IMG/VR virus record: IMGVR_UViG_3300010371_000012
Location: 1 to 47,158 of that record
Source: a virus
Direction: 5' to 3' (one strand)
Length of the DNA: 47,158 bases
Position 1 is the stretch's first letter. Each line of letters begins with the position of its first letter. The position numbers and the translations under genes are program-made. Below are positions 1-47,158 of this stretch, piece after piece. A model generated the notes under the pieces. That model made no database searches. It was not told the origin of the DNA and was given only the letters and a program-made list of their open reading frames with translations.

Positions 1-38
1 CCGCGTCGTGCCTGCGCGGGCTCATGATCGCCGCGAAG
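1..38. repeat. Terminal redundancy of the linearised circular sequence (left copy)
   Basis: These 38 bases are identical to the last 38 bases of the window (47121-47158). The polymerase reading frame runs through the joint without interruption, so the repeat marks assembly circularisation. It may reflect a circularly permuted or terminally redundant genome, but it is not by itself evidence of a physical terminal repeat. Confidence 0.93.
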
Positions 39-1049
39 GGCCACAAGCTCAGCGTCGCGGACCTTGCCAACATCGAAGGCCGCGTAATGGCCTGGATTGC
101 CGGCGAGGACTGGAAGATCGCCGCATTCGCGAAGTACGACACCTTCAAGCTGGATAAATACGGCAAGAAGATACCCCACAGGGACCCGAAGCTAGCCAAG
201 AAAGGCGAGTTCCAACGCGAAGGCGAGGACCTATATAAAATAGCGTTCGCTCGCGCGTTCGGCATCAACCCCGAGGACATTGCCGACGAAGGCGACTGGC
301 GTCGTCAGATTGGTAAGGTAATGGAGCTGGCACTCCAATACTACGGCGGCGTTGGTGCGTTCTGCGCCATGGCCGAGACGTACGGCCTGCGGCTGGAAGA
401 CTTGGCGCGCGACGGCTGGAAGCTCATTCCGAAGCGCATTAAGGAGAAGGCCGCTCTCAACTACGCCAGAGCTGTCAAGAAGCGCCGCACGTACGGCCTG
501 ACAGAGCGTGTTTGGATGACCTGCGAATCGCTGGTCATCATGTGGCGCGAGGCGCACCCCGGCATCGTGCAGTTTTGGGAAGACTTAGAGAAGGCCGTAA
601 AGACGGTCATTAACCAACCCCACAAAGTCGTAGAGGTAGGCAAACGTGGAATCGTCATCGACCGAAAAGGTAACTGGCTACGAATCCGACTACCATCGGG
701 CCGCTTTCTTTCATACCCTGCTCCTCGGGCGGGTGAATACGATACTTCCTTTGTCGGAGTCAACCCGTACACCAAACAGTGGTGTAGAATTAGCACCTAT
801 AGCGGAAAGTTGGCAGAGAACATTGTCCAGGCGATTTCTGCTGACATACTGATGGACTGGTTGGTGGCTGCTGACGACGACGGTTTTAACCCTATCCTGA
901 GTGTCCACGACGAAATCATCACAGAGCCACCGGATGTGCCGGAGTACGACGACAAGCGACTGTCGAAGTTGGCTCAGAAGTGTTCCCCCTGGATGAAGGG
1001 TCTACCACTGGCGGCCAAGGGTTTTACCGCGAAACGTTACCGCAAATAG
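1..1049 (+). CDS. Family A DNA polymerase, C-terminal polymerase domain (continues from 46010)
   Basis: This is the 3' part of the replicative DNA polymerase whose start lies at 46010; codons run in phase through the circular joint. The assembled gene is 2,160 nt, 719 aa. The polymerase motifs are here: motif A, DLANIEGR, with Asp391 as catalytic metal ligand; the O-helix motif B, RQIGKVMELALQYY, with Arg472, Lys476 and Tyr484; and motif C, SVHDE, with His673-Asp674-Glu675. In motif B the residue that is Phe762 in E. coli Pol I is Leu480 here (spacing R-x3-K-x3-L-x3-Y). The protein copies phage DNA together with the prim-pol/helicase and ssDNA-binding protein encoded upstream. The gene ends with TAG at 1047-1049, followed by an AGGAG site for the next gene. 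An ATG at 24 is internal, not the start. Confidence 0.95.
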   Translation, partial: ASCLRGLMIAAKGHKLSVADLANIEGRVMAWIAGEDWKIAAFAKYDTFKLDKYGKKIPHRDPKLAKKGEFQREGEDLYKIAFARAFGINPEDIADEGDWRRQIGKVMELALQYYGGVGAFCAMAETYGLRLEDLARDGWKLIPKRIKEKAALNYARAVKKRRTYGLTERVWMTCESLVIMWREAHPGIVQFWEDLEKAVKTVINQPHKVVEVGKRGIVIDRKGNWLRIRLPSGRFLSYPAPRAGEYDTSFVGVNPYTKQWCRISTYSGKLAENIVQAISADILMDWLVAADDDGFNPILSVHDEIITEPPDVPEYDDKRLSKLAQKCSPWMKGLPLAAKGFTAKRYRK

Positions 1050-1058
1050 GAGACCACC

Positions 1059-1280
1059 ATGGCGACCAAGAAAGCCAAAAAGAAGACCGCGCAGCGTAAG
1101 CCGCGAGGACCGAGCTTGCAGGAGCGTGCCGTCATTGCGCTGGAGCGCATTGCGGACTACCTGCAGCCAACGCTCACAATGGCCGCGTACAAACACACCG
1201 AGGTGCATGGCGGTGTAGGCGTGTCGCCGGCTGAGCTTACCCCCACACCACTCCCGACAGACGCGGAGTTAATGTCATGA
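1059..1280 (+). CDS. Small basic protein of unknown function (73 aa)
   Basis: This 73-aa protein has a very lysine-rich N-terminus (MATKKAKKKTAQRKPRG), then a predicted helix (LQERAVIALERIADYLQ) and a Pro/Thr-rich tail. The start is supported by AGGAG six bases upstream of ATG. Its stop overlaps the next start in an ATGA, so the two are translationally coupled. The basic head suggests nucleic-acid contact, which is only inference. It sits between polymerase and nuclease genes, so a replication accessory role is plausible. No family is recognised. Confidence 0.75.
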   Translation: MATKKAKKKTAQRKPRGPSLQERAVIALERIADYLQPTLTMAAYKHTEVHGGVGVSPAELTPTPLPTDAELMS

Positions 1281-1603
1281 GTCAATCAACACGCGAGTGG
1301 CTGTTAGCCAAGTACGTGAAGGCGGCGCAGTCGTGCGCCGAAATGGGCAAGACGCTTTCCAAGGTCAAGGAGGAATTGCTCGACCTGAAGGCCAAGTACG
1401 AGCAGCAGAAGGTGCTGCTCTACCAGACACAGAGCGAGCTTGCGAGGTACAAGGGCACTGACGAGGTTGCCGCACGCCTGGAGAAGATGTCTGTCGGCGC
1501 TCACGTCACTGTGAACGTTAGTAACCTCGGCCATAACTACAAGGTGAAGATCGACAGCGTGCACACCTCTGGCGGCCATACGACGATAAATGGCCACCTC
1601 TAA
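1277..1603 (+). CDS. Coiled-coil protein of unknown function (108 aa)
   Basis: Residues about 20-60 (KTLSKVKEELLDLKAKYEQQ and onward) form a charged heptad-like coiled coil. The last 40 residues look like a small beta domain (VTVNVSNLGHNYKVKIDSV). The gene starts in an ATGA overlap with the gene before and its end overlaps the VRR-NUC gene start by 14 nt. No catalytic motif is seen. It may be an oligomeric accessory factor for the neighbouring replication enzymes; that rests on position alone. Confidence 0.72.
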   Translation: MSQSTREWLLAKYVKAAQSCAEMGKTLSKVKEELLDLKAKYEQQKVLLYQTQSELARYKGTDEVAARLEKMSVGAHVTVNVSNLGHNYKVKIDSVHTSGGHTTINGHL

Positions 1604-1880
1604 CTATCTTGAAGAAGTGGTCGAAGACGCCCTGGTAGGGGGCGTCGAAGCGCTCGGCGGCTTTTGCTGGAAGCTACGCATGCCGTGGTTCACGGGCGTC
1701 CCCGACCGTCTGGCGCTTCTCCCAGGCGGTCGGGTGTTCTTCGTCGAGCTTAAGCGCCCGAAAGGCGGTAAGCTCTCGCGCCGGCAGGAGATAGTCCATA
1801 GCCAGCTCAAGAAGCTGGGTTTCAATGTCCTGACACTCAACACGGTCGAGCTGGTTACATGCTTCTTGTCCCAACTTTAG
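1590..1880 (+). CDS. VRR-NUC domain nuclease (96 aa)
   Basis: A single-domain VRR-NUC protein of the PD-(D/E)xK superfamily. The hallmarks are GVPDRL (residues 36-41), GGRVFFVELKRP with the E-x-K catalytic pair, and the following KLSRRQ helix that ends the family signature. Stand-alone VRR-NUC proteins of about 90-110 aa are common in phages beside SNF2-like helicases, as here, and are thought to act as structure-selective DNA endonucleases in replication or recombination; DNA junction cleavage is the family expectation, not shown here. The end overlaps the helicase gene by 22 nt. Confidence 0.9.
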   Translation: MATSNYLEEVVEDALVGGVEALGGFCWKLRMPWFTGVPDRLALLPGGRVFFVELKRPKGGKLSRRQEIVHSQLKKLGFNVLTLNTVELVTCFLSQL

Positions 1881-3361
1881 AATCGCGTCTCGACTATGGG
1901 CACCTGTGGACGCCACGCAGCGCCGCGCGAGAGTTGGTGCTGCGCGAGCCGCAGGTTCCAATGGTTGACTGGCTGATGTCTCACAAGCGCTGCGGTCTGT
2001 GGGCGGGCATGGGCATCGGCAAGACTAGCGCGACTATGTATGTGCTCGACCAGCTCATGAAGCGCGGAGAAATTGACCGCCGCAATCCAACCCTAGTTAT
2101 TGGCCCAATGCGCGTTGCCCGCGACACGTGGCCAGAGGAAGCTACCAAGTGGACACAATTCCAACACCTCCGTATTGTCCCGATTGTTGGGACGCCACAC
2201 GAACGCGTCGCGCTATTGGCGGACCGCTCTGCGGACATCTACACAATCAGCTACGAGCTTGCGCCCTGGCTGGTAGACCAATGGCTGGAGAAGTGGCCGT
2301 ACCGCATAGTGATAGCGGACGAAAGCGACAGGCTGAAGGGGTACCGGGAGAAGGGCGGGAAGAAATCTACCTCGGCTGGAGTGGGAAACAACCGGGCTGG
2401 AAAGAGTGGGAAGCGTGCACACGCTTTATCCCGAGTAGCCCACAACTTGACAGACAGGTGGATCAATCTTACTGGTACGCCCGCCTCTGCTGGGCTCAAG
2501 GATTTGTGGGGCCAGACGTGGTACTTGGACCGTGGAAAGCGATTGGGATTTACCTACACTGCGTTCAAGGATCGTTGGTTTCGGCAGAAATGGAGCGGTT
2601 TCGGGATAGAGCCTATGCCGAACGCTACCTCAGAGATACCGGGTTTGATACGCGATATTTACCTGACCGTGAACCCCAAGGACTATTTCAACTTGCAGGC
2701 ACCGATACACACGCGCCTGGAGTTCGACTTGCCTGCCAAGGCAAGGACGATATACAAGAAGCTGGAGGATGAGAGCTATGCTGAAATCGAGGAGTTGGGA
2801 ACAAGCATTAACGCCGTCAACGCAGCAGCGCTTACTCAGAAGCTACTCCAGGCCGCTAATGGTGCTGTGTACACCGAGAGGCCAGAGTGGGTCGAGCTTC
2901 ACGACCGCAAGCTTGAAATCCTCGACTCAGTGGTTTCTGAAGCCTCTGGATCGCCAGTCTTGGTATCGTATGCCTTCCAGTCAGACAAACACAGAATCCT
3001 GAAGTGGTTCGGCAAGCAGGCTATGGATATCAGCACGCCGCAAGGGCTCAAGGCTTTCAAGACAGGAAATATACGAGTTGGAGTTGCCCACCCGAAGTCG
3101 ATGGGCCACGGAATAGACGGCTTGCAGAACGTGTGCAACAAGATCGCCTTCTTCGGCCACGACTGGAAGACGGGCGAGCGTATGCAGATTATCGAGCGTG
3201 TCGGCGCGATGCGCCAATTCCAGATTGGCCGCACAGACGGCATGTTCATATACGACATCGTGGCGCGCGGGACTGAGGACGAGAACGTCATGAAGGTTCA
3301 CCACGAAAACCAATCTGTTCAAGATGTAATACTGGCTTCGGCCAACAGGAGACGACGATGA
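1859..3361 (+). CDS. SNF2-like DEAD/DEAH-box DNA helicase/translocase (500 aa)
   Basis: The N-terminal RecA-like domain carries Walker A AGMGIGKT (residues 49-56), motif II ADESD (Asp154-Glu155) and motif III LTGTP (204-208). The C-terminal domain has the SNF2-type ending QIIERVGAMRQFQIGRTD and a VARGTEDE segment. The length is usual for phage SNF2-like proteins. It is predicted to be an ATP-driven dsDNA translocase working with the adjacent VRR-NUC nuclease. A Lys/Gly-rich loop after motif II (about residues 163-187) is longer than I would expect. The stop overlaps the next start in an ATGA. Confidence 0.92.
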   Translation: MLLVPTLESRLDYGHLWTPRSAARELVLREPQVPMVDWLMSHKRCGLWAGMGIGKTSATMYVLDQLMKRGEIDRRNPTLVIGPMRVARDTWPEEATKWTQFQHLRIVPIVGTPHERVALLADRSADIYTISYELAPWLVDQWLEKWPYRIVIADESDRLKGYREKGGKKSTSAGVGNNRAGKSGKRAHALSRVAHNLTDRWINLTGTPASAGLKDLWGQTWYLDRGKRLGFTYTAFKDRWFRQKWSGFGIEPMPNATSEIPGLIRDIYLTVNPKDYFNLQAPIHTRLEFDLPAKARTIYKKLEDESYAEIEELGTSINAVNAAALTQKLLQAANGAVYTERPEWVELHDRKLEILDSVVSEASGSPVLVSYAFQSDKHRILKWFGKQAMDISTPQGLKAFKTGNIRVGVAHPKSMGHGIDGLQNVCNKIAFFGHDWKTGERMQIIERVGAMRQFQIGRTDGMFIYDIVARGTEDENVMKVHHENQSVQDVILASANRRRR

Positions 3362-3771
3362 AAGTCTATATTGCTGGTCCAATGAGCCGGCTTCCGCAAT
3401 TCAACTTCCCCTACTTCGACGGGGTAGCAAAGTTGCTAAGGGAGCACGGCTATACCGTGGTGTCGCCGGCTGAGCTGGATGACGACGAATTCCGTGCGCG
3501 TGTTATGGCGCACAACATAACCGGTTTCGAGACAGACCTACTCGGTGCCTGGGCGGACTGCCTATCGCGCGATGTGAAGCTGATAACAGATGACGGCATC
3601 GAGGGCATCGTCTTGCTGCACGGTTGGGAAAAGTCGCGCGGTGCGAAGCTGGAAGCCTACGTCGGGTTGCTGAACGACCTGAAGTTCGCGCTGTTCGACC
3701 GTCGCGAAATTGGCTTGGTTCAGCCAGTGTCTCGCCAGTATGTGTTGGACATGATAGGGAAAAACACATGA
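3358..3771 (+). CDS. DUF4406 nucleoside 2-deoxyribosyltransferase-like protein (137 aa)
   Basis: The N-terminus KVYIAGPMSRLPQFNFPYFD followed by LLREHGYTVVSPAEL is the DUF4406 signature, a family related to nucleoside 2-deoxyribosyltransferases. A later LLHGWEKSRGAKLE segment matches the conserved GWE-S-GA-E stretch in which the nucleophilic Glu lies. These proteins are suspected to act on nucleotides or modified bases; substrate unknown. It lies in a coupled series (ATGA on both sides) with a nucleotide-diphosphohydrolase-like gene, so nucleotide-pool adjustment is a sensible reading. Confidence 0.85.
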   Translation: MKVYIAGPMSRLPQFNFPYFDGVAKLLREHGYTVVSPAELDDDEFRARVMAHNITGFETDLLGAWADCLSRDVKLITDDGIEGIVLLHGWEKSRGAKLEAYVGLLNDLKFALFDRREIGLVQPVSRQYVLDMIGKNT

Positions 3772-4280
3772 GCCTCTTTCCAACCAACGACACGGAACGG
3801 AAGAACCTTCCCGTATTCGCCATGATAGCGCGGTACTTCCCCAAGGCTCTCCGCGAGGTGACGCGCGTCTGCGTGGCCAACAACGTGCGCTACAATCCCG
3901 AGCGTAAGCCGGCCGACATCAATTGGGCTCGCGGCAAGAGCAGAGACCAGCTCGGGAGCCTGTTCCGCCACATGCTGGAGTACGAGGTTGACGGGCTTGT
4001 ATTCGAGGAGCTACCGCCCGAAGTGCAGGCAGCCTGCGGCGAAGGCTTCGAGCGCGTCTACGTCCTGGCTGAGGCCGCGTGGCGAGCCCTGGCGGCCCTG
4101 GAGCTGTGTATCGAGGAGCAGGAGGCCAAGGTTCCAAGGGTTCCCATGGGAACACTGGCACCCGGTACGGCTTATCTGGCATGCTTGTTGTCTCAGAACC
4201 CGAACATAGCTTCTCCACAGACTGGTTGTGAGTGCCAGAACTGCTGGATAGCTCGCACAGACGGCGCAACGAGGATCTAG
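3768..4280 (+). CDS. dATP/dGTP diphosphohydrolase-like protein (DUF5664 type, 170 aa)
   Basis: I chose ATG 3768 because it overlaps the previous stop in an ATGA. The conserved part runs from RKNLPVF through [29 protein letters not shown] and [10 protein letters not shown] to [15 protein letters not shown]. This matches my recollection of the phage dGTP/dATP diphosphohydrolase N-terminal (DUF5664) family, an all-helical MazG-like fold. The predicted role is removing specific dNTPs. No purZ or dATP triphosphohydrolase is visible, so there is no support for a base-Z genome. After the domain comes a divergent tail that begins in one of the dispersed palindromes and ends with CECQNCW. Function is moderately sure. 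Confidence 0.75.
4140..4153. repeat. Dispersed palindrome copy 1 (GTTCC-CATG-GGAAC)
   Basis: A perfect 14-bp palindrome inside the diphosphohydrolase-like gene, followed by ACTGG like several other copies. It encodes V-P-M-G-T and lies just after the conserved domain. Confidence 0.8.
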
Positions 4281-4282
4281 TC

Positions 4283-4462
4283 ATGCCAATCGTCAGTGAA
4301 GCCCAGCGTAGGGCCATGTACGCAGCCGCCTCGGGCCGCTCGACGATTGGTATACCAAAGTCCGTAGGGCAGGACTTCGTGGCCGCTGGCCCAGCCTCGA
4401 AGAACCTGCCGGACCGTAAGAAATCCAACAAGCAGCTCGGCGACGAGCTAGCTGGCAAGTAA
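4283..4462 (+). CDS. Small phage protein, [12 protein letters not shown] family (59 aa)
   Basis: A 59-aa protein beginning [18 protein letters not shown], then [10 protein letters not shown] and a Lys-rich C-terminus. Small phage proteins with this layout are widespread but uncharacterised. ATG 4283 is preferred over an in-frame ATG at 4232 because the family pattern starts exactly there and the extra N-terminus overlaps the gene before. GAGGAT upstream can serve as ribosome binding site. Confidence 0.78.
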
Positions 4463-4482
4463 CACAACGATAGGAGCCCCAC

Positions 4483-4794
4483 ATGAGCACCAAAGCCAAA
4501 ACCCTGGATGATTTCATGCGCGAGAACGATAGAGACACCATCGTGGCCGGGAAGATCGACACGGCGCTGAAGGCGCTGTTGAAGGTCGGGCCGCAAGAGC
4601 ACGACAACGAGACCGACTTCGCCAAGCGCTGCGGTCTGCAACTCGCGGAGCTGACGAAGTACCGCGAGCGCTACCGCAAGCATGTCGCCTTCGTCCCCAA
4701 ACTGTTGGGGCGCAGGGCGCGGTTCGTGTGGTTTGCAGACTCCAAGGTCGTGCCGGCGAAGTTCCGCTGGACACCGGAGATGACCAATGAGTAA
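4483..4794 (+). CDS. Protein of unknown function sharing its N-terminus with the metallophosphoesterase (103 aa)
   Basis: The protein starts MSTKAKTLDDFMRENDRDTI. The pattern T-x-D-x-F-x-x-E-N-D-x-x-x-I is repeated at the start of the next gene (TVDSFLAENDPARII), which suggests a shared N-terminal module of about 25-35 residues or a partial duplication. The remaining part is charged and helical (FAKRCGLQLAELTKYRERYR), possibly HTH-like, ending in a small beta segment. It overlaps the metallophosphoesterase start by 8 nt. Partnership with that enzyme is inference. Confidence 0.78.
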   Translation: MSTKAKTLDDFMRENDRDTIVAGKIDTALKALLKVGPQEHDNETDFAKRCGLQLAELTKYRERYRKHVAFVPKLLGRRARFVWFADSKVVPAKFRWTPEMTNE

Positions 4795-5863
4795 GAAGAC
4801 AGTAGATTCATTCCTCGCCGAGAACGACCCGGCGCGGATCATCACCCAACTCCAGTCGGAAGTTGTGCGGCTGAAAGAAGCGGAAATCACCGCCGACGCC
4901 GTGCGCGACTACCTCGGCACGCTGAAGTTGGAAACCAACAAGCTGAACATTCCAGAGTGGGTTGTGAAGCCCTCGGCTTCCAGCAAAGCGCCGGGCGTAC
5001 CAAACCTGCTGCTCTCCGACCTGCATTGGGGCGAGCGCGTGTTCAAGGAGCAGGTAAACGGCGTCAACGAGTACAACCTCGCCATTGCTCGCCGCCGCCT
5101 GCGTCACGTCGTCGAGCGCGTGCCGTATCTTTTGCGCATACTCGATCCTGGCATGCGCTACCCTGGCATTGTTGTCAAGTTGGGCGGCGATATGGTTGGT
5201 GGCAACATCCACGAGGAGCTTGCCGCGACCAACGAGAAGGGCATAATGCCAACGTGGCTGGACCTGTTCAAACACCTCAAGTCGGCGCTCCTGTATCTGG
5301 CCGACGTGTTTGGCAACGTGTTCGTGCCGTGCGTCTCGGGCAACCACGACCGGGACACCAAGAAGACGTGGAACAAGGACCGCAACGCGACAAGCTTCGG
5401 CTGGCTGCTGTACCAGATGTTGGCCGATGCGCTCGCCGCCGACAAGCGGTTCTCGTTCTACATTCCTGACTCGGCCGACGCGCTGTACCGCGTCTACAAC
5501 ACGCGCATGCTGTTGACGCACGGCGACCAGTTCCCCGCCTCTGACTCTATCATCGGCCCTATCGGCAGCATCATGCGCGGCACGCAGAAGAAGCAGCAGC
5601 GCAACGCGGCGATAGACCAGAGCTTTGACGTGCTGGAGTGCGGGCACTGGCATCAGTACATGCGCATGTCGCATATCATCGTCAACAACTCTCTGAAGGG
5701 TTACGACGAGTACGCGGCGCAACACAATTTCCGCTGTACGGCGGCCAGTCAGGCGCTCTGGACGACGCACCCCGACATCGGAATCAATTGGGACATGGAG
5801 GTGTTCGCAGACGCTCCGACGAAGAAGCCAAAGGCCGCCTGGGCTTCGGTGCCGCAGGCGTGA
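4787..5863 (+). CDS. Calcineurin-like metallophosphoesterase (358 aa)
   Basis: All five metal-binding motifs of the calcineurin/Mre11 superfamily are present in order: SDLHWGE (Asp78, His80), GGDMVGG (Asp135), SGNHDRD (Asn186, His187), THGDQF (His245), and CGHWHQ (His287, His289). Residues 1-60 form a separate N-terminal helical module resembling the start of the preceding 103-aa protein. No SbcC/Rad50 partner is visible, so a classical SbcCD complex is unlikely. It may act as a DNA or nucleotide phosphodiesterase; substrate unknown. Confidence 0.92.
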   Translation: MSKKTVDSFLAENDPARIITQLQSEVVRLKEAEITADAVRDYLGTLKLETNKLNIPEWVVKPSASSKAPGVPNLLLSDLHWGERVFKEQVNGVNEYNLAIARRRLRHVVERVPYLLRILDPGMRYPGIVVKLGGDMVGGNIHEELAATNEKGIMPTWLDLFKHLKSALLYLADVFGNVFVPCVSGNHDRDTKKTWNKDRNATSFGWLLYQMLADALAADKRFSFYIPDSADALYRVYNTRMLLTHGDQFPASDSIIGPIGSIMRGTQKKQQRNAAIDQSFDVLECGHWHQYMRMSHIIVNNSLKGYDEYAAQHNFRCTAASQALWTTHPDIGINWDMEVFADAPTKKPKAAWASVPQA

Positions 5864-6048
5864 GCCGTAAGCTCTTGAAACTGCTTGAGCGCGCGGAGTC
5901 AAGTCCGCGCGCTCGACCGGCGCACCGTGTCAAGATTGCGGCAGCTCGGGAAAGGCTGGTAGCGTGCTCTCTCACCGATGAGGAGCGCCGCTATGATACC
6001 CGCCGCAATTCAACTACTTGGCCACACCTGGACCGTAGTTCTTCATGA
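5860..6048 (+). CDS. Possible small basic protein, GTG start (62 aa)
   Basis: An in-frame GTG at 5860 overlaps the metallophosphoesterase stop (GTGA), and the frame stays open to 6048, encoding VSRKLLKLLERAESS and an Arg-rich remainder. It fills the 130-nt gap between two genes but overlaps the next one by 56 nt, and the composition is arginine/serine-biased as in non-coding frames. Coupled translation is possible; I regard it as uncertain. Confidence 0.35.
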   Translation: MSRKLLKLLERAESSPRARPAHRVKIAAARERLVACSLTDEERRYDTRRNSTTWPHLDRSSS

Positions 6049-6436
6049 TGGCTACGCCATCGCGCCGGACGGCGACGAGTGCAAAGGGTATTGCGACTTC
6101 GAGCGGCAGGAGATACATCTTAACGCGACGATGCCAGAGTCGTTACTCTGGCATACGTTCTTCCACGAGTTGACTCACGCGGTGCTGTACTATATGGGCA
6201 CGAAGCTGTGCGCCAACGAGGCGTTCGTCGATATGGTAGCCGGTCTCTACGCCCAGGCGCTCAAGCCACTTCTAGGAAAAGGTCGCGCTCCTGCGCGCGT
6301 CGTACGGTCAGCCCCGGCAAAACCTTCCCGTCCTGATGGTTCCATTTCTCAAACTCCGCCGCAGCCCCCTCGAAGTCGCGAGCGTTCACGAGCCGGCACA
6401 GCGTCGAGTGACCTTCCGCTTCGGTCCCGACGTTGA
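5993..6436 (+). CDS. Zinc metalloprotease-like small phage protein, HELTH motif (147 aa)
   Basis: The HExxH zinc motif is HTFFHELTHAVLYYMG (His58, Glu59, His62), and a following NEAFVDMV (Glu76) could supply the third ligand. The core, residues about 1-95, resembles small SprT/ImmA-like phage proteins. ATG 5993 is preferred over ATG 5978 because GAGGAG lies 7-10 nt upstream of it. Residues beyond about 95 are antisense to the lysozyme gene and are Arg/Pro/Ser-rich, so the C-terminal third may be a non-functional extension of this convergent overlap. It is the last gene of the rightward operon. Confidence 0.8.
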   Translation: MIPAAIQLLGHTWTVVLHDGYAIAPDGDECKGYCDFERQEIHLNATMPESLLWHTFFHELTHAVLYYMGTKLCANEAFVDMVAGLYAQALKPLLGKGRAPARVVRSAPAKPSRPDGSISQTPPQPPRSRERSRAGTASSDLPLRSRR

Positions 6437-6701
6437 ACGTGAAGGCCACCAAGGCGTCGAATTGATTTTGGGTCAGCGGGACATCGGTTGAGCGCATAAC
6501 AGCCGCTGCGGCCTTGCCAGTGTCCGCAGCGAAGGCAGCTTCAGCCTGGGAGAGCGTCCAAACCGTGTCAGCCGTAATCTCCGGCCCGGTGTGGCCCCAG
6601 CCGATGGTGTACCACTTCTCGTTGGGCGTGGCCTTGTAAGCGCGCAGACGAAGCTGCTCGCGGCTCTTGATGAGAGCCGCGCCTTTCTGCCCGAGCTTCA
6701 C
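6261..6701 (-). CDS. Endolysin, GH24 (T4-type) lysozyme (146 aa)
   Basis: A muramidase-like enzyme that degrades peptidoglycan for lysis. Residues 15-37 (EQLRLRAYKA, then WYTIGWGHTG) are the GH24 active-site region: Glu15 is the catalytic acid and Thr32 the conserved threonine. The usual Asp/Cys between them is replaced in the AYKATPNEKW stretch, a variant type I recall from other phages. No signal or SAR segment is visible, so it should depend on the holin next to it. The start codon is GTG, overlapping the previous stop (GTGA). Confidence 0.9.
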   Translation of the reverse strand: MKLGQKGAALIKSREQLRLRAYKATPNEKWYTIGWGHTGPEITADTVWTLSQAEAAFAADTGKAAAAVMRSTDVPLTQNQFDALVAFTFNVGTEAEGHSTLCRLVNARDFEGAAAEFEKWNHQDGKVLPGLTVRRAQERDLFLEVA

Positions 6702-6841
6702 TTCCTATGCCTCAGCGCTTTGATACCCGCGTAGATGGACACGCAGAGCGCTATGACCTGCAACGTTGGCACCGCGTACGCTAGGAAGCTCCCTACGCAC
6801 GTCCCAATGCTCGTACACGCCCATTTTATGTCGGGACTCAC
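6698..6841 (-). CDS. Small membrane protein of the lysis cassette (47 aa)
   Basis: A GTG start at 6841 overlaps the holin stop (GTGA) and its stop overlaps the lysozyme GTG in the same way. The 47-aa product begins VSPDIKWACTS and has one long hydrophobic segment (VGSFLAYAVPTLQVIALCVS) ended by a basic KALRHRK tail. It may be a second holin, a pinholin-like or antiholin protein, or another lysis helper. It has no lipobox and is not a recognisable spanin. The coupling on both sides is the best evidence that it is real. Confidence 0.72.
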   Translation of the reverse strand: MSPDIKWACTSIGTCVGSFLAYAVPTLQVIALCVSIYAGIKALRHRK

Positions 6842-7260
6842 GACTTCGCCCCATTCAGCTTGCGGTCGGTGATGTGCAGGCCGGTGAGCCCGAGCATGCC
6901 GCCGAGAATTTCGAGCAAGGTCGTTGTGTCCATCGGCGGCACGGACTGCCCGTGAATGACCGCCACTATGACGTTGACGACGGGGATTAGCACGAAGGCG
7001 TTTGCTGCGCCCGCCGTGGCCACCCAACCAAGGCCGCCGCGCCAATGGTTGACCCGATCCACCGACGCGGCTTCCACCTTGTCGATGTCCGTCTGCGCAG
7101 CCTGTTGGGCCGCAGTGTCCTTCAATTGCTCCAGGGTGAGCTGAAGGTCCTTTGCGATTTGCGCCTTTTCGATTTCCGTCTTGTCGGGGAAAAAGCGGCC
7201 GACTACGTCGGCCACTTTCCCGATGACTTCCTCAGCGCCTGTTACAGGGTCGAGAGCCAT
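6838..7260 (-). CDS. Holin of the 3TM / GTA-holin type (140 aa)
   Basis: The layout matches the 3TM holin family also used by gene transfer agents: an amphipathic, charged N-terminus (residues 1-70, VVGRFFPDKTEIEKAQIAK), a WRGGLGWVATAGAANAFVLI membrane segment continuing into a second hydrophobic stretch to about residue 104, and a last segment LLEILGGMLGLTGLHITDRK. It should permeabilise the inner membrane so the leaderless lysozyme can reach the wall. It heads the holin / small membrane protein / lysozyme cassette at the end of the late operon. Confidence 0.88.
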   Translation of the reverse strand: MALDPVTGAEEVIGKVADVVGRFFPDKTEIEKAQIAKDLQLTLEQLKDTAAQQAAQTDIDKVEAASVDRVNHWRGGLGWVATAGAANAFVLIPVVNVIVAVIHGQSVPPMDTTTLLEILGGMLGLTGLHITDRKLNGAKS

Positions 7261-7272
7261 GACAGCTTCCTT

Positions 7273-7611
7273 TTAAGCCAGCGTAACGCCGGTCGGAGCA
7301 AACGGAACCACCGAACGGAGAAAGGTCACGGGGTCAGTGAACTTACTGGCCGCCCCCTCCTTCGTGACCACAGCCAGCCCCACGGTGTGACTTCCCACCG
7401 GGAGAGACTGGTAGGTCGCAATCGTGGTCAGGTCGAATGACGTTGCGCCGAGGGATACGGGAGCGGAAACAACCGGCACGCCGTCGAGCTGAATTTCCAC
7501 TCCGCCCAGGTCGGTGTTTGCGTCCCATGCAACCTGCGAGCCGTCCGGCGCAATTGCCTGCGTCGGATTCTCCCAATTTACATGGGTAGGATTGATGACT
7601 GGTGTTGACAT
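7273..7611 (-). CDS. Ig/FnIII-like virion-associated protein (112 aa)
   Basis: The short protein looks like a single Ig-like or fibronectin-III-like beta sandwich: SQVAWDANTDLGGVEIQLDG, then LPVGSHTVGLAVVTKEG and a final strand. Such domains are common as surface decorations on phage tails and heads, where they bind sugars weakly. It lies between the lysis genes and fibre genes, which supports a tail-associated part. No cysteines and no signal peptide. Function is inferred. Confidence 0.7.
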   Translation of the reverse strand: MSTPVINPTHVNWENPTQAIAPDGSQVAWDANTDLGGVEIQLDGVPVVSAPVSLGATSFDLTTIATYQSLPVGSHTVGLAVVTKEGAASKFTDPVTFLRSVVPFAPTGVTLA

Positions 7612-7621
7612 GCTTCTCTCC

Positions 7622-8206
7622 TTACGTGTTGGTTATAGCCGATAGCTTCCATTGAGTCTGGCCAGCCCCGAGCAGCCCGACAGGCGCTTGAATGCCACGC
7701 CGTAAAGGCTGATTGTTCGCGGGGATGCGAGCATCGCTCGTGGTGGCCACCGGGTCAAGTCCGACGCGGAATGAGCAGATACCGTCCGCCGCCAGCTCGA
7801 CGAATCGAGTCGAGGGCGCGAGCGTAATCTGCTGCGTGATCGAGGAGACGGGGATGGCAAAACCGGAGCCCGTGCCGCCGATGTTCGCCGCAGCGGCGCT
7901 GAGCGAATCGGCCGCCGTGTAGCCGGAGCCGCGCGACACCAAGGTCACAGCGGTTACCGCTCCACCAGAGACGGTAATGTTCGCCGTCGCGCCCGAGCCC
8001 GTGCCGCCCGTCAGAGGAACGTTGGTATACGCCCCGTTGGTGTAGAGCGAGCCGCCCGTGATCGCACCGAGAACGGCAATCTGTCCCGTGGTTGCCGCCG
8101 TGTTGATTACCTGTGTCTGCGTGGCAGGCTCAGGCGCGATGTCCACAGAGTCGCTTTGCACAGTGGCGGCGAGCCCCGGAAATTCTGTAACGTAGAGTTT
8201 TGTCAT
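7622..8206 (-). CDS. Tail-associated structural protein with an inserted glycine-rich fibre repeat (194 aa)
   Basis: The outer parts (residues 1-48, and about 122-194 with STRFVELAADGICSFRVGLD) read like one small beta domain. Between them sits a Gly/Thr-rich fibre-type repeat: YTNVPLTGGTGSGATANI, then GAVTAVTLVSRGSGYTAADS and GGTGSGFAIPV. That second type (YTNVPLTGGTG...GSGYTAGD) is common in phage tail fibres. So this appears to be a small capsid or tail surface protein carrying a domain insertion. It may help adhesion; its exact location is unknown. Confidence 0.72.
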   Translation of the reverse strand: MTKLYVTEFPGLAATVQSDSVDIAPEPATQTQVINTAATTGQIAVLGAITGGSLYTNGAYTNVPLTGGTGSGATANITVSGGAVTAVTLVSRGSGYTAADSLSAAAANIGGTGSGFAIPVSSITQQITLAPSTRFVELAADGICSFRVGLDPVATTSDARIPANNQPLRRGIQAPVGLLGAGQTQWKLSAITNT

Positions 8207-8217
8207 GACGGTTCCCC

Positions 8218-8583
8218 TTATGCGATGCCGATTTCGCCATCAATCTCTATGACGATTGCGCTGGCAGAACCAGCGATGCCAGAGAGGAAGTCGGCGGAGT
8301 CAAAACGCGCGTTGCCGTACCAGTCAACGAAACTGTTGGCCGGTATCGAATACCCCGCTACCGCAAATTCTGTGCCGCTGGCGCTTCCACCCGTTGCACC
8401 TTTGTACAACGTGACGCTCACCGAACCACCCGACTTATTGAGCAGCCGAATGTGCTTGATGATCGCGTAGGGATTTGCACCCGTGAAGCCCACGGCACCT
8501 GATGTGGTTCCGACGTTGAACAGGTTGCCGGCCGCGCTCGGTACGAACGCTGGCGGGACGTTTAGGGTCTTATTTGCAGCCAT
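8218..8583 (-). CDS. Putative virion beta-domain protein (121 aa)
   Basis: The sequence suggests a compact beta sandwich typical of small phage decoration or tail proteins: YAIIKHIRLLNKSGGSVSVT, LYKGATGGSASG, and SASAIVIEIDGEIG at the C-terminus. There is no enzymatic motif. It lies directly between a collagen-like fibre gene and another surface-type gene in the late operon. I do not recognise the exact family. Confidence 0.7.
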   Translation of the reverse strand: MAANKTLNVPPAFVPSAAGNLFNVGTTSGAVGFTGANPYAIIKHIRLLNKSGGSVSVTLYKGATGGSASGTEFAVAGYSIPANSFVDWYGNARFDSADFLSGIAGSASAIVIEIDGEIGIA

Positions 8584-8610
8584 GATGAAATCTCCAAAAG
8601 TAAGATGAGT

Positions 8611-9912
8611 CTAAGCGAGCTTCCTGAACCAGTCCACTACGAGGGTTGGCGGCGAGCTGACGTTATTGGTGTAGCAGCCTAATCCTATAGCGTCTGGCGC
8701 TCCGCCCAGGAATGACGCGGCGGTTTCTGTGGATGCTTGGTTATATGTGCCCGGCAGCCCACTGAAGCTGAAATTAAACGTTAGGTTTGTGCCGTCATAA
8801 TCAATCTCAACGTACACAGGTATACTCACAACGGGAGATGACTGTGCGATTGGTCCTACCAATGATGACGTGTACGTGGTGGCAAATGCGCTAGATGCGA
8901 ATGTTGTAGTGTTTGTGAACCGTTGCCCAACTATACCCGCCGTTCCGCTGCCGCCGTTACCCACGCCGAAAATTATATACTTGCCAGCCTTTCCAACTAC
9001 TATGAATGTTTGATTGTTTACACCCGGCAATAGAGCTACCGTCTTTGCAGCGTACTTCCAAGTCCCGCCGCTTGGCACCTGCGTAACCATTCGCAACGTG
9101 GGGGAATTCTCAACCGGGTTGGTGAACGAGAGCGCCCCTAACGCCACGGTAGCGGTAGCCGTACCTTGGTTCACCCACGTCCAGAGCGCGAGGTTTATGG
9201 ACGAGCCCGATTCAAACTCGTCGTCTTGAGATGTAGGGATTGTTGGGTGCGTATCGGGAGTGACGTTTACACCGGTTATAGTTATGTTTGACACCGGCCC
9301 AGGGGGGCCTACGTCTCCCTGTTCGCCGTCATCTCCCGGCATCCAAATAATGGGACCCGCAGCACCGGTAGCGCCAGTAGGACCCATTGGCCCAGGCGGG
9401 CCCGGTTGCCCGTCCTCACTGGCATCAGCTTCGAGGAATACAGCCGGTCCCATCGGTCCTTGCGCGCCGGTTAACCCTTGGGGGCCAATAGAGCCGGGTA
9501 TTGCATTGAGCGCGTCTTCTGGATCATCAGGCAAAAAGAATACCGCCGGCCCGGTCGGTCCTTGCGATCCCGTGCTACCGTCTCGGCCCTGCTGTCCTGG
9601 GGGCCCGACTTCTCCATCCCCGCCGCCCTCGTCTCCAACACTCCAAGGTATGGGCGCTGTTAGCCCTATCGGCACAGGGCCAACCAGCACGCCGCCGCCA
9701 GATAAGCCTGGGCCAACAACCAACGATGCAGTACCACCGCCAGCTACTTGTGTTCCTTTTGACGTTGTTATGCCGAGCGCTGCTTTCAACTGCGCCAGAG
9801 TAACTATTGCGGAACCAAACTCCTGAATGGTAGTGCCGGCGTTTTGTTGGGTTGGTATTTGTATAACCTTACGCAGGCCACCCATGACCGGTACTTGTAC
9901 TTTCTTGCCCAT
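8611..9912 (-). CDS. Collagen-like tail fibre with C-terminal LamG-like domain (433 aa)
   Basis: The N-terminus (1-95) holds a short virion-anchor region with GGGTASLVVGPGLSGGG. Residues about 108-210 carry collagen Gly-X-Y runs (GPPGQQGRDG; GLTGAQGPMGP; GPPGPMGPTGATGAAGP) interrupted by three similar hydrophobic-acidic linkers (AVFFLPDDPED, AVFLEADASED, IIWMPGDDGEQ). The last 200 residues look like a concanavalin/LamG-like beta domain (FESGSSINLALWTW to the end). Collagen-like stalks in phage fibres trimerise and hold a receptor-binding head, so this is a good candidate for host recognition. The start overlaps the stop of the neighbouring gene by one base. Confidence 0.85.
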   Translation of the reverse strand: MGKKVQVPVMGGLRKVIQIPTQQNAGTTIQEFGSAIVTLAQLKAALGITTSKGTQVAGGGTASLVVGPGLSGGGVLVGPVPIGLTAPIPWSVGDEGGGDGEVGPPGQQGRDGSTGSQGPTGPAVFFLPDDPEDALNAIPGSIGPQGLTGAQGPMGPAVFLEADASEDGQPGPPGPMGPTGATGAAGPIIWMPGDDGEQGDVGPPGPVSNITITGVNVTPDTHPTIPTSQDDEFESGSSINLALWTWVNQGTATATVALGALSFTNPVENSPTLRMVTQVPSGGTWKYAAKTVALLPGVNNQTFIVVGKAGKYIIFGVGNGGSGTAGIVGQRFTNTTTFASSAFATTYTSSLVGPIAQSSPVVSIPVYVEIDYDGTNLTFNFSFSGLPGTYNQASTETAASFLGGAPDAIGLGCYTNNVSSPPTLVVDWFRKLA

Positions 9913-12257
9913 TATTGCGCCGCCAGTAGATCGCCCAGGCCGCCCTCGTCTTTCGGAGGATGCACCTCGAACACCGGCCGGTCGCCGTAGCTCACCAGTT
10001 CACCCGAGCCCTGTTTCTCGGCAGGGTTGCGCCGCACGTCGTAGCCGCGACGCTTCAACGCGGCGTACATGCGCTGCGCTGGCTCGGACACCCGCGTATC
10101 GCTGACCAACACCTTACCTTGGGCGTGCGTCCTGTCAGCCAAGTCTTGGTACATCTGCACGCCGAGTCCCTTGCCGCGCATTTCCTTCGGCAGCGCAGAC
10201 TCAACAATCTGCACCTCGTTGTCCTTCATCCCCGGCTGAGTCTTCAGGGTGCCGGCAGGCGATGGCTTGCCGGTGCCGCGAGGACCCTGGAATAGATCGC
10301 GCTGGCCGGGCTCGAACGCCTTGCCCTCGGGCGCGGAGAGCTTCACCTCTGGAGCGTCCGGTGCGGACAGCATGTCGCCCAGGCGCGATCCGCCAGCTAG
10401 CGGCGGCGTCCTAGCCAGTGTTCCTTCAGGAACACCCTGGCTCATGACCCCGGCAATGTCGTCGCCCAGCCCCCTTGGAGCCCCACCCTTAAACCACGAG
10501 TCGGAGTCGTCCAGCGAAAGGTCACCAGCCTCGTGCGCGGCGTTGCGGACGAACGGAACGCCATGCGCCTTCGGAGCCCCCATGGGAGCCAAGGACAGCC
10601 CCGCTGGCGGGCTCTGCTCGACTCCGTGCGATAGCACGTCCGCCAAAGAGAACGAGGCAGGCGGCCCACCGGGCGCAGGCGGCGAGCCCATCGGACCCGC
10701 CGTCATTCCTGGCGGCGGTTGCGGTGGGCCGCGCTCAATCGGCGCAAAGCGCTCGGGCGGGGTTCCGGGGAAGGCGCGCTGCGCCGCCTCGACGCCCGAG
10801 GCCGCCTCGCGATTTGCCTTAATCCGGCCGACAGCTCCGGTGACCGGCTTGAGCCACGTAGCCGGCTTCGTCAGGTCTACGCCATTGGCCACGTCCGACA
10901 GCGACTCCTGAAAGCGGTTGCCCATGCCGACCAGCTCGGGGTTCTCGGATGCGAACCGCCCGAGCATGCCGAGGCCGCCCGTGAGCAGGTTCGGGTTGCG
11001 CTGGAACATGCGGCCGAGCGCCGCCATGTCGATGTTGCCACCTTTAAGTGCCGCCTCGACGGTGTGATTCTTGGCCAGAGCTGTGCGCGCGGAGCGGAAC
11101 TGGTCAATGTCAACGTCGGCGTCCTTCGGCAAACTGCGCTCTATGTGGCCTTCCAACACGTTCGCCGCGTCGAGCTGGGCATCGCCCAGCTCTTGTGCGC
11201 CGGGGTCTATGGATGCTGAGTTCTTGTAACCTTTGGTACGCAACGCCTGGAGCCAGTCAACCTTCTGCCGGCCGGTCACACCCTGAGAGCCAAGTATGTT
11301 TTTGAGGTTGCCGCGCAACCCCTCGATGTTGGCAATTGAGCCCTGGCCAGAGACAGGTACACCAGAGCCACCGATGCCGTCGAGCTGCGCCAGCTCTGCT
11401 TCGTTCATCGGCCCATCTGGGGTAGCCGCAGCAACGCGGCCCATGACAGCGCCAGGGGCCTTGCGCGCCTCGGCCAACGCCTCGGGGCTCAGCGGTGTTC
11501 CCTTGGGAACACTGGCCTCTGCACCACCAATGGTGTTGCCGACTTGTTGGTGTGGTTTGAGCGGCGGCGTGCTGGGAGCCTTGAGCCCCACGTCGGCTGG
11601 CGTCGGCTCCTCGGGCATGTCGAAGCCGTTGCCGCTCGCCGCTTCACCCACACCGCGAGCCGCGTTAGCCACGTTTCCCACGGCACCGCGTACGGCACCG
11701 GGAATACCTTTGGCACCAGCAAGAGTGGCGATGTCGCCAGCAGCCGGGAGCGTTGCTTGCACAACAGCCTGGGTGCCGGAAGTTGGATCGTCGGTCATAT
11801 AATGGTTAGTTGCGCCCACAGCACGAGTCACCGCGTCACCGCCGCCGGCCGCGTCGATAGTCTGCGTCAGGCTGTCACCCAACCCCTGGCTCAACTCCTG
11901 GCCAGCCTGCCCGGTCGGCACGTGAAGCGAGCTTACCCAGCCAGGGTCCTTCGCGTTCGGGTCGCCGCTCAGCCGGTGATACAGGTCTGATACAGCATGC
12001 GCTATGCCGTGCGGAATGTTTCCAATGGCGGAGCCCGCCAGCTCCGCGCTACCTAGTATCTGTTTACCGAAAGACATGTCTTGCGGGTTCTCGGCTGGCG
12101 CAGCCGGCTTCGGCGAATATCCGATCTTCGAGTAGAACTGGTCCTGCGGCATGTCCGCATAGAACTTCTGGTGCAACGCCGACGCAAGCGCATCATCGCT
12201 CATGTCGTTGTACTGCGGGAACTTCGCCCGCACGTCCTGCATTGTGATGCCGGCCAT
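9912..12257 (-). CDS. Large internal virion (ejection) protein with C-terminal GNAT domain (781 aa)
   Basis: The product is a mosaic: an N-terminal helical part (MQDVRAKFPQYNDMSDDALA), a Gly/Ala-rich membrane-active-looking stretch (residues about 70-215), a helical middle with GLGMLGRFASENPELVGMG, a Pro-rich low-complexity region, and a C-terminal N-acetyltransferase-like domain (MRGKGLGVQMYQDLADR from 693, then SEPAQRMYAALKRRGYDVRR). The GNAT acetyl-CoA loop R-G-x-G-L-G is intact. It is most likely ejected into the cell with DNA, like T7 gp15/gp16. Copies of GLGDxL-like short motifs occur in the Pro-rich region and at the very end. It contains two of the dispersed palindromes. Confidence 0.78.
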   Translation of the reverse strand: MAGITMQDVRAKFPQYNDMSDDALASALHQKFYADMPQDQFYSKIGYSPKPAAPAENPQDMSFGKQILGSAELAGSAIGNIPHGIAHAVSDLYHRLSGDPNAKDPGWVSSLHVPTGQAGQELSQGLGDSLTQTIDAAGGGDAVTRAVGATNHYMTDDPTSGTQAVVQATLPAAGDIATLAGAKGIPGAVRGAVGNVANAARGVGEAASGNGFDMPEEPTPADVGLKAPSTPPLKPHQQVGNTIGGAEASVPKGTPLSPEALAEARKAPGAVMGRVAAATPDGPMNEAELAQLDGIGGSGVPVSGQGSIANIEGLRGNLKNILGSQGVTGRQKVDWLQALRTKGYKNSASIDPGAQELGDAQLDAANVLEGHIERSLPKDADVDIDQFRSARTALAKNHTVEAALKGGNIDMAALGRMFQRNPNLLTGGLGMLGRFASENPELVGMGNRFQESLSDVANGVDLTKPATWLKPVTGAVGRIKANREAASGVEAAQRAFPGTPPERFAPIERGPPQPPPGMTAGPMGSPPAPGGPPASFSLADVLSHGVEQSPPAGLSLAPMGAPKAHGVPFVRNAAHEAGDLSLDDSDSWFKGGAPRGLGDDIAGVMSQGVPEGTLARTPPLAGGSRLGDMLSAPDAPEVKLSAPEGKAFEPGQRDLFQGPRGTGKPSPAGTLKTQPGMKDNEVQIVESALPKEMRGKGLGVQMYQDLADRTHAQGKVLVSDTRVSEPAQRMYAALKRRGYDVRRNPAEKQGSGELVSYGDRPVFEVHPPKDEGGLGDLLAAQ
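10428..10445. repeat. Dispersed palindrome copy 2 (GTGTTCC-TTCA-GGAACAC)
   Basis: Seven-base arms with a 4-nt centre, inside the ejection-protein gene. On the minus strand it encodes V-P-E-G-T and reads GGAACACTGG at its edge, like copies 1 and 3. Confidence 0.8.
11495..11512. repeat. Dispersed palindrome copy 3 (GTGTTCCC-TT-GGGAACAC)
   Basis: Perfect eight-base arms around TT, inside the ejection-protein gene. It encodes V-P-K-G-T on the minus strand and is followed on the plus strand by TGGC. Confidence 0.85.
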
Positions 12258-13450
12258 TACTTGCTCCGCAGACCGAGCGGGTCTGACATGTCAGGGCCCT
12301 GCCCGACATTCGGCTTTGGGTTCTGAGTTCCAACACCGGGCTCACCGATGTGCGCCGCGCGCTTCTGTTGCTCCATCAGCGGAGTGATGGCCGTCATCTG
12401 GCCCTTCACCCATGCGTCGAGAGCGGCTGGAGAAAGCGTTGGGTGCATGGCTTCAACTTCGGCTTCGTGCGCCTTATCCGACATACCAACTCCACGCATT
12501 ACGTTCGCAATCTTCATGAGCACGTCGTTACGCGCGGTCATGTACTCCGTAAGGTCTGGGTCGTTGGTCTGCCCGAGCAACCATTTCTTCGCCATGCCGG
12601 CAACCTGCACGTCGCTGTAGTTGAGCTTCTTGCCCAACGAAGCCGTGTTAGAAACCAGCCCCGGTAGTGAATCCACAACCATGGCGCGCTGCTGGAAGGT
12701 AGAGTTGCGGCTGAGCGCCGCGTCGGCCGCCTCACGGTTGAAGTTGTACGACGGGTTGTTCAGCGCAAGGCTCCCGATGATATTGGCGTTACGGCTGTTG
12801 ATGTCCTTGAAGTTCAACCGCCCTTCGTCAACAGCGTGTTGTATAGCGGCCTGCTGCTCGGGCGGCAAGTTTGCTGTGCCAGCCGTATGCGGGTTGAAGC
12901 CGCCCGCGTCTGCCTGCGCGCCGTGCAGACGAGCTATTTCGTGCTGCGCGCCCTGTGTGGCCGTCGAGCCCGGCGTCTGGACGACGGTCGGGTTATTCGG
13001 GTCGGCCTGGAAGCGCGGGATGAGCTGGCCTTGGTCAACCTGATACGGATTGGTGCTCGGATTGTTGGCTTGGTCAGCCGCTAGCCGCTTCGCCGGGTCA
13101 GCGTTAGGGTCCATGATCGTCTGCGTGTTGGTGTTTTTAAGCGCATCGCCTAGACCGGCTTCCGAATCCTTGAAACTGCCAAACTTCGCACGCATGACGT
13201 TGCTTATGAGCGCGGCGTGCTCTTTCGAGTGCGGATCGTTCGTCGAGGCCAGATAGTCGCCGAGGGCACCCTCGACGCGGCTCTTGGCGTCCAGCTCGTC
13301 TCGCGTGTTCTGCGCGTTGAGCAACGCCTCCTCGGTCTGCGCCGTGCGCAGCCCGTTGGTAGCCTGACTGTTGGCGACGAACGCCTGGAGAGCCGGTCGG
13401 TTAACCGGGGCTCCGCCGATACCAGCAAGCATGTCTCCGAGACCAGCCAT
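12257..13450 (-). CDS. Internal virion / structural protein of unknown function (397 aa)
   Basis: This is a mostly helical protein rich in Ala, Gln and Asn, typical of podophage internal core proteins. It starts MAGLGDMLAGIGG; the same LGDML short motif recurs in the neighbouring 781-aa protein. The middle has low-complexity text (DPNNPTVVQTPGSTATQGAQ). The C-terminal half contains regular helices (YMTARNDVLMKIANVMRGVG) and ends with a Pro-rich tail. Placed between two other ejection-type genes, it probably forms part of the ejected core. The stop overlaps the next start by one base. No exact family recognised. Confidence 0.75.
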   Translation of the reverse strand: MAGLGDMLAGIGGAPVNRPALQAFVANSQATNGLRTAQTEEALLNAQNTRDELDAKSRVEGALGDYLASTNDPHSKEHAALISNVMRAKFGSFKDSEAGLGDALKNTNTQTIMDPNADPAKRLAADQANNPSTNPYQVDQGQLIPRFQADPNNPTVVQTPGSTATQGAQHEIARLHGAQADAGGFNPHTAGTANLPPEQQAAIQHAVDEGRLNFKDINSRNANIIGSLALNNPSYNFNREAADAALSRNSTFQQRAMVVDSLPGLVSNTASLGKKLNYSDVQVAGMAKKWLLGQTNDPDLTEYMTARNDVLMKIANVMRGVGMSDKAHEAEVEAMHPTLSPAALDAWVKGQMTAITPLMEQQKRAAHIGEPGVGTQNPKPNVGQGPDMSDPLGLRSK

Positions 13451-13457
13451 GAATCAC

Positions 13458-14162
13458 CTATGCGTAGTTTGCCGTGGAGCCCGTCTGGTCTCCCACGTAC
13501 GTGGAGCCGAAGGGTATGGAGCCCGGCGTCTTTCCGCCAGCGTTCATAGAGTACGCCTTCGCGCCGTTGCCCAACAACCCCGAGGCTAGGCTAATCCATG
13601 GGTTCGCCTGTCCTGACGCCTGTGCGCGGAGCTGGTCCACGAAATTTTGGCCGTAGCTCTGCGCCCCGAGCGTATTGAGCTGGGTGCCCAAGGTGCCCAT
13701 TGCCAGACCTTCGTTCTGGCGCTGCCGCGTCGCCGCGTCGATAGTTCCAAGCTCTTGGGCGTAGTTGTCGCCGAAGTCCTGCACCTCTTTCTGCGACGAT
13801 GCCGTGTCCTTCGAGTAGCGGGAGCTTGCAGACACCGGAGCCAACGAAGACGTTGACTGGCCGAATGTCTGCGCTCCGCCCGTGGTCGAGCCGCCTTGAG
13901 TGGAACCCGCCGCGTTTTTACGAAGTTGTGACACGTAGTCGCCCGTCGCCTCACCAGCAATGGTGCGAGGGTTGTTCTTCGCAATCTGTTGTGTCAGGTT
14001 GCGCGTCGCCTGATTGGCCTTGTCAGTGATGGCCTGTTGGTTCTGCTGCGCCATTACCTCAGCGTCGTTCTGACGCTGATTGGCCTGTTGCTGGTTGACG
14101 TACGTTGCGCCAGTGCTAGCAGCGGCCAGAACGGCTGGAACCCAAAATTCTTCCGTACCCAT
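13458..14162 (-). CDS. Internal virion protein, T7 gp14-like layout (234 aa)
   Basis: A start at 14162 (MGTEEFW) is preferred to an upstream in-frame ATG because AAGAGGA lies just before it and the earlier start falls inside the neighbouring gene. The N-terminus has a hydrophobic helix (WVPAVLAAASTGATYV), followed by a long Gln/Asn/Ala-rich helical region (QQQANQRQNDAEVMAQQNQQ). T7 gp14 has the same order of hydrophobic head and Gln-rich helix and forms an outer-membrane pore during ejection; homology here is by layout only. It shares the MGTxxF start with its neighbours. Confidence 0.72.
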   Translation of the reverse strand: MGTEEFWVPAVLAAASTGATYVNQQQANQRQNDAEVMAQQNQQAITDKANQATRNLTQQIAKNNPRTIAGEATGDYVSQLRKNAAGSTQGGSTTGGAQTFGQSTSSLAPVSASSRYSKDTASSQKEVQDFGDNYAQELGTIDAATRQRQNEGLAMGTLGTQLNTLGAQSYGQNFVDQLRAQASGQANPWISLASGLLGNGAKAYSMNAGGKTPGSIPFGSTYVGDQTGSTANYA

Positions 14163-14163
14163 G

Positions 14164-14376
14164 TTACGTCCTCTTAGGACCCGGCGCATTGCTGGCCGCG
14201 TCTTTAACGGTGTTCTTCAGCCCGTGAGTGCCGGCCGCCATGGCAGCGCCCAAGTCTTTCTGAGCGCGCATACCGTTAGTACGCGCAGCGTACGAGCCAG
14301 AGCCGAAAGCGCGAGCCGCCATGTTCATGCCCTGTGTTGGCATAGCGTGCTTCGTGAAAAAGTTCTTGGTGCCCAT
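14164..14376 (-). CDS. Small virion-associated protein, MGT family (70 aa)
   Basis: The product starts MGTKNFFTKHAMPTQG and is otherwise Gly/Ala-rich (AARAFGSGSYAARTNG) with a basic end. ATG 14376 was chosen because it follows the previous stop directly (TAAC-ATG) with GGTGGA upstream. The first residues resemble the starts of three neighbours. It sits inside the ejection-protein block and is probably a minor virion component. Confidence 0.68.
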   Translation of the reverse strand: MGTKNFFTKHAMPTQGMNMAARAFGSGSYAARTNGMRAQKDLGAAMAAGTHGLKNTVKDAASNAPGPKRT

Positions 14377-14377
14377 G

Positions 14378-14722
14378 TTAGAATCCACCGCCCATGTTCT
14401 GCGTCTTCACGCCGCTGTTGTCTTGCGGACCCCACGGGCTCGGAGACTTGCTGCCTTGGCTGGCGGCAAACTTCTGCCAACCGTTGCCTATATTCGGCAT
14501 GGCCCACGGAGTGTAGTTCGGGTTGCTTCCAGGGCCGCCAGCAGCATATCCAGCGTTGGCCCCAGCAAGAGTCGGAGTAACACCCGCATACGGGCCGCGA
14601 CTCGAATTGCCCGCCGCCTGACTGGCCTGTAGCTGCTCATACTTGTTTGCCCCAGGCAAATGCAGCGCATGGGCCAACGGGTCGAAACTCGCCATTTTGC
14701 TAAAAAAGGTTCCGGTACCCAT
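14378..14722 (-). CDS. Small virion-associated protein, MGT family (114 aa)
   Basis: The start, MGTGTFFSKMASFDPLAHAL, parallels that of the downstream neighbour (MGTKNFFTKHAM). The remainder is Gly/Pro/Asn/Ser-rich and likely disordered (GANAGYAAGGPGSNPNYTP; WGPQDNSGV). No domain is recognised. In this block between a GNAT-like gp13 analogue and core proteins, it is best regarded as an internal virion component. Confidence 0.68.
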   Translation of the reverse strand: MGTGTFFSKMASFDPLAHALHLPGANKYEQLQASQAAGNSSRGPYAGVTPTLAGANAGYAAGGPGSNPNYTPWAMPNIGNGWQKFAASQGSKSPSPWGPQDNSGVKTQNMGGGF

Positions 14723-14725
14723 GCA

Positions 14726-15307
14726 TCACCCGTATAGGCTACCGATTGGCGATACTTGCGCCTTTCGGTTGGCCGCTGCTGTCTGCTCGTTATTGTAAAT
14801 CTGAGCTGTGCTCGCGAACAAATTCCCCAACGCTTGGGGGTTCGCGTAGGTCTGCGCAGCCCCGAGGCTCGCGCTCTGCGCCTGGGCAACCTGCTGCGGG
14901 ATTGCACCAATGTACGAGCCCTGCTGCGCGAGGCCAATTAGCTGATTCTTGGCGCTGATGTCCGACTGCGACAAGCTGGCCTTGGCGTTCTGCGCCTGCT
15001 GCGACGCCTGCAACAACGCCGTGCTGTAGTCCTTGCCTAGCTGGGTGTTGGCATCGACAGAAGCCGAGCCGCCCGTCAAACCAGAGCGAGCCATGGCGAA
15101 CTTCAGGTTGCGCGCGTTCGTCGCCTGCTGCGAATTGACCTGCCCGGTGAGGTAGTTGCCTACCTGCTGCCCGTACTGGTCAACCTGCGCCGCGCGCTGC
15201 GGCGACGAATACGCCTGCGTGATCTGCCCGATGGACGCATTAATCTGGTTCTGCCGGTCAGTGTTAGCGGCATTCGCGGCGTTGGCGGCTGAATTGTTGG
15301 TACCCAT
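14726..15307 (-). CDS. Gln/Ala-rich helical internal virion protein (193 aa)
   Basis: Long predicted helices rich in Gln, Ala, Asn and Ser dominate (QVDQYGQQVGNYLTGQ; QASQQAQNAKASLSQ), similar in style to the 234-aa neighbour. It begins MGTNNSAANAANAAN, a fourth MGT start in this block. Such sequences are typical of podophage core proteins that unfold to pass the portal during ejection. The C-terminus QVSPIGSLYG may be a docking tail. Role inferred from composition and position. Confidence 0.72.
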   Translation of the reverse strand: MGTNNSAANAANAANTDRQNQINASIGQITQAYSSPQRAAQVDQYGQQVGNYLTGQVNSQQATNARNLKFAMARSGLTGGSASVDANTQLGKDYSTALLQASQQAQNAKASLSQSDISAKNQLIGLAQQGSYIGAIPQQVAQAQSASLGAAQTYANPQALGNLFASTAQIYNNEQTAAANRKAQVSPIGSLYG

Positions 15308-15308
15308 G

Positions 15309-15830
15309 TCAGTGTCTCACTCGGGCAAAACTTATCGCGTCTGCGCCGTTGGCGCAGTACCCGTGGTGATGGCCCTCTTTCGTATAGCCGAGGACTTTAT
15401 ACCATCTGACCAGCTCGGGGCGACTTTGCACCCTGGCGGCCGGCGCGACGCACTCCAGCCGGTGGCAAAACCCGCTGTGGAGCATGTCGTCCATGATGCG
15501 CTTGCAAATGCGCGTCACGTGATACCAATTACGCCCTTCCCAGGCTTGCGCCGTGGTTAGAAGGAAGTCTCTGAACACTCCCGGCCGCTGTGGGTTAAAC
15601 CCTCCGACGACCAGAGGGGTGGCGAGCCCTGCGGCCAATTCCTCCTCTGTCTCAGCAGCTTTGATGACCCACTTTGGGCCAGGAGACGTAAAGTTGCCGA
15701 CAGCGGCACCGTCCACGTCGTATTTGACTCCGGTGAATGCTTCGAGCTGCGCGCGCTCGTCCTCGGGCATCGCGGCGCAGACCTTGAGGAAGTCCAACAA
15801 GTAGGGATCGTTGTAGCAGCGAATAATCAT
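15309..15830 (-). CDS. GNAT-like protein, T7 gp13-like internal virion protein (173 aa)
   Basis: The order of secondary structure and the end RPELVRWYKVLGYTKEGHHH, with a conserved aromatic-LGY-E pattern, resemble the phage-specific GNAT-like family to which T7 gp13 belongs. The start MIIRCYNDPYLLDFLKVC and central VIKAAETEEELAAGLATPLV fit the fold's first half. A canonical acetyl-CoA loop (R-G-x-G-x-G/A) is not clear, so it may have lost catalysis, as presumed for gp13. Its start overlaps the tail-tube gene stop in an ATGA. Confidence 0.7.
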   Translation of the reverse strand: MIIRCYNDPYLLDFLKVCAAMPEDERAQLEAFTGVKYDVDGAAVGNFTSPGPKWVIKAAETEEELAAGLATPLVVGGFNPQRPGVFRDFLLTTAQAWEGRNWYHVTRICKRIMDDMLHSGFCHRLECVAPAARVQSRPELVRWYKVLGYTKEGHHHGYCANGADAISFARVRH

Positions 15831-18550
15831 CCTGTTGCTCCTCCGCCCCCAAGGTCTTGGACGTAGAGGTTAGCCCCTTCCCATTCCCAGCTTTGGCTGT
15901 TGGGAGAGTCTAGCCCCGGTTGGTTAGAGTTGAACTTCAAAATCAGCGTGTAGCTCGGGGCCGTCAGTGGGAACGGCACAGGCTCGCCGGGTACCGTGTC
16001 CATGATGGACAGGGTGTACGGCGCAGACACGTTCTGGCTCGTGGCAAACCCGGCGTTGTCGGAGTAGGTCGTCTTGTCCTGCTGGTTCCAGCCAACCTGC
16101 ACAGAGACAGCGCCGCTGCCGATAAGATCGAAGCCAATAACCATCTTGTTAAAGCCGATTGCGCCGGCATCGAGGTACGGCCACTGTATAGTCGAAGTGA
16201 AATACGTGTTGGCTCCGCCCGAGTCGTCCACCAGCGTGTTGTAGTCGAATTGCCAGACGAGATTGCCGGCCGAGCGCAGGTACAGCGTCTCACCGTTAAG
16301 GCACCAGTCGGTTATGGTGTCGGGGAAGGTGTACCGGCTCCATGTTTTCTGGTTCGTGCCATTCACTGTCAGCACGAACGCCTGCGGCCCGAATAACAGC
16401 CAATACTGGCCGCGCCCAGGATAGTACAGGCTGATGGGTGTGTAGACCTTCGCGTTGAGCTGCGCCAACACTAATGGGTCAACCTGCTGACCGGTCGAGC
16501 CGACAGCCATGTTCGCCGTGGCCCCCACCGTACCCAGGTTGCGTACACCAACTTCCGTCAAGAACAGTAGGTCGTTGGCTACCGACTGTGCGGCGCGCGT
16601 GTAGATGGAACCCACCGGCTGCGCATCTAGCAAAGCCATATTCTGCGGATCGGGGTCTATCTGCCACATCTGGTAGCCGCCAGAGTTCATGACGATCAGA
16701 TTGGAGCGATATAGCGCCAGCACGGCAACCGGATTGTCGCCATAGTTGTTCAGCCCGGTCGGTAGGTACCCGGCGTTGTTGGTCGTACTCCAGTCCATAG
16801 GATCGACAGCAGCGGAGTACGAACAGATGTCGTTGTTGCCGGCGAACACGTGCGAAGCGCCCAGCACAACCGCAACGCTGTTAGGGTTATTCGTGTCGGT
16901 AACCTGTCGATTTATGGTCGTCCACGACATGCTGGTGTTGGTCACATGACCGTCCTGAGTAGTATACGTGCTCGGGTCGTTGACCGTGTTGCCGATAGTG
17001 GTAGGCCACGTCGGCTCGCTAGCGCCCGACTCCATGATAGGGATGGCTTGCCATGTTATGATCGACGTGCCGATGGCTTTCCACGTAACGCCGTTGTCCA
17101 CGACGGTGTTGCCAGCCGTGGTTGGCCAAGTTGGTTCCGTGGAACCGGATGAGGCCGCAGCCGCCTGCACAGCTTCATATAGGAAGTTGGATACCGACGC
17201 GGCAGTCTCCAAGTTCCACGTAACCAAGTCCGCATAGCTCGGGTTCGGGCTCGTGCCTGTCTGCGACTGTATACGCACGCGCACGTGAGCCGCACCGGTC
17301 GGTGCGTTGCCCGTCACGTTCACCTGACGGTAGCCGCCGCCTTGCTGGCCGGCGCTCGAAGTCGAGCTGAGAAGTACGTCGGAGCTGCTATACCAATCCA
17401 AGAACAGGAACATGGTAGTGTCAGCGCCGCTGTTGTTAGGGTTCACATAGGCACTCGCCGTCACGCTCTGGCCGGGCGTCACCGTACCGAAGTTGAACAT
17501 GCGCGTGTACTCCGTGCCGTGGCCTGAGCCCGGCTGGAGCTTCACGGCGAAGCTGCCTTGGTAGACGTTCGTGCTCTGGATGGTCACGTTGGCTGAACTG
17601 AACGTCCAACTACCGTCGTCGCCGGCCTCGAAGTCGCCGTTGGGAATGGCGTTGATGAATGCGCCTTGGCCCGTGCTGGGCTGCACGACGCTACCCGGCG
17701 CATACGTCGTGCCAGGAGCCCATGTGGTGACACTCGTGCTGGCCTCAGCCGTCGTGGTGATGGTGCTCGCCGTACCGGTGTTGCCGGCGATGGTTTCCGA
17801 GTCGCCGTAACGGTCGGTGATGTTAGTGCCGAGCGGTTGAGCAGTTACTACGTCCGAACCCGTGCCGGAGGTATTCTGCGTCGTGTCGAAGTCACCAAAC
17901 TCCTGCACGATGCCGCCGCTCGTTGTTGGCCACGTAGGCTCCGTAGTACCGGTGTGCGGTGACGTGCCAGCTACCGCCACAGCCCGATAGGCGAAGCCGG
18001 TGTACTCTGTCGGCTCGATAACGGTGCCAGCAGTCACGTTGGAGTTTGAAGTCCACGTTGAGTTCTGCGGCATGTTGCGGGTAGCCTGATACGCCAAGCC
18101 GTTAGGGCTCGCCAGCGGCGTGACTATACCTCCGGTCTTGTACACCGTGTTGGCCGCCCATGTTCCGTTGCTCTGTAGCCAGTAGTGAAACGTCTCGCCC
18201 GTGCTGAACTGCGCCACAACGTACAAGAAGCCAAGAAATGGCTTCGCAAACCATATAGTCGTTAGCGTCGCAGCCGGGTTGGTTGGGTGCGCCAGAATGT
18301 TGCACACGAAGCCGGACGGCACGGTGTGAAGCGACGTTGAGAATACGTTCAGCTTGCCCTGGAATGCCGCGAGCCCGGCCGTGGAGCCGTCGAGTGTCGC
18401 AAAGCGAATCGTGCCCTCACGAGGAACGATGGTACCTGCCTGCGTGATGTAGGCGTTCGTCAGGTCGTAGAGCTGCTGAGCGCTCGCCCCGCCTTTCACC
18501 TTAAGACGGTTGATGCCGCCCCGCACGACTGTCAGAGGAACTGGTCGCAT
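15827..18550 (-). CDS. Tail tubular protein B-like (nozzle) with inserted carbohydrate-binding domains (907 aa)
   Basis: The N-terminus (VVRGGINRLKVKGGASAQQL, then AYITQAGTIVPREGTIRFA) and the C-terminal propeller-like part (LALYRSNLIVMNSGGYQMWQ; GVRNLGTVGATANMAVGST) match the plan of podophage tail nozzle proteins. Inserted in the middle are three EPTWPTT modules (residues about 205, 475 and 512) and a CBM4-like beta sandwich (about 300-450; IPNGDFEAGDDGSWTF onward). These resemble sugar-binding modules. The protein should form the distal tail tube, and the insertions may contact host surface glycans. Confidence 0.83.
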   Translation of the reverse strand: MRPVPLTVVRGGINRLKVKGGASAQQLYDLTNAYITQAGTIVPREGTIRFATLDGSTAGLAAFQGKLNVFSTSLHTVPSGFVCNILAHPTNPAATLTTIWFAKPFLGFLYVVAQFSTGETFHYWLQSNGTWAANTVYKTGGIVTPLASPNGLAYQATRNMPQNSTWTSNSNVTAGTVIEPTEYTGFAYRAVAVAGTSPHTGTTEPTWPTTSGGIVQEFGDFDTTQNTSGTGSDVVTAQPLGTNITDRYGDSETIAGNTGTASTITTTAEASTSVTTWAPGTTYAPGSVVQPSTGQGAFINAIPNGDFEAGDDGSWTFSSANVTIQSTNVYQGSFAVKLQPGSGHGTEYTRMFNFGTVTPGQSVTASAYVNPNNSGADTTMFLFLDWYSSSDVLLSSTSSAGQQGGGYRQVNVTGNAPTGAAHVRVRIQSQTGTSPNPSYADLVTWNLETAASVSNFLYEAVQAAAASSGSTEPTWPTTAGNTVVDNGVTWKAIGTSIITWQAIPIMESGASEPTWPTTIGNTVNDPSTYTTQDGHVTNTSMSWTTINRQVTDTNNPNSVAVVLGASHVFAGNNDICSYSAAVDPMDWSTTNNAGYLPTGLNNYGDNPVAVLALYRSNLIVMNSGGYQMWQIDPDPQNMALLDAQPVGSIYTRAAQSVANDLLFLTEVGVRNLGTVGATANMAVGSTGQQVDPLVLAQLNAKVYTPISLYYPGRGQYWLLFGPQAFVLTVNGTNQKTWSRYTFPDTITDWCLNGETLYLRSAGNLVWQFDYNTLVDDSGGANTYFTSTIQWPYLDAGAIGFNKMVIGFDLIGSGAVSVQVGWNQQDKTTYSDNAGFATSQNVSAPYTLSIMDTVPGEPVPFPLTAPSYTLILKFNSNQPGLDSPNSQSWEWEGANLYVQDLGGGGATG

Positions 18551-18552
18551 GA

Positions 18553-20532
18553 TTAGCCGCTCTGGTTATCCTGATACTGTATGAGTGTTGGCCGCACCGC
18601 AGGAGGAACAGCTATAGTTCCTGGCACGTAGTGCGCTGTCTTGTGCGTCCCGGCCACAAGCTCGCCCCTGTAGCTATTCGCCTGAGCAGCTATGTTGTTA
18701 GCGTCAGGATGCCCGTAGTGCGCCTTAGCCCGCGCGAGTGCGTACAGGTATACCAACTCGCTATCTAGCGTAGTGATGTCAGAGTCAGCCGCAAACGCCA
18801 TAAGACCGAAGTTACCCTTTAGCCACAGCCAGTAAGTCTGATCGGGCATTGGGTATACCTCGATCCCTGTTCGTATGGTGTACCTAGCTGGACGCCACGG
18901 CTTGCATATCATCGTGTATAGCTGCGGCGGAATACCCTCAATGAGCGGGTACCAGACGTTACGAGTGTCCTGAATGCCGGCCCACTCTATAGTCTTGAGC
19001 GGGTCCATGCGAAACCGCGTGCCGTTGTTGGCTGTTACGCCATCGTCATTGTCCCGTAGCGAATAGAACCGCTGGTTCGGGATTAGCTTCCATCTGAAGA
19101 ACCTGCGTGTGTTGAGCGCCTGATACTTACGGTAGAGCCACTTCTGCACGCCGTACAGCATATTGTTGGCGTATAGCGCCATGCCCGGCGGCGGAGACGC
19201 GGCTTGTGTAGCAAACCCAAGGTCAATTATAAGCCGCCGCCGCAAGTTGGCTAGAGTGTCGGTGTTAGGGTCACCCGACATGTCAGGAACTTCTGTCTCG
19301 TTGAACGCCGCTGGGTCGAATGGGTTTGGATTGTCCCAAGCTATTGCTTCGTTCTCATTGCGAGTTACAGCGACAGCTATCTCTGTGTTAGTTGCGCCGG
19401 GCACAACGCTACCGAAGAACGTAGTTCCGAAGCTTAGCTGCGTAGCACCAGCCAGTGACACGTTTAAGGAACCGCTTTGGAGTCCTTGCAGCGCATTCGG
19501 CAAAGCTAGAGAGTTCCACACCACTCCATCCGTGGTGTATATGATAGACGCTACGCCAGCGTCGCTGGACAATTGCGCCATTTGCCACGTCAAAGTGGCT
19601 GTGCCGGTGAGTTGCGTTGGGTCGCCAATGAAGTTTATTGCGTTGTTGGCAACCAGCGGGAACGCATTTTGCAACGGCGTGAAGTTAGCAAGGTACTGTG
19701 CTTTGCTCGATAGCCGCACCTCATCAATCCAACCCGATCCAGTTCCGCCATTGACGGCAGGATTAGAACCGAGCGATATGTACTGCGGTGTCCCCGCAGC
19801 AAGGACTGGAATCCAAGTTGCCAAAGACGCGCTCGCCACGTTAACGCCGTCGATGTACAGAACTAGAGTTCCGAGTGCCGCTGATCGTACAAAAGCGAAA
19901 TGATGGAACTCCGCCGTGCCAAGATCAGCATACGCCGACGATACTATGGCTCCTCCAGCGCCCATCTGTACAGTCACTGTTGCAGATGTTCTGCCTATAG
20001 CTATGTAAACTCCATTGTCAGAGTTGAACGATGTTTGACCGTAATTTATTACGTGGAACGGTATTACCGTGTTGGGCGATATGCGAAACCAACCTTCAAT
20101 CGTAAAATCGTCTTGCAGTAATGTTTGTTCGCTGGCTGGTATGGCTGCAAAAGCCGCTTGGTTTGCAGATGGGTAGTTCGGGCCGCCAGCGCCTGAATTA
20201 GATACGCTGGCAGATGAGGACATACAGTCGAGCGACCCTGTACCAAACTTGAATACAGACACTGAAATGCCAAACCCGTTTTGTAGAGTAAGGTTTGGGA
20301 ATATCCTTGTTGCATCCGTAACGGGAGACGTATCCAGATGAAACAGGCCAATGACTCCATCTAGGTAATTGACAGACGCATTGTTACCTACAAACCAGTA
20401 CCTACCGTCCCCATTCAGCGGATTGTTAGAGTTTATAGGGACGTTTTGGAACGCCAGCGGCGGAACGTTACCGGAGTTGTCCTGCCAGGATACAGGGTTT
20501 GTTATGGTGCCTTTACCAGTCGGAACTGTCAT
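18553..20532 (-). CDS. Tail tubular protein A-like adaptor fused to an N-terminal LamG-like domain (659 aa)
   Basis: Residues about 40-290 form a LamG/concanavalin-like lectin domain (TIEGWFRISPNTVIPFHVIN; LGTLVLYIDGVNVASASLA; GSGWIDEVRLSSKAQYL). Residues about 430-659 carry the adaptor-like domain: LRRRLIIDLGFATQAASPPP, LYRKYQALNTRRFFRWKLIP, GIEVYPMPDQTYWLWLKG, and YALARAKAHYGHPDANNIA. That C-terminal part matches the tail-tube adaptor family found between portal and nozzle in podophages. A fused glycan-type domain on the neck is unusual. The start has GGAGGG upstream and lies 13 nt after a strong terminator. Confidence 0.8.
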   Translation of the reverse strand: MTVPTGKGTITNPVSWQDNSGNVPPLAFQNVPINSNNPLNGDGRYWFVGNNASVNYLDGVIGLFHLDTSPVTDATRIFPNLTLQNGFGISVSVFKFGTGSLDCMSSSASVSNSGAGGPNYPSANQAAFAAIPASEQTLLQDDFTIEGWFRISPNTVIPFHVINYGQTSFNSDNGVYIAIGRTSATVTVQMGAGGAIVSSAYADLGTAEFHHFAFVRSAALGTLVLYIDGVNVASASLATWIPVLAAGTPQYISLGSNPAVNGGTGSGWIDEVRLSSKAQYLANFTPLQNAFPLVANNAINFIGDPTQLTGTATLTWQMAQLSSDAGVASIIYTTDGVVWNSLALPNALQGLQSGSLNVSLAGATQLSFGTTFFGSVVPGATNTEIAVAVTRNENEAIAWDNPNPFDPAAFNETEVPDMSGDPNTDTLANLRRRLIIDLGFATQAASPPPGMALYANNMLYGVQKWLYRKYQALNTRRFFRWKLIPNQRFYSLRDNDDGVTANNGTRFRMDPLKTIEWAGIQDTRNVWYPLIEGIPPQLYTMICKPWRPARYTIRTGIEVYPMPDQTYWLWLKGNFGLMAFAADSDITTLDSELVYLYALARAKAHYGHPDANNIAAQANSYRGELVAGTHKTAHYVPGTIAVPPAVRPTLIQYQDNQSG

Positions 20533-20544
20533 ACGCCCTCCGTA

Positions 20545-20578
20545 TAAAAAGCGGGCTCGGGAGTTGCCGCCCGAGCCC
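20545..20578 (-). terminator. Rho-independent terminator between head and tail genes
   Basis: On the minus strand a perfect 9-bp GC-rich stem (GGGCTCGGG / CCCGAGCCC) with an 8-nt loop is followed by GC and TTTTT. It lies directly after the 128-aa head gene and just before the tail adaptor start, so it should reduce transcription from head into tail genes. Confidence 0.88.
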
Positions 20579-20583
20579 TCAAG

Positions 20584-20601
20584 CTATCGCTACCGCGATA
20601 G
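20584..20601 (-). other. Second hairpin upstream of the terminator
   Basis: A perfect 7-bp stem (CTATCGC / GCGATAG) with a 4-nt loop, six bases from the main terminator stem. It probably stabilises the 3' end of the head transcript. Confidence 0.7.
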
Positions 20602-20610
20602 GAGCCCCAC

Positions 20611-20997
20611 TCAAGCCATTAACGGATCGTTGAGCGTTCGGGCAGTCGGTGCCTTTCGCGCTCGCTGTTTGGACGCTACCTTGGGCTTCGTGGCCGCGTC
20701 CTCCGCTTTCACCTCGGCAATGGCCCGCCTCAGAGCGTTGACGCCTGCCGACGCTTGCCCGTACACGGAAGCCGCGTACGGCGTCCCGTTTTGCGGATCG
20801 GAGCCGTATGCCTGAACCAGACGTTGAAACTCAACGTGGGGCTCGGGGTACGGCACGTCGGTGCGCTCAAACTTTCCTGTGCGCTGCACATTGCCCTCCT
20901 CGAACGTGAATTCGAGGATGGCGATTTCCCACGGGAGCACCGACCGGTTATAAACCGTGTGCGGGTCCCGTGTGATCTTTACTCGTTCGTACAACAT
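20611..20997 (-). CDS. Head-region protein, paralogue of the 23994-24473 product (128 aa)
   Basis: The start at 20997 (MLYERVKITRDPHTVYNRSV) is preferred because the paralogue begins at the same place (MYYTNVKIIRDSNTIYGKLV). The two proteins share the V-K-I-x-R-D start, a TDxPYP box and a E-x-Q-R-L-x-x-x-Y-G box over about 65 residues. The C-terminus here is Ala/Lys-rich with a helix (AGVNALRRAIAEVKAEDA). They lie on opposite sides of the capsid gene. A head-completion or decoration role is plausible. The gene ends at a strong terminator. Confidence 0.75.
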   Translation of the reverse strand: MLYERVKITRDPHTVYNRSVLPWEIAILEFTFEEGNVQRTGKFERTDVPYPEPHVEFQRLVQAYGSDPQNGTPYAASVYGQASAGVNALRRAIAEVKAEDAATKPKVASKQRARKAPTARTLNDPLMA

Positions 20998-21020
20998 GGG
21001 GGCTTCTCTGGTGACGCAGC

Positions 21021-21683
21021 TTAGGTTTGCTGCAGCGACAGAGTGCCCGAAGTGCTCACCCGAATCCAGTCGTAGGCCAGATTGACCCCGCTCACGACCG
21101 AGTTCGCCGGCACAACCGCCAGGGTGTTCCACGTGCCGGGACCGGTCGGAGGGTTGTAGCCATTCCCCGGCGTCGCCTGACCCGCGTCGGCTGCGCCCTG
21201 CAAGGTCAACGAGCCGCCCGTGTTGTTCTCCACGACGACCGTGTTGCCCGGCTTGAATGGCAGAGGCAGACCATCAACCTGACCGCTCAAGAGGTGCAGC
21301 ACGAGCAGGGAGCCAGTGCTCGACGTGGTGATGGCCGCGCCGCCCTTCGTCAGTGAGAGCGAGAAGTTGCCGGTAGCGGCGTTCGCCGATACGACGTAGT
21401 ACGCCGCAGCCGCGAGGCCGACCGGGTTAACGGAAGCGTTGCCCGCGAAGCTCGGGTACTGACCGATGGTGCCGATGCCGAGGCCGGTTGGGAAAGACCC
21501 ACCGGACAGATAGCTTATGGCAACCAAGTCACCGTTGGTCGGCACGTAGCCCGCTGCGTTCAACACGCCGGGAGCCGCCGAGGTGCAGGTCAGACCTTCG
21601 ATGGCATCGCCGAACGGAACCGGAGCCTTGTTGAAGGGCAGGTAGATCGGCAGATTCGTCACATTTACCGCTGAGAGAGACAT
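21021..21683 (-). CDS. Putative capsid decoration / surface beta protein (220 aa)
   Basis: An all-beta sequence with no Cys, placed immediately after the major capsid gene, the classical place for a decoration protein. Characteristic stretches are LSAVNVTNLPIYLPFNKAPV, YYVVSANAATGNFSLSLTKG and GNTVVVENNTGGSLTLQGAA. The middle V-S-A-N-A-x-T-G-N-F-S-L-S resembles repeats seen in other phage surface proteins. The exact function is inferred from position. Confidence 0.72.
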   Translation of the reverse strand: MSLSAVNVTNLPIYLPFNKAPVPFGDAIEGLTCTSAAPGVLNAAGYVPTNGDLVAISYLSGGSFPTGLGIGTIGQYPSFAGNASVNPVGLAAAAYYVVSANAATGNFSLSLTKGGAAITTSSTGSLLVLHLLSGQVDGLPLPFKPGNTVVVENNTGGSLTLQGAADAGQATPGNGYNPPTGPGTWNTLAVVPANSVVSGVNLAYDWIRVSTSGTLSLQQT

Positions 21684-21717
21684 GATTGATTCTCCAGAAA
21701 ACTTGTTGTGTTGTGTA

Positions 21718-21744
21718 AGGTGGCCGGCATTACGCCGGCCACCT
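21718..21744 (-). terminator. Strong hairpin after the capsid gene, weak or no T-tract
   Basis: An 11-bp perfect GC-rich stem (AGGTGGCCGGC / GCCGGCCACCT) with a 5-nt loop lies 11 nt past the capsid stop. The bases after it on the minus strand are TACACAACAC rather than a T run, so it is more likely an mRNA stabiliser or attenuator that lets capsid mRNA accumulate. Confidence 0.65.
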
Positions 21745-21755
21745 AAGCCACCGCA

Positions 21756-22829
21756 TTACGCGATGGAGCACACTCCGTGGGCGTTCCGCTTGCCGGTCGT
21801 CAACGCCGCCTTCGCGGTGAGCGCGAAGTAGTGGACGTAACGGTCGTACACGCGCGGCGGCGTCCGGTTAATCATCCAGTGACCTTGGATCGGCCGCAGC
21901 TTCAGGAAGCGGCTGTTGATGAAGTAGCAGCGCTTCTGCCACGGGATGCTCGGGCTGTAGAGCTGGTCGAGCACCGTCATAACCGGGTCCCATATGATTT
22001 CCCGGCTCTTGAAGTACAAGCCCGTCCGTCCGTCATCACCAATCGAGCCGTCCGCGTGGTCGATGTTGTCGGCCTTGCCGTTCATGAACACAGTGCGGTT
22101 GATAGTCGCCTTGGTGTCCTTGCGGTATGCGTCGATGAACGCTTCGCCCGCGAGGATGTAGTCAGGGCTGAACCCACCGTACCGGGTACAGTCGCGCCAC
22201 AGGATTTCCATGGTCTCCGTCAGGTTGCCTGCCGTGCCGGTGCTGATACCGGTGATGGCGTTGTTCTGCCACCAAGGATACACGGACTGGTCCAGACCGC
22301 CGACCACCATCGGCACTGCCGGCGTGGTCGAAATCAACAGGTCGAGACCGGGGATGTTGGTCGCCGACTGCGTGCCGTCCAAATGCAACATGTAGTCGAA
22401 GTTCTCCTGAAAGCCGAGCTTCAGGGTTTCAGCGTTCTCCTGCAACAGGTTGGTGAGCTGCACCTTCTCCGCGTCGGTCGGCGTGGACGACTTGTCGTCT
22501 GTCATGACGATGCCGTTCTGCGCCAGCTCATCCTCGTTCAGACCGAAGCCGTCATGGAAGGAGCCCCACGTGTACTTGGCCTGCTGCAAGGTGCGCTTGC
22601 GGTTGTAGGTGACCTGGGTGTCGCCGAAGTAGCTCTGGAAGTTCGAGTCGTTCGAGTAGCGAAGCTGCTCGACAACGTACTGGAGACCGCCCACGTAGGC
22701 TTTCTTGGTCTCCATGAGCTTCTTGATGAGCGGACGATTGATGTTGATTTGGTCAATCGGCTCATTGCGAAGGTAGTAATTGATGGCCGCGTTGCCGGCG
22801 TAGGCAAGGGCTTCTGTGGTAAACGGCAT
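21756..22829 (-). CDS. Major capsid protein (357 aa)
   Basis: Identified by position after scaffold and small head genes and by sequence: TTEALAYAGNAAINYYLRNE, then VEQLRYSNDSNFQSYFGDTQ, KYTWGSFHDGFGLNEDELAQ, and the C-terminal half with LAGEAFIDAYRKDTKA and YFKSREIIWDPVMTVLD. These have the general form of an HK97-fold phage capsid subunit. ATG 22829 is chosen over a GTG nine bases upstream because GGAG lies 8 nt before it. No protease gene is seen, so assembly probably uses the scaffold protein without cleavage. A strong hairpin follows the stop. Confidence 0.85.
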   Translation of the reverse strand: MPFTTEALAYAGNAAINYYLRNEPIDQININRPLIKKLMETKKAYVGGLQYVVEQLRYSNDSNFQSYFGDTQVTYNRKRTLQQAKYTWGSFHDGFGLNEDELAQNGIVMTDDKSSTPTDAEKVQLTNLLQENAETLKLGFQENFDYMLHLDGTQSATNIPGLDLLISTTPAVPMVVGGLDQSVYPWWQNNAITGISTGTAGNLTETMEILWRDCTRYGGFSPDYILAGEAFIDAYRKDTKATINRTVFMNGKADNIDHADGSIGDDGRTGLYFKSREIIWDPVMTVLDQLYSPSIPWQKRCYFINSRFLKLRPIQGHWMINRTPPRVYDRYVHYFALTAKAALTTGKRNAHGVCSIA

Positions 22830-22978
22830 GATATGCACTCCGAAAAAGGTTATGGACTATCCACTACCCTCCTCGGTGTGCGAGACCGAAATACGCCGCT
22901 CTGGTGAGCGCCGGATGACGAAGCCGGGTTACAGTCGAGAGTCAACGCTGGCTATGCCACCACAGCCAGCTACGTTCG

Positions 22979-23641
22979 TCAACTTTTCTGCTTCAGCGCC
23001 TTTTCCATGGCCGCGCGCATGCCCTTGCCTATGGAGACTTCTTTCTCCGCATCATTGTCCGCATCCTTCGCGCCTTTCTTCTCCCACGGGTCGTCGGGAT
23101 CGAGGCCCGTGTCCCAATCCTTGGGCAGCGGAATTGTCTTGTTGCCATTGACGCGGCAGCAGCCAACCTCTGCGTTGACGCGACACTCCCAAACACGACA
23201 GTACAGCGTGTTGCCCAAGCTATCGGCCTCGAACGCCTTCTCTTGGTACGGGCAGTTCACGCAACCCCACTCGCCATTCGCCGCGTTGGCGAACCCGGCC
23301 GCGTCAACGCTCAACGCCATGAGCGGCACTTCAAAATCGCCCGCGCGCTGCACTTCCCACTCACCGCAGCTCGGACCCTTCATACCCTTCAGCGATTTCA
23401 AACTTACTAGCAGGCACTTATCCTTGCGGATCTGGTTGCACTCCCAGCACAGGTACTTGTGCGTCGGATCAACCGTGTTGGAATTGCCGCAGTGGTGATC
23501 CGCGTACTTGCCATGGGTAGCAGCCCGCTCGCGATTGTGCAGTTCTTCCTGCTCTCGCTTCGGGCCGCGCTCCTTCGGCTGTATGAACAAGCCGTCCGCT
23601 GCGCGCGGACGGCTTATAATCTTTCGTGTCGGTTCGGTCAT
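22979..23641 (-). CDS. Cysteine-rich head-region protein (220 aa)
   Basis: Eleven cysteines are concentrated in residues 51-162: C51, the CWEC pair (65/68), C76, C92, the CVNC pair (127/130), C148, C153 and C161/C162. This suggests a metal site (zinc or iron-sulfur) in a protein made with the capsid. The last residues, GKGMRAAMEKALKQ, form the short helix also found in three neighbouring head proteins. Gene start overlaps the previous stop in an ATGA. Function unknown; an oxidation-sensitive or metal-binding capsid accessory is a possibility. Confidence 0.75.
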   Translation of the reverse strand: MTEPTRKIISRPRAADGLFIQPKERGPKREQEELHNRERAATHGKYADHHCGNSNTVDPTHKYLCWECNQIRKDKCLLVSLKSLKGMKGPSCGEWEVQRAGDFEVPLMALSVDAAGFANAANGEWGCVNCPYQEKAFEADSLGNTLYCRVWECRVNAEVGCCRVNGNKTIPLPKDWDTGLDPDDPWEKKGAKDADNDAEKEVSIGKGMRAAMEKALKQKS

Positions 23642-24006
23642 TTCTTCTTCGCTGGCTTCGACAGCGCCTCGTCCATGGCCCCCTTCATACCGTCAGCGGT
23701 CGCATCCTCGACCGTGCCTTCCTTGCGCTTGCCGATGGCCATGTGCCGCAGTTCCAACTCGACGCTACGGTTTGGCTCCTCGTCGCCCTCGTGGCTGCTT
23801 TCGCTCGCCGAAACAACGTGGGCGTGCGACTGGAGGTGAACCTTGTCACCAACCTTTGGCATCGAGTCCATTCCGAGCTTAGACATTTCCTCGTGCCCGA
23901 GGCGCACGCGCAGACCGTACGGATACTTGTCGCCGTTGATGTCGCGAGGCTTCATTGACTCGGTGCGCTCCTTCTTGGAGCGCGCCATGTGTGTCATTTC
24001 AGCCAT
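23638..24006 (-). CDS. Small capsid-associated protein with YPYG...VGD...SVEL motif (122 aa)
   Basis: The pattern YPYGLRVRLGHEEMSKLG, then MPKVGDKVHLQSHAHVVS and RSVELELRHMAI recalls a widespread family of small phage proteins always found beside capsid genes, some of which staple or stabilise capsids; I rely on memory for that. N- and C-termini are highly charged. The C-terminus DGMKGAMDEALSK is the shared helix seen in adjacent genes. GGAGG lies 8 nt before ATG, and the start overlaps the previous gene by 13 nt. Confidence 0.75.
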   Translation of the reverse strand: MAEMTHMARSKKERTESMKPRDINGDKYPYGLRVRLGHEEMSKLGMDSMPKVGDKVHLQSHAHVVSASESSHEGDEEPNRSVELELRHMAIGKRKEGTVEDATADGMKGAMDEALSKPAKKK

Positions 24007-24473
24007 GCTGAATCCTCCGTTCTCGGGCCGCGACTGCTGGCAAGCTCGATGGCCTCGCTCACAGCCCGCAGCATACCTGCCCTATGCTCCTGCCGACGAG
24101 CCTCTTGCTCGACAGCGGTTGACTCCGGCTGCTCGACGATACGAAGGTCCGCGCGCTCCTGCGGCTTGGCGCGGAAGTTATGTACCGCCGTAACGACCCG
24201 CGTTGCAACCCTGGCCAGTAAGGGAATTGCCTCCCACATATCGGCAGCGGTCTTGTACGCGGCTATAACAGCCTCGTGTCCGTACACCACCATTAGGCGT
24301 TGGTACTCATCTTCCGCCGATGGATACGGCCTATCGGTGACGACAAACCCCTTCTGCGGGATAACGCTCTCCGGGTCGAACACATGCTTGAGGACTTCCA
24401 CTTCGTGCGACGGAACCAACTTGCCATAGATGGTGTTGCTGTCGCGAATGATCTTGACGTTCGTGTAATACAT
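23994..24473 (-). CDS. Head-region protein, paralogue of the 20611-20997 product (159 aa)
   Basis: The first 70 residues (YYTNVKIIRDSNTIYGKLVP through VTDRPYPSAEDEYQRLMVVY) align by eye with the start of the 128-aa protein at 20611. It is longer, with a helical C-terminal half ending in the helix AGMLRAVSEAIELASS, again the shared head motif. The ribosome binding site AGGAG begins on the final A of the tRNA's CCA end, so this cistron starts immediately after the tRNA. Confidence 0.75.
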   Translation of the reverse strand: MYYTNVKIIRDSNTIYGKLVPSHEVEVLKHVFDPESVIPQKGFVVTDRPYPSAEDEYQRLMVVYGHEAVIAAYKTAADMWEAIPLLARVATRVVTAVHNFRAKPQERADLRIVEQPESTAVEQEARRQEHRAGMLRAVSEAIELASSRGPRTEDSAWLK

Positions 24474-24483
24474 CGAAATCTCC

Positions 24484-24558
24484 TGGCTGGCGCGGTAGGG
24501 TTCGAACCTACGACTACCACCTTAACAGGGTGGCGCTCTACCACTGAGCTACACGCCA
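24484..24558 (-). tRNA. tRNA-Asn (anticodon GTT)
   Basis: The 75-nt sequence folds fully: acceptor TGGCGTG / CGCGCCA with one G-T pair, D stem GCTC/GAGC, anticodon stem CCACC/GGTGG with loop CTGTTAA (anticodon GTT), a five-base variable region, T arm GTAGG-TTCGAAC-CCTAC, discriminator G and an encoded CCA. It lies 7 nt after the scaffold stop codon, and the next gene's ribosome binding site starts at its CCA end, so it must be cut out of the late polycistronic mRNA. It would supply decoding of AAC/AAT codons, frequent in the Asn-rich tail proteins. Confidence 0.96.
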
Positions 24559-24565
24559 GAATTCG

Positions 24566-25834
24566 TTACTTGCCGGGCTCCGGGGCCCCCCAAATGGCCT
24601 CGAACATCGACTTCGGGCCACCGTTGTTGAGACCGGAGCCGCCAGTCTTCGCGTTCGCGCCCGAGCCCGCAGGCGACTTGCCAGCGCGCATCGGCTGTTG
24701 AGGCGGAACTACTGCCTTCTTCGTCGGCGGTGCCGCGACACGAGCCGCATCATACGCCCGCTTGAACGCAGCCGCCCGCTTTGATAACGGTATGTCCGCC
24801 ATGGTCGCCTTCAACGCTGGCAGAATTGCCGCTTTCTTCCGCTCGTACAACGGGTCGGACGCCTTAAGCTGCGCTTCGAGCTGGTTCAGCTCGTTATACG
24901 CCTGGGCGCGCTCTTGTTCAACGCGCTGCGCCTCTGTATGCGAGTTCTGCGCATGTGTGTTGAGTTCCTGGCGAAACGACTGTTGGTTGCGCATGACGGC
25001 CTGTTGTCGCGCCAACTCCGGTGTTATCTGCCGGTTGGCCACAGCCTGCTTAAGGTCGGCATGGTTGGCTAGCGGATCGTTCGCCTTGCGCTCGACGCCC
25101 AGGAAGGACGCCAGCCGGTCGGCCATACCTTCGAGTATTTCCAACGCCTGCGACTGCTGCTTATATTCGCCGCTGTTGAACAGTCCGAGGAAGCTAACAG
25201 TCTCTCCGTACTGCTCGGGCGTGACGCCGGCCGCCTGGAGCCCCGTGACGAACGTGTTGAAGCTGCCCTCGGCAGCGGCAGCGCGCTCGTCGGCTTCCTT
25301 GGTCCGCGCGATTAGCGTACGAATACGCTCCTGCGTAGGCTGCGGCAGGTTCTTGTCTATGCTATCGTTTACCGGATCGGGCTCCTTCTTACCGGGAGTC
25401 TGACCACCTTTTCCGTCTCCGCCCTGTTGCTTTGCGGCGATTTCGGCTTGTAGCTCGGCTTTGGACTTGATCTGCCCGTTGTCATGCCGCTGCTGAATAC
25501 CGAGCTTCGTCGCGTCTTTGACGGTATCGGAGTATGACTTGTCTGGCTCGTTGGTGCCTTTGGCAGCGGCGGGTTCAGACCCTTCGCCCTCTGATTCATC
25601 GCCGCCAGCTTCGTCCCCTCCTGATTGGTCTCCCGTATCAGCTTCTCCAGAAGCGCCATCAGTAGACGAATCGCCTTCCTCCTGACCAACACCGTCGCCA
25701 CCTTCGGCACCAGTGTCACCAGCTCCATAATCCGTCTCATGACCGCCTCCGAGGAGTTCGCCTAGGGCTTCGTCCATCGCGCCGAGAATACCCTCGTGGG
25801 TTGCTCCTGATTCGCCGTTTGCTTCATTCGCCAT
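24566..25834 (-). CDS. Scaffolding-type protein (422 aa)
   Basis: The order portal / this gene / capsid region and its composition support a scaffold: an acidic, Gly/Ser-rich disordered stretch (residues about 27-95), then long charged helices (ERIRTLIARTKEADERAAAA; AYNELNQLEAQLKASDPLYE), and a basic, Pro/Gly-rich C-terminus. No protease motif is seen. Residues 14-24 (EGILGAMDEAL) contain the short helix that other head proteins carry at or near their C-termini. The tRNA gene starts 7 nt after its stop. Confidence 0.82.
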   Translation of the reverse strand: MANEANGESGATHEGILGAMDEALGELLGGGHETDYGAGDTGAEGGDGVGQEEGDSSTDGASGEADTGDQSGGDEAGGDESEGEGSEPAAAKGTNEPDKSYSDTVKDATKLGIQQRHDNGQIKSKAELQAEIAAKQQGGDGKGGQTPGKKEPDPVNDSIDKNLPQPTQERIRTLIARTKEADERAAAAEGSFNTFVTGLQAAGVTPEQYGETVSFLGLFNSGEYKQQSQALEILEGMADRLASFLGVERKANDPLANHADLKQAVANRQITPELARQQAVMRNQQSFRQELNTHAQNSHTEAQRVEQERAQAYNELNQLEAQLKASDPLYERKKAAILPALKATMADIPLSKRAAAFKRAYDAARVAAPPTKKAVVPPQQPMRAGKSPAGSGANAKTGGSGLNNGGPKSMFEAIWGAPEPGK

Positions 25835-25852
25835 ATATCACCTGTGGGGTTG

Positions 25853-28060
25853 TTATGTTGGTCCGCCGCCTTGTGGCGGCGATATTCCTGGGACGCCTGT
25901 CGCGGGCGGAGCCGGCTGGCTTCCCGGCTCCGGCGGAGCAGCGGGAACCTTTGGCACAGCCGCCTGATCGAGCGCCACAGCGGGAGATACTAGCGCAGCC
26001 GCAGCCTCCGGGGAAAGTTCGCCCTTCAGCGATACGCTGATGGTGGGCATTACAGGTGGCGGCTGGGTGCCCGCTCCCGGTGTGCCTGGAGCCGGAGCCT
26101 TCGGGATGAACCGGTCGGGGTCAGTCTCGTCGCCGAGGCGCTTCATGGTCTCTTTTATGAGTTCCGTGAGTACCTGAACTGTAGAGTCATCTCCATTGGC
26201 CAACGCTTGTCGGATTTCTACCAGGGTTTCCTTGATGAGCGGTAGCAATGTCGCCCATACCTGCTGGTCCGCTGGCGCTTTCGGCTTCCCGGTAGTGCCG
26301 GCTTGAATTCCAACTTCAGCCATCGTGAACAGGTCTTCAATTGACATGCCATGAGGCCAGAACGCCTTGACGCCGGCAATGCGCGCGGCTTCTTGGTTGG
26401 TAATGCACTGCAAGGACTGCTCCAACGTGTATTGTGCAACCTCCGTCAGAGTATCCTCCAAGTAATCACGGTCGCTGGACGTGCGAGCATTCGTGCCCTG
26501 TTGCTGTATTGAGGCTTCGGTGGCAGTGCTCGGGTTACCCGGTTTGTTGATAGCCGCGCTCAGAGCCTCTTGTACGCCGGAGATACGCTCCATGTCGCTG
26601 AGGATGTAGGTGGGGTCATACAAACGAGGGTCAATGCCCTGTACGGGCTTTGCAGCGAATGCGGATTCGAGGGGAATGCTCGGATCGCTCAGTTTCAGAG
26701 CGGTAAACTCCTGAGTCTTGCTCCCTTCGATCTTTCGAGCCTCCGTATCATCCAACATGGTCGCATTGAAGAACACGCCGGGGATGGAGCGCTCGCGCGT
26801 CAGCCTAAAGTTGGATCGCGTGGCGCTGTACTCGTCTTGTAGCTTGTAAAGCCTCCATGACAAGGATTGCGCGTGCCGCTGGCCGTCAACTTCGTAGAAC
26901 GCAGTGTAGAAATACGGGTAGAACCGGCTCGTCGGGTACGGCGGCATGAACGGTTCCTTCGGCCAAGCGTGTACACCCTCAATCAGAGTGCGGATGTGCT
27001 TGTCGCGTCTGTCCCATATCTCCACAACGTGTACGAACCCTTCCTGCTCGGGGCCGGATTGTGACGGCGAGAATGTCTGTGCGCTCTCGGCCGTCATTGT
27101 GCCCTGCGGCAGCGCGTTGGAATTCTCACGTGTCGTGAGTTCCTTAGGCTGCTGCTGGTAATACTTGGTGGCTGTCTTCAGCTCGTCGGGGTGCAGGCGC
27201 GGGAAACGCTCCAGTGCATCCTCCTCGCTTATGAATGACTCGTCGCCAATCCAACCTGCGTCGAGGTAGTCTTCAATAGACTCGATGTCGGTCGATACTT
27301 GAATGCGCTCGGTGCGAACGAAATCGATTGCCAATATCTTATTGACGGCCAGCTCAAGTTTGCCTTCCAACTCAGCGATGAGAGCTTCCTTCTCCTCGCG
27401 CTCGCCCTCCAACTCCTCCTGGCTCTTGCCATCCGGGTCTTCCATGAGGGCAATCTGAGCCTTGACGCGCCGGTAGGTCTCCTGCGCGTCGTTGAGCGCC
27501 TTATCCGTTTCTGGCTGTGGCTGCTTTTCACTCAGCAGGTTTACCTTGAGCCAACCCTCGCCCGTCGAAAGAATGCTGCGCACCTTCTTACGGGCCGCTC
27601 GCTTCAGCTTGCCCTTCTTCCATAGGTGCGAAATGATGATTTGTGCAGTGAGCGCGAACGCCTCCATCTGCTCAGTGCCGCTCTCATCAACCTGCGGCGA
27701 CTTCTTGACACTAACATCCGGGTCTCGCGCGTAGAGCAGCGCCACGAGGATGTCGATGAACGCTCCAATCAGGTTGGTTGTGACCGCCCAAGACAAGTCG
27801 CTAGTGCCGGCAGCGTACTGCCGGTCAATAGCGACCTGCTTGCGGAAGTTCTCATCAAACTTTCGGCCACGCTCCCAATCCTTCCACAGTTTGCGGACAC
27901 GAGCCTCCTCCTTGGGGTCGCGCTCTGGCTTCTCGCCGCGTTGCGACTCCGCGTCTCCACCCTGCATCCCGCCATCAGCGTTCTGGCGTGGGTCCGATGT
28001 TATGCCGGCGTAGCCGCCCGAAGGACCGCCGCTTGCGCCATCTGTAGAAGTGTCAGCCAT
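25853..28060 (-). CDS. Portal protein (735 aa)
   Basis: A large protein between terminase and scaffold genes, the standard portal place. Its N-terminal region has VTTNLIGAFIDILVALLYAR, then DVSVKKSP, a helical coiled region (residues about 180-240, EELEGEREEKEALIAELEGK), a central core (FYTAFYEVDGQRHAQSLSWR; EYSATRSNFRLTRERSIPGV), a GVQEALSAAINKPGNPSTAT segment typical of portal stems, and a Pro-rich disordered C-terminus. It forms the dodecameric ring through which DNA is packaged and to which the tail adaptor binds. Confidence 0.85.
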   Translation of the reverse strand: MADTSTDGASGGPSGGYAGITSDPRQNADGGMQGGDAESQRGEKPERDPKEEARVRKLWKDWERGRKFDENFRKQVAIDRQYAAGTSDLSWAVTTNLIGAFIDILVALLYARDPDVSVKKSPQVDESGTEQMEAFALTAQIIISHLWKKGKLKRAARKKVRSILSTGEGWLKVNLLSEKQPQPETDKALNDAQETYRRVKAQIALMEDPDGKSQEELEGEREEKEALIAELEGKLELAVNKILAIDFVRTERIQVSTDIESIEDYLDAGWIGDESFISEEDALERFPRLHPDELKTATKYYQQQPKELTTRENSNALPQGTMTAESAQTFSPSQSGPEQEGFVHVVEIWDRRDKHIRTLIEGVHAWPKEPFMPPYPTSRFYPYFYTAFYEVDGQRHAQSLSWRLYKLQDEYSATRSNFRLTRERSIPGVFFNATMLDDTEARKIEGSKTQEFTALKLSDPSIPLESAFAAKPVQGIDPRLYDPTYILSDMERISGVQEALSAAINKPGNPSTATEASIQQQGTNARTSSDRDYLEDTLTEVAQYTLEQSLQCITNQEAARIAGVKAFWPHGMSIEDLFTMAEVGIQAGTTGKPKAPADQQVWATLLPLIKETLVEIRQALANGDDSTVQVLTELIKETMKRLGDETDPDRFIPKAPAPGTPGAGTQPPPVMPTISVSLKGELSPEAAAALVSPAVALDQAAVPKVPAAPPEPGSQPAPPATGVPGISPPQGGGPT

Positions 28061-28087
28061 GTTGTGGTAGGTGCTTCAGCACCGCTC

Positions 28088-28429
28088 CTATGACGCTGGG
28101 TTCTCGCTGCCGGCAGGAGGCTCCTTCGAAGTAGCCGCTACCATCTCCGCTTTGTACGCGACCAGAGCTGGACTGTCCAATTCAGCGTACCCAACCGGAG
28201 GATAGCCATTCGGGTCGTAGCCAGCTCTAAGCCACATTTCCAGGGTCGGACCGTCCGTGCGCAGGGTCTGTTTTAGCGGTTCCTGCCGTCCGCGCTGCCG
28301 GGTAAAGCTCAATACCTGTGTTTCCCGCGCATACGGCGATACTGGCGGGGTTTCCGCTTTCGGAGCTGCTGTTGGAACCTTGTCGCCGTCTGTGGCAATT
28401 GGCGCAAAGCCGGGTATGTTGCGGATCAT
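28088..28429 (-). CDS. Protein of unknown function between portal and terminase (113 aa)
   Basis: A short Pro-rich protein with a conserved-looking centre (GPTLEMWLRAGYDPNGYPPV) and an acidic C-terminus. The start overlaps the terminase-nuclease stop by one base. It may be a small head or packaging accessory, but no family is recognised. Confidence 0.7.
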   Translation of the reverse strand: MIRNIPGFAPIATDGDKVPTAAPKAETPPVSPYARETQVLSFTRQRGRQEPLKQTLRTDGPTLEMWLRAGYDPNGYPPVGYAELDSPALVAYKAEMVAATSKEPPAGSENPAS

Positions 28430-29070
28430 TAGAAGTACCTCACCTTAGGTTTGTCGGGAATCGAATTGTGCTCCAGCCACGCGGCTGTATACGGAACGAG
28501 CTGTGGCTTCTTCTGCGGGGATGGTATTTGCGCGTCCCACATCTGGTCAATTCCACGCCCAATGAGCCCGCACACGTCCACCGCGTCGTCCCATCGGCCG
28601 CCTGGGAACTTCACGAGCTGGTCCATGATGCGCTCCCACCAAGGCTCGCCCAACGGACCATACACCATGCCTGTTGCCACCATGCCGTGGAACGCCTGTA
28701 CCTTCAGCCCCTTGTCTAGGATCGAGGGCATACCTTCCAACACGGTGAATGTGCGCGTGTTGCGCATTTCCTTGCGTATCCAGGGTGCCAACGACTTATC
28801 AATGTTGCCGCCCTCGTGCCACCACTTCATTGGCTTCCATATGCGAACCAACTTTAGGAACGCAGCAACGCTCTTGTCTGTCTCAGCCTGCTTGTACCAC
28901 CACGCGCGGGCAAACAGCCTACCCTGGCTGTCTATGCTCCACACACCATGCTCCGTGAAGTCGGGCTCTTTCTTGCCCTTCTGCGGCTCCATTGTGGCGT
29001 AGTCACTCGCCCCGTAGTTACGGAGAAAGCGCGGCAGCGCTATCGCCCCGTCATATCCTGCGTATTTCAT
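28429..29070 (-). CDS. Terminase large subunit, nuclease domain as a separate gene (213 aa)
   Basis: This gene encodes only the RNase H-like nuclease half of a large terminase. Active-site acids are visible: NYGASDYA (Asp23), KWWHEGGN (Glu86) and GGRWDDAVD (Asp161/162, Asp165). It cuts concatemeric DNA at the start and end of packaging. The gene begins in an ATGA overlap with the ATPase gene, in another frame, so the two halves are made as separate chains unless ribosomes shift. Its start is exactly at the usual domain boundary. Confidence 0.88.
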   Translation of the reverse strand: MKYAGYDGAIALPRFLRNYGASDYATMEPQKGKKEPDFTEHGVWSIDSQGRLFARAWWYKQAETDKSVAAFLKLVRIWKPMKWWHEGGNIDKSLAPWIRKEMRNTRTFTVLEGMPSILDKGLKVQAFHGMVATGMVYGPLGEPWWERIMDQLVKFPGGRWDDAVDVCGLIGRGIDQMWDAQIPSPQKKPQLVPYTAAWLEHNSIPDKPKVRYF

Positions 29071-30164
29071 ACCGGCGCAAGCCTAGGGTCGTAAAACTTG
29101 AACATGTCACGTTGGAAATGGATACCTGTGAACGGCGCTGGGCGCTGTTGGTACAGGGCAGCCCACGTGCGCTGCGCTCTCGGGTTGTCGCGCCACGTGT
29201 TCCAGTGTTCCCGTGGGAACCACTCAGGCCAGAGAAACCCCCCAACCGGTCGGCCCAGCGGATCGTCCTCGCGCTCGGCCTCGGCGGGGATGCACAAAAC
29301 CTCCCACTTCTGCCCGTCGCGGCAGTGAATCAAGCCTGACTCACCCTCGTACTGCTGCGGGAGGATCGAGCCGGCAAGGTCGTCCTCATGCCATCGTGTT
29401 TGAATTATGATACACCACATATGTGGCTTTGCACGGGTCATAACCGTGTCTATGTATTCGTTGTATATCTTCTCGCGTATTGTTGGTGAGTCAGCTTCCT
29501 CGCGGTTGCGCACCGGGTCGTCGATGATTACGCCATCAGCGCGGTTTCCAGTGATCCCAGCCAGGAGACCGGCTGACATCAAAGCAGAACCATTCGTTAA
29601 AGACCAGTCGTCCACTGCGCGTTGGTCGTCCAGCAACAAGGGGCGTGACGGCCACAGCGACGACCACATATGGTTCTTGCAAATTGTCCGTACTTTGCGG
29701 CTCTGTTTGGCGGCGATTGACGAACCATAGGACGCAAGAATTATCTGTTGGTTCTTATTCCTTCCCAACGCCCAGCTCGTACCTATAACTGACGCGTACG
29801 TGCTCTTTGCTGACCCAGGCGGGGCGAATATCATCAGCCGGCCGCGTGATGTTTGAATGCATTTTTGAATCGCTAGCATCATCACGTAGTGGTGAAGTGC
29901 AACGCGCTCCTCGATTGGGGTGTATAGGATGTTGTTTCTGTCTATGCGGTTGACGATCTTGCCAGCGCCCTTGACCACCGTGCCGTCCGCCAGCTCGACA
30001 TCCTCAGCCTCGTTCAGCGGATCGTAGAATTCCTCGTCGTTGTCGGCCTCGCCGGGCACCGGCACGCCTGGGATTTCAATGGCCTGAGAATACTCGGCCA
30101 GTGAAGTACGGGCGCGCTGGCGTCGAAGTAGCTCGGCCGCCGCGAATTGGGCTGCGGCGCTCAT
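29067..30164 (-). CDS. terL: Terminase large subunit, ATPase domain (365 aa)
   Basis: The motor half of the large terminase. It has Walker A FAPPGSAKST (residues 113-122), Walker B GVIIDDP (Asp215-Asp216) and coupling motif IIQTRWHEDD (about 253-262), followed by WPEWFPREHW near the end, the typical end of the ATPase domain. The protein stops at residue 365, before the nuclease domain, which is encoded by the overlapping downstream gene. Both products together should translocate DNA through the portal. Confidence 0.92.
   Translation of the reverse strand: MSAAAQFAAAELLRRQRARTSLAEYSQAIEIPGVPVPGEADNDEEFYDPLNEAEDVELADGTVVKGAGKIVNRIDRNNILYTPIEERVALHHYVMMLAIQKCIQTSRGRLMIFAPPGSAKSTYASVIGTSWALGRNKNQQIILASYGSSIAAKQSRKVRTICKNHMWSSLWPSRPLLLDDQRAVDDWSLTNGSALMSAGLLAGITGNRADGVIIDDPVRNREEADSPTIREKIYNEYIDTVMTRAKPHMWCIIIQTRWHEDDLAGSILPQQYEGESGLIHCRDGQKWEVLCIPAEAEREDDPLGRPVGGFLWPEWFPREHWNTWRDNPRAQRTWAALYQQRPAPFTGIHFQRDMFKFYDPRLAPV
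29207..29220. repeat. Dispersed palindrome copy 4 (GTTCC-CGTG-GGAAC)
   Basis: A perfect 14-bp palindrome in the terminase ATPase gene. Read on the minus strand with flanks it is the same 19 bases (GGTTCCCACGGGAACACTG) as copy 7 at 41575-41593. Here it is read in another frame (W-F-P-R-E-H). Confidence 0.8.
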
Positions 30165-30532
30165 AGCAGCAACGGGTCACGGTCTTCGCACATCTCCAAC
30201 TCATTCTCGTGCGTACCATCACACCACAATCTCCCACAGGTGAACGTTTGGTGGGATATGGGGGCCGCAAGTCTCGGGAGCGGGGTGTCGCGTATCGCCG
30301 CCATCAACTCCTCGTCCGTCATAGCCGCCATTTCAGCCTTCTGCCGCCGTTCGAGCGGCACGCTTATGACGGCTGAAACGGCCTTGCCGTGCCCGCGCTC
30401 CAACAACGACTCGGCGGCGCGGAGACGGTCCTTCGCCTCCTGAAACGGGTCTATCATGATGTCATGCAGGACGTTGATTGCTTCCTCGGTGTGGTCCCGA
30501 GCCTGCGCGTCCGCGTTTCTGCCAGTTTTCAT
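30161..30532 (-). CDS. Putative terminase small subunit (123 aa)
   Basis: The gene precedes and overlaps (ATGA) the ATPase gene. The segment EEAINVLHDIMIDPFQEAKD followed by RLRAAESLLERGHGKAV is the helical pattern commonly found in phage small-terminase-like proteins. A C-terminal tail holds TFTCGRLWCDG. The small subunit would recognise the packaging site and recruit the ATPase. No clear HTH is visible at the N-terminus, so confidence is moderate. Confidence 0.65.
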   Translation of the reverse strand: MKTGRNADAQARDHTEEAINVLHDIMIDPFQEAKDRLRAAESLLERGHGKAVSAVISVPLERRQKAEMAAMTDEELMAAIRDTPLPRLAAPISHQTFTCGRLWCDGTHENELEMCEDRDPLLL

Positions 30533-30547
30533 GGGGTGGGCTCCTCG

Positions 30548-30835
30548 TTATGCGCCCAAGAGTACCCGACTCCTCTGGCTTGTGTCCAAGTCTCCCAGGC
30601 GGGCGTCGGCACAGTGCCCAGGCCAGAAGTATTCTAGGAAGTCGCCTATACGCCAGAGGAGCCATAGCTGCCACCAGTACAGCTTCAACCACTGCACCAT
30701 TTCCTCCGAATGAACCTGCCGCACGATCCAGCACAACGAGCTGATCGTGATGTCAGGTTGGTTGAACACCAGAGCCGCGCCTAACCTGTCAACCGCGAGC
30801 GCCAACGTGTGGCTGTATGCTATGTCCCAGCTCAT
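30548..30835 (-). CDS. Small aromatic-rich phage protein of unknown function (95 aa)
   Basis: ATG 30835 is preferred because GGAGG stands 5 nt before it and it overlaps the previous stop in an ATGA. The protein is rich in Trp and Leu (QWLKLYWWQLWLLWRIGDFL) and ends with PGHCADARLGDLDTSQR. The pattern resembles small unannotated phage proteins but I cannot name a family. The Trp-rich segment could be a buried amphipathic helix or a membrane-peripheral one. Confidence 0.68.
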   Translation of the reverse strand: MSWDIAYSHTLALAVDRLGAALVFNQPDITISSLCWIVRQVHSEEMVQWLKLYWWQLWLLWRIGDFLEYFWPGHCADARLGDLDTSQRSRVLLGA

Positions 30836-31029
30836 GTCCGCCTCCAGCAGTACGCCCAACTCAACTCGCACGCCGACTCTCCATCGAGGGCTCCGGAGTC
30901 CTTTAATACAACATGCTGCTTGGGTCCCTCGCATTTGACCCGGAGGGGTCCGCTCACCGCTAGCCCCACGTTGAAACCCACAGCGCCCGCCGCGAGAACC
31001 GCGAGCGCTACCAGTAGTGCCTTACGCAT
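30832..31029 (-). CDS. Small exported or membrane-anchored protein (65 aa)
   Basis: The N-terminus MRKALLVALAVLAAGAVGFN is a clear signal-anchor or signal peptide, followed by a short periplasmic part with three cysteines (VKCEGP, ESACELSWAYC). No lipobox. GGAGG lies 6-10 nt before ATG. It is the first gene of the leftward operon, so it would be the earliest product of the structural transcript. It could modify the envelope or be a distant spanin-like or superinfection factor; function not known. Confidence 0.7.
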   Translation of the reverse strand: MRKALLVALAVLAAGAVGFNVGLAVSGPLRVKCEGPKQHVVLKDSGALDGESACELSWAYCWRRT

Positions 31030-31296
31030 ACGTCACCTCCCGTTTTGCACGGTTGTACTCTGGCCCGGGGCCATCTGCAAATGGCACGATTCTTGAGTAC
31101 CTTTTGCTAGACCCCCACCCTTTCTGGAAAAGGCCGTCTGACTGCTCGGTAGCAAGCGCCGGCTTCCGCACTCAGGTACTTGGGTCCCTCAAAAGGGTGT
31201 CCCCACCCCCTCGCCGCAACGCGCATATTGCGGGCAGGCGGTCGGCGACTCGCATCGTTAGCACGCGCCGTGCACAGCGCCGCAAGATCCGGGCTA

Positions 31297-31312
31297 TGTT
31301 CCCAAGGGAACA
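31297..31312. repeat. Dispersed palindrome copy 5 (TGTTCC-CAAG-GGAACA)
   Basis: Seven-base arms in the divergent control region, not in a gene, so its conservation here cannot be explained by codon usage. Confidence 0.8.
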
Positions 31313-31391
31313 CGCGCGCTTAGCGCAGCCTGGATGCTGCCTCGTGCTCTGTCCCATTTGCTCGAAACAGGGCCTAAATGGGACAGCAAAT

Positions 31392-31421
31392 GGGACAGCG
31401 TGAAATGCCTATTTTTATAGT
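31392..31421 (+). promoter_or_regulatory. Candidate sigma70 promoter, rightward
   Basis: GGGACA (31392-31397), 18-nt spacer, TATAGT (31416-31421). The -35 lies in a repeat unit and the -10 overlaps the -10 of a promoter on the other strand. Confidence 0.5.
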
Positions 31422-31441
31422 CTTTTCCTATTTTCTGTCCC
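31414..31441 (-). promoter_or_regulatory. Candidate sigma70 promoter, leftward
   Basis: Read on the minus strand: GGGACA (31441-31436), 16-nt spacer, TATAAA (31419-31414). It points to the structural operon. Its -35 is part of a repeat unit, so a protein bound to the repeats would block it. Confidence 0.5.
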
Positions 31442-31665
31442 ATTGTCCCATTGTCCCAATAATAATTAAGGTATTACCGTTAAAAATACTCATCTCCTAG
31501 ACAAAGTATAAAACGCTCGGCCTAATGGGACAGCGGGACAAATCGGGACAGCACATAGCTTTCCGAGGCGCAACGGGCACAATTGGCACGCTAATTGCGA
31601 CAGCCAAGGTCTCGCACTAGCTACCTACACGCAAACGGCATGCCAGCCTAGCGGCTCTGCCATCA

Positions 31666-31681
31666 TGTGACGGGCGTCACA
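31666..31681. promoter_or_regulatory. CRP-type palindrome TGTGA-N6-TCACA
   Basis: The sequence TGTGACGGGCGTCACA has the exact CRP/Vfr/Clp half-sites with six bases between them and lies 9 nt upstream of a TTGACC box. A host cAMP-receptor-type regulator could bind. The centre is about 51 bp from the predicted transcription start, not the classical -41.5 or -61.5. Confidence 0.5.
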
Positions 31682-31690
31682 CTATTTGCC

Positions 31691-31718
31691 TTGACCTATG
31701 CCTAGCATGTGCTAAGCT
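31691..31718 (+). promoter_or_regulatory. Candidate early promoter of the rightward operon
   Basis: TTGACC (31691-31696), 16-nt spacer, TAAGCT (31713-31718) preceded by TGC, which would make an extended -10. Transcription would start near 31725, 40 nt before the first gene. The -35 is good; the -10 is weak and fits activation by a factor at the adjacent palindrome. Confidence 0.5.
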
Positions 31719-31764
31719 ACGGGGTAGGTCGGACATGTCGTCCGGCCGCCATCGGAGTAGAGAT

Positions 31765-31932
31765 ATGAAGACAAGCAAGCCTTTCCCCGTTCGCACCGCA
31801 GGCCGAGGTGTGCGCTACAGCGCGAACGTCATGCGCGACGGTGTAGCGGTGGCCTCGCTCATTCTGGTGAGCAACAGGAATATCGCTGTGGTCGGCGCAG
31901 CCTTCCTGGCTCGGGACATGGCGCGTAGCTGA
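31765..31932 (+). CDS. First rightward gene, small protein of unknown function (55 aa)
   Basis: ATG 31765 with GGAG 7 nt upstream is preferred to ATG 31735. The product is basic at its start (MKTSKPFPVRTAGRGVRYSA) and forms a probable small beta domain. It is the first gene after the early promoter and is followed at once by structured repeat R1. Likely an early host-interaction protein by position only. Confidence 0.65.
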   Translation: MKTSKPFPVRTAGRGVRYSANVMRDGVAVASLILVSNRNIAVVGAAFLARDMARS

Positions 31933-31988
31933 TAGGCCATAGAGCGGGCTTGCCAACGCGAGCCCGCCACTCTGGTCTAACAGCAACG
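31921..31988 (+). repeat. Structured intergenic repeat R1
   Basis: A 68-bp element covering the end of the first gene and the spacer to the next. It is nearly identical to R2 (32221-32286): six substitutions and a 2-nt gap. The RNA folds into an inner 7-bp stem GCGGGCT / AGCCCGC with a 10-nt loop plus an outer stem of five pairs and one mismatch. It ends just before the ribosome binding site of the next gene. Confidence 0.85.
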
Positions 31989-31999
31989 AGGGTATGCAC

Positions 32000-32230
32000 A
32001 TGCGACGGTTGACGGACGATAAGCGAGCAGAGCTTGAAGCTCTGGTAGACAGTTGGTCCTTGGCCAGCGTATTGGATGCGCTGGCAGATATTTGCCACGG
32101 CAAGAGCGAGCACGTTCGCAGCAATTGGCAGGACACGAGCCTCGCCAAGCAATGGAGTTTAGCTGCAACGGTTGCGAACCGCGCCAGCAACGCCACGTGC
32201 GTTGAGTATGTATCTGGAGCGCGCGGCTGA
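32000..32230 (+). CDS. Small helical phage protein of unknown function (76 aa)
   Basis: ATG 32000 is chosen over ATG 31994 because GAGGG then sits 7 nt upstream. The sequence LTDDKRAELEALVDSWSLAS, then VLDALADICHGKSEHVRSNW and Q-D-x-x-L-A-K matches a common small phage protein pattern with no known function. A diverged relative may be the 71-aa product at 37852. The gene lies between the two copies of the structured repeat. Confidence 0.72.
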   Translation: MRRLTDDKRAELEALVDSWSLASVLDALADICHGKSEHVRSNWQDTSLAKQWSLAATVANRASNATCVEYVSGARG

Positions 32231-32286
32231 TAGGCCACAGAGCAGGCTTGCCATCGCGAGCCTGCCACTGTGATCTAACAGCAACG
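32221..32286 (+). repeat. Structured intergenic repeat R2
   Basis: Second copy of R1. Its inner stem is GCAGGCT / AGCCTGC, so a G-C pair of R1 is an A-T pair here (compensatory change), and a T-C mismatch of R1's outer stem is a C-G pair. The stem is therefore conserved as RNA structure rather than as sequence. Confidence 0.85.
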
Positions 32287-32298
32287 TAGGAGATGGAT

Positions 32299-32775
32299 AT
32301 GAGCGGCACGAAACCGGCAATTCTGCAGAACATGAGCGCGAGCGACGGCTCGCACATCGTAGTGCGTGAATTCAGAGGCGCACAGCTTGTGCTGACCGCC
32401 TACGACGGTCGCGGTGGCTTCACGTGGCGCAACGTGATGCTCACCAACCAAGAGCACAAGCCTTTGCGTTTGCCGCATGCTTTCGCACTGCTGATTGCAG
32501 ACAGAGCCTCGCGCCATTACGGCGCGAAGTGTGCGACGTTGAGCGCTGACGGCACGCTCACACAGCCTGCGAGCGCTGTCGCGCCGAGTGACAAGCTGCT
32601 CGGGAATGCTTACAGGCTCAACGGGACCATGCCAGAGCTGATGAACGCTCTCGGCAAGCTGCACCCCAACACGACGCCATCGCTGTTGGCTGAGGCGTTG
32701 CATCGTACGGGAAAGATAACTCGCGCGGAGCGCGCGCTGGTCGATGCCGCCGGTTTCGAATTCGAGCAGGAGTAA
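32299..32775 (+). CDS. Protein of unknown function (158 aa)
   Basis: ATG 32299 is preferred to ATG 32293 because AGGAG touches the earlier one. The N-terminal half looks like a beta domain (GSHIVVREFRGAQLVLTAYD; LPHAFALLIADRASRHYG), and the C-terminal half is helical (KLHPNTTPSLLAEALHRTG). It follows repeat R2 in the early gene cluster. No family recognised. Confidence 0.7.
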   Translation: MSGTKPAILQNMSASDGSHIVVREFRGAQLVLTAYDGRGGFTWRNVMLTNQEHKPLRLPHAFALLIADRASRHYGAKCATLSADGTLTQPASAVAPSDKLLGNAYRLNGTMPELMNALGKLHPNTTPSLLAEALHRTGKITRAERALVDAAGFEFEQE

Positions 32776-32782
32776 CGCCAAC

Positions 32783-33205
32783 ATGACACGAGTAAAGAGC
32801 AACACGAAGACCACAGCTCTAATTGTGCACGCGTACAGCCTGTTGGACTGCCTTAACGATATCAAGACGGGCGCTCCGTACCGTGATTTGATATACGAGT
32901 TGAGTTTGGTTGGGGAACGCGCTCACAGGCGATACGCTGGCAAAGGTGAATACAAGGTGTCAGTTAGAACAGCAGCCAAGCTGTTCACGGTGCGCGCCCT
33001 CGTGCAGTATGCTACTAAGGATATAAAACTTCCTACAGTTGCGGGCATGCTTGAGATGCGCAGCGACTACCAGCTAGCCGCAATGGTAGCTGCTAATCAC
33101 TCCGAGATGATACTCAAGGCCTTAGCGGGCATGAACCTACGGGAGTTGGCTGCCATAGATTACGTGGCAATGGTCGAAGGTCACGCGGACGCGAGGTTGC
33201 AGTAA
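32783..33205 (+). CDS. Helical protein of unknown function (140 aa)
   Basis: Start at 32783 (MTRVKSNTK) with CAGGAG well spaced upstream; the preceding stop lies inside that site. A basic start is followed by helices (AYSLLDCLNDIKTGAPYRDL; SDYQLAAMVAANHSEMILKA). Its last base overlaps the next start (TAATG). Part of the early cluster; function unknown. Confidence 0.68.
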   Translation: MTRVKSNTKTTALIVHAYSLLDCLNDIKTGAPYRDLIYELSLVGERAHRRYAGKGEYKVSVRTAAKLFTVRALVQYATKDIKLPTVAGMLEMRSDYQLAAMVAANHSEMILKALAGMNLRELAAIDYVAMVEGHADARLQ

Positions 33206-33606
33206 TGAACAACTCAACAGAGCGCAAAGCGCTCCGCACGTTCGTCGCCGCGTATTTCGAGTGCATGCTGTGGTCCAGCACGGCAGACGGCGCTCCGGGT
33301 ATGAAGGAGAACGACGACACAAGCATGGAGAGATACGGCTACACCGTTGACGACATCGCGCCGGTAACGAAGCGCGCGAGCATTCGGGAATGCATTGATT
33401 TTTACCGCGCCAACGAAGCGCTACTGATGGAGTGCAGCCTGGACGACTCGCAACACGGCCATGACTTTTGGCTCACGCGCAACGGCCATGGCGCGGGTTT
33501 TTGGGACCGTGGCTATGGTACTAAAGGCGCGCTGCTGACCAAGGCTGCCAAGGTCTACAGCCCGTGCGACCCGTATGTAGGAGATGACGGGAAGGTGCAC
33601 ATATGA
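33205..33606 (+). CDS. Widespread small phage protein with HGHDFWLTRNGHGAGF motif (133 aa)
   Basis: The segment QHGHDFWLTRNGHGAGFWDR, then K-x-Y-S-P-C-D-P-Y-V-G-D-D-G-K, is a pattern I recognise from many phages of Proteobacteria; the family has no established function. The N-terminus is helical (RKALRTFVAAYFECMLW). Translation is coupled at both ends (TAATG, ATGA). Confidence 0.78.
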   Translation: MNNSTERKALRTFVAAYFECMLWSSTADGAPGMKENDDTSMERYGYTVDDIAPVTKRASIRECIDFYRANEALLMECSLDDSQHGHDFWLTRNGHGAGFWDRGYGTKGALLTKAAKVYSPCDPYVGDDGKVHI

Positions 33607-34019
33607 GCGTTCGGCACCGATACTACGCGCATGATACATGGGTGCGCCAACTATTCCCGTTTGGTTGGTATATTGCTGGTGCGGCAATGTGCAGTGATGG
33701 CAAGGTCCGCAAGCTGATGCGCATTGGTGAGAGAGCCGATAGCTTTTTCAGCGTACCGGCGTCCGTCAAGGTGAAAGGTAAGACGGTCGCCGGTTTCGTC
33801 ACAGTAGAAACACGCGAAGGCTACATAACCGACGCTGCGAGTGACCCGTTGGTTGTCAAATTCGTTGCGTATCAGTACCGCAAGAACGCCGGCATGCTCC
33901 CGCGCGGAGCCTGGAAGCAAACGTACGTACAATGGCAGCGTCGTGAGGCTGTCATATACGCAATAAAGCTCTCGCGCAAGGCGCGCGAGGCTTCACAGTT
34001 CAAGAGGGTGCGCAAATGA
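33603..34019 (+). CDS. Protein of unknown function (138 aa)
   Basis: A basic protein with a beta-rich N-terminus (FPFGWYIAGAAMCSDGKVRK) and a Lys/Arg-rich helical C-terminus (AIKLSRKAREASQFKRVRK) suitable for nucleic-acid contact. Coupled by ATGA at both ends. No family recognised. Confidence 0.68.
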   Translation: MSVRHRYYAHDTWVRQLFPFGWYIAGAAMCSDGKVRKLMRIGERADSFFSVPASVKVKGKTVAGFVTVETREGYITDAASDPLVVKFVAYQYRKNAGMLPRGAWKQTYVQWQRREAVIYAIKLSRKAREASQFKRVRK

Positions 34020-34432
34020 AGGTAGTTACAAACATGTCGGAGATTAGAAAACGCGCGGCAACTCTTGCGAGAGAATTGCGTACCGTAAAAACTCCCAACC
34101 TGACCATGCGGCAGCGCAATGCAGCTATCCGTTCGCATATGCGCGTGTTAATAAATAAAGAGAGGACGCAACCTAAAAGCGCATGCCGTGATCCTGACAT
34201 GCTCGAATTCTTCATCGGGTCACGTTTCCTTTCCGCGCTGGTGAACGGCGACTATACGGGCATCAGTGGCGCAGAGAGCAAAGCGCTAGACGCTTGGGTT
34301 AAAGAGCAAACGGAAGAATTCAAGCAAGGACATTGGAGCGTCACAGACTACATGGACGAGTTTGGAGTGTGCGCCGTGACTGGCCAGCGTGGGAATGTGA
34401 CCAAGGTTAACTTCGTCATTATGGAGCGCTGA
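34016..34432 (+). CDS. Small phage protein of unknown function, DPDMLEFFIGSRFL type (138 aa)
   Basis: The C-terminal half (DPDMLEFFIGSRFLSALVNG, GDYTGISGAESKALDAW, then HWSVTDYMDEFGVCAVTGQR) follows a pattern common in phage early regions. The N-terminal 50 residues are basic. Start is an ATGA overlap. Function unknown. Confidence 0.72.
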   Translation: MKVVTNMSEIRKRAATLARELRTVKTPNLTMRQRNAAIRSHMRVLINKERTQPKSACRDPDMLEFFIGSRFLSALVNGDYTGISGAESKALDAWVKEQTEEFKQGHWSVTDYMDEFGVCAVTGQRGNVTKVNFVIMER

Positions 34433-34437
34433 GTTGC

Positions 34438-34611
34438 ATGAGCTATTCGCACAAAAACCCAGCTTGGAACAACTTGCAGCGCTCGCGCCACGACGCGCGT
34501 ATACAAGCTGAGGCTGCGCGAGCTAACGAGCTACAGCGTCATAATCCGGGCATGCGGCGCGACTACGCGCTGAAGCAGGCTATTCGAGAAACTGAATCGA
34601 GGCTACCATGA
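34438..34611 (+). CDS. Tiny basic protein (57 aa)
   Basis: ATG 34438 opens a frame (MSYSHKNPAWNNLQRSRHDA) that closes with TGA at 34611, overlapping the next ATG (ATGA). It fills exactly the gap between two genes and is helical and Arg/Gln-rich. No strong ribosome binding site. Coupling and position favour a real gene. Confidence 0.62.
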   Translation: MSYSHKNPAWNNLQRSRHDARIQAEAARANELQRHNPGMRRDYALKQAIRETESRLP

Positions 34612-35252
34612 ATCACGTCTATCCGACCGAAGTAGGTTTTATGCATGCCGTTCTGTACCGTGACAAGATGATAGAGGCATGGTGCAGGCGCACGGGTCGC
34701 ATGAGCAAGCGCGGCTCATACGGCTATAAACCAGAGGAGTGCCCGCACGATATCCCAACCAACGACGAGCGCGGCTTGGCTGAGGCTATACGCTTCAGGC
34801 TCCAACCGCTGAAGCATGGCCAAAACTATTTAGCCTATCTGGCAGCACCCAAGCCCGAGCATGCGGCAGCAGTGTACAAGCTGACTGGCGTTGCTGCCTC
34901 GCGTGGAGCCATCACAACCTGGAATGGCGAGCTGCTGGCCGTTGTGACGCGCATCACGTCATACAATGCTGTTTGCTTTGGCCGCGACGCCGGAGTGAAA
35001 GGAAGCTTTTGGGCCATTGGTATTGACGGGCGCACGTACTACGGCCGACACAACGGGCGCTGCATGTACTGCCGCATGCGCCTTGCCAAGTGGCAAGATG
35101 AATACGACATTGAGCAACAGACTTGCGCCGGTTGGGAGATTGTCAGCAGCGAGCGCACGCGCGAGAGCGCCCGAGCTTCAGTCAAAGAGTACCGCGACAA
35201 TCAGCCAGAGCTAGCTGTGCGGATCAAACGGCGCAAGGTTAGACAAGCATGA
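34608..35252 (+). CDS. Protein of unknown function with Cys pair (214 aa)
   Basis: The N-terminal half is mixed helix and strand; the C-terminal half has NGRCMYCRMRLAKWQDEYD, with a C-x2-C and a later Cys (QTCAGWEIV) that could bind zinc. A repeated feature is the Arg-rich tail (AVRIKRRKVRQA). Coupled by ATGA at both ends in the early cluster. No family recognised. Confidence 0.7.
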   Translation: MNHVYPTEVGFMHAVLYRDKMIEAWCRRTGRMSKRGSYGYKPEECPHDIPTNDERGLAEAIRFRLQPLKHGQNYLAYLAAPKPEHAAAVYKLTGVAASRGAITTWNGELLAVVTRITSYNAVCFGRDAGVKGSFWAIGIDGRTYYGRHNGRCMYCRMRLAKWQDEYDIEQQTCAGWEIVSSERTRESARASVKEYRDNQPELAVRIKRRKVRQA

Positions 35253-35437
35253 AACCGAAAGCTAAAGCGTGCAAATACGCCATGGGCAAGATGGCAACAC
35301 TGAATACACCTCTATCGCGCGCAGAGGCGCAAGGCGTGATAGCCGAAGCATATTTAGAGGGTATGCTGGCGGGAGTAGAATTGGCCACAACTAGGAGACG
35401 GAAATGGCAACGGCAGCAGAAAAGCTCGCAGCGCTAG
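35249..35437 (+). CDS. Small protein of unknown function (62 aa)
   Basis: Basic at both ends with a central helix (SRAEAQGVIAEAYLEGMLAG). It starts in an ATGA overlap and its end overlaps the next gene by 34 nt, a long overlap for this cluster, so the C-terminus may be dispensable. Confidence 0.62.
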   Translation: MKPKAKACKYAMGKMATLNTPLSRAEAQGVIAEAYLEGMLAGVELATTRRRKWQRQQKSSQR

Positions 35438-35667
35438 CTATAGCGGTGTCCACCGAGGCACCGCTGCGGCTGAAGTCCCCAGGCTATCAGTGTTACATCA
35501 CGCACGAGACCGTGAAGCGTATTCGCGCTGTGCTGGATGAGGCCAAGATTGACTGGAGACAGCTCCACAAGAACGCGCGCCCGCGAGGCGGCGAGGAGCC
35601 CAGGAGACCGGCTAAGCAGTGTGCGTCTCCACGGCACCCGTATGACTGCGGATGCGGCACGCTATGA
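35404..35667 (+). CDS. Small protein of unknown function (87 aa)
   Basis: AGGAG 6 nt before ATG supports this start. The product has a helical N-terminus, the segment KSPGYQCYITHETVKRIRAV, and a Cys-containing end (HPYDCGCGTL). The last C-x-C could be metal-binding. The stop overlaps the next start in ATGA. Confidence 0.66.
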   Translation: MATAAEKLAALAIAVSTEAPLRLKSPGYQCYITHETVKRIRAVLDEAKIDWRQLHKNARPRGGEEPRRPAKQCASPRHPYDCGCGTL

Positions 35668-35891
35668 GCCAATGGGCGATTGATCCAGAGCTATCCGAGC
35701 GCCGCCTAGCGACGCTCGTGCGTTTGCTGGAGGATGAGGCCAGCGTCCAAGCAAAAGGCCAGCGCAGCAAGCCTGGAGAGCTTGACGCGAACGAAATGCG
35801 GCAGTGGGCCAAGCAATGCCGTAACATCATGCGCGGACCCACAACGCGTAAACCGATTGAACAGATGACAGACGAGGAGTTGCTTTCATGA
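35664..35891 (+). CDS. Small charged helical protein (75 aa)
   Basis: ATG 35664 forms an ATGA overlap and is preferred to ATG 35652. The protein is helical and charged (SERRLATLVRLLEDEASVQA) and ends with EQMTDEELLS, a motif also common in phage terminase-like and regulatory proteins. Function unknown. Confidence 0.66.
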   Translation: MSQWAIDPELSERRLATLVRLLEDEASVQAKGQRSKPGELDANEMRQWAKQCRNIMRGPTTRKPIEQMTDEELLS

Positions 35892-36094
35892 AAACAGAGC
35901 ATCAACGAGTTGCACTTGCGCTATTAAAGGCGCGACCGCCGGTCCTGCCAGGAACGCGAGTTGTGCTAAACGACGCGCAGCGCAAGGTTTGGTATGACTG
36001 CGTGACCCAGGTAGCTCTCGCGTTGGGCTTCCCGCACACCAAGGCGGGGCGGCGAGATGCCAAGGCGTTCTTCGACGCGGCGGGAGTACCATAA
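35888..36094 (+). CDS. Small protein of unknown function (68 aa)
   Basis: A helical, basic protein (QRVALALLKARPPVLPGTRV; VTQVALALGFPHTKAGRRDA) overlapping both neighbours (ATGA at its start, a one-base TAATG overlap at its end). The last part could be a small HTH, but this is a weak guess. Confidence 0.64.
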   Translation: MKTEHQRVALALLKARPPVLPGTRVVLNDAQRKVWYDCVTQVALALGFPHTKAGRRDAKAFFDAAGVP

Positions 36095-36477
36095 TGAGTC
36101 CAAGACGAAATCAGAAAGATCGTGCTGTGGAGCTGTTAGCTCATTACTTCAGCGTCGCATTTTCCCATAGCGGTGCGCAGTGGGACAGGGACAACGGCGC
36201 AGAAATGCGAGAGTTGGTAGAAGCTCTATGCGAGGCGGCGGGCTATGACGCCATCGAGACCTTGGGCAAGAATGACTACGTTGTGGGGCAGCCGCTATAC
36301 AAGGTTATACTGGCGGACTCCGCTGAGCAGCTAAGCCTTGATGTGACTAACATGATGAGAGGCGGTTGGAAACCGCACGGCAGCGTCATGACGTATACGA
36401 CCAGAACGCGCCCTGGCGGTGACTCGACGCTGACGTTTCACGACTTGTGGTGGGCTCAGCCAATGGTAAAACTGTGA
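36094..36477 (+). CDS. DUF1737-like domain protein (127 aa)
   Basis: The C-terminal 60 residues (QPLYKVILADSAEQLSLDVT, then NMMRGGWKPHGSV) follow the DUF1737 pattern Y-K-V-x-x-A-D-S...L...V-N-x-x-x-x-x-G-W-x-P-H-G, a small beta-alpha domain common in phages. The N-terminal half is a separate helical part. Start overlaps the previous stop (TAATG) and the end overlaps the next GTG (GTGA). Confidence 0.75.
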   Translation: MSPRRNQKDRAVELLAHYFSVAFSHSGAQWDRDNGAEMRELVEALCEAAGYDAIETLGKNDYVVGQPLYKVILADSAEQLSLDVTNMMRGGWKPHGSVMTYTTRTRPGGDSTLTFHDLWWAQPMVKL

Positions 36478-36668
36478 AGTACGTCCTACCACCGCTCGAT
36501 GCGATCATGCACGTTACCAACCCAACAAAGGAGCAACGGCTACTCCAACACGCGCGCAAGCTGGAGATAGCCCTGGACCAAGAAGACGTGCGCGAGGCTA
36601 TGCGTGAATTCAACCTTATGATGAGGCTCTACCATGAAGTTCGTAATCAGACACCCAACAAAGGCTAA
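36474..36668 (+). CDS. Small helical protein, GTG start (64 aa)
   Basis: GTG 36474 overlaps the previous stop (GTGA) and is preferred to an ATG 27 nt upstream. The product starts VKYVLPPLDAIMHV and has a charged helix (LLQHARKLEIALDQEDVREA). Its end overlaps the next gene by 35 nt. Confidence 0.62.
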   Translation: MKYVLPPLDAIMHVTNPTKEQRLLQHARKLEIALDQEDVREAMREFNLMMRLYHEVRNQTPNKG

Positions 36669-37005
36669 CGTCTTCCTGCGCAAGCCGCGCTTCGTGGGGG
36701 ACTCCGTGCATTGGACTGAGCCCAACGGAACACCGCACAGCGTGCGCGAGCCCTGGGTATTCGCCACGCGCTCGGGCGCAGACAAGGCGCGCGACATGCA
36801 CGCCCTAGAAGCCTCCGTAGAGCCTTGGTACGAAGCGGGAGACCCAGCGGTAACGCTGTCTCCGTCCAACGCTGCGCGTTGGCAGGACTGCCCGTGCAGC
36901 CACAGCCACGATGTAACACCTACAGTGCAGAGCAACAACGGCATGCAGGATTACATGCCGATAGTGCCGACGTTCTGGTTTAATAGCGATTACTTCGAAT
37001 TTTAG
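36634..37005 (+). CDS. Protein of unknown function (123 aa)
   Basis: The N-terminus resembles a small beta domain (KFVIRHPTKANVFLRKPRFV), followed by VFATRSGADKARDMHALEAS, and a Cys/His group DCPCSHSHD that might bind metal. It is the last gene of the first early block: a hairpin and a strong promoter follow. Confidence 0.68.
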   Translation: MKFVIRHPTKANVFLRKPRFVGDSVHWTEPNGTPHSVREPWVFATRSGADKARDMHALEASVEPWYEAGDPAVTLSPSNAARWQDCPCSHSHDVTPTVQSNNGMQDYMPIVPTFWFNSDYFEF

Positions 37006-37014
37006 GGGATGGCA

Positions 37015-37039
37015 CGCACCTTGCATCGTACAAGGTGCG
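37015..37039 (+). terminator. Hairpin at the end of the first early block
   Basis: A 9-bp perfect stem (CGCACCTTG / CAAGGTGCG) with a 7-nt loop, 10 nt after the stop codon of the gene before. No T-tract follows (GCCTTCAAAC), so it is at best a weak or factor-assisted terminator or an mRNA end protector. Confidence 0.55.
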
Positions 37040-37051
37040 GCCTTCAAACTG

Positions 37052-37080
37052 TTGACATAACGATGAGTTGAGGGTCTAAT
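37052..37080 (+). promoter_or_regulatory. Strong sigma70 promoter, second rightward operon
   Basis: TTGACA (37052-37057), 17-nt spacer, TCTAAT (37075-37080): 11 of 12 consensus bases with ideal spacing. Predicted start near 37087, giving a leader of about 60 nt before the 235-aa gene. It should drive the HTH, prim-pol and replication genes independently of the first early promoter. Confidence 0.82.
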
Positions 37081-37147
37081 AGCAAATGCTACGCAATGTG
37101 TCGAGTCGGAAAGATCATAGTTTTTACTACCACAGGAGTTTGCAACA

Positions 37148-37855
37148 ATGTCTATTGAAACGAACCAGTACATCGCGACAGCCACGGACGTAGAGAAGCT
37201 GGCGCACACCATTCTGGAGGCTGACATTGCCTCCAGCGGTGCGCGCGGCACGTTCCTCAAGGCGGTTGTGGGTACTACCCAGGCGGAGTTGGGTTCACCG
37301 CCACGCATGCGCAACGTTAAGAGCGAAAAGCTAAACGAGGAAACCACGAAAGCGCATCTCGCGGCGTTCGAGGCGGTTGCCAAGCGCTTCACCGAGGCCG
37401 TCAACAAGGTGGCTCAGGCCATGGAGCCGAAACCCGATGCCGACATGATGCGCTCGCGCACAGCGTTCGCGCGAAGCTCTCTCAGCACGGTACGCGGTTA
37501 TATACGCGCCGGCTACGACATTCGCACCTTGGCAGCGCACAAGGTGACCAAGGCGGCGTTAGCCACGCCGAAGGCAAAACGGAAGTTTAGCGTTGACGCG
37601 CTCAAGAAACGCGCTATCAGCATGGCTGAACAGCTCACCAACATAACCAAAAACCTCCAGGCGGCCAACAGTGTCGAGGCGCGCGAGACTATCAACATTA
37701 TAATGGCGCAACTAGCCAAGGCCGCAGGACTGACAGCTCACACATCCAAAGACGTGGAGAAGTCAATCGAAGCTGGCGAGGCGTTCCACACCAAGACTGG
37801 AGTGTTCTTCCCGATCAACCTCGCTGCCATACGTGAGCAGCGAGCCGCCGCGTGA
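37148..37855 (+). CDS. Helical protein of unknown function, first gene of the second early operon (235 aa)
   Basis: The start has AGGAG 9 nt upstream and stands behind the best promoter in the window, so it is probably strongly expressed. The protein is nearly all helix, rich in Ala and Lys (FEAVAKRFTEAVNKVAQAME; KKRAISMAEQLTNITKNLQA) with no Cys or Trp. The middle (SSLSTVRGYIRAGYDIRTLA) might be HTH-like. It could be a DNA-associated or regulatory protein; no family is recognised. Confidence 0.75.
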   Translation: MSIETNQYIATATDVEKLAHTILEADIASSGARGTFLKAVVGTTQAELGSPPRMRNVKSEKLNEETTKAHLAAFEAVAKRFTEAVNKVAQAMEPKPDADMMRSRTAFARSSLSTVRGYIRAGYDIRTLAAHKVTKAALATPKAKRKFSVDALKKRAISMAEQLTNITKNLQAANSVEARETINIIMAQLAKAAGLTAHTSKDVEKSIEAGEAFHTKTGVFFPINLAAIREQRAAA

Positions 37856-38067
37856 ACGCAGTGACACCCCAACCGCCCGACTATGAGCTACAGCTCACTA
37901 TAGCCCGACTTATCGAGGTGTATTCGGTCAGTCGGGTAGTGGAGGCGATGGGGGTGTGCTGCGAACTACGTGCATGTTCCATGCCAGAGCATGACGTAGC
38001 AACACGACGACTAAGGGATTTCGGTCTCCAGCTCATCATGCTCAGCGAGCGGGCATTCGCTCTCTGA
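37852..38067 (+). CDS. Small helical protein, GTG start (71 aa)
   Basis: GTG 37852 overlaps the stop before (GTGA). The sequence ELQLTIARLIEVYSVSRVVE, A-M-G-V-C-C, then RRLRDFGLQL recalls the layout of the 76-aa protein at 32000 (LVDSWSLASVLDALADIC), so the two may be diverged relatives. A terminator hairpin follows the stop by 6 nt. Confidence 0.66.
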   Translation: MNAVTPQPPDYELQLTIARLIEVYSVSRVVEAMGVCCELRACSMPEHDVATRRLRDFGLQLIMLSERAFAL

Positions 38068-38073
38068 GATGCA

Positions 38074-38100
38074 GTCGAGGTTCCCGCTGGGAACCTCGAC
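38074..38100 (+). terminator. Terminator hairpin built on the dispersed palindrome (copy 6, N5 centre)
   Basis: A perfect 12-bp stem (GTCGAGGTTCCC / GGGAACCTCGAC) with a 3-nt loop GCT, followed by TTGCTTTCC. The core GTTCC-CGCTG-GGAAC is the dispersed palindrome with one extra base in the centre. It separates the 235-aa/71-aa pair from the HTH and replication genes. Confidence 0.72.
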
Positions 38101-38156
38101 TTGCTTTCCAAGCTTAGCTTTTGATACCGTGCCGCTCCTGCACCCAGGAGACCGGC

Positions 38157-38414
38157 ATGGCTCGCCCCAATACTGCCCTACGCGACTGGCTGACCGTGGC
38201 CACCGCAGACCAAGCCCGCCAGCTAGCCAAGGCGGCTAAGACATCCGTCCCACAGCTAAGGCACATAGCCAGCGGCCGGCGTAAAGCCAGCGCCGCGCTC
38301 GCGCAGCGCCTCGTGCACGCCTCCCAACAATTCAACCTAGTCATGCGGCTCGACCAACGCGAGCTGTGCGAGGCATGCGGTAAGTGTCCGTATGCTGGCT
38401 TAGTGGCCAAGTAA
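38157..38414 (+). CDS. Small HTH regulator, YdaS/Cro-like (85 aa)
   Basis: ATG 38157 has CAGGAG 6 nt upstream. The segment ADQARQLAKAAKTSVPQLRH, then IASGRRKASAALAQRLVHAS is a helix-turn-helix of the YdaS/Cro type: L-A-K...S-x-x-x-L-x-x-I-A-S-G-R-R-x-x-S. The C-terminus adds ELCEACGKCPYAG, with three Cys (C-x2-C-x2-C) that may bind metal. It lies at the head of the replication operon and is the only clear DNA-binding regulator seen, so it is the first candidate to bind the dispersed palindrome or the YGGGACA repeats. Confidence 0.8.
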   Translation: MARPNTALRDWLTVATADQARQLAKAAKTSVPQLRHIASGRRKASAALAQRLVHASQQFNLVMRLDQRELCEACGKCPYAGLVAK

Positions 38415-38575
38415 TGGCTGCCGAGGACTGGTTCCCAAACCATTGGTGGGATGACGACGGATTTTCGTGGGGCCCATCGCTCTATCCTCGGTCGTCACAG
38501 ACGGGGTGGGTATGGTCAGCGAGCGGTTGGACGAAAGCTCCGGCGACGGCTGACGAATTCGAGGATGAGTCATGA
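38414..38575 (+). CDS. Tiny Trp-rich acidic protein (53 aa)
   Basis: ATG 38414 overlaps the stop before (TAATG). The product (MAAEDWFPNHWWDDDGFSWG onward) holds seven Trp residues and an acidic end (ADEFEDES). The end overlaps the prim-pol start in ATGA. It could be a small protein-interaction peptide; function unknown. Confidence 0.62.
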   Translation: MAAEDWFPNHWWDDDGFSWGPSLYPRSSQTGWVWSASGWTKAPATADEFEDES

Positions 38576-40842
38576 GCTTCGCCGAATACCAAGCACATGG
38601 GTGGGCGCTGTGCCGCATTGAGCCGGGCAAGAAAGCTCCGCTCGCCGACGACTGGAACGAGCCGGAGAACGCGCTCACGCAGCAAGACTGCCTGGACATC
38701 GCGGAGATAGGCTGTGGCGCGGGGCTCATGCACGCTATCAGTGGCACGTGCGCTCTGGACATAGACAACCTCGACTTGGCGAGGCCATTCCTTGCAGAGC
38801 ATGGGATTGACGTTGATGCACTGCTGAACGCGCCCGAGGCGGTCAAGATCATGTCCGGTCGCGCGGGGCGGGCAAAGCTCCTGTACCGCATGAAGATTCC
38901 CATGAGAACACTCAAGCCGAAAGAGAGCGGCATTGAGTTGCGCTCCGCGACGAGCGAAGGGAAGTCAGTCCAAGACGTGCTTCCGCCGACCATACACCCC
39001 GATACGAAGAAGCCTTACACGTGGGTGTACGGCGACAAAATGCTCGGGCACTGGAGCAACCCGCCACCCATCCCCGCACAGCTCCTCGCGCTGTGGCGCT
39101 CACTCGCCGCGAGCGCGCCAGTCAACCAGCAACAAACTCCACGCGCCAATGTCACGATAGACACCGTGCGCAAGGCGATGTACCAGAAGATAAAACGCGA
39201 GAAGTTGGATGTATCCAACCACGACGACTGGTTGAAAGTTGGATTCGCGCTGCACGACCAGACAGGCGGCGCGCAAGAGGGGTTGGAGCTGTGGGACCAA
39301 TGGAGCGCTACAGATGACTCAACTCGTGATGATGGCTCGCCGCGTTACCAAGGAATGGATACTCTTAAAGTACGGTGGGTGTCCTTCTCATCGGCAGCGG
39401 GTAAGAATGTTGTTACTCTCGCGGCGGACGTTGCGCAGGTCCCAGCGGACAAAGACGAGTTCGAAGTAGAGCCCGAGGTTGACGACATAGAGAGCACGGC
39501 TGAGAAGCTCAAAAAGCAAGCCGAGGTGAAGAAGGTAGAGGCGCAGGCTGCCTTGGAGAAACGGCTCGTATACGTGAGGCGGCTCGGCAAATATTTCGAC
39601 ACTGAGGCGCACGCTATCATCCTCAACGATAGCGACTTGCGACACCAATTCGCCTCAATGATGCCGCGAACAAAAGGCATACGCCGCATGGACCCTGTAG
39701 CACTTTTGGAAGGCTCCACAACAAAGAAGTACGCCGACAAACTTGGTTTCAACCCAGGAGAAGGCGCCATGTTCGATTTTGAAGGCGACCGCTATGCCAA
39801 CACGTATAGAAACAGGCTACCAGAGCCAATTGAACCGACTGCTCTTGAGTTGGAAAAGATCGACTGGATATTCGGACGTATTACCGATGTCTCGTATAGG
39901 GAATGGCTCATTCAGCTCTACGCTCACGTCGTCCAGTTCCCAGGCGTCAAGATCAGAAGCGCTCCGCTCATCTGGTCTGAGGAAGAAGGCAACGGCAAAA
40001 GTACGCTCACTGGCAAAATCCCACAGCTCCTCGTCGGTCGGGAATACTCGAAAGAGGTTACCTTCGACCAACTCAACGATGCGTTCACGGGGTTCCTCCA
40101 AGATGCATGGCACATCAGCCTTAAAGAGTTTAGGGCTGGCTCGCGAGGTGAGCGCGACCGCATCACGAAGAAGGTAGAAGTATGGATAGCCGACGACACG
40201 GTACCGGTGCGTGCCATGCACCAAGTGGCATATACGATGCCAAACCTAACACTCGTGACAGCCTCTACCAATGCGGACGATGCGGCGACGATCACGAACG
40301 CCAATAGAAAGTGGGGTATTCACGAGCTGCGCGCGAAGAAGATGACGCCGCGCGAGACGCGGTGGATATACCATGAGTTCCTTTTGCAGCCACGAGCTGC
40401 GGGCGTTTTGAGGCACTACTTCCTCAACACCCCAATCCTCGACTTCACCGCTGATGCGCCGGCTATCGTTACAGACGACCGGCGAGACATGGTTGAGGCG
40501 AGCGCGGCCAGTGATCTTGAGGCGCTTATAGTGGCGCACGAGTCGGGCGCTGGTATCTTCTCGCGAGACGTTGTGCTGGTTGAGGAAGCAATGGCCTTCG
40601 TGCATAGGCAGACGCCATCGCGTCCGAACATGCACAGAGTTGGCAAGATTCTTGCGCGGCCACCGTTCAACGGTGTCTGTCAGCGCATACGTGTTGGGGA
40701 CCATCGTTTCCGCGTCGCGATTCTCAAGAATCATGCCAGATGGGTAAAAGCCTACGGCAAGGATGTTATGGCGCACATACAAGGGTTGGATGACGACGCG
40801 AGTGTGGAACACAACCCAACTGATGAAGAATTGCTTGCATAG
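38572..40842 (+). CDS. Prim-pol / primase-helicase (756 aa)
   Basis: Three parts in order: a bifunctional primase-polymerase domain (residues 1-180) with AISGTCALDIDN (Asp63, Asp65), KIMSGRAGRAKLLYRM and GIELRSATSEGKSVQ; a PriCT-2 domain (about 195-285) with DDWLKVGFALHDQTGG; a charged coiled linker (about 300-332); and an SF3-like helicase (DUF5906 type) with Walker A SEEEGNGKST (469-478), LKEFRAG (Walker B region) and a VTASTNADDA sensor. It should open the origin and lay primers for the polymerase. Related P4-like proteins bind iterons at their own origin, which fits the repeat array at 31350-31550. Confidence 0.9.
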   Translation: MSFAEYQAHGWALCRIEPGKKAPLADDWNEPENALTQQDCLDIAEIGCGAGLMHAISGTCALDIDNLDLARPFLAEHGIDVDALLNAPEAVKIMSGRAGRAKLLYRMKIPMRTLKPKESGIELRSATSEGKSVQDVLPPTIHPDTKKPYTWVYGDKMLGHWSNPPPIPAQLLALWRSLAASAPVNQQQTPRANVTIDTVRKAMYQKIKREKLDVSNHDDWLKVGFALHDQTGGAQEGLELWDQWSATDDSTRDDGSPRYQGMDTLKVRWVSFSSAAGKNVVTLAADVAQVPADKDEFEVEPEVDDIESTAEKLKKQAEVKKVEAQAALEKRLVYVRRLGKYFDTEAHAIILNDSDLRHQFASMMPRTKGIRRMDPVALLEGSTTKKYADKLGFNPGEGAMFDFEGDRYANTYRNRLPEPIEPTALELEKIDWIFGRITDVSYREWLIQLYAHVVQFPGVKIRSAPLIWSEEEGNGKSTLTGKIPQLLVGREYSKEVTFDQLNDAFTGFLQDAWHISLKEFRAGSRGERDRITKKVEVWIADDTVPVRAMHQVAYTMPNLTLVTASTNADDAATITNANRKWGIHELRAKKMTPRETRWIYHEFLLQPRAAGVLRHYFLNTPILDFTADAPAIVTDDRRDMVEASAASDLEALIVAHESGAGIFSRDVVLVEEAMAFVHRQTPSRPNMHRVGKILARPPFNGVCQRIRVGDHRFRVAILKNHARWVKAYGKDVMAHIQGLDDDASVEHNPTDEELLA

Positions 40843-40910
40843 CGCCGTGCGTTAGTATCTACTACGCCGGCTTCGACCTTAACCCAAACCGAAACGATCA
40901 GGAGTCTCCC

Positions 40911-41465
40911 ATGTCCGAAGCAGTACGCGCAGTGGCCCTCGCCGAGGCCACCAAACTCAAAGGCGATACAGGCGATTCAGCCGTTGTTCTCGAAGTCGCA
41001 GGTCAGTACCTCGCGTTCCTACAGGGTGCCCACACCGGACCCGCCACGCGCACGGCGGCCGGCGCGGAGCCCGATAAGAAGGCGGAGAGCAAGCCGTCAG
41101 CCAATACGGCTGGTGCCAAGAGGCCGACTGCTGCGGAGAAGAAGGCTGCTGCGGACGCTGCGGCAGCCAAGGCGGCCCTAGAAGCCGCAGAGGCCGAGGC
41201 GGAAGGCAGCGGCGACGAGGACACTAGCCCGACTGGCAGGTTTACCGCCGATGCGGCGGGCGTTGCGGCGGCGGTAGCCGCGATGATCGAGAACAAGAAG
41301 GACACCGGTCCGAACCGCGACACGGCGATTACGCTCCTCAAGGAGTTCAAGGCGGCGAGCGTCAGCGCCATGCAGAAGCAGTCGCCGGCCAATATCGCCA
41401 AATTCATCGCCAAGGTGAATGAGGAGTTCGGTCTGGTAGACGGCGAGCCCGATTTGGAGGGCTGA
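40911..41465 (+). CDS. Ala-rich low-complexity protein of unknown function (184 aa)
   Basis: Residues about 45-110 are an Ala/Lys/Glu-rich linker (EKKAAADAAAAKAALEAAEA). Flanking it are a short helical head (RAVALAEATKLKGDTGDSAV) and a compact C-terminal helical domain (AMQKQSPANIAKFIAKVNEE) with an acidic end. The 69-nt spacer before it holds AGGAG. Between primase and nuclease genes; may be a replication accessory protein. Confidence 0.7.
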   Translation: MSEAVRAVALAEATKLKGDTGDSAVVLEVAGQYLAFLQGAHTGPATRTAAGAEPDKKAESKPSANTAGAKRPTAAEKKAAADAAAAKAALEAAEAEAEGSGDEDTSPTGRFTADAAGVAAAVAAMIENKKDTGPNRDTAITLLKEFKAASVSAMQKQSPANIAKFIAKVNEEFGLVDGEPDLEG

Positions 41466-41575
41466 GGTAGCATAGGGCTACCAACCGGCGCGTAGCGCGG
41501 CTCGACAGCGACGGTACAGCGTTGAAAGACCAACGCCTAGGCCGTCACAGACTGAATAACGAGTGATGCGCGCCG

Positions 41576-41589
41576 GTTCCCACGGGAAC
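41576..41589. repeat. Dispersed palindrome copy 7 (GTTCC-CACG-GGAAC)
   Basis: Intergenic, 35 nt before the next start codon. With flanks it is the same 19 bases (GGTTCCCACGGGAACACTG) as copy 4 in the terminase gene, on the opposite strand. Confidence 0.85.
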
Positions 41590-41623
41590 ACTGAACATAA
41601 ACAGCACACAGGTAACAGCGAAC

Positions 41624-41986
41624 ATGAACATAACAGACCAGTCCGAGGATCTTCACTTTGCCAGAAAGCGCGAAGCCGAAAAGCTCGCCGCGCGCCGAGC
41701 CCTCGCCGCCCGCCGCTGGACATACCGCGACCTGCTCGAAATTTTCGCGCTCGGCATGGAAATGCGTCTCATGACGCACCCGCGCGATACCAACATCGGG
41801 AAGAACTACTTTTCGAACCGTTTTCACGCTGGACGCCGCAACCCTGCCGGCTCGAAGCTCCTGCGCGGTTTCATCCGAGCGAACGGCCCGCGTAGCGCCT
41901 CGTACGAGCGCGATTACAAGGCGCTCACCGGCCGGCGCTATAACCACCTGAACTTGGGCGAAGACGACGCCGAGAAAGCCGCGTGA
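41624..41986 (+). CDS. Basic protein of unknown function (120 aa)
   Basis: A basic helical protein (DLHFARKREAEKLAARRALA; MEMRLMTHPRDTNIGKNYFS) whose second half carries RFHAGRRNPAGSKLLRGFIR and GRRYNHLNLGED. The 158-nt spacer before it holds a small hairpin (41466-41482) and palindrome copy 7. Nucleic-acid binding is plausible from composition; no family recognised. Confidence 0.68.
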   Translation: MNITDQSEDLHFARKREAEKLAARRALAARRWTYRDLLEIFALGMEMRLMTHPRDTNIGKNYFSNRFHAGRRNPAGSKLLRGFIRANGPRSASYERDYKALTGRRYNHLNLGEDDAEKAA

Positions 41987-42055
41987 ACCCTTGGGATAAC
42001 AGTGTCCCGTTAGGTGACGGGAACTACTGGACGCCACCACACAGGAGCTACCCCA

Positions 42056-42748
42056 ATGCACACTGAAACAGAGGCTATGAAGCGCTACATGACCACCCAA
42101 CCGCTATGGGACACGCAGTGCCTGTACGCGCAGCACCGGTACAGAAGCTACAAGGCAGAGCGCGGCTCGATTGCCGAGTACGACAAGATGCGGACCGACA
42201 CGGCCGAGTTCATACAGGCGTTGCGCCGCCAGCTTTCCGTGCTCGGCTACAACCGATTCTACTTGCGCGTGGAACAACACTGTCGGGCGCATCGTCCGTT
42301 CAATGACAAGCCCTACCGTGACTGGCTCGGTATTCTCCAGGCAGTCTGGAGCCGAGCGCTGGCTGGCGAGCTGCCGGCGACCCTGAAAGAGTACACCGCT
42401 GGCGGTGTGCAACATTGCGACGCTCAGAAACTACAGGCTGTTGCCCAGGAGACCACCGTGAAGACGAAGACAAAAGCAGTGAAGCCGTCGAAGGCTGTCA
42501 AAGTGAAGAAGCCGACACACAACATCGTCGGCGTACGCTTCGTGCATGGCCACAACGTCCACAAGGTGTACAGCTACACCGTTCCCAAGAAGGTGAAGTT
42601 GCACCTCGGCGAGGAAATCGTGGTGCCGACCAACCCCGGCGATTTCGAGCACCACGCCGTGGCTGTCGTGGTTGCCTTGAACCACACTCCCGAGTATTTC
42701 GGCGAGCTGAAGCAGGTCTACGGTCGCGTTAACGTGGTTAAGGGGTAA
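42056..42748 (+). CDS. Two-domain protein of unknown function with C-terminal beta-barrel (230 aa)
   Basis: ATG 42056 has AGGAG 9 nt upstream and is preferred to ATG 42014. The N-terminal helical domain (about 1-125) is followed by a Lys-rich linker (KTKTKAVKPSKAVKVKKP) and a small beta domain: IVGVRFVHGHNVHKVYSYTV, P-K-K-V-K-L, then LGEEIVVPTNPGDFEHHAVA. The last part resembles small phage domains with a K-x-Y-x-Y-x-V-P...G-(D/E)-x-V-V-V-P-T pattern. Function unknown. Confidence 0.7.
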   Translation: MHTETEAMKRYMTTQPLWDTQCLYAQHRYRSYKAERGSIAEYDKMRTDTAEFIQALRRQLSVLGYNRFYLRVEQHCRAHRPFNDKPYRDWLGILQAVWSRALAGELPATLKEYTAGGVQHCDAQKLQAVAQETTVKTKTKAVKPSKAVKVKKPTHNIVGVRFVHGHNVHKVYSYTVPKKVKLHLGEEIVVPTNPGDFEHHAVAVVVALNHTPEYFGELKQVYGRVNVVKG

Positions 42749-42751
42749 GCC

Positions 42752-44140
42752 ATGGCGCACTCCTTCTGGTCACCCTCGAAGTCGCACATGTGGATGCACT
42801 GCCACGGCGCGATGGCCCAGCCCGAGAACCAAGTACCGGGCGGCACGTCAGACTTTGCAGACGACGGCACAGCGTCACACACTCTCGCGGCCTGGGCGTT
42901 GCAGAACTACAAGGACGCTGGTGACTATCCCGACCTGACTATAAAGGTGGGCCAGAAGGAGTGGGAAGTTGACTCGGAGAGAGTTGACTTCGTGCAGCAG
43001 TACGTTGATGACGTGCGCCGTCGCGCTATGGGCGGCGTGCTGTTCATCGAGCACAGGGTTGACCTAGGCGACTACCTGGGCGAAGGGCCGTGCTGGAAGT
43101 GCCTAGACCACAGCACGGAGCCTGACCCAACATGCGACGTGTGCTCGGGTTCGGGCATCGCGCCGCAAGGTGGAACGTCCGACGCTGTTATACTCGTGGA
43201 AATCCCCGACGAGCCCGGCTGTTACATGCTGATAGCCGCCGACTTGAAGTACGGCATGGGCGAGAAGGTGTGGGCCGGTTACTTCCCGGCTCCCGGCGCT
43301 GATAAGCGCAAAATCAACACGCAGTGCGGCAACTACCTGCTGGGCGCGTGGAAGAAGGCCAAGGAGCTGGGCTACAAGGTCACCAAGTTCGTTGCGGTCA
43401 TATGCCAACCCCGGCTCGACCACATCGACGAATTCGAGATTACAGCCGAGGAGCTTGAGACGTTCGCCGACGAAGTGCGGCTAGCCATCGCTCGCGGCCA
43501 GGAAGCTATGACGCTGGGCGTCGATGATCCCAAGATGGAGGAGTTCCTGTACTCCGACGAGAAAGTGTGCCGTTGGTGTAACGCCAGACTGACGTGCAAA
43601 GCCTTCAATCGGCGCGTGGCTGAGGAAGTCAAGACGGAGTTCGACGAGGAGACAGGCGCTCCAATCGGATTCGAGGAGCCGCGCACCCTAGAAGCGCTTT
43701 CCAAGGCGTATGCTGCGCTACCGTTGGTCATGCAATGGGTTAAGGTAGTCAACAAAGCGCTGTGGGAGAATGTTCCCAAGGGAACCGTGATAGGTCCAGA
43801 CGGCAAGCCGCTCAAGCTCGTCTCCGGCAAGGCCGGTAAGCGCATGTGGGACCCAACGCAGAAAGACGAGGTTGAAGGGCTCATGGTTGGCGCTGTCGGC
43901 GCAGCCGCGTATCTGCCACAACAGACAGTAACAGCGCCGCAGTTCGAAACGCTGTTGAAGGCGCGCACGAAGCTCAAAGGCAAGAAGTTCCAAGAGCATT
44001 GGGACCAACACTGGAAGAAGTACATCACCAACGCGAAGCCCTCGTTGTCTATCGCGTTGGGTTCTGACCCTCGGCCGGCTGCTGGCAAAGCCGACGCCTC
44101 CGAGTTTGACGACGAAATTTCAACAGAGGATCAACCATGA
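42752..44140 (+). CDS. DUF2800 nuclease, Cas4/RecB-like PD-(D/E)xK protein (462 aa)
   Basis: The start MAHSFWSPSKSHMWMHCHGA is the DUF2800 signature (S-x-S...W-x-x-C). The nuclease core shows GTSDAV (Asp144) and IAADLKYGMG (Asp164-x-Lys166), and the C-terminal cluster KVCRWCNARLTCKAF matches the Cas4-like Fe-S cysteines. Unusually, residues 114-131 contain C-x2-C-x10-C-x2-C, a zinc-knuckle-like insertion next to the active-site core. DUF2800, Enc34-type SSB and polymerase genes regularly occur together in phages and probably make a recombination/replication module. Confidence 0.9.
   Translation: MAHSFWSPSKSHMWMHCHGAMAQPENQVPGGTSDFADDGTASHTLAAWALQNYKDAGDYPDLTIKVGQKEWEVDSERVDFVQQYVDDVRRRAMGGVLFIEHRVDLGDYLGEGPCWKCLDHSTEPDPTCDVCSGSGIAPQGGTSDAVILVEIPDEPGCYMLIAADLKYGMGEKVWAGYFPAPGADKRKINTQCGNYLLGAWKKAKELGYKVTKFVAVICQPRLDHIDEFEITAEELETFADEVRLAIARGQEAMTLGVDDPKMEEFLYSDEKVCRWCNARLTCKAFNRRVAEEVKTEFDEETGAPIGFEEPRTLEALSKAYAALPLVMQWVKVVNKALWENVPKGTVIGPDGKPLKLVSGKAGKRMWDPTQKDEVEGLMVGAVGAAAYLPQQTVTAPQFETLLKARTKLKGKKFQEHWDQHWKKYITNAKPSLSIALGSDPRPAAGKADASEFDDEISTEDQP
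43772..43785. repeat. Dispersed palindrome copy 8 (GTTCC-CAAG-GGAAC)
   Basis: A perfect 14-bp palindrome inside the DUF2800 gene, encoding V-P-K-G-T like copy 3. Confidence 0.8.
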
Positions 44141-44331
44141 GCAAGGTAGTCATTTTCAGAGAGACTCCCGGCTCGCATGAGGAGGAATACCTTGCCCGTG
44201 CGAGCAAGACCGAGTTTGTCTCGGTCGAGAACCCTGGCGAGAGCAACCTCGACTTCGAGACGCGCGCAGAGGCGTACGAGTTCGCGAAGTCGTTTACCAG
44301 CCTCGAACACTGGCGTGTAGGAGTGCGCTGA
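44137..44331 (+). CDS. Small protein of unknown function (64 aa)
   Basis: Compact alpha/beta sequence (SKVVIFRETPGSHEEEYLAR; DFETRAEAYEFAKSF). Start overlaps the nuclease stop (ATGA), and the end overlaps the next start (TGATG). Lying between nuclease and SSB genes, it could be a small partner of either. No family recognised. Confidence 0.68.
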   Translation: MSKVVIFRETPGSHEEEYLARASKTEFVSVENPGESNLDFETRAEAYEFAKSFTSLEHWRVGVR

Positions 44332-44495
44332 TGGCCCTTCCGAAACAGAAGCAGCCGCGTGAGCGCCGGGCTCGCGATGAGAAGCCAGCATTCGACCCGT
44401 ACTGGACACGTCGCAAAGTTGACACGGAGTCTGAATACATTCAGGCTGCGTGCTGCGAGCCGAAAGGGTTCTACCGAGGCGCGCGAATCCGCTAA
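44331..44495 (+). CDS. Tiny basic protein (54 aa)
   Basis: ATG 44331 shares one base with the previous stop (TGATG). The product is strongly basic at the start (MALPKQKQPRERRARDEKPA) and ends KGFYRGARIR, with two adjacent Cys. It ends with TAA 28 nt before the SSB start. Coupling supports it; function unknown. Confidence 0.6.
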   Translation: MALPKQKQPRERRARDEKPAFDPYWTRRKVDTESEYIQAACCEPKGFYRGARIR

Positions 44496-44523
44496 CAGTA
44501 ACCGCAACACAGGAACGACGACC

Positions 44524-45060
44524 ATGAAGTTTAAACTCAGAGACGCACGACTGGCATTCCCCAACTTGTTCACGCCGTATAAGGAGTCTTTCGGCGGCCG
44601 GTTTATAATCCCGCCCGACCACCCGCAGGTCACCGAATTCAAGAACGTCATGAAGGCCGCCGCCAAGGAGAAGTGGCCTGACAAGTGGCAGACCATCTAC
44701 GCCGCGCTGGATAAGCAGGACAAGCTGGCGCTGCACGATGGAGCCACCAAGGCTGAGTACGAAGGCTTCGAGGGCAACCTGTTCGTCGCGGCCAACTCGA
44801 AGGTGCGTCCAACCATCCTCGACCAAATGCGCAACGAGCTGTCACAGGCGGACGGCAAGCCGTACTCCGGCTGCTACGTCGTCGCCCTGCTGGAGATATG
44901 GGCTCAGGACCACAAGGAGCACGGCAAGCGCATCAACGCCAACCTCCGGGGCGTACAGTTCCTCCGCGACGGCGACGCCTTCAATGGCGGCGGCAAGGCG
45001 GCGGACGCTGACGAGTTCGACGACATCAGCGACGAAGCTTCAGACCCACTTCTGAGCTGA
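44524..45060 (+). CDS. Enc34-type ssDNA-binding protein (DUF2815, 178 aa)
   Basis: The start MKFKLRDARLAFPNLFTPYK, then GGRFIIPPDHPQVTEFKN, and the centre GFEGNLFVAANSKVRP followed by SGCYVVALLEIWAQD are hallmarks of DUF2815, an OB-fold ssDNA-binding family (Enc34). The last 20 residues are acidic (ADEFDDISDEASDPLLS), as in SSBs that use their tail to recruit partners. ATG 44524 is set by the family start. It should protect ssDNA and organise the polymerase and nucleases encoded around it. Confidence 0.92.
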   Translation: MKFKLRDARLAFPNLFTPYKESFGGRFIIPPDHPQVTEFKNVMKAAAKEKWPDKWQTIYAALDKQDKLALHDGATKAEYEGFEGNLFVAANSKVRPTILDQMRNELSQADGKPYSGCYVVALLEIWAQDHKEHGKRINANLRGVQFLRDGDAFNGGGKAADADEFDDISDEASDPLLS

Positions 45061-45129
45061 TCGAAGGCAACCCGCGCGACGACGAAAACGCCTGTCTCTC
45101 CTCTCTACTCGATTGGAGACGTGTAGCGC

Positions 45130-45149
45130 GGTGTTCCCGCAGGAACACC
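45130..45149. repeat. Dispersed palindrome copy 9 (GGTGTTCC-CGCA-GGAACACC)
   Basis: Eight-base arms in the intergenic space 22 nt before the next start codon. Confidence 0.85.
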
Positions 45150-45171
45150 ACAACAACGTTCGGAGCCCAAC

Positions 45172-45444
45172 ATGAAATCCAATGCCATCAAGACGGACAT
45201 GGAGCAGATTGTCCGCATTTTCATCCGCAACTTCGAGGTGTTGAACTTCGGCCGTAAGGCCAAGTACATCTACCTTCCCACGGACCTGTACGACCACTTC
45301 ACCGACCGCCTGGAAGATAAGTTCCGTGCGTGTGGCGTGCCGGAGCACGTGTTCGACACCGCGTTCAGCTATTCCTACCTCGGAGTGGAAGTGCTGGAAG
45401 CGCGGACGAACGACATCATTGTCACCGACGAGCTGTTGCCATGA
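45172..45444 (+). CDS. Small protein of unknown function (90 aa)
   Basis: An alpha/beta protein (MEQIVRIFIRNFEVLNFGRK; KFRACGVPEHVFDTAFSYS) with GGAG upstream. The 111-nt spacer before it holds palindrome copy 9. The end overlaps the next start in ATGA. No family recognised. Confidence 0.7.
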   Translation: MKSNAIKTDMEQIVRIFIRNFEVLNFGRKAKYIYLPTDLYDHFTDRLEDKFRACGVPEHVFDTAFSYSYLGVEVLEARTNDIIVTDELLP

Positions 45445-45707
45445 GCGGCGCGATGTTCACTGACTCCATCGAGCACAACCTCGCGTTGATCGAGGAGTTG
45501 GTGCAAGCCCTGCCGCTGGGCGAGCGCAACGCCGCCAAGCGGGCCGCAGTCAACATGGAGAAGGTGTTCAAGGACATCCAGCGCGACAACCAGAGCAGCA
45601 AGGGCGCTGCGGTGGGCACTGCATTTGCAGTGTTCACCCTGGCAAAGCGTCTGACGGACCCTAGCAAGGGCTCGACAGGCGGCAACCTGATTCAGCTTCT
45701 GAGCTGA
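45441..45707 (+). CDS. Small helical protein of unknown function (88 aa)
   Basis: ATG 45441 (ATGA overlap) is preferred to an upstream ATG in the same frame. The sequence is a helical bundle type (SIEHNLALIEELVQALPLGE; ALPLGERNAAKRAAVNMEK), then KGAAVGTAFAVFTLAKRLTD, a moderately hydrophobic segment. Possibly a replication-complex accessory, by position. Confidence 0.68.
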   Translation: MSGAMFTDSIEHNLALIEELVQALPLGERNAAKRAAVNMEKVFKDIQRDNQSSKGAAVGTAFAVFTLAKRLTDPSKGSTGGNLIQLLS

Positions 45708-45708
45708 C

Positions 45709-45906
45709 ATGGCAGCACGAGGTGACAAGGTGCAGTGGCGGTCGGATTACAACCCGGCGCATTGGTTTAAGGGCAAGGTGTTGTATTTCATCATGCCGAA
45801 AGAACCGCCAGCCACCTCCGCCAACACGTTGGCGGTGATAGACGACGGCACGGGGCTCACGCCCCGTGTCATCCAAGTATCAAGGCTTCACAGGCGTCAC
45901 ACATGA
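45709..45906 (+). CDS. Small beta-domain protein of unknown function (65 aa)
   Basis: A short basic beta protein (DKVQWRSDYNPAHWFKGKVL, then SANTLAVIDDGTG) resembling a small SH3-like fold. It follows the previous stop by one base, and its stop overlaps the next ATG (ATGA). Confidence 0.66.
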   Translation: MAARGDKVQWRSDYNPAHWFKGKVLYFIMPKEPPATSANTLAVIDDGTGLTPRVIQVSRLHRRHT

Positions 45907-46013
45907 AACCTAGGTATAAGTATTCGTGGGGCGCTAACGCCTGGATATTGTGGGATGTTCCCGACCACTATCTTATTATAAGCGCTCGTTGGCCAACAGT
46001 GGTGTATGTATGA
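45903..46013 (+). CDS. 36-aa coupled leader ORF upstream of the polymerase
   Basis: ATG 45903 overlaps the stop of the gene before (ATGA) and its own TGA (46011-46013) overlaps the polymerase ATG at 46010 (ATGA). It encodes MKPRYKYSWGANAWILWDVP and 16 more residues. Since the polymerase start has no good ribosome binding site, translation through this ORF probably delivers ribosomes to it. It may act as a coupling leader, a small protein, or both. Confidence 0.62.
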   Translation: MKPRYKYSWGANAWILWDVPDHYLIISARWPTVVYV

Positions 46014-47158
46014 AACTCTGGATTGACCTTGAGACTCGCTCGCCCATTCCTATCAAACAGGGTGTGGCGAAGTATGCAACCAAAGCCCAGGTCATCATGG
46101 CGCAATGGGCCATCGACGACGGTGAGGTGCATGTTGAAGACCTGATTCGCGGGTCCAAGGTCATTCCCCCTTCTAAACAGCTTATCCAGGCCGCCGAGCG
46201 GGCCGACGAGATATGGGCACATGGCGCGGAGTTCGAGCAAACACTCCTCGACACCACAACATGGTGGCCTGTCGTCGATCTATCGAAATGGCGCTGCACA
46301 ATGGCCCTGGCTCGTATGCACGGCCTGCCCGGTGGCCTGGATAAGCTGTCTACGATCTTCAAACTTGGCATCGAGGAAGCCAAGGACAAACGTGGCCACG
46401 AGCTGATTCAGATGTTCTGCGTGCCGAAGAAAGACGGCGTGCTTTGCGACATACACGGCACACGCTACTGGCTGCCGTCGCGCCTGCCCAACGAGTGGAA
46501 GGAGTTCCTCCACTACGGTGGCATGGATATCACCAGCATGCGCGCCATCTATAGGAAGTGCCCGAAGTGGAACGCAACGCCGCGCATGTGGCGCGTATGG
46601 CACCTCGACCAGAAGATGAACCGCAAGGGCGTCCAGATGGACCAACGCCTAGCGGCCGGCGCTATCATATCGACGACGCGCGCCAAGAAGCGTTTTGCTG
46701 ACAAGACGACAGAGCTGACGGATGGTGCTGTGCAAGCGACGACGCAACGGGACCGTCTCCTGGCGTACATGGCAGACTACGGCGTGCATTTGCCAGACCT
46801 GACTGCTGACACTGTGGAGCGTAGACTCGAAGATGAAGCACTACCAGAGCATATTAAGGAGTTGCTGCGTGTTAGACAGCAAGCATCTAAGGCTTCCACC
46901 GCTAAGTATAAACGCGTACTTGCACAATCCGTTTTGGGACGCTTACGTAACCTACTTGTTTTTTGCGGCGCTACTCGAACCGGGCGGTGGGCTGGCAGAA
47001 CCTTTCAGCCCCAAAATCTACCGCGCCCTAAGCACAAACAGTGGGAGATAGACGCGGCCATCAAGTTCTTCCAACAGGACTTGATGGAAATGTACGACCC
47101 GGAGGAGGTGTTGAACCTCGCCGCGTCGTGCCTGCGCGGGCTCATGATCGCCGCGAAG
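46010..47158 (+). CDS. Family A DNA polymerase, N-terminal part with 3'-5' exonuclease (continues at 1-1049)
   Basis: The first 200 residues are a DnaQ-like proofreading exonuclease: Exo I LWIDLETRS (Asp6, Glu8), Exo II WAHGAEFEQTLLD (Glu74-Phe75; the usual Asn of A-H-N-A is Gly) and Exo III LHYGGMDITS (Tyr169, Asp173). Then follow a thumb-like helical region and the start of the palm. The rest, with motifs A, B and C, is at 1-1049. The full protein has 719 aa and no 5'-3' exonuclease, as in phage enzymes. The start is an ATGA overlap without a clear ribosome binding site. Confidence 0.95.
   Translation, partial: MKLWIDLETRSPIPIKQGVAKYATKAQVIMAQWAIDDGEVHVEDLIRGSKVIPPSKQLIQAAERADEIWAHGAEFEQTLLDTTTWWPVVDLSKWRCTMALARMHGLPGGLDKLSTIFKLGIEEAKDKRGHELIQMFCVPKKDGVLCDIHGTRYWLPSRLPNEWKEFLHYGGMDITSMRAIYRKCPKWNATPRMWRVWHLDQKMNRKGVQMDQRLAAGAIISTTRAKKRFADKTTELTDGAVQATTQRDRLLAYMADYGVHLPDLTADTVERRLEDEALPEHIKELLRVRQQASKASTAKYKRVLAQSVLGRLRNLLVFCGATRTGRWAGRTFQPQNLPRPKHKQWEIDAAIKFFQQDLMEMYDPEEVLNLAASCLRGLMIAAK
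47121..47158. repeat. Terminal redundancy of the linearised circular sequence (right copy)
   Basis: Exact copy of bases 1-38, in the middle of the polymerase gene. See the left copy. Confidence 0.93.

Follow-up and report, generated by a model that had tools for sequence, protein, structure and literature searches.

The window, a 47,158-base virus record of an uncultured phage, contains eight exact copies of the 14-letter palindrome GTTCCNNNNGGAAC (GTTCC-N4-GGAAC) as revealed by pattern scan (Table 1). Five of these lie within genes and three in intergenic regions. The longer core GTTCCC-NN-GGGAAC is present in six copies, and five are flanked by ACTG. An earlier note on this sequence had described the motif, and our scan reproduced its count, its longer core, its flank, and its mixture of genic and intergenic positions. 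Seven of its eight coordinates were also correct, while the second copy, given as 10430-10443, lies at 10420-10433. A ninth palindrome that it had placed within a terminator-like stem was likewise found, approximately 220 bp downstream of the gene at 37148-37855, whose product is the candidate binding protein described below. The matching stem holds an exact site in G023 and one with a single mismatch in G024.

Table 1. Palindromes, terminator-like stem, and candidate binding protein of the window.
Feature	Position	Strand	Context
Palindrome GTTCCCATGGGAAC	4140..4153	.	Genic (V-P-M-G-T frame), with orthologous counterparts in G024 and G025
Palindrome GTTCCTTCAGGAAC	10420..10433	.	Late gene; position-6 C-G pair replaced by T-A
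Palindrome GTTCCCTTGGGAAC	11497..11510	.	Same late gene as the 10420 site; kept in G038
Palindrome GTTCCCGTGGGAAC	29207..29220	.	Terminase large subunit gene, W-F-P-R-E-H-W
Palindrome GTTCCCAAGGGAAC	31298..31311	.	Intergenic, between two divergent gene blocks
Palindrome GTTCCCACGGGAAC	41576..41589	.	Intergenic; matching intergenic region of G023 and G024 has one
Palindrome GTTCCCAAGGGAAC	43772..43785	.	RecB-like exonuclease gene, V-P-K-G-T
Palindrome GTTCCCGCAGGAAC	45133..45146	.	Intergenic, downstream of ssDNA-annealing protein gene
Terminator-like stem GTCGAGGTTCCCGCTGGGAACCTCGAC	38074..38100	.	GTTCC/GGAAC with 5-nt centre
Candidate binding protein	37148..37855	+	235 aa, pI 9.9, all-helical model, possible helix-turn-helix

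Expected palindrome counts were estimated from shuffled sequences. Dinucleotide shuffles (n = 100) gave a mean of 0.02 copies and a maximum of 1, in agreement with the earlier view that eight copies are far from chance. Synonymous-codon shuffles (n = 124), in which every gene retained its protein product and its codon usage, averaged 0.30 copies and never exceeded 2. Codon-preserving shuffling was among the tests that the note had named as able to refute its observation, and the difference between 0.30 and the eight copies observed indicates that coding is not the cause of the palindrome count. The reading frames were also as it had described, giving V-P-x-G-T at four of the five genic sites and F-P-R-E in the terminase gene.

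The palindromes of the window are all-or-none in exactness. A single one-mismatch copy was observed against 1.64 expected, and seven genomes pooled together contained 45 exact and 8 one-mismatch palindromes, where approximately 10.6 of the latter were expected. A degenerate regulator site would normally show an excess of one-mismatch copies; its absence here suggests stringent recognition. Spacing of the palindromes within the window was not more even than random, and a literature search on the motif returned nothing relevant.

Relatives identified by terminase, DNA polymerase, and capsid searches define a phage family of about 46-48 kb. The motif is shared within a close group comprising G023 (6 sites in 20.6 kb), G024 (5 in 18.7 kb), and G022 (3 in 24 kb), with several short contigs of this group bearing one or two palindromes each. 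As G023 and G024 are near-identical, they amount to a single lineage event. Approximately 15 complete or near-complete relatives, with capsid identities mostly around 80%, contained 0 to 2 palindromes. For these motif-poor relatives GCGCG-N12-CGCGC was considered as an alternative palindrome and rejected, as its matches were 18-bp tandem repeats.

Projection of sites between relatives revealed conservation at 4140, 11497, 29207, and 31298, the last being aligned with sites in G001, G019, and G023; G003 and G004 contain a similar one. In G023 and G024, a palindrome likewise follows the ssDNA-annealing protein gene. The exact terminase palindrome was restricted to the motif-bearing clade and G008; the underlying protein stretch is widely shared, and most relatives with a similar stretch lack the exact palindrome. 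One otherwise conserved site has the centre AC in one of G023 and G024 and GT in the other. The exonuclease gene was the most informative about turnover. G024 has no palindrome at the position of the 43772 site, although another part of its exonuclease gene does contain one. Where the window encodes V-P-K-G-T, G024 encodes I-P-S-G-R, and where G024 encodes V-P-T-G-T, the window encodes A-P-I-G-F, in neither case with an indel. These in-place codon differences indicate that sites appear and disappear by substitution, which argues against a mobile hairpin and contradicts the REP-like element that the note had suggested.

We scanned a viral contig collection for TGTTCCCNNGGGAACA, and several contigs of 53-54 kb matched more than once. 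Palindrome counts over the whole records were 8 (G076), 7 (G083), 6 (G069), 5 (G105), 3 (G073), 1 (G091), and 1 (G087). The capsid protein of this second lineage is unrelated to that of the window, and nucleotide similarity to the window is low. As the lineage was discovered through the motif, its motif content was ascertained; its gene content was not. Its sites usually take the form T-GTTCCC-RC-GGGAAC-A. However, four of the five sites in G105 are GTTCCT-NN-AGGAAC, the C-G pair at position 6 having become T-A in both arms. By crude gene calls, 27 of 29 second-lineage sites lie within ORFs. Their spacing tended weakly toward greater evenness than random placement would give (P 0.06 to 0.17 per genome). 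In G073, which lacks the candidate gene, one of the G076 sites has decayed. A distinct palindrome, TGACG-N4-CGTCA, is also present in the lineage, where many of its copies occupy promoter-like contexts.

Comparison of gene content identified a candidate partner. Among 1,723 ORFs tested, drawn from six motif-rich genomes, the 37148-37855 protein represented the sole family found in every one of the seven motif-rich genomes and absent from all 16 motif-poor ones. G064, a genome with a homologue but without sites, was not part of the motif-poor set. Homologues were present in G023, G024, G076, G083, and G069, and were identified by profile in G105, while motif-poor relatives of both lineages lacked one with the exception of G064. 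Profile searches of fetched records added homologues in G089 (1 site in 19.8 kb) and G065. When the comparison was confined to genomes of 40 kb or longer (26, with G064 among them), five of the six with the gene had at least five sites, and none of the 20 without it did; the exact probability of this split is 6/65780, a value to be read with the knowledge that genomes of the same lineage are not independent.

The association had exceptions in both directions. G064 contained no GTTCC site, and no other repeated palindrome was found in it; TGTCTAAA repeats, considered as alternative sites there, formed a cluster of approximately 0.5 kb rather than dispersed palindromes. G073, G093, and G008 each had three palindrome matches and no detectable homologue. 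The partner favored by the earlier note, an 85-aa HTH protein (38157-38414), was rejected. At least six relatives with no more than one palindrome encode a homologue of it, and the second motif-rich lineage yielded no homologue.

Members of the 37148-37855 family are basic, with pI values from 9.0 to 10.3. Two AlphaFold models were almost all-helical (mean pLDDT 75.9 and 81.7), with pLDDT above 90 across most of residues 1-120 of the second. Helices 85-91 and 93-107 of this second model could form a helix-turn-helix, which is our own reading of the model and not a database result. Foldseek searches of the models, which are of moderate confidence, gave no match to a solved structure at E<=0.001. 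Searches of Pfam and PHROGs gave no family match beyond chance, and a PDB sequence search gave no match. None of eight family members had a significant Pfam match, MatP included. No relative was found among cultured phages or plasmids, or in 84,980 prokaryote genomes searched with short peptide patterns, which divergent copies would escape.

The divergent homologue in G065 is accompanied by a different palindrome. This genome lacks the GTTCC form and contains exactly three copies of AGTGCC-NN-GGCACT, at 8613, 20970, and 28109, with the same 6-2-6 layout. None of 150 shuffles gave any such palindrome family. The 28109 site lies approximately 220 bp downstream of the homologue gene. At least one of the three is directly upstream of a gene start, such that the G065 sites might be operators. 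In the alignment, every homologue associated with GTTCC sites, and that of G064 as well, keeps the second serine of the putative recognition helix AR(S/T)xxSxxR; in G065 this residue is arginine.

Judging from sequence comparison, we consider it probable that the 37148-37855 protein, a member of an undescribed family, recognizes the palindromes as exact sites dispersed through the genome. The computed basis for this reading comprises the sites themselves, the exclusion of coding as their cause, their exactness, turnover by substitution, co-occurrence in two lineages, and the same-layout palindrome of G065. At each of eight genomic positions, a dimer of the protein would contact both arms of (T)GTTCCC-NN-GGGAAC(A). 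The presence of motif and protein together in two lineages would suggest that the phage tags its own genome with putative sites for that protein. The role may concern the genome as a whole, for example bridging or condensing of phage DNA, or roadblocks to a polymerase or nuclease at many points. Such a role would be likelier than promoter control because sites are spread across both strands, in the early and the late regions alike, and are mostly genic, and because those of the second lineage are distinct from the promoter-like TGACG-N4-CGTCA. A broader proposal, which we hold tentatively and at somewhat less than even chances, is that these phages carry a new genome-marking system. It would pair a family with a new helical fold with a cognate 6-2-6 palindrome placed every few kb, mostly within genes, in two lineages. 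Protein and site would have co-diversified (GTTCCC, GTTCCT, and AGTGCC) while organizing or protecting the replicating genome.

The main rival is silencing of the stoperator kind, where the same or another phage repressor blocks transcription at dispersed sites and so keeps the phage dormant. A distribution that takes in early as well as late genes, on either strand, would suit this model, as would the precedents in cluster A mycobacteriophages (PMC9283540) and SPbeta (PMC10516654). The earlier note had raised it, and its idea of dispersed, protein-bound sites finds support in form; classical stoperators, however, are asymmetric and follow the direction of transcription (PMC9283540), in contrast to the symmetric and mostly genic sites here. 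With no tyrosine integrase detected (PF00589) and a separate palindrome holding the promoter-like positions in the second lineage, we regard silencing as rather unlikely. We give less credence to a host protein, common to the hosts of both lineages, that binds the palindrome while the phage gene is incidental. Such a protein would explain an exact motif common to two distantly related lineages and the few genomes that retain sites without the gene. However, relatives with most structural genes in common lack the motif, and the gene follows the motif in both lineages.

Other readings appear far less probable than recognition by the phage protein. Chi-like marks governing a phage helicase-nuclease would draw on the RecB-like exonuclease found in both lineages and on a UvrD-like helicase which, within the second lineage, co-occurs with the motif equally well and is confined to motif-rich members. 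However, the helicase has no homologue in the window lineage, and the exonuclease is also present in relatives without sites. Chi works with polarity, such that a palindrome is unnecessary, and we judge this model highly improbable. An RNA hairpin acting in processing or translational control has a slimmer chance still. Although GUUCC-NNNN-GGAAC would fold, and one further copy is within a terminator-like stem, one-mismatch variants, including those with G-U pairs, are not enriched, and the centre and flanks favored in the second lineage (RC/GY and T/A, respectively) are those expected of duplex DNA. Slimmest of all is the case for a mobile hairpin or a site-specific recombination crossover. 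Exchange of the central AC/GT dinucleotide between G023 and G024 is the one positive sign for the recombination or RNA processing that the note had entertained. Against it stand the substitutions in place without indels (APIGF versus VPTGT and IPSGR versus VPKGT) and the lack of a tyrosine recombinase match to PF00589, in a search that did not extend to serine recombinases.

If the pairing of the palindrome with the 37148-37855 protein is true, it provides a lead to the function of an unannotated protein family and a natural series of proteins and sites for studying change in DNA specificity. It also illustrates how a raw motif can lead to its own reader through comparative genomics.

Among known systems, ParB/parS resembles the palindrome in form. 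parS, like Noc sites, is a 16-bp palindrome with TGTT...AACA ends, which are shared here. The sequence that we take to be parS, TGTTTCACGTGAAACA, is identical to TGTTCCCGCGGGAACA at 10 of 16 positions. Nonetheless, ParABS and lysogeny through a tyrosine integrase were both unsupported by domain searches of nine records. These contained no match to PF02195 (ParB_N, CTPase; 10 of 14 control genomes positive), PF13614 (ParA-type ATPase; all controls positive), or PF00589 (tyrosine integrase; positive controls, with serine integrases and plasmid prophages outside its scope). REP/REPIN elements differ in that REP copies arise by insertion, whereas orthologous empty coding sites here differ by substitution.

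Stoperators of L5 are asymmetric 13-mers, bound by a monomer, oriented with transcription, and located in promoters and short intergenic gaps (PMC9283540). They share with our sites the occurrence of many copies of one short sequence throughout a genome, read by one phage protein. In contrast, the window sites are perfect or near-perfect palindromes placed mostly inside ORFs in both lineages (five of eight in the window and nearly all in the second), and the candidate protein is unrelated to known repressors. SPBRE is also a short repeat dispersed in a phage genome with an unusual phage protein as its binder, a part that the candidate would play here. However, SPBRE is intergenic and the SPbeta repressor MrpR has a tyrosine-recombinase fold (PMC10516654), for which our moderate-confidence models gave no match at E<=0.001 and the records no PF00589 domain. 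MatP/matS of enterobacteria combines a 13-14 bp site, recurring along an extended DNA region, with one dedicated protein that organizes DNA (PMC3330122). The size and repetition of the site are alike, and a dedicated protein with an organizing role is what we infer here. MatP/matS is chromosomal and MatP is of another family, whereas the present sites occur every few kb in phage genomes of 47-54 kb. With none of these three precedents (L5 stoperators, SPBRE/MrpR, and MatP/matS) does the present case share all of the defining features tested. Dispersed sites with a dedicated protein are already known from a few temperate phages; the present case differs in concerning phages without a detected tyrosine integrase or ParAB partition gene, and in having sites that are palindromic and mostly genic.

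The final 38 bases of the window (47121-47158) are identical to its first 38 (1-38), and sequence from the relatives G023 and G024 spans the end-to-end junction. The genome is therefore probably closed into a circle, with its DNA polymerase gene likely divided between the two contig ends.

In one conserved GTTCC-N4-GGAAC palindrome, G023 and G024 differ at the centre, one genome reading AC and the other GT. The difference amounts to two neighbouring changes within DNA that is otherwise 98% identical between the two genomes. The swap resembles what an inversion of the palindrome would leave behind.

Several relatives also carry 18-bp tandem repeats (GCGCGGGTGTCTGGCGAC and variants), which probably encode a short amino-acid repeat. 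Two contigs with homologues of the candidate palindrome-binding 235-aa protein have repeats of their own. G064 contains nine copies of TGTCTAAA inside 0.5 kb, a cluster that looks like a control region, and in G065 the repeated leader CAATCACTGACCAAYGAGCAGGAT immediately precedes start codons.

Within the second lineage (53-54 kb phages), a UvrD-like helicase was confined to the motif-rich members. Another dispersed palindrome, TGACG-N4-CGTCA, occurs in G083, G105, G069 and G073 (stretches L293-L304). Many copies sit in promoter-like contexts, and in G083 and G105 the gene encoding the homologue of the 235-aa protein has one immediately upstream. This palindrome is probably an operator of the second lineage.

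Positions of features in the compared phage contigs (stretch labels in brackets)
Feature	Position	Remark
Conserved palindrome with differing centre	G023 (L105) 7923; G024 (L107) 9770	
TGACG-N4-CGTCA, example sites	G083 24535; G105 2901	
TGTCTAAA cluster	G064 (L155) 9506-9962	both orientations
Repeated leader CAATCACTGACCAAYGAGCAGGAT	G065 (L167/L168) 18800, 19498, 21002	
UvrD-like helicase gene	G076 45489-47066 (L292:5689-7266)	homologues in G083, G069, G105
18-bp tandem repeats	G029 ends; G026 27204-27390; G042 2414-2920; G043 ends
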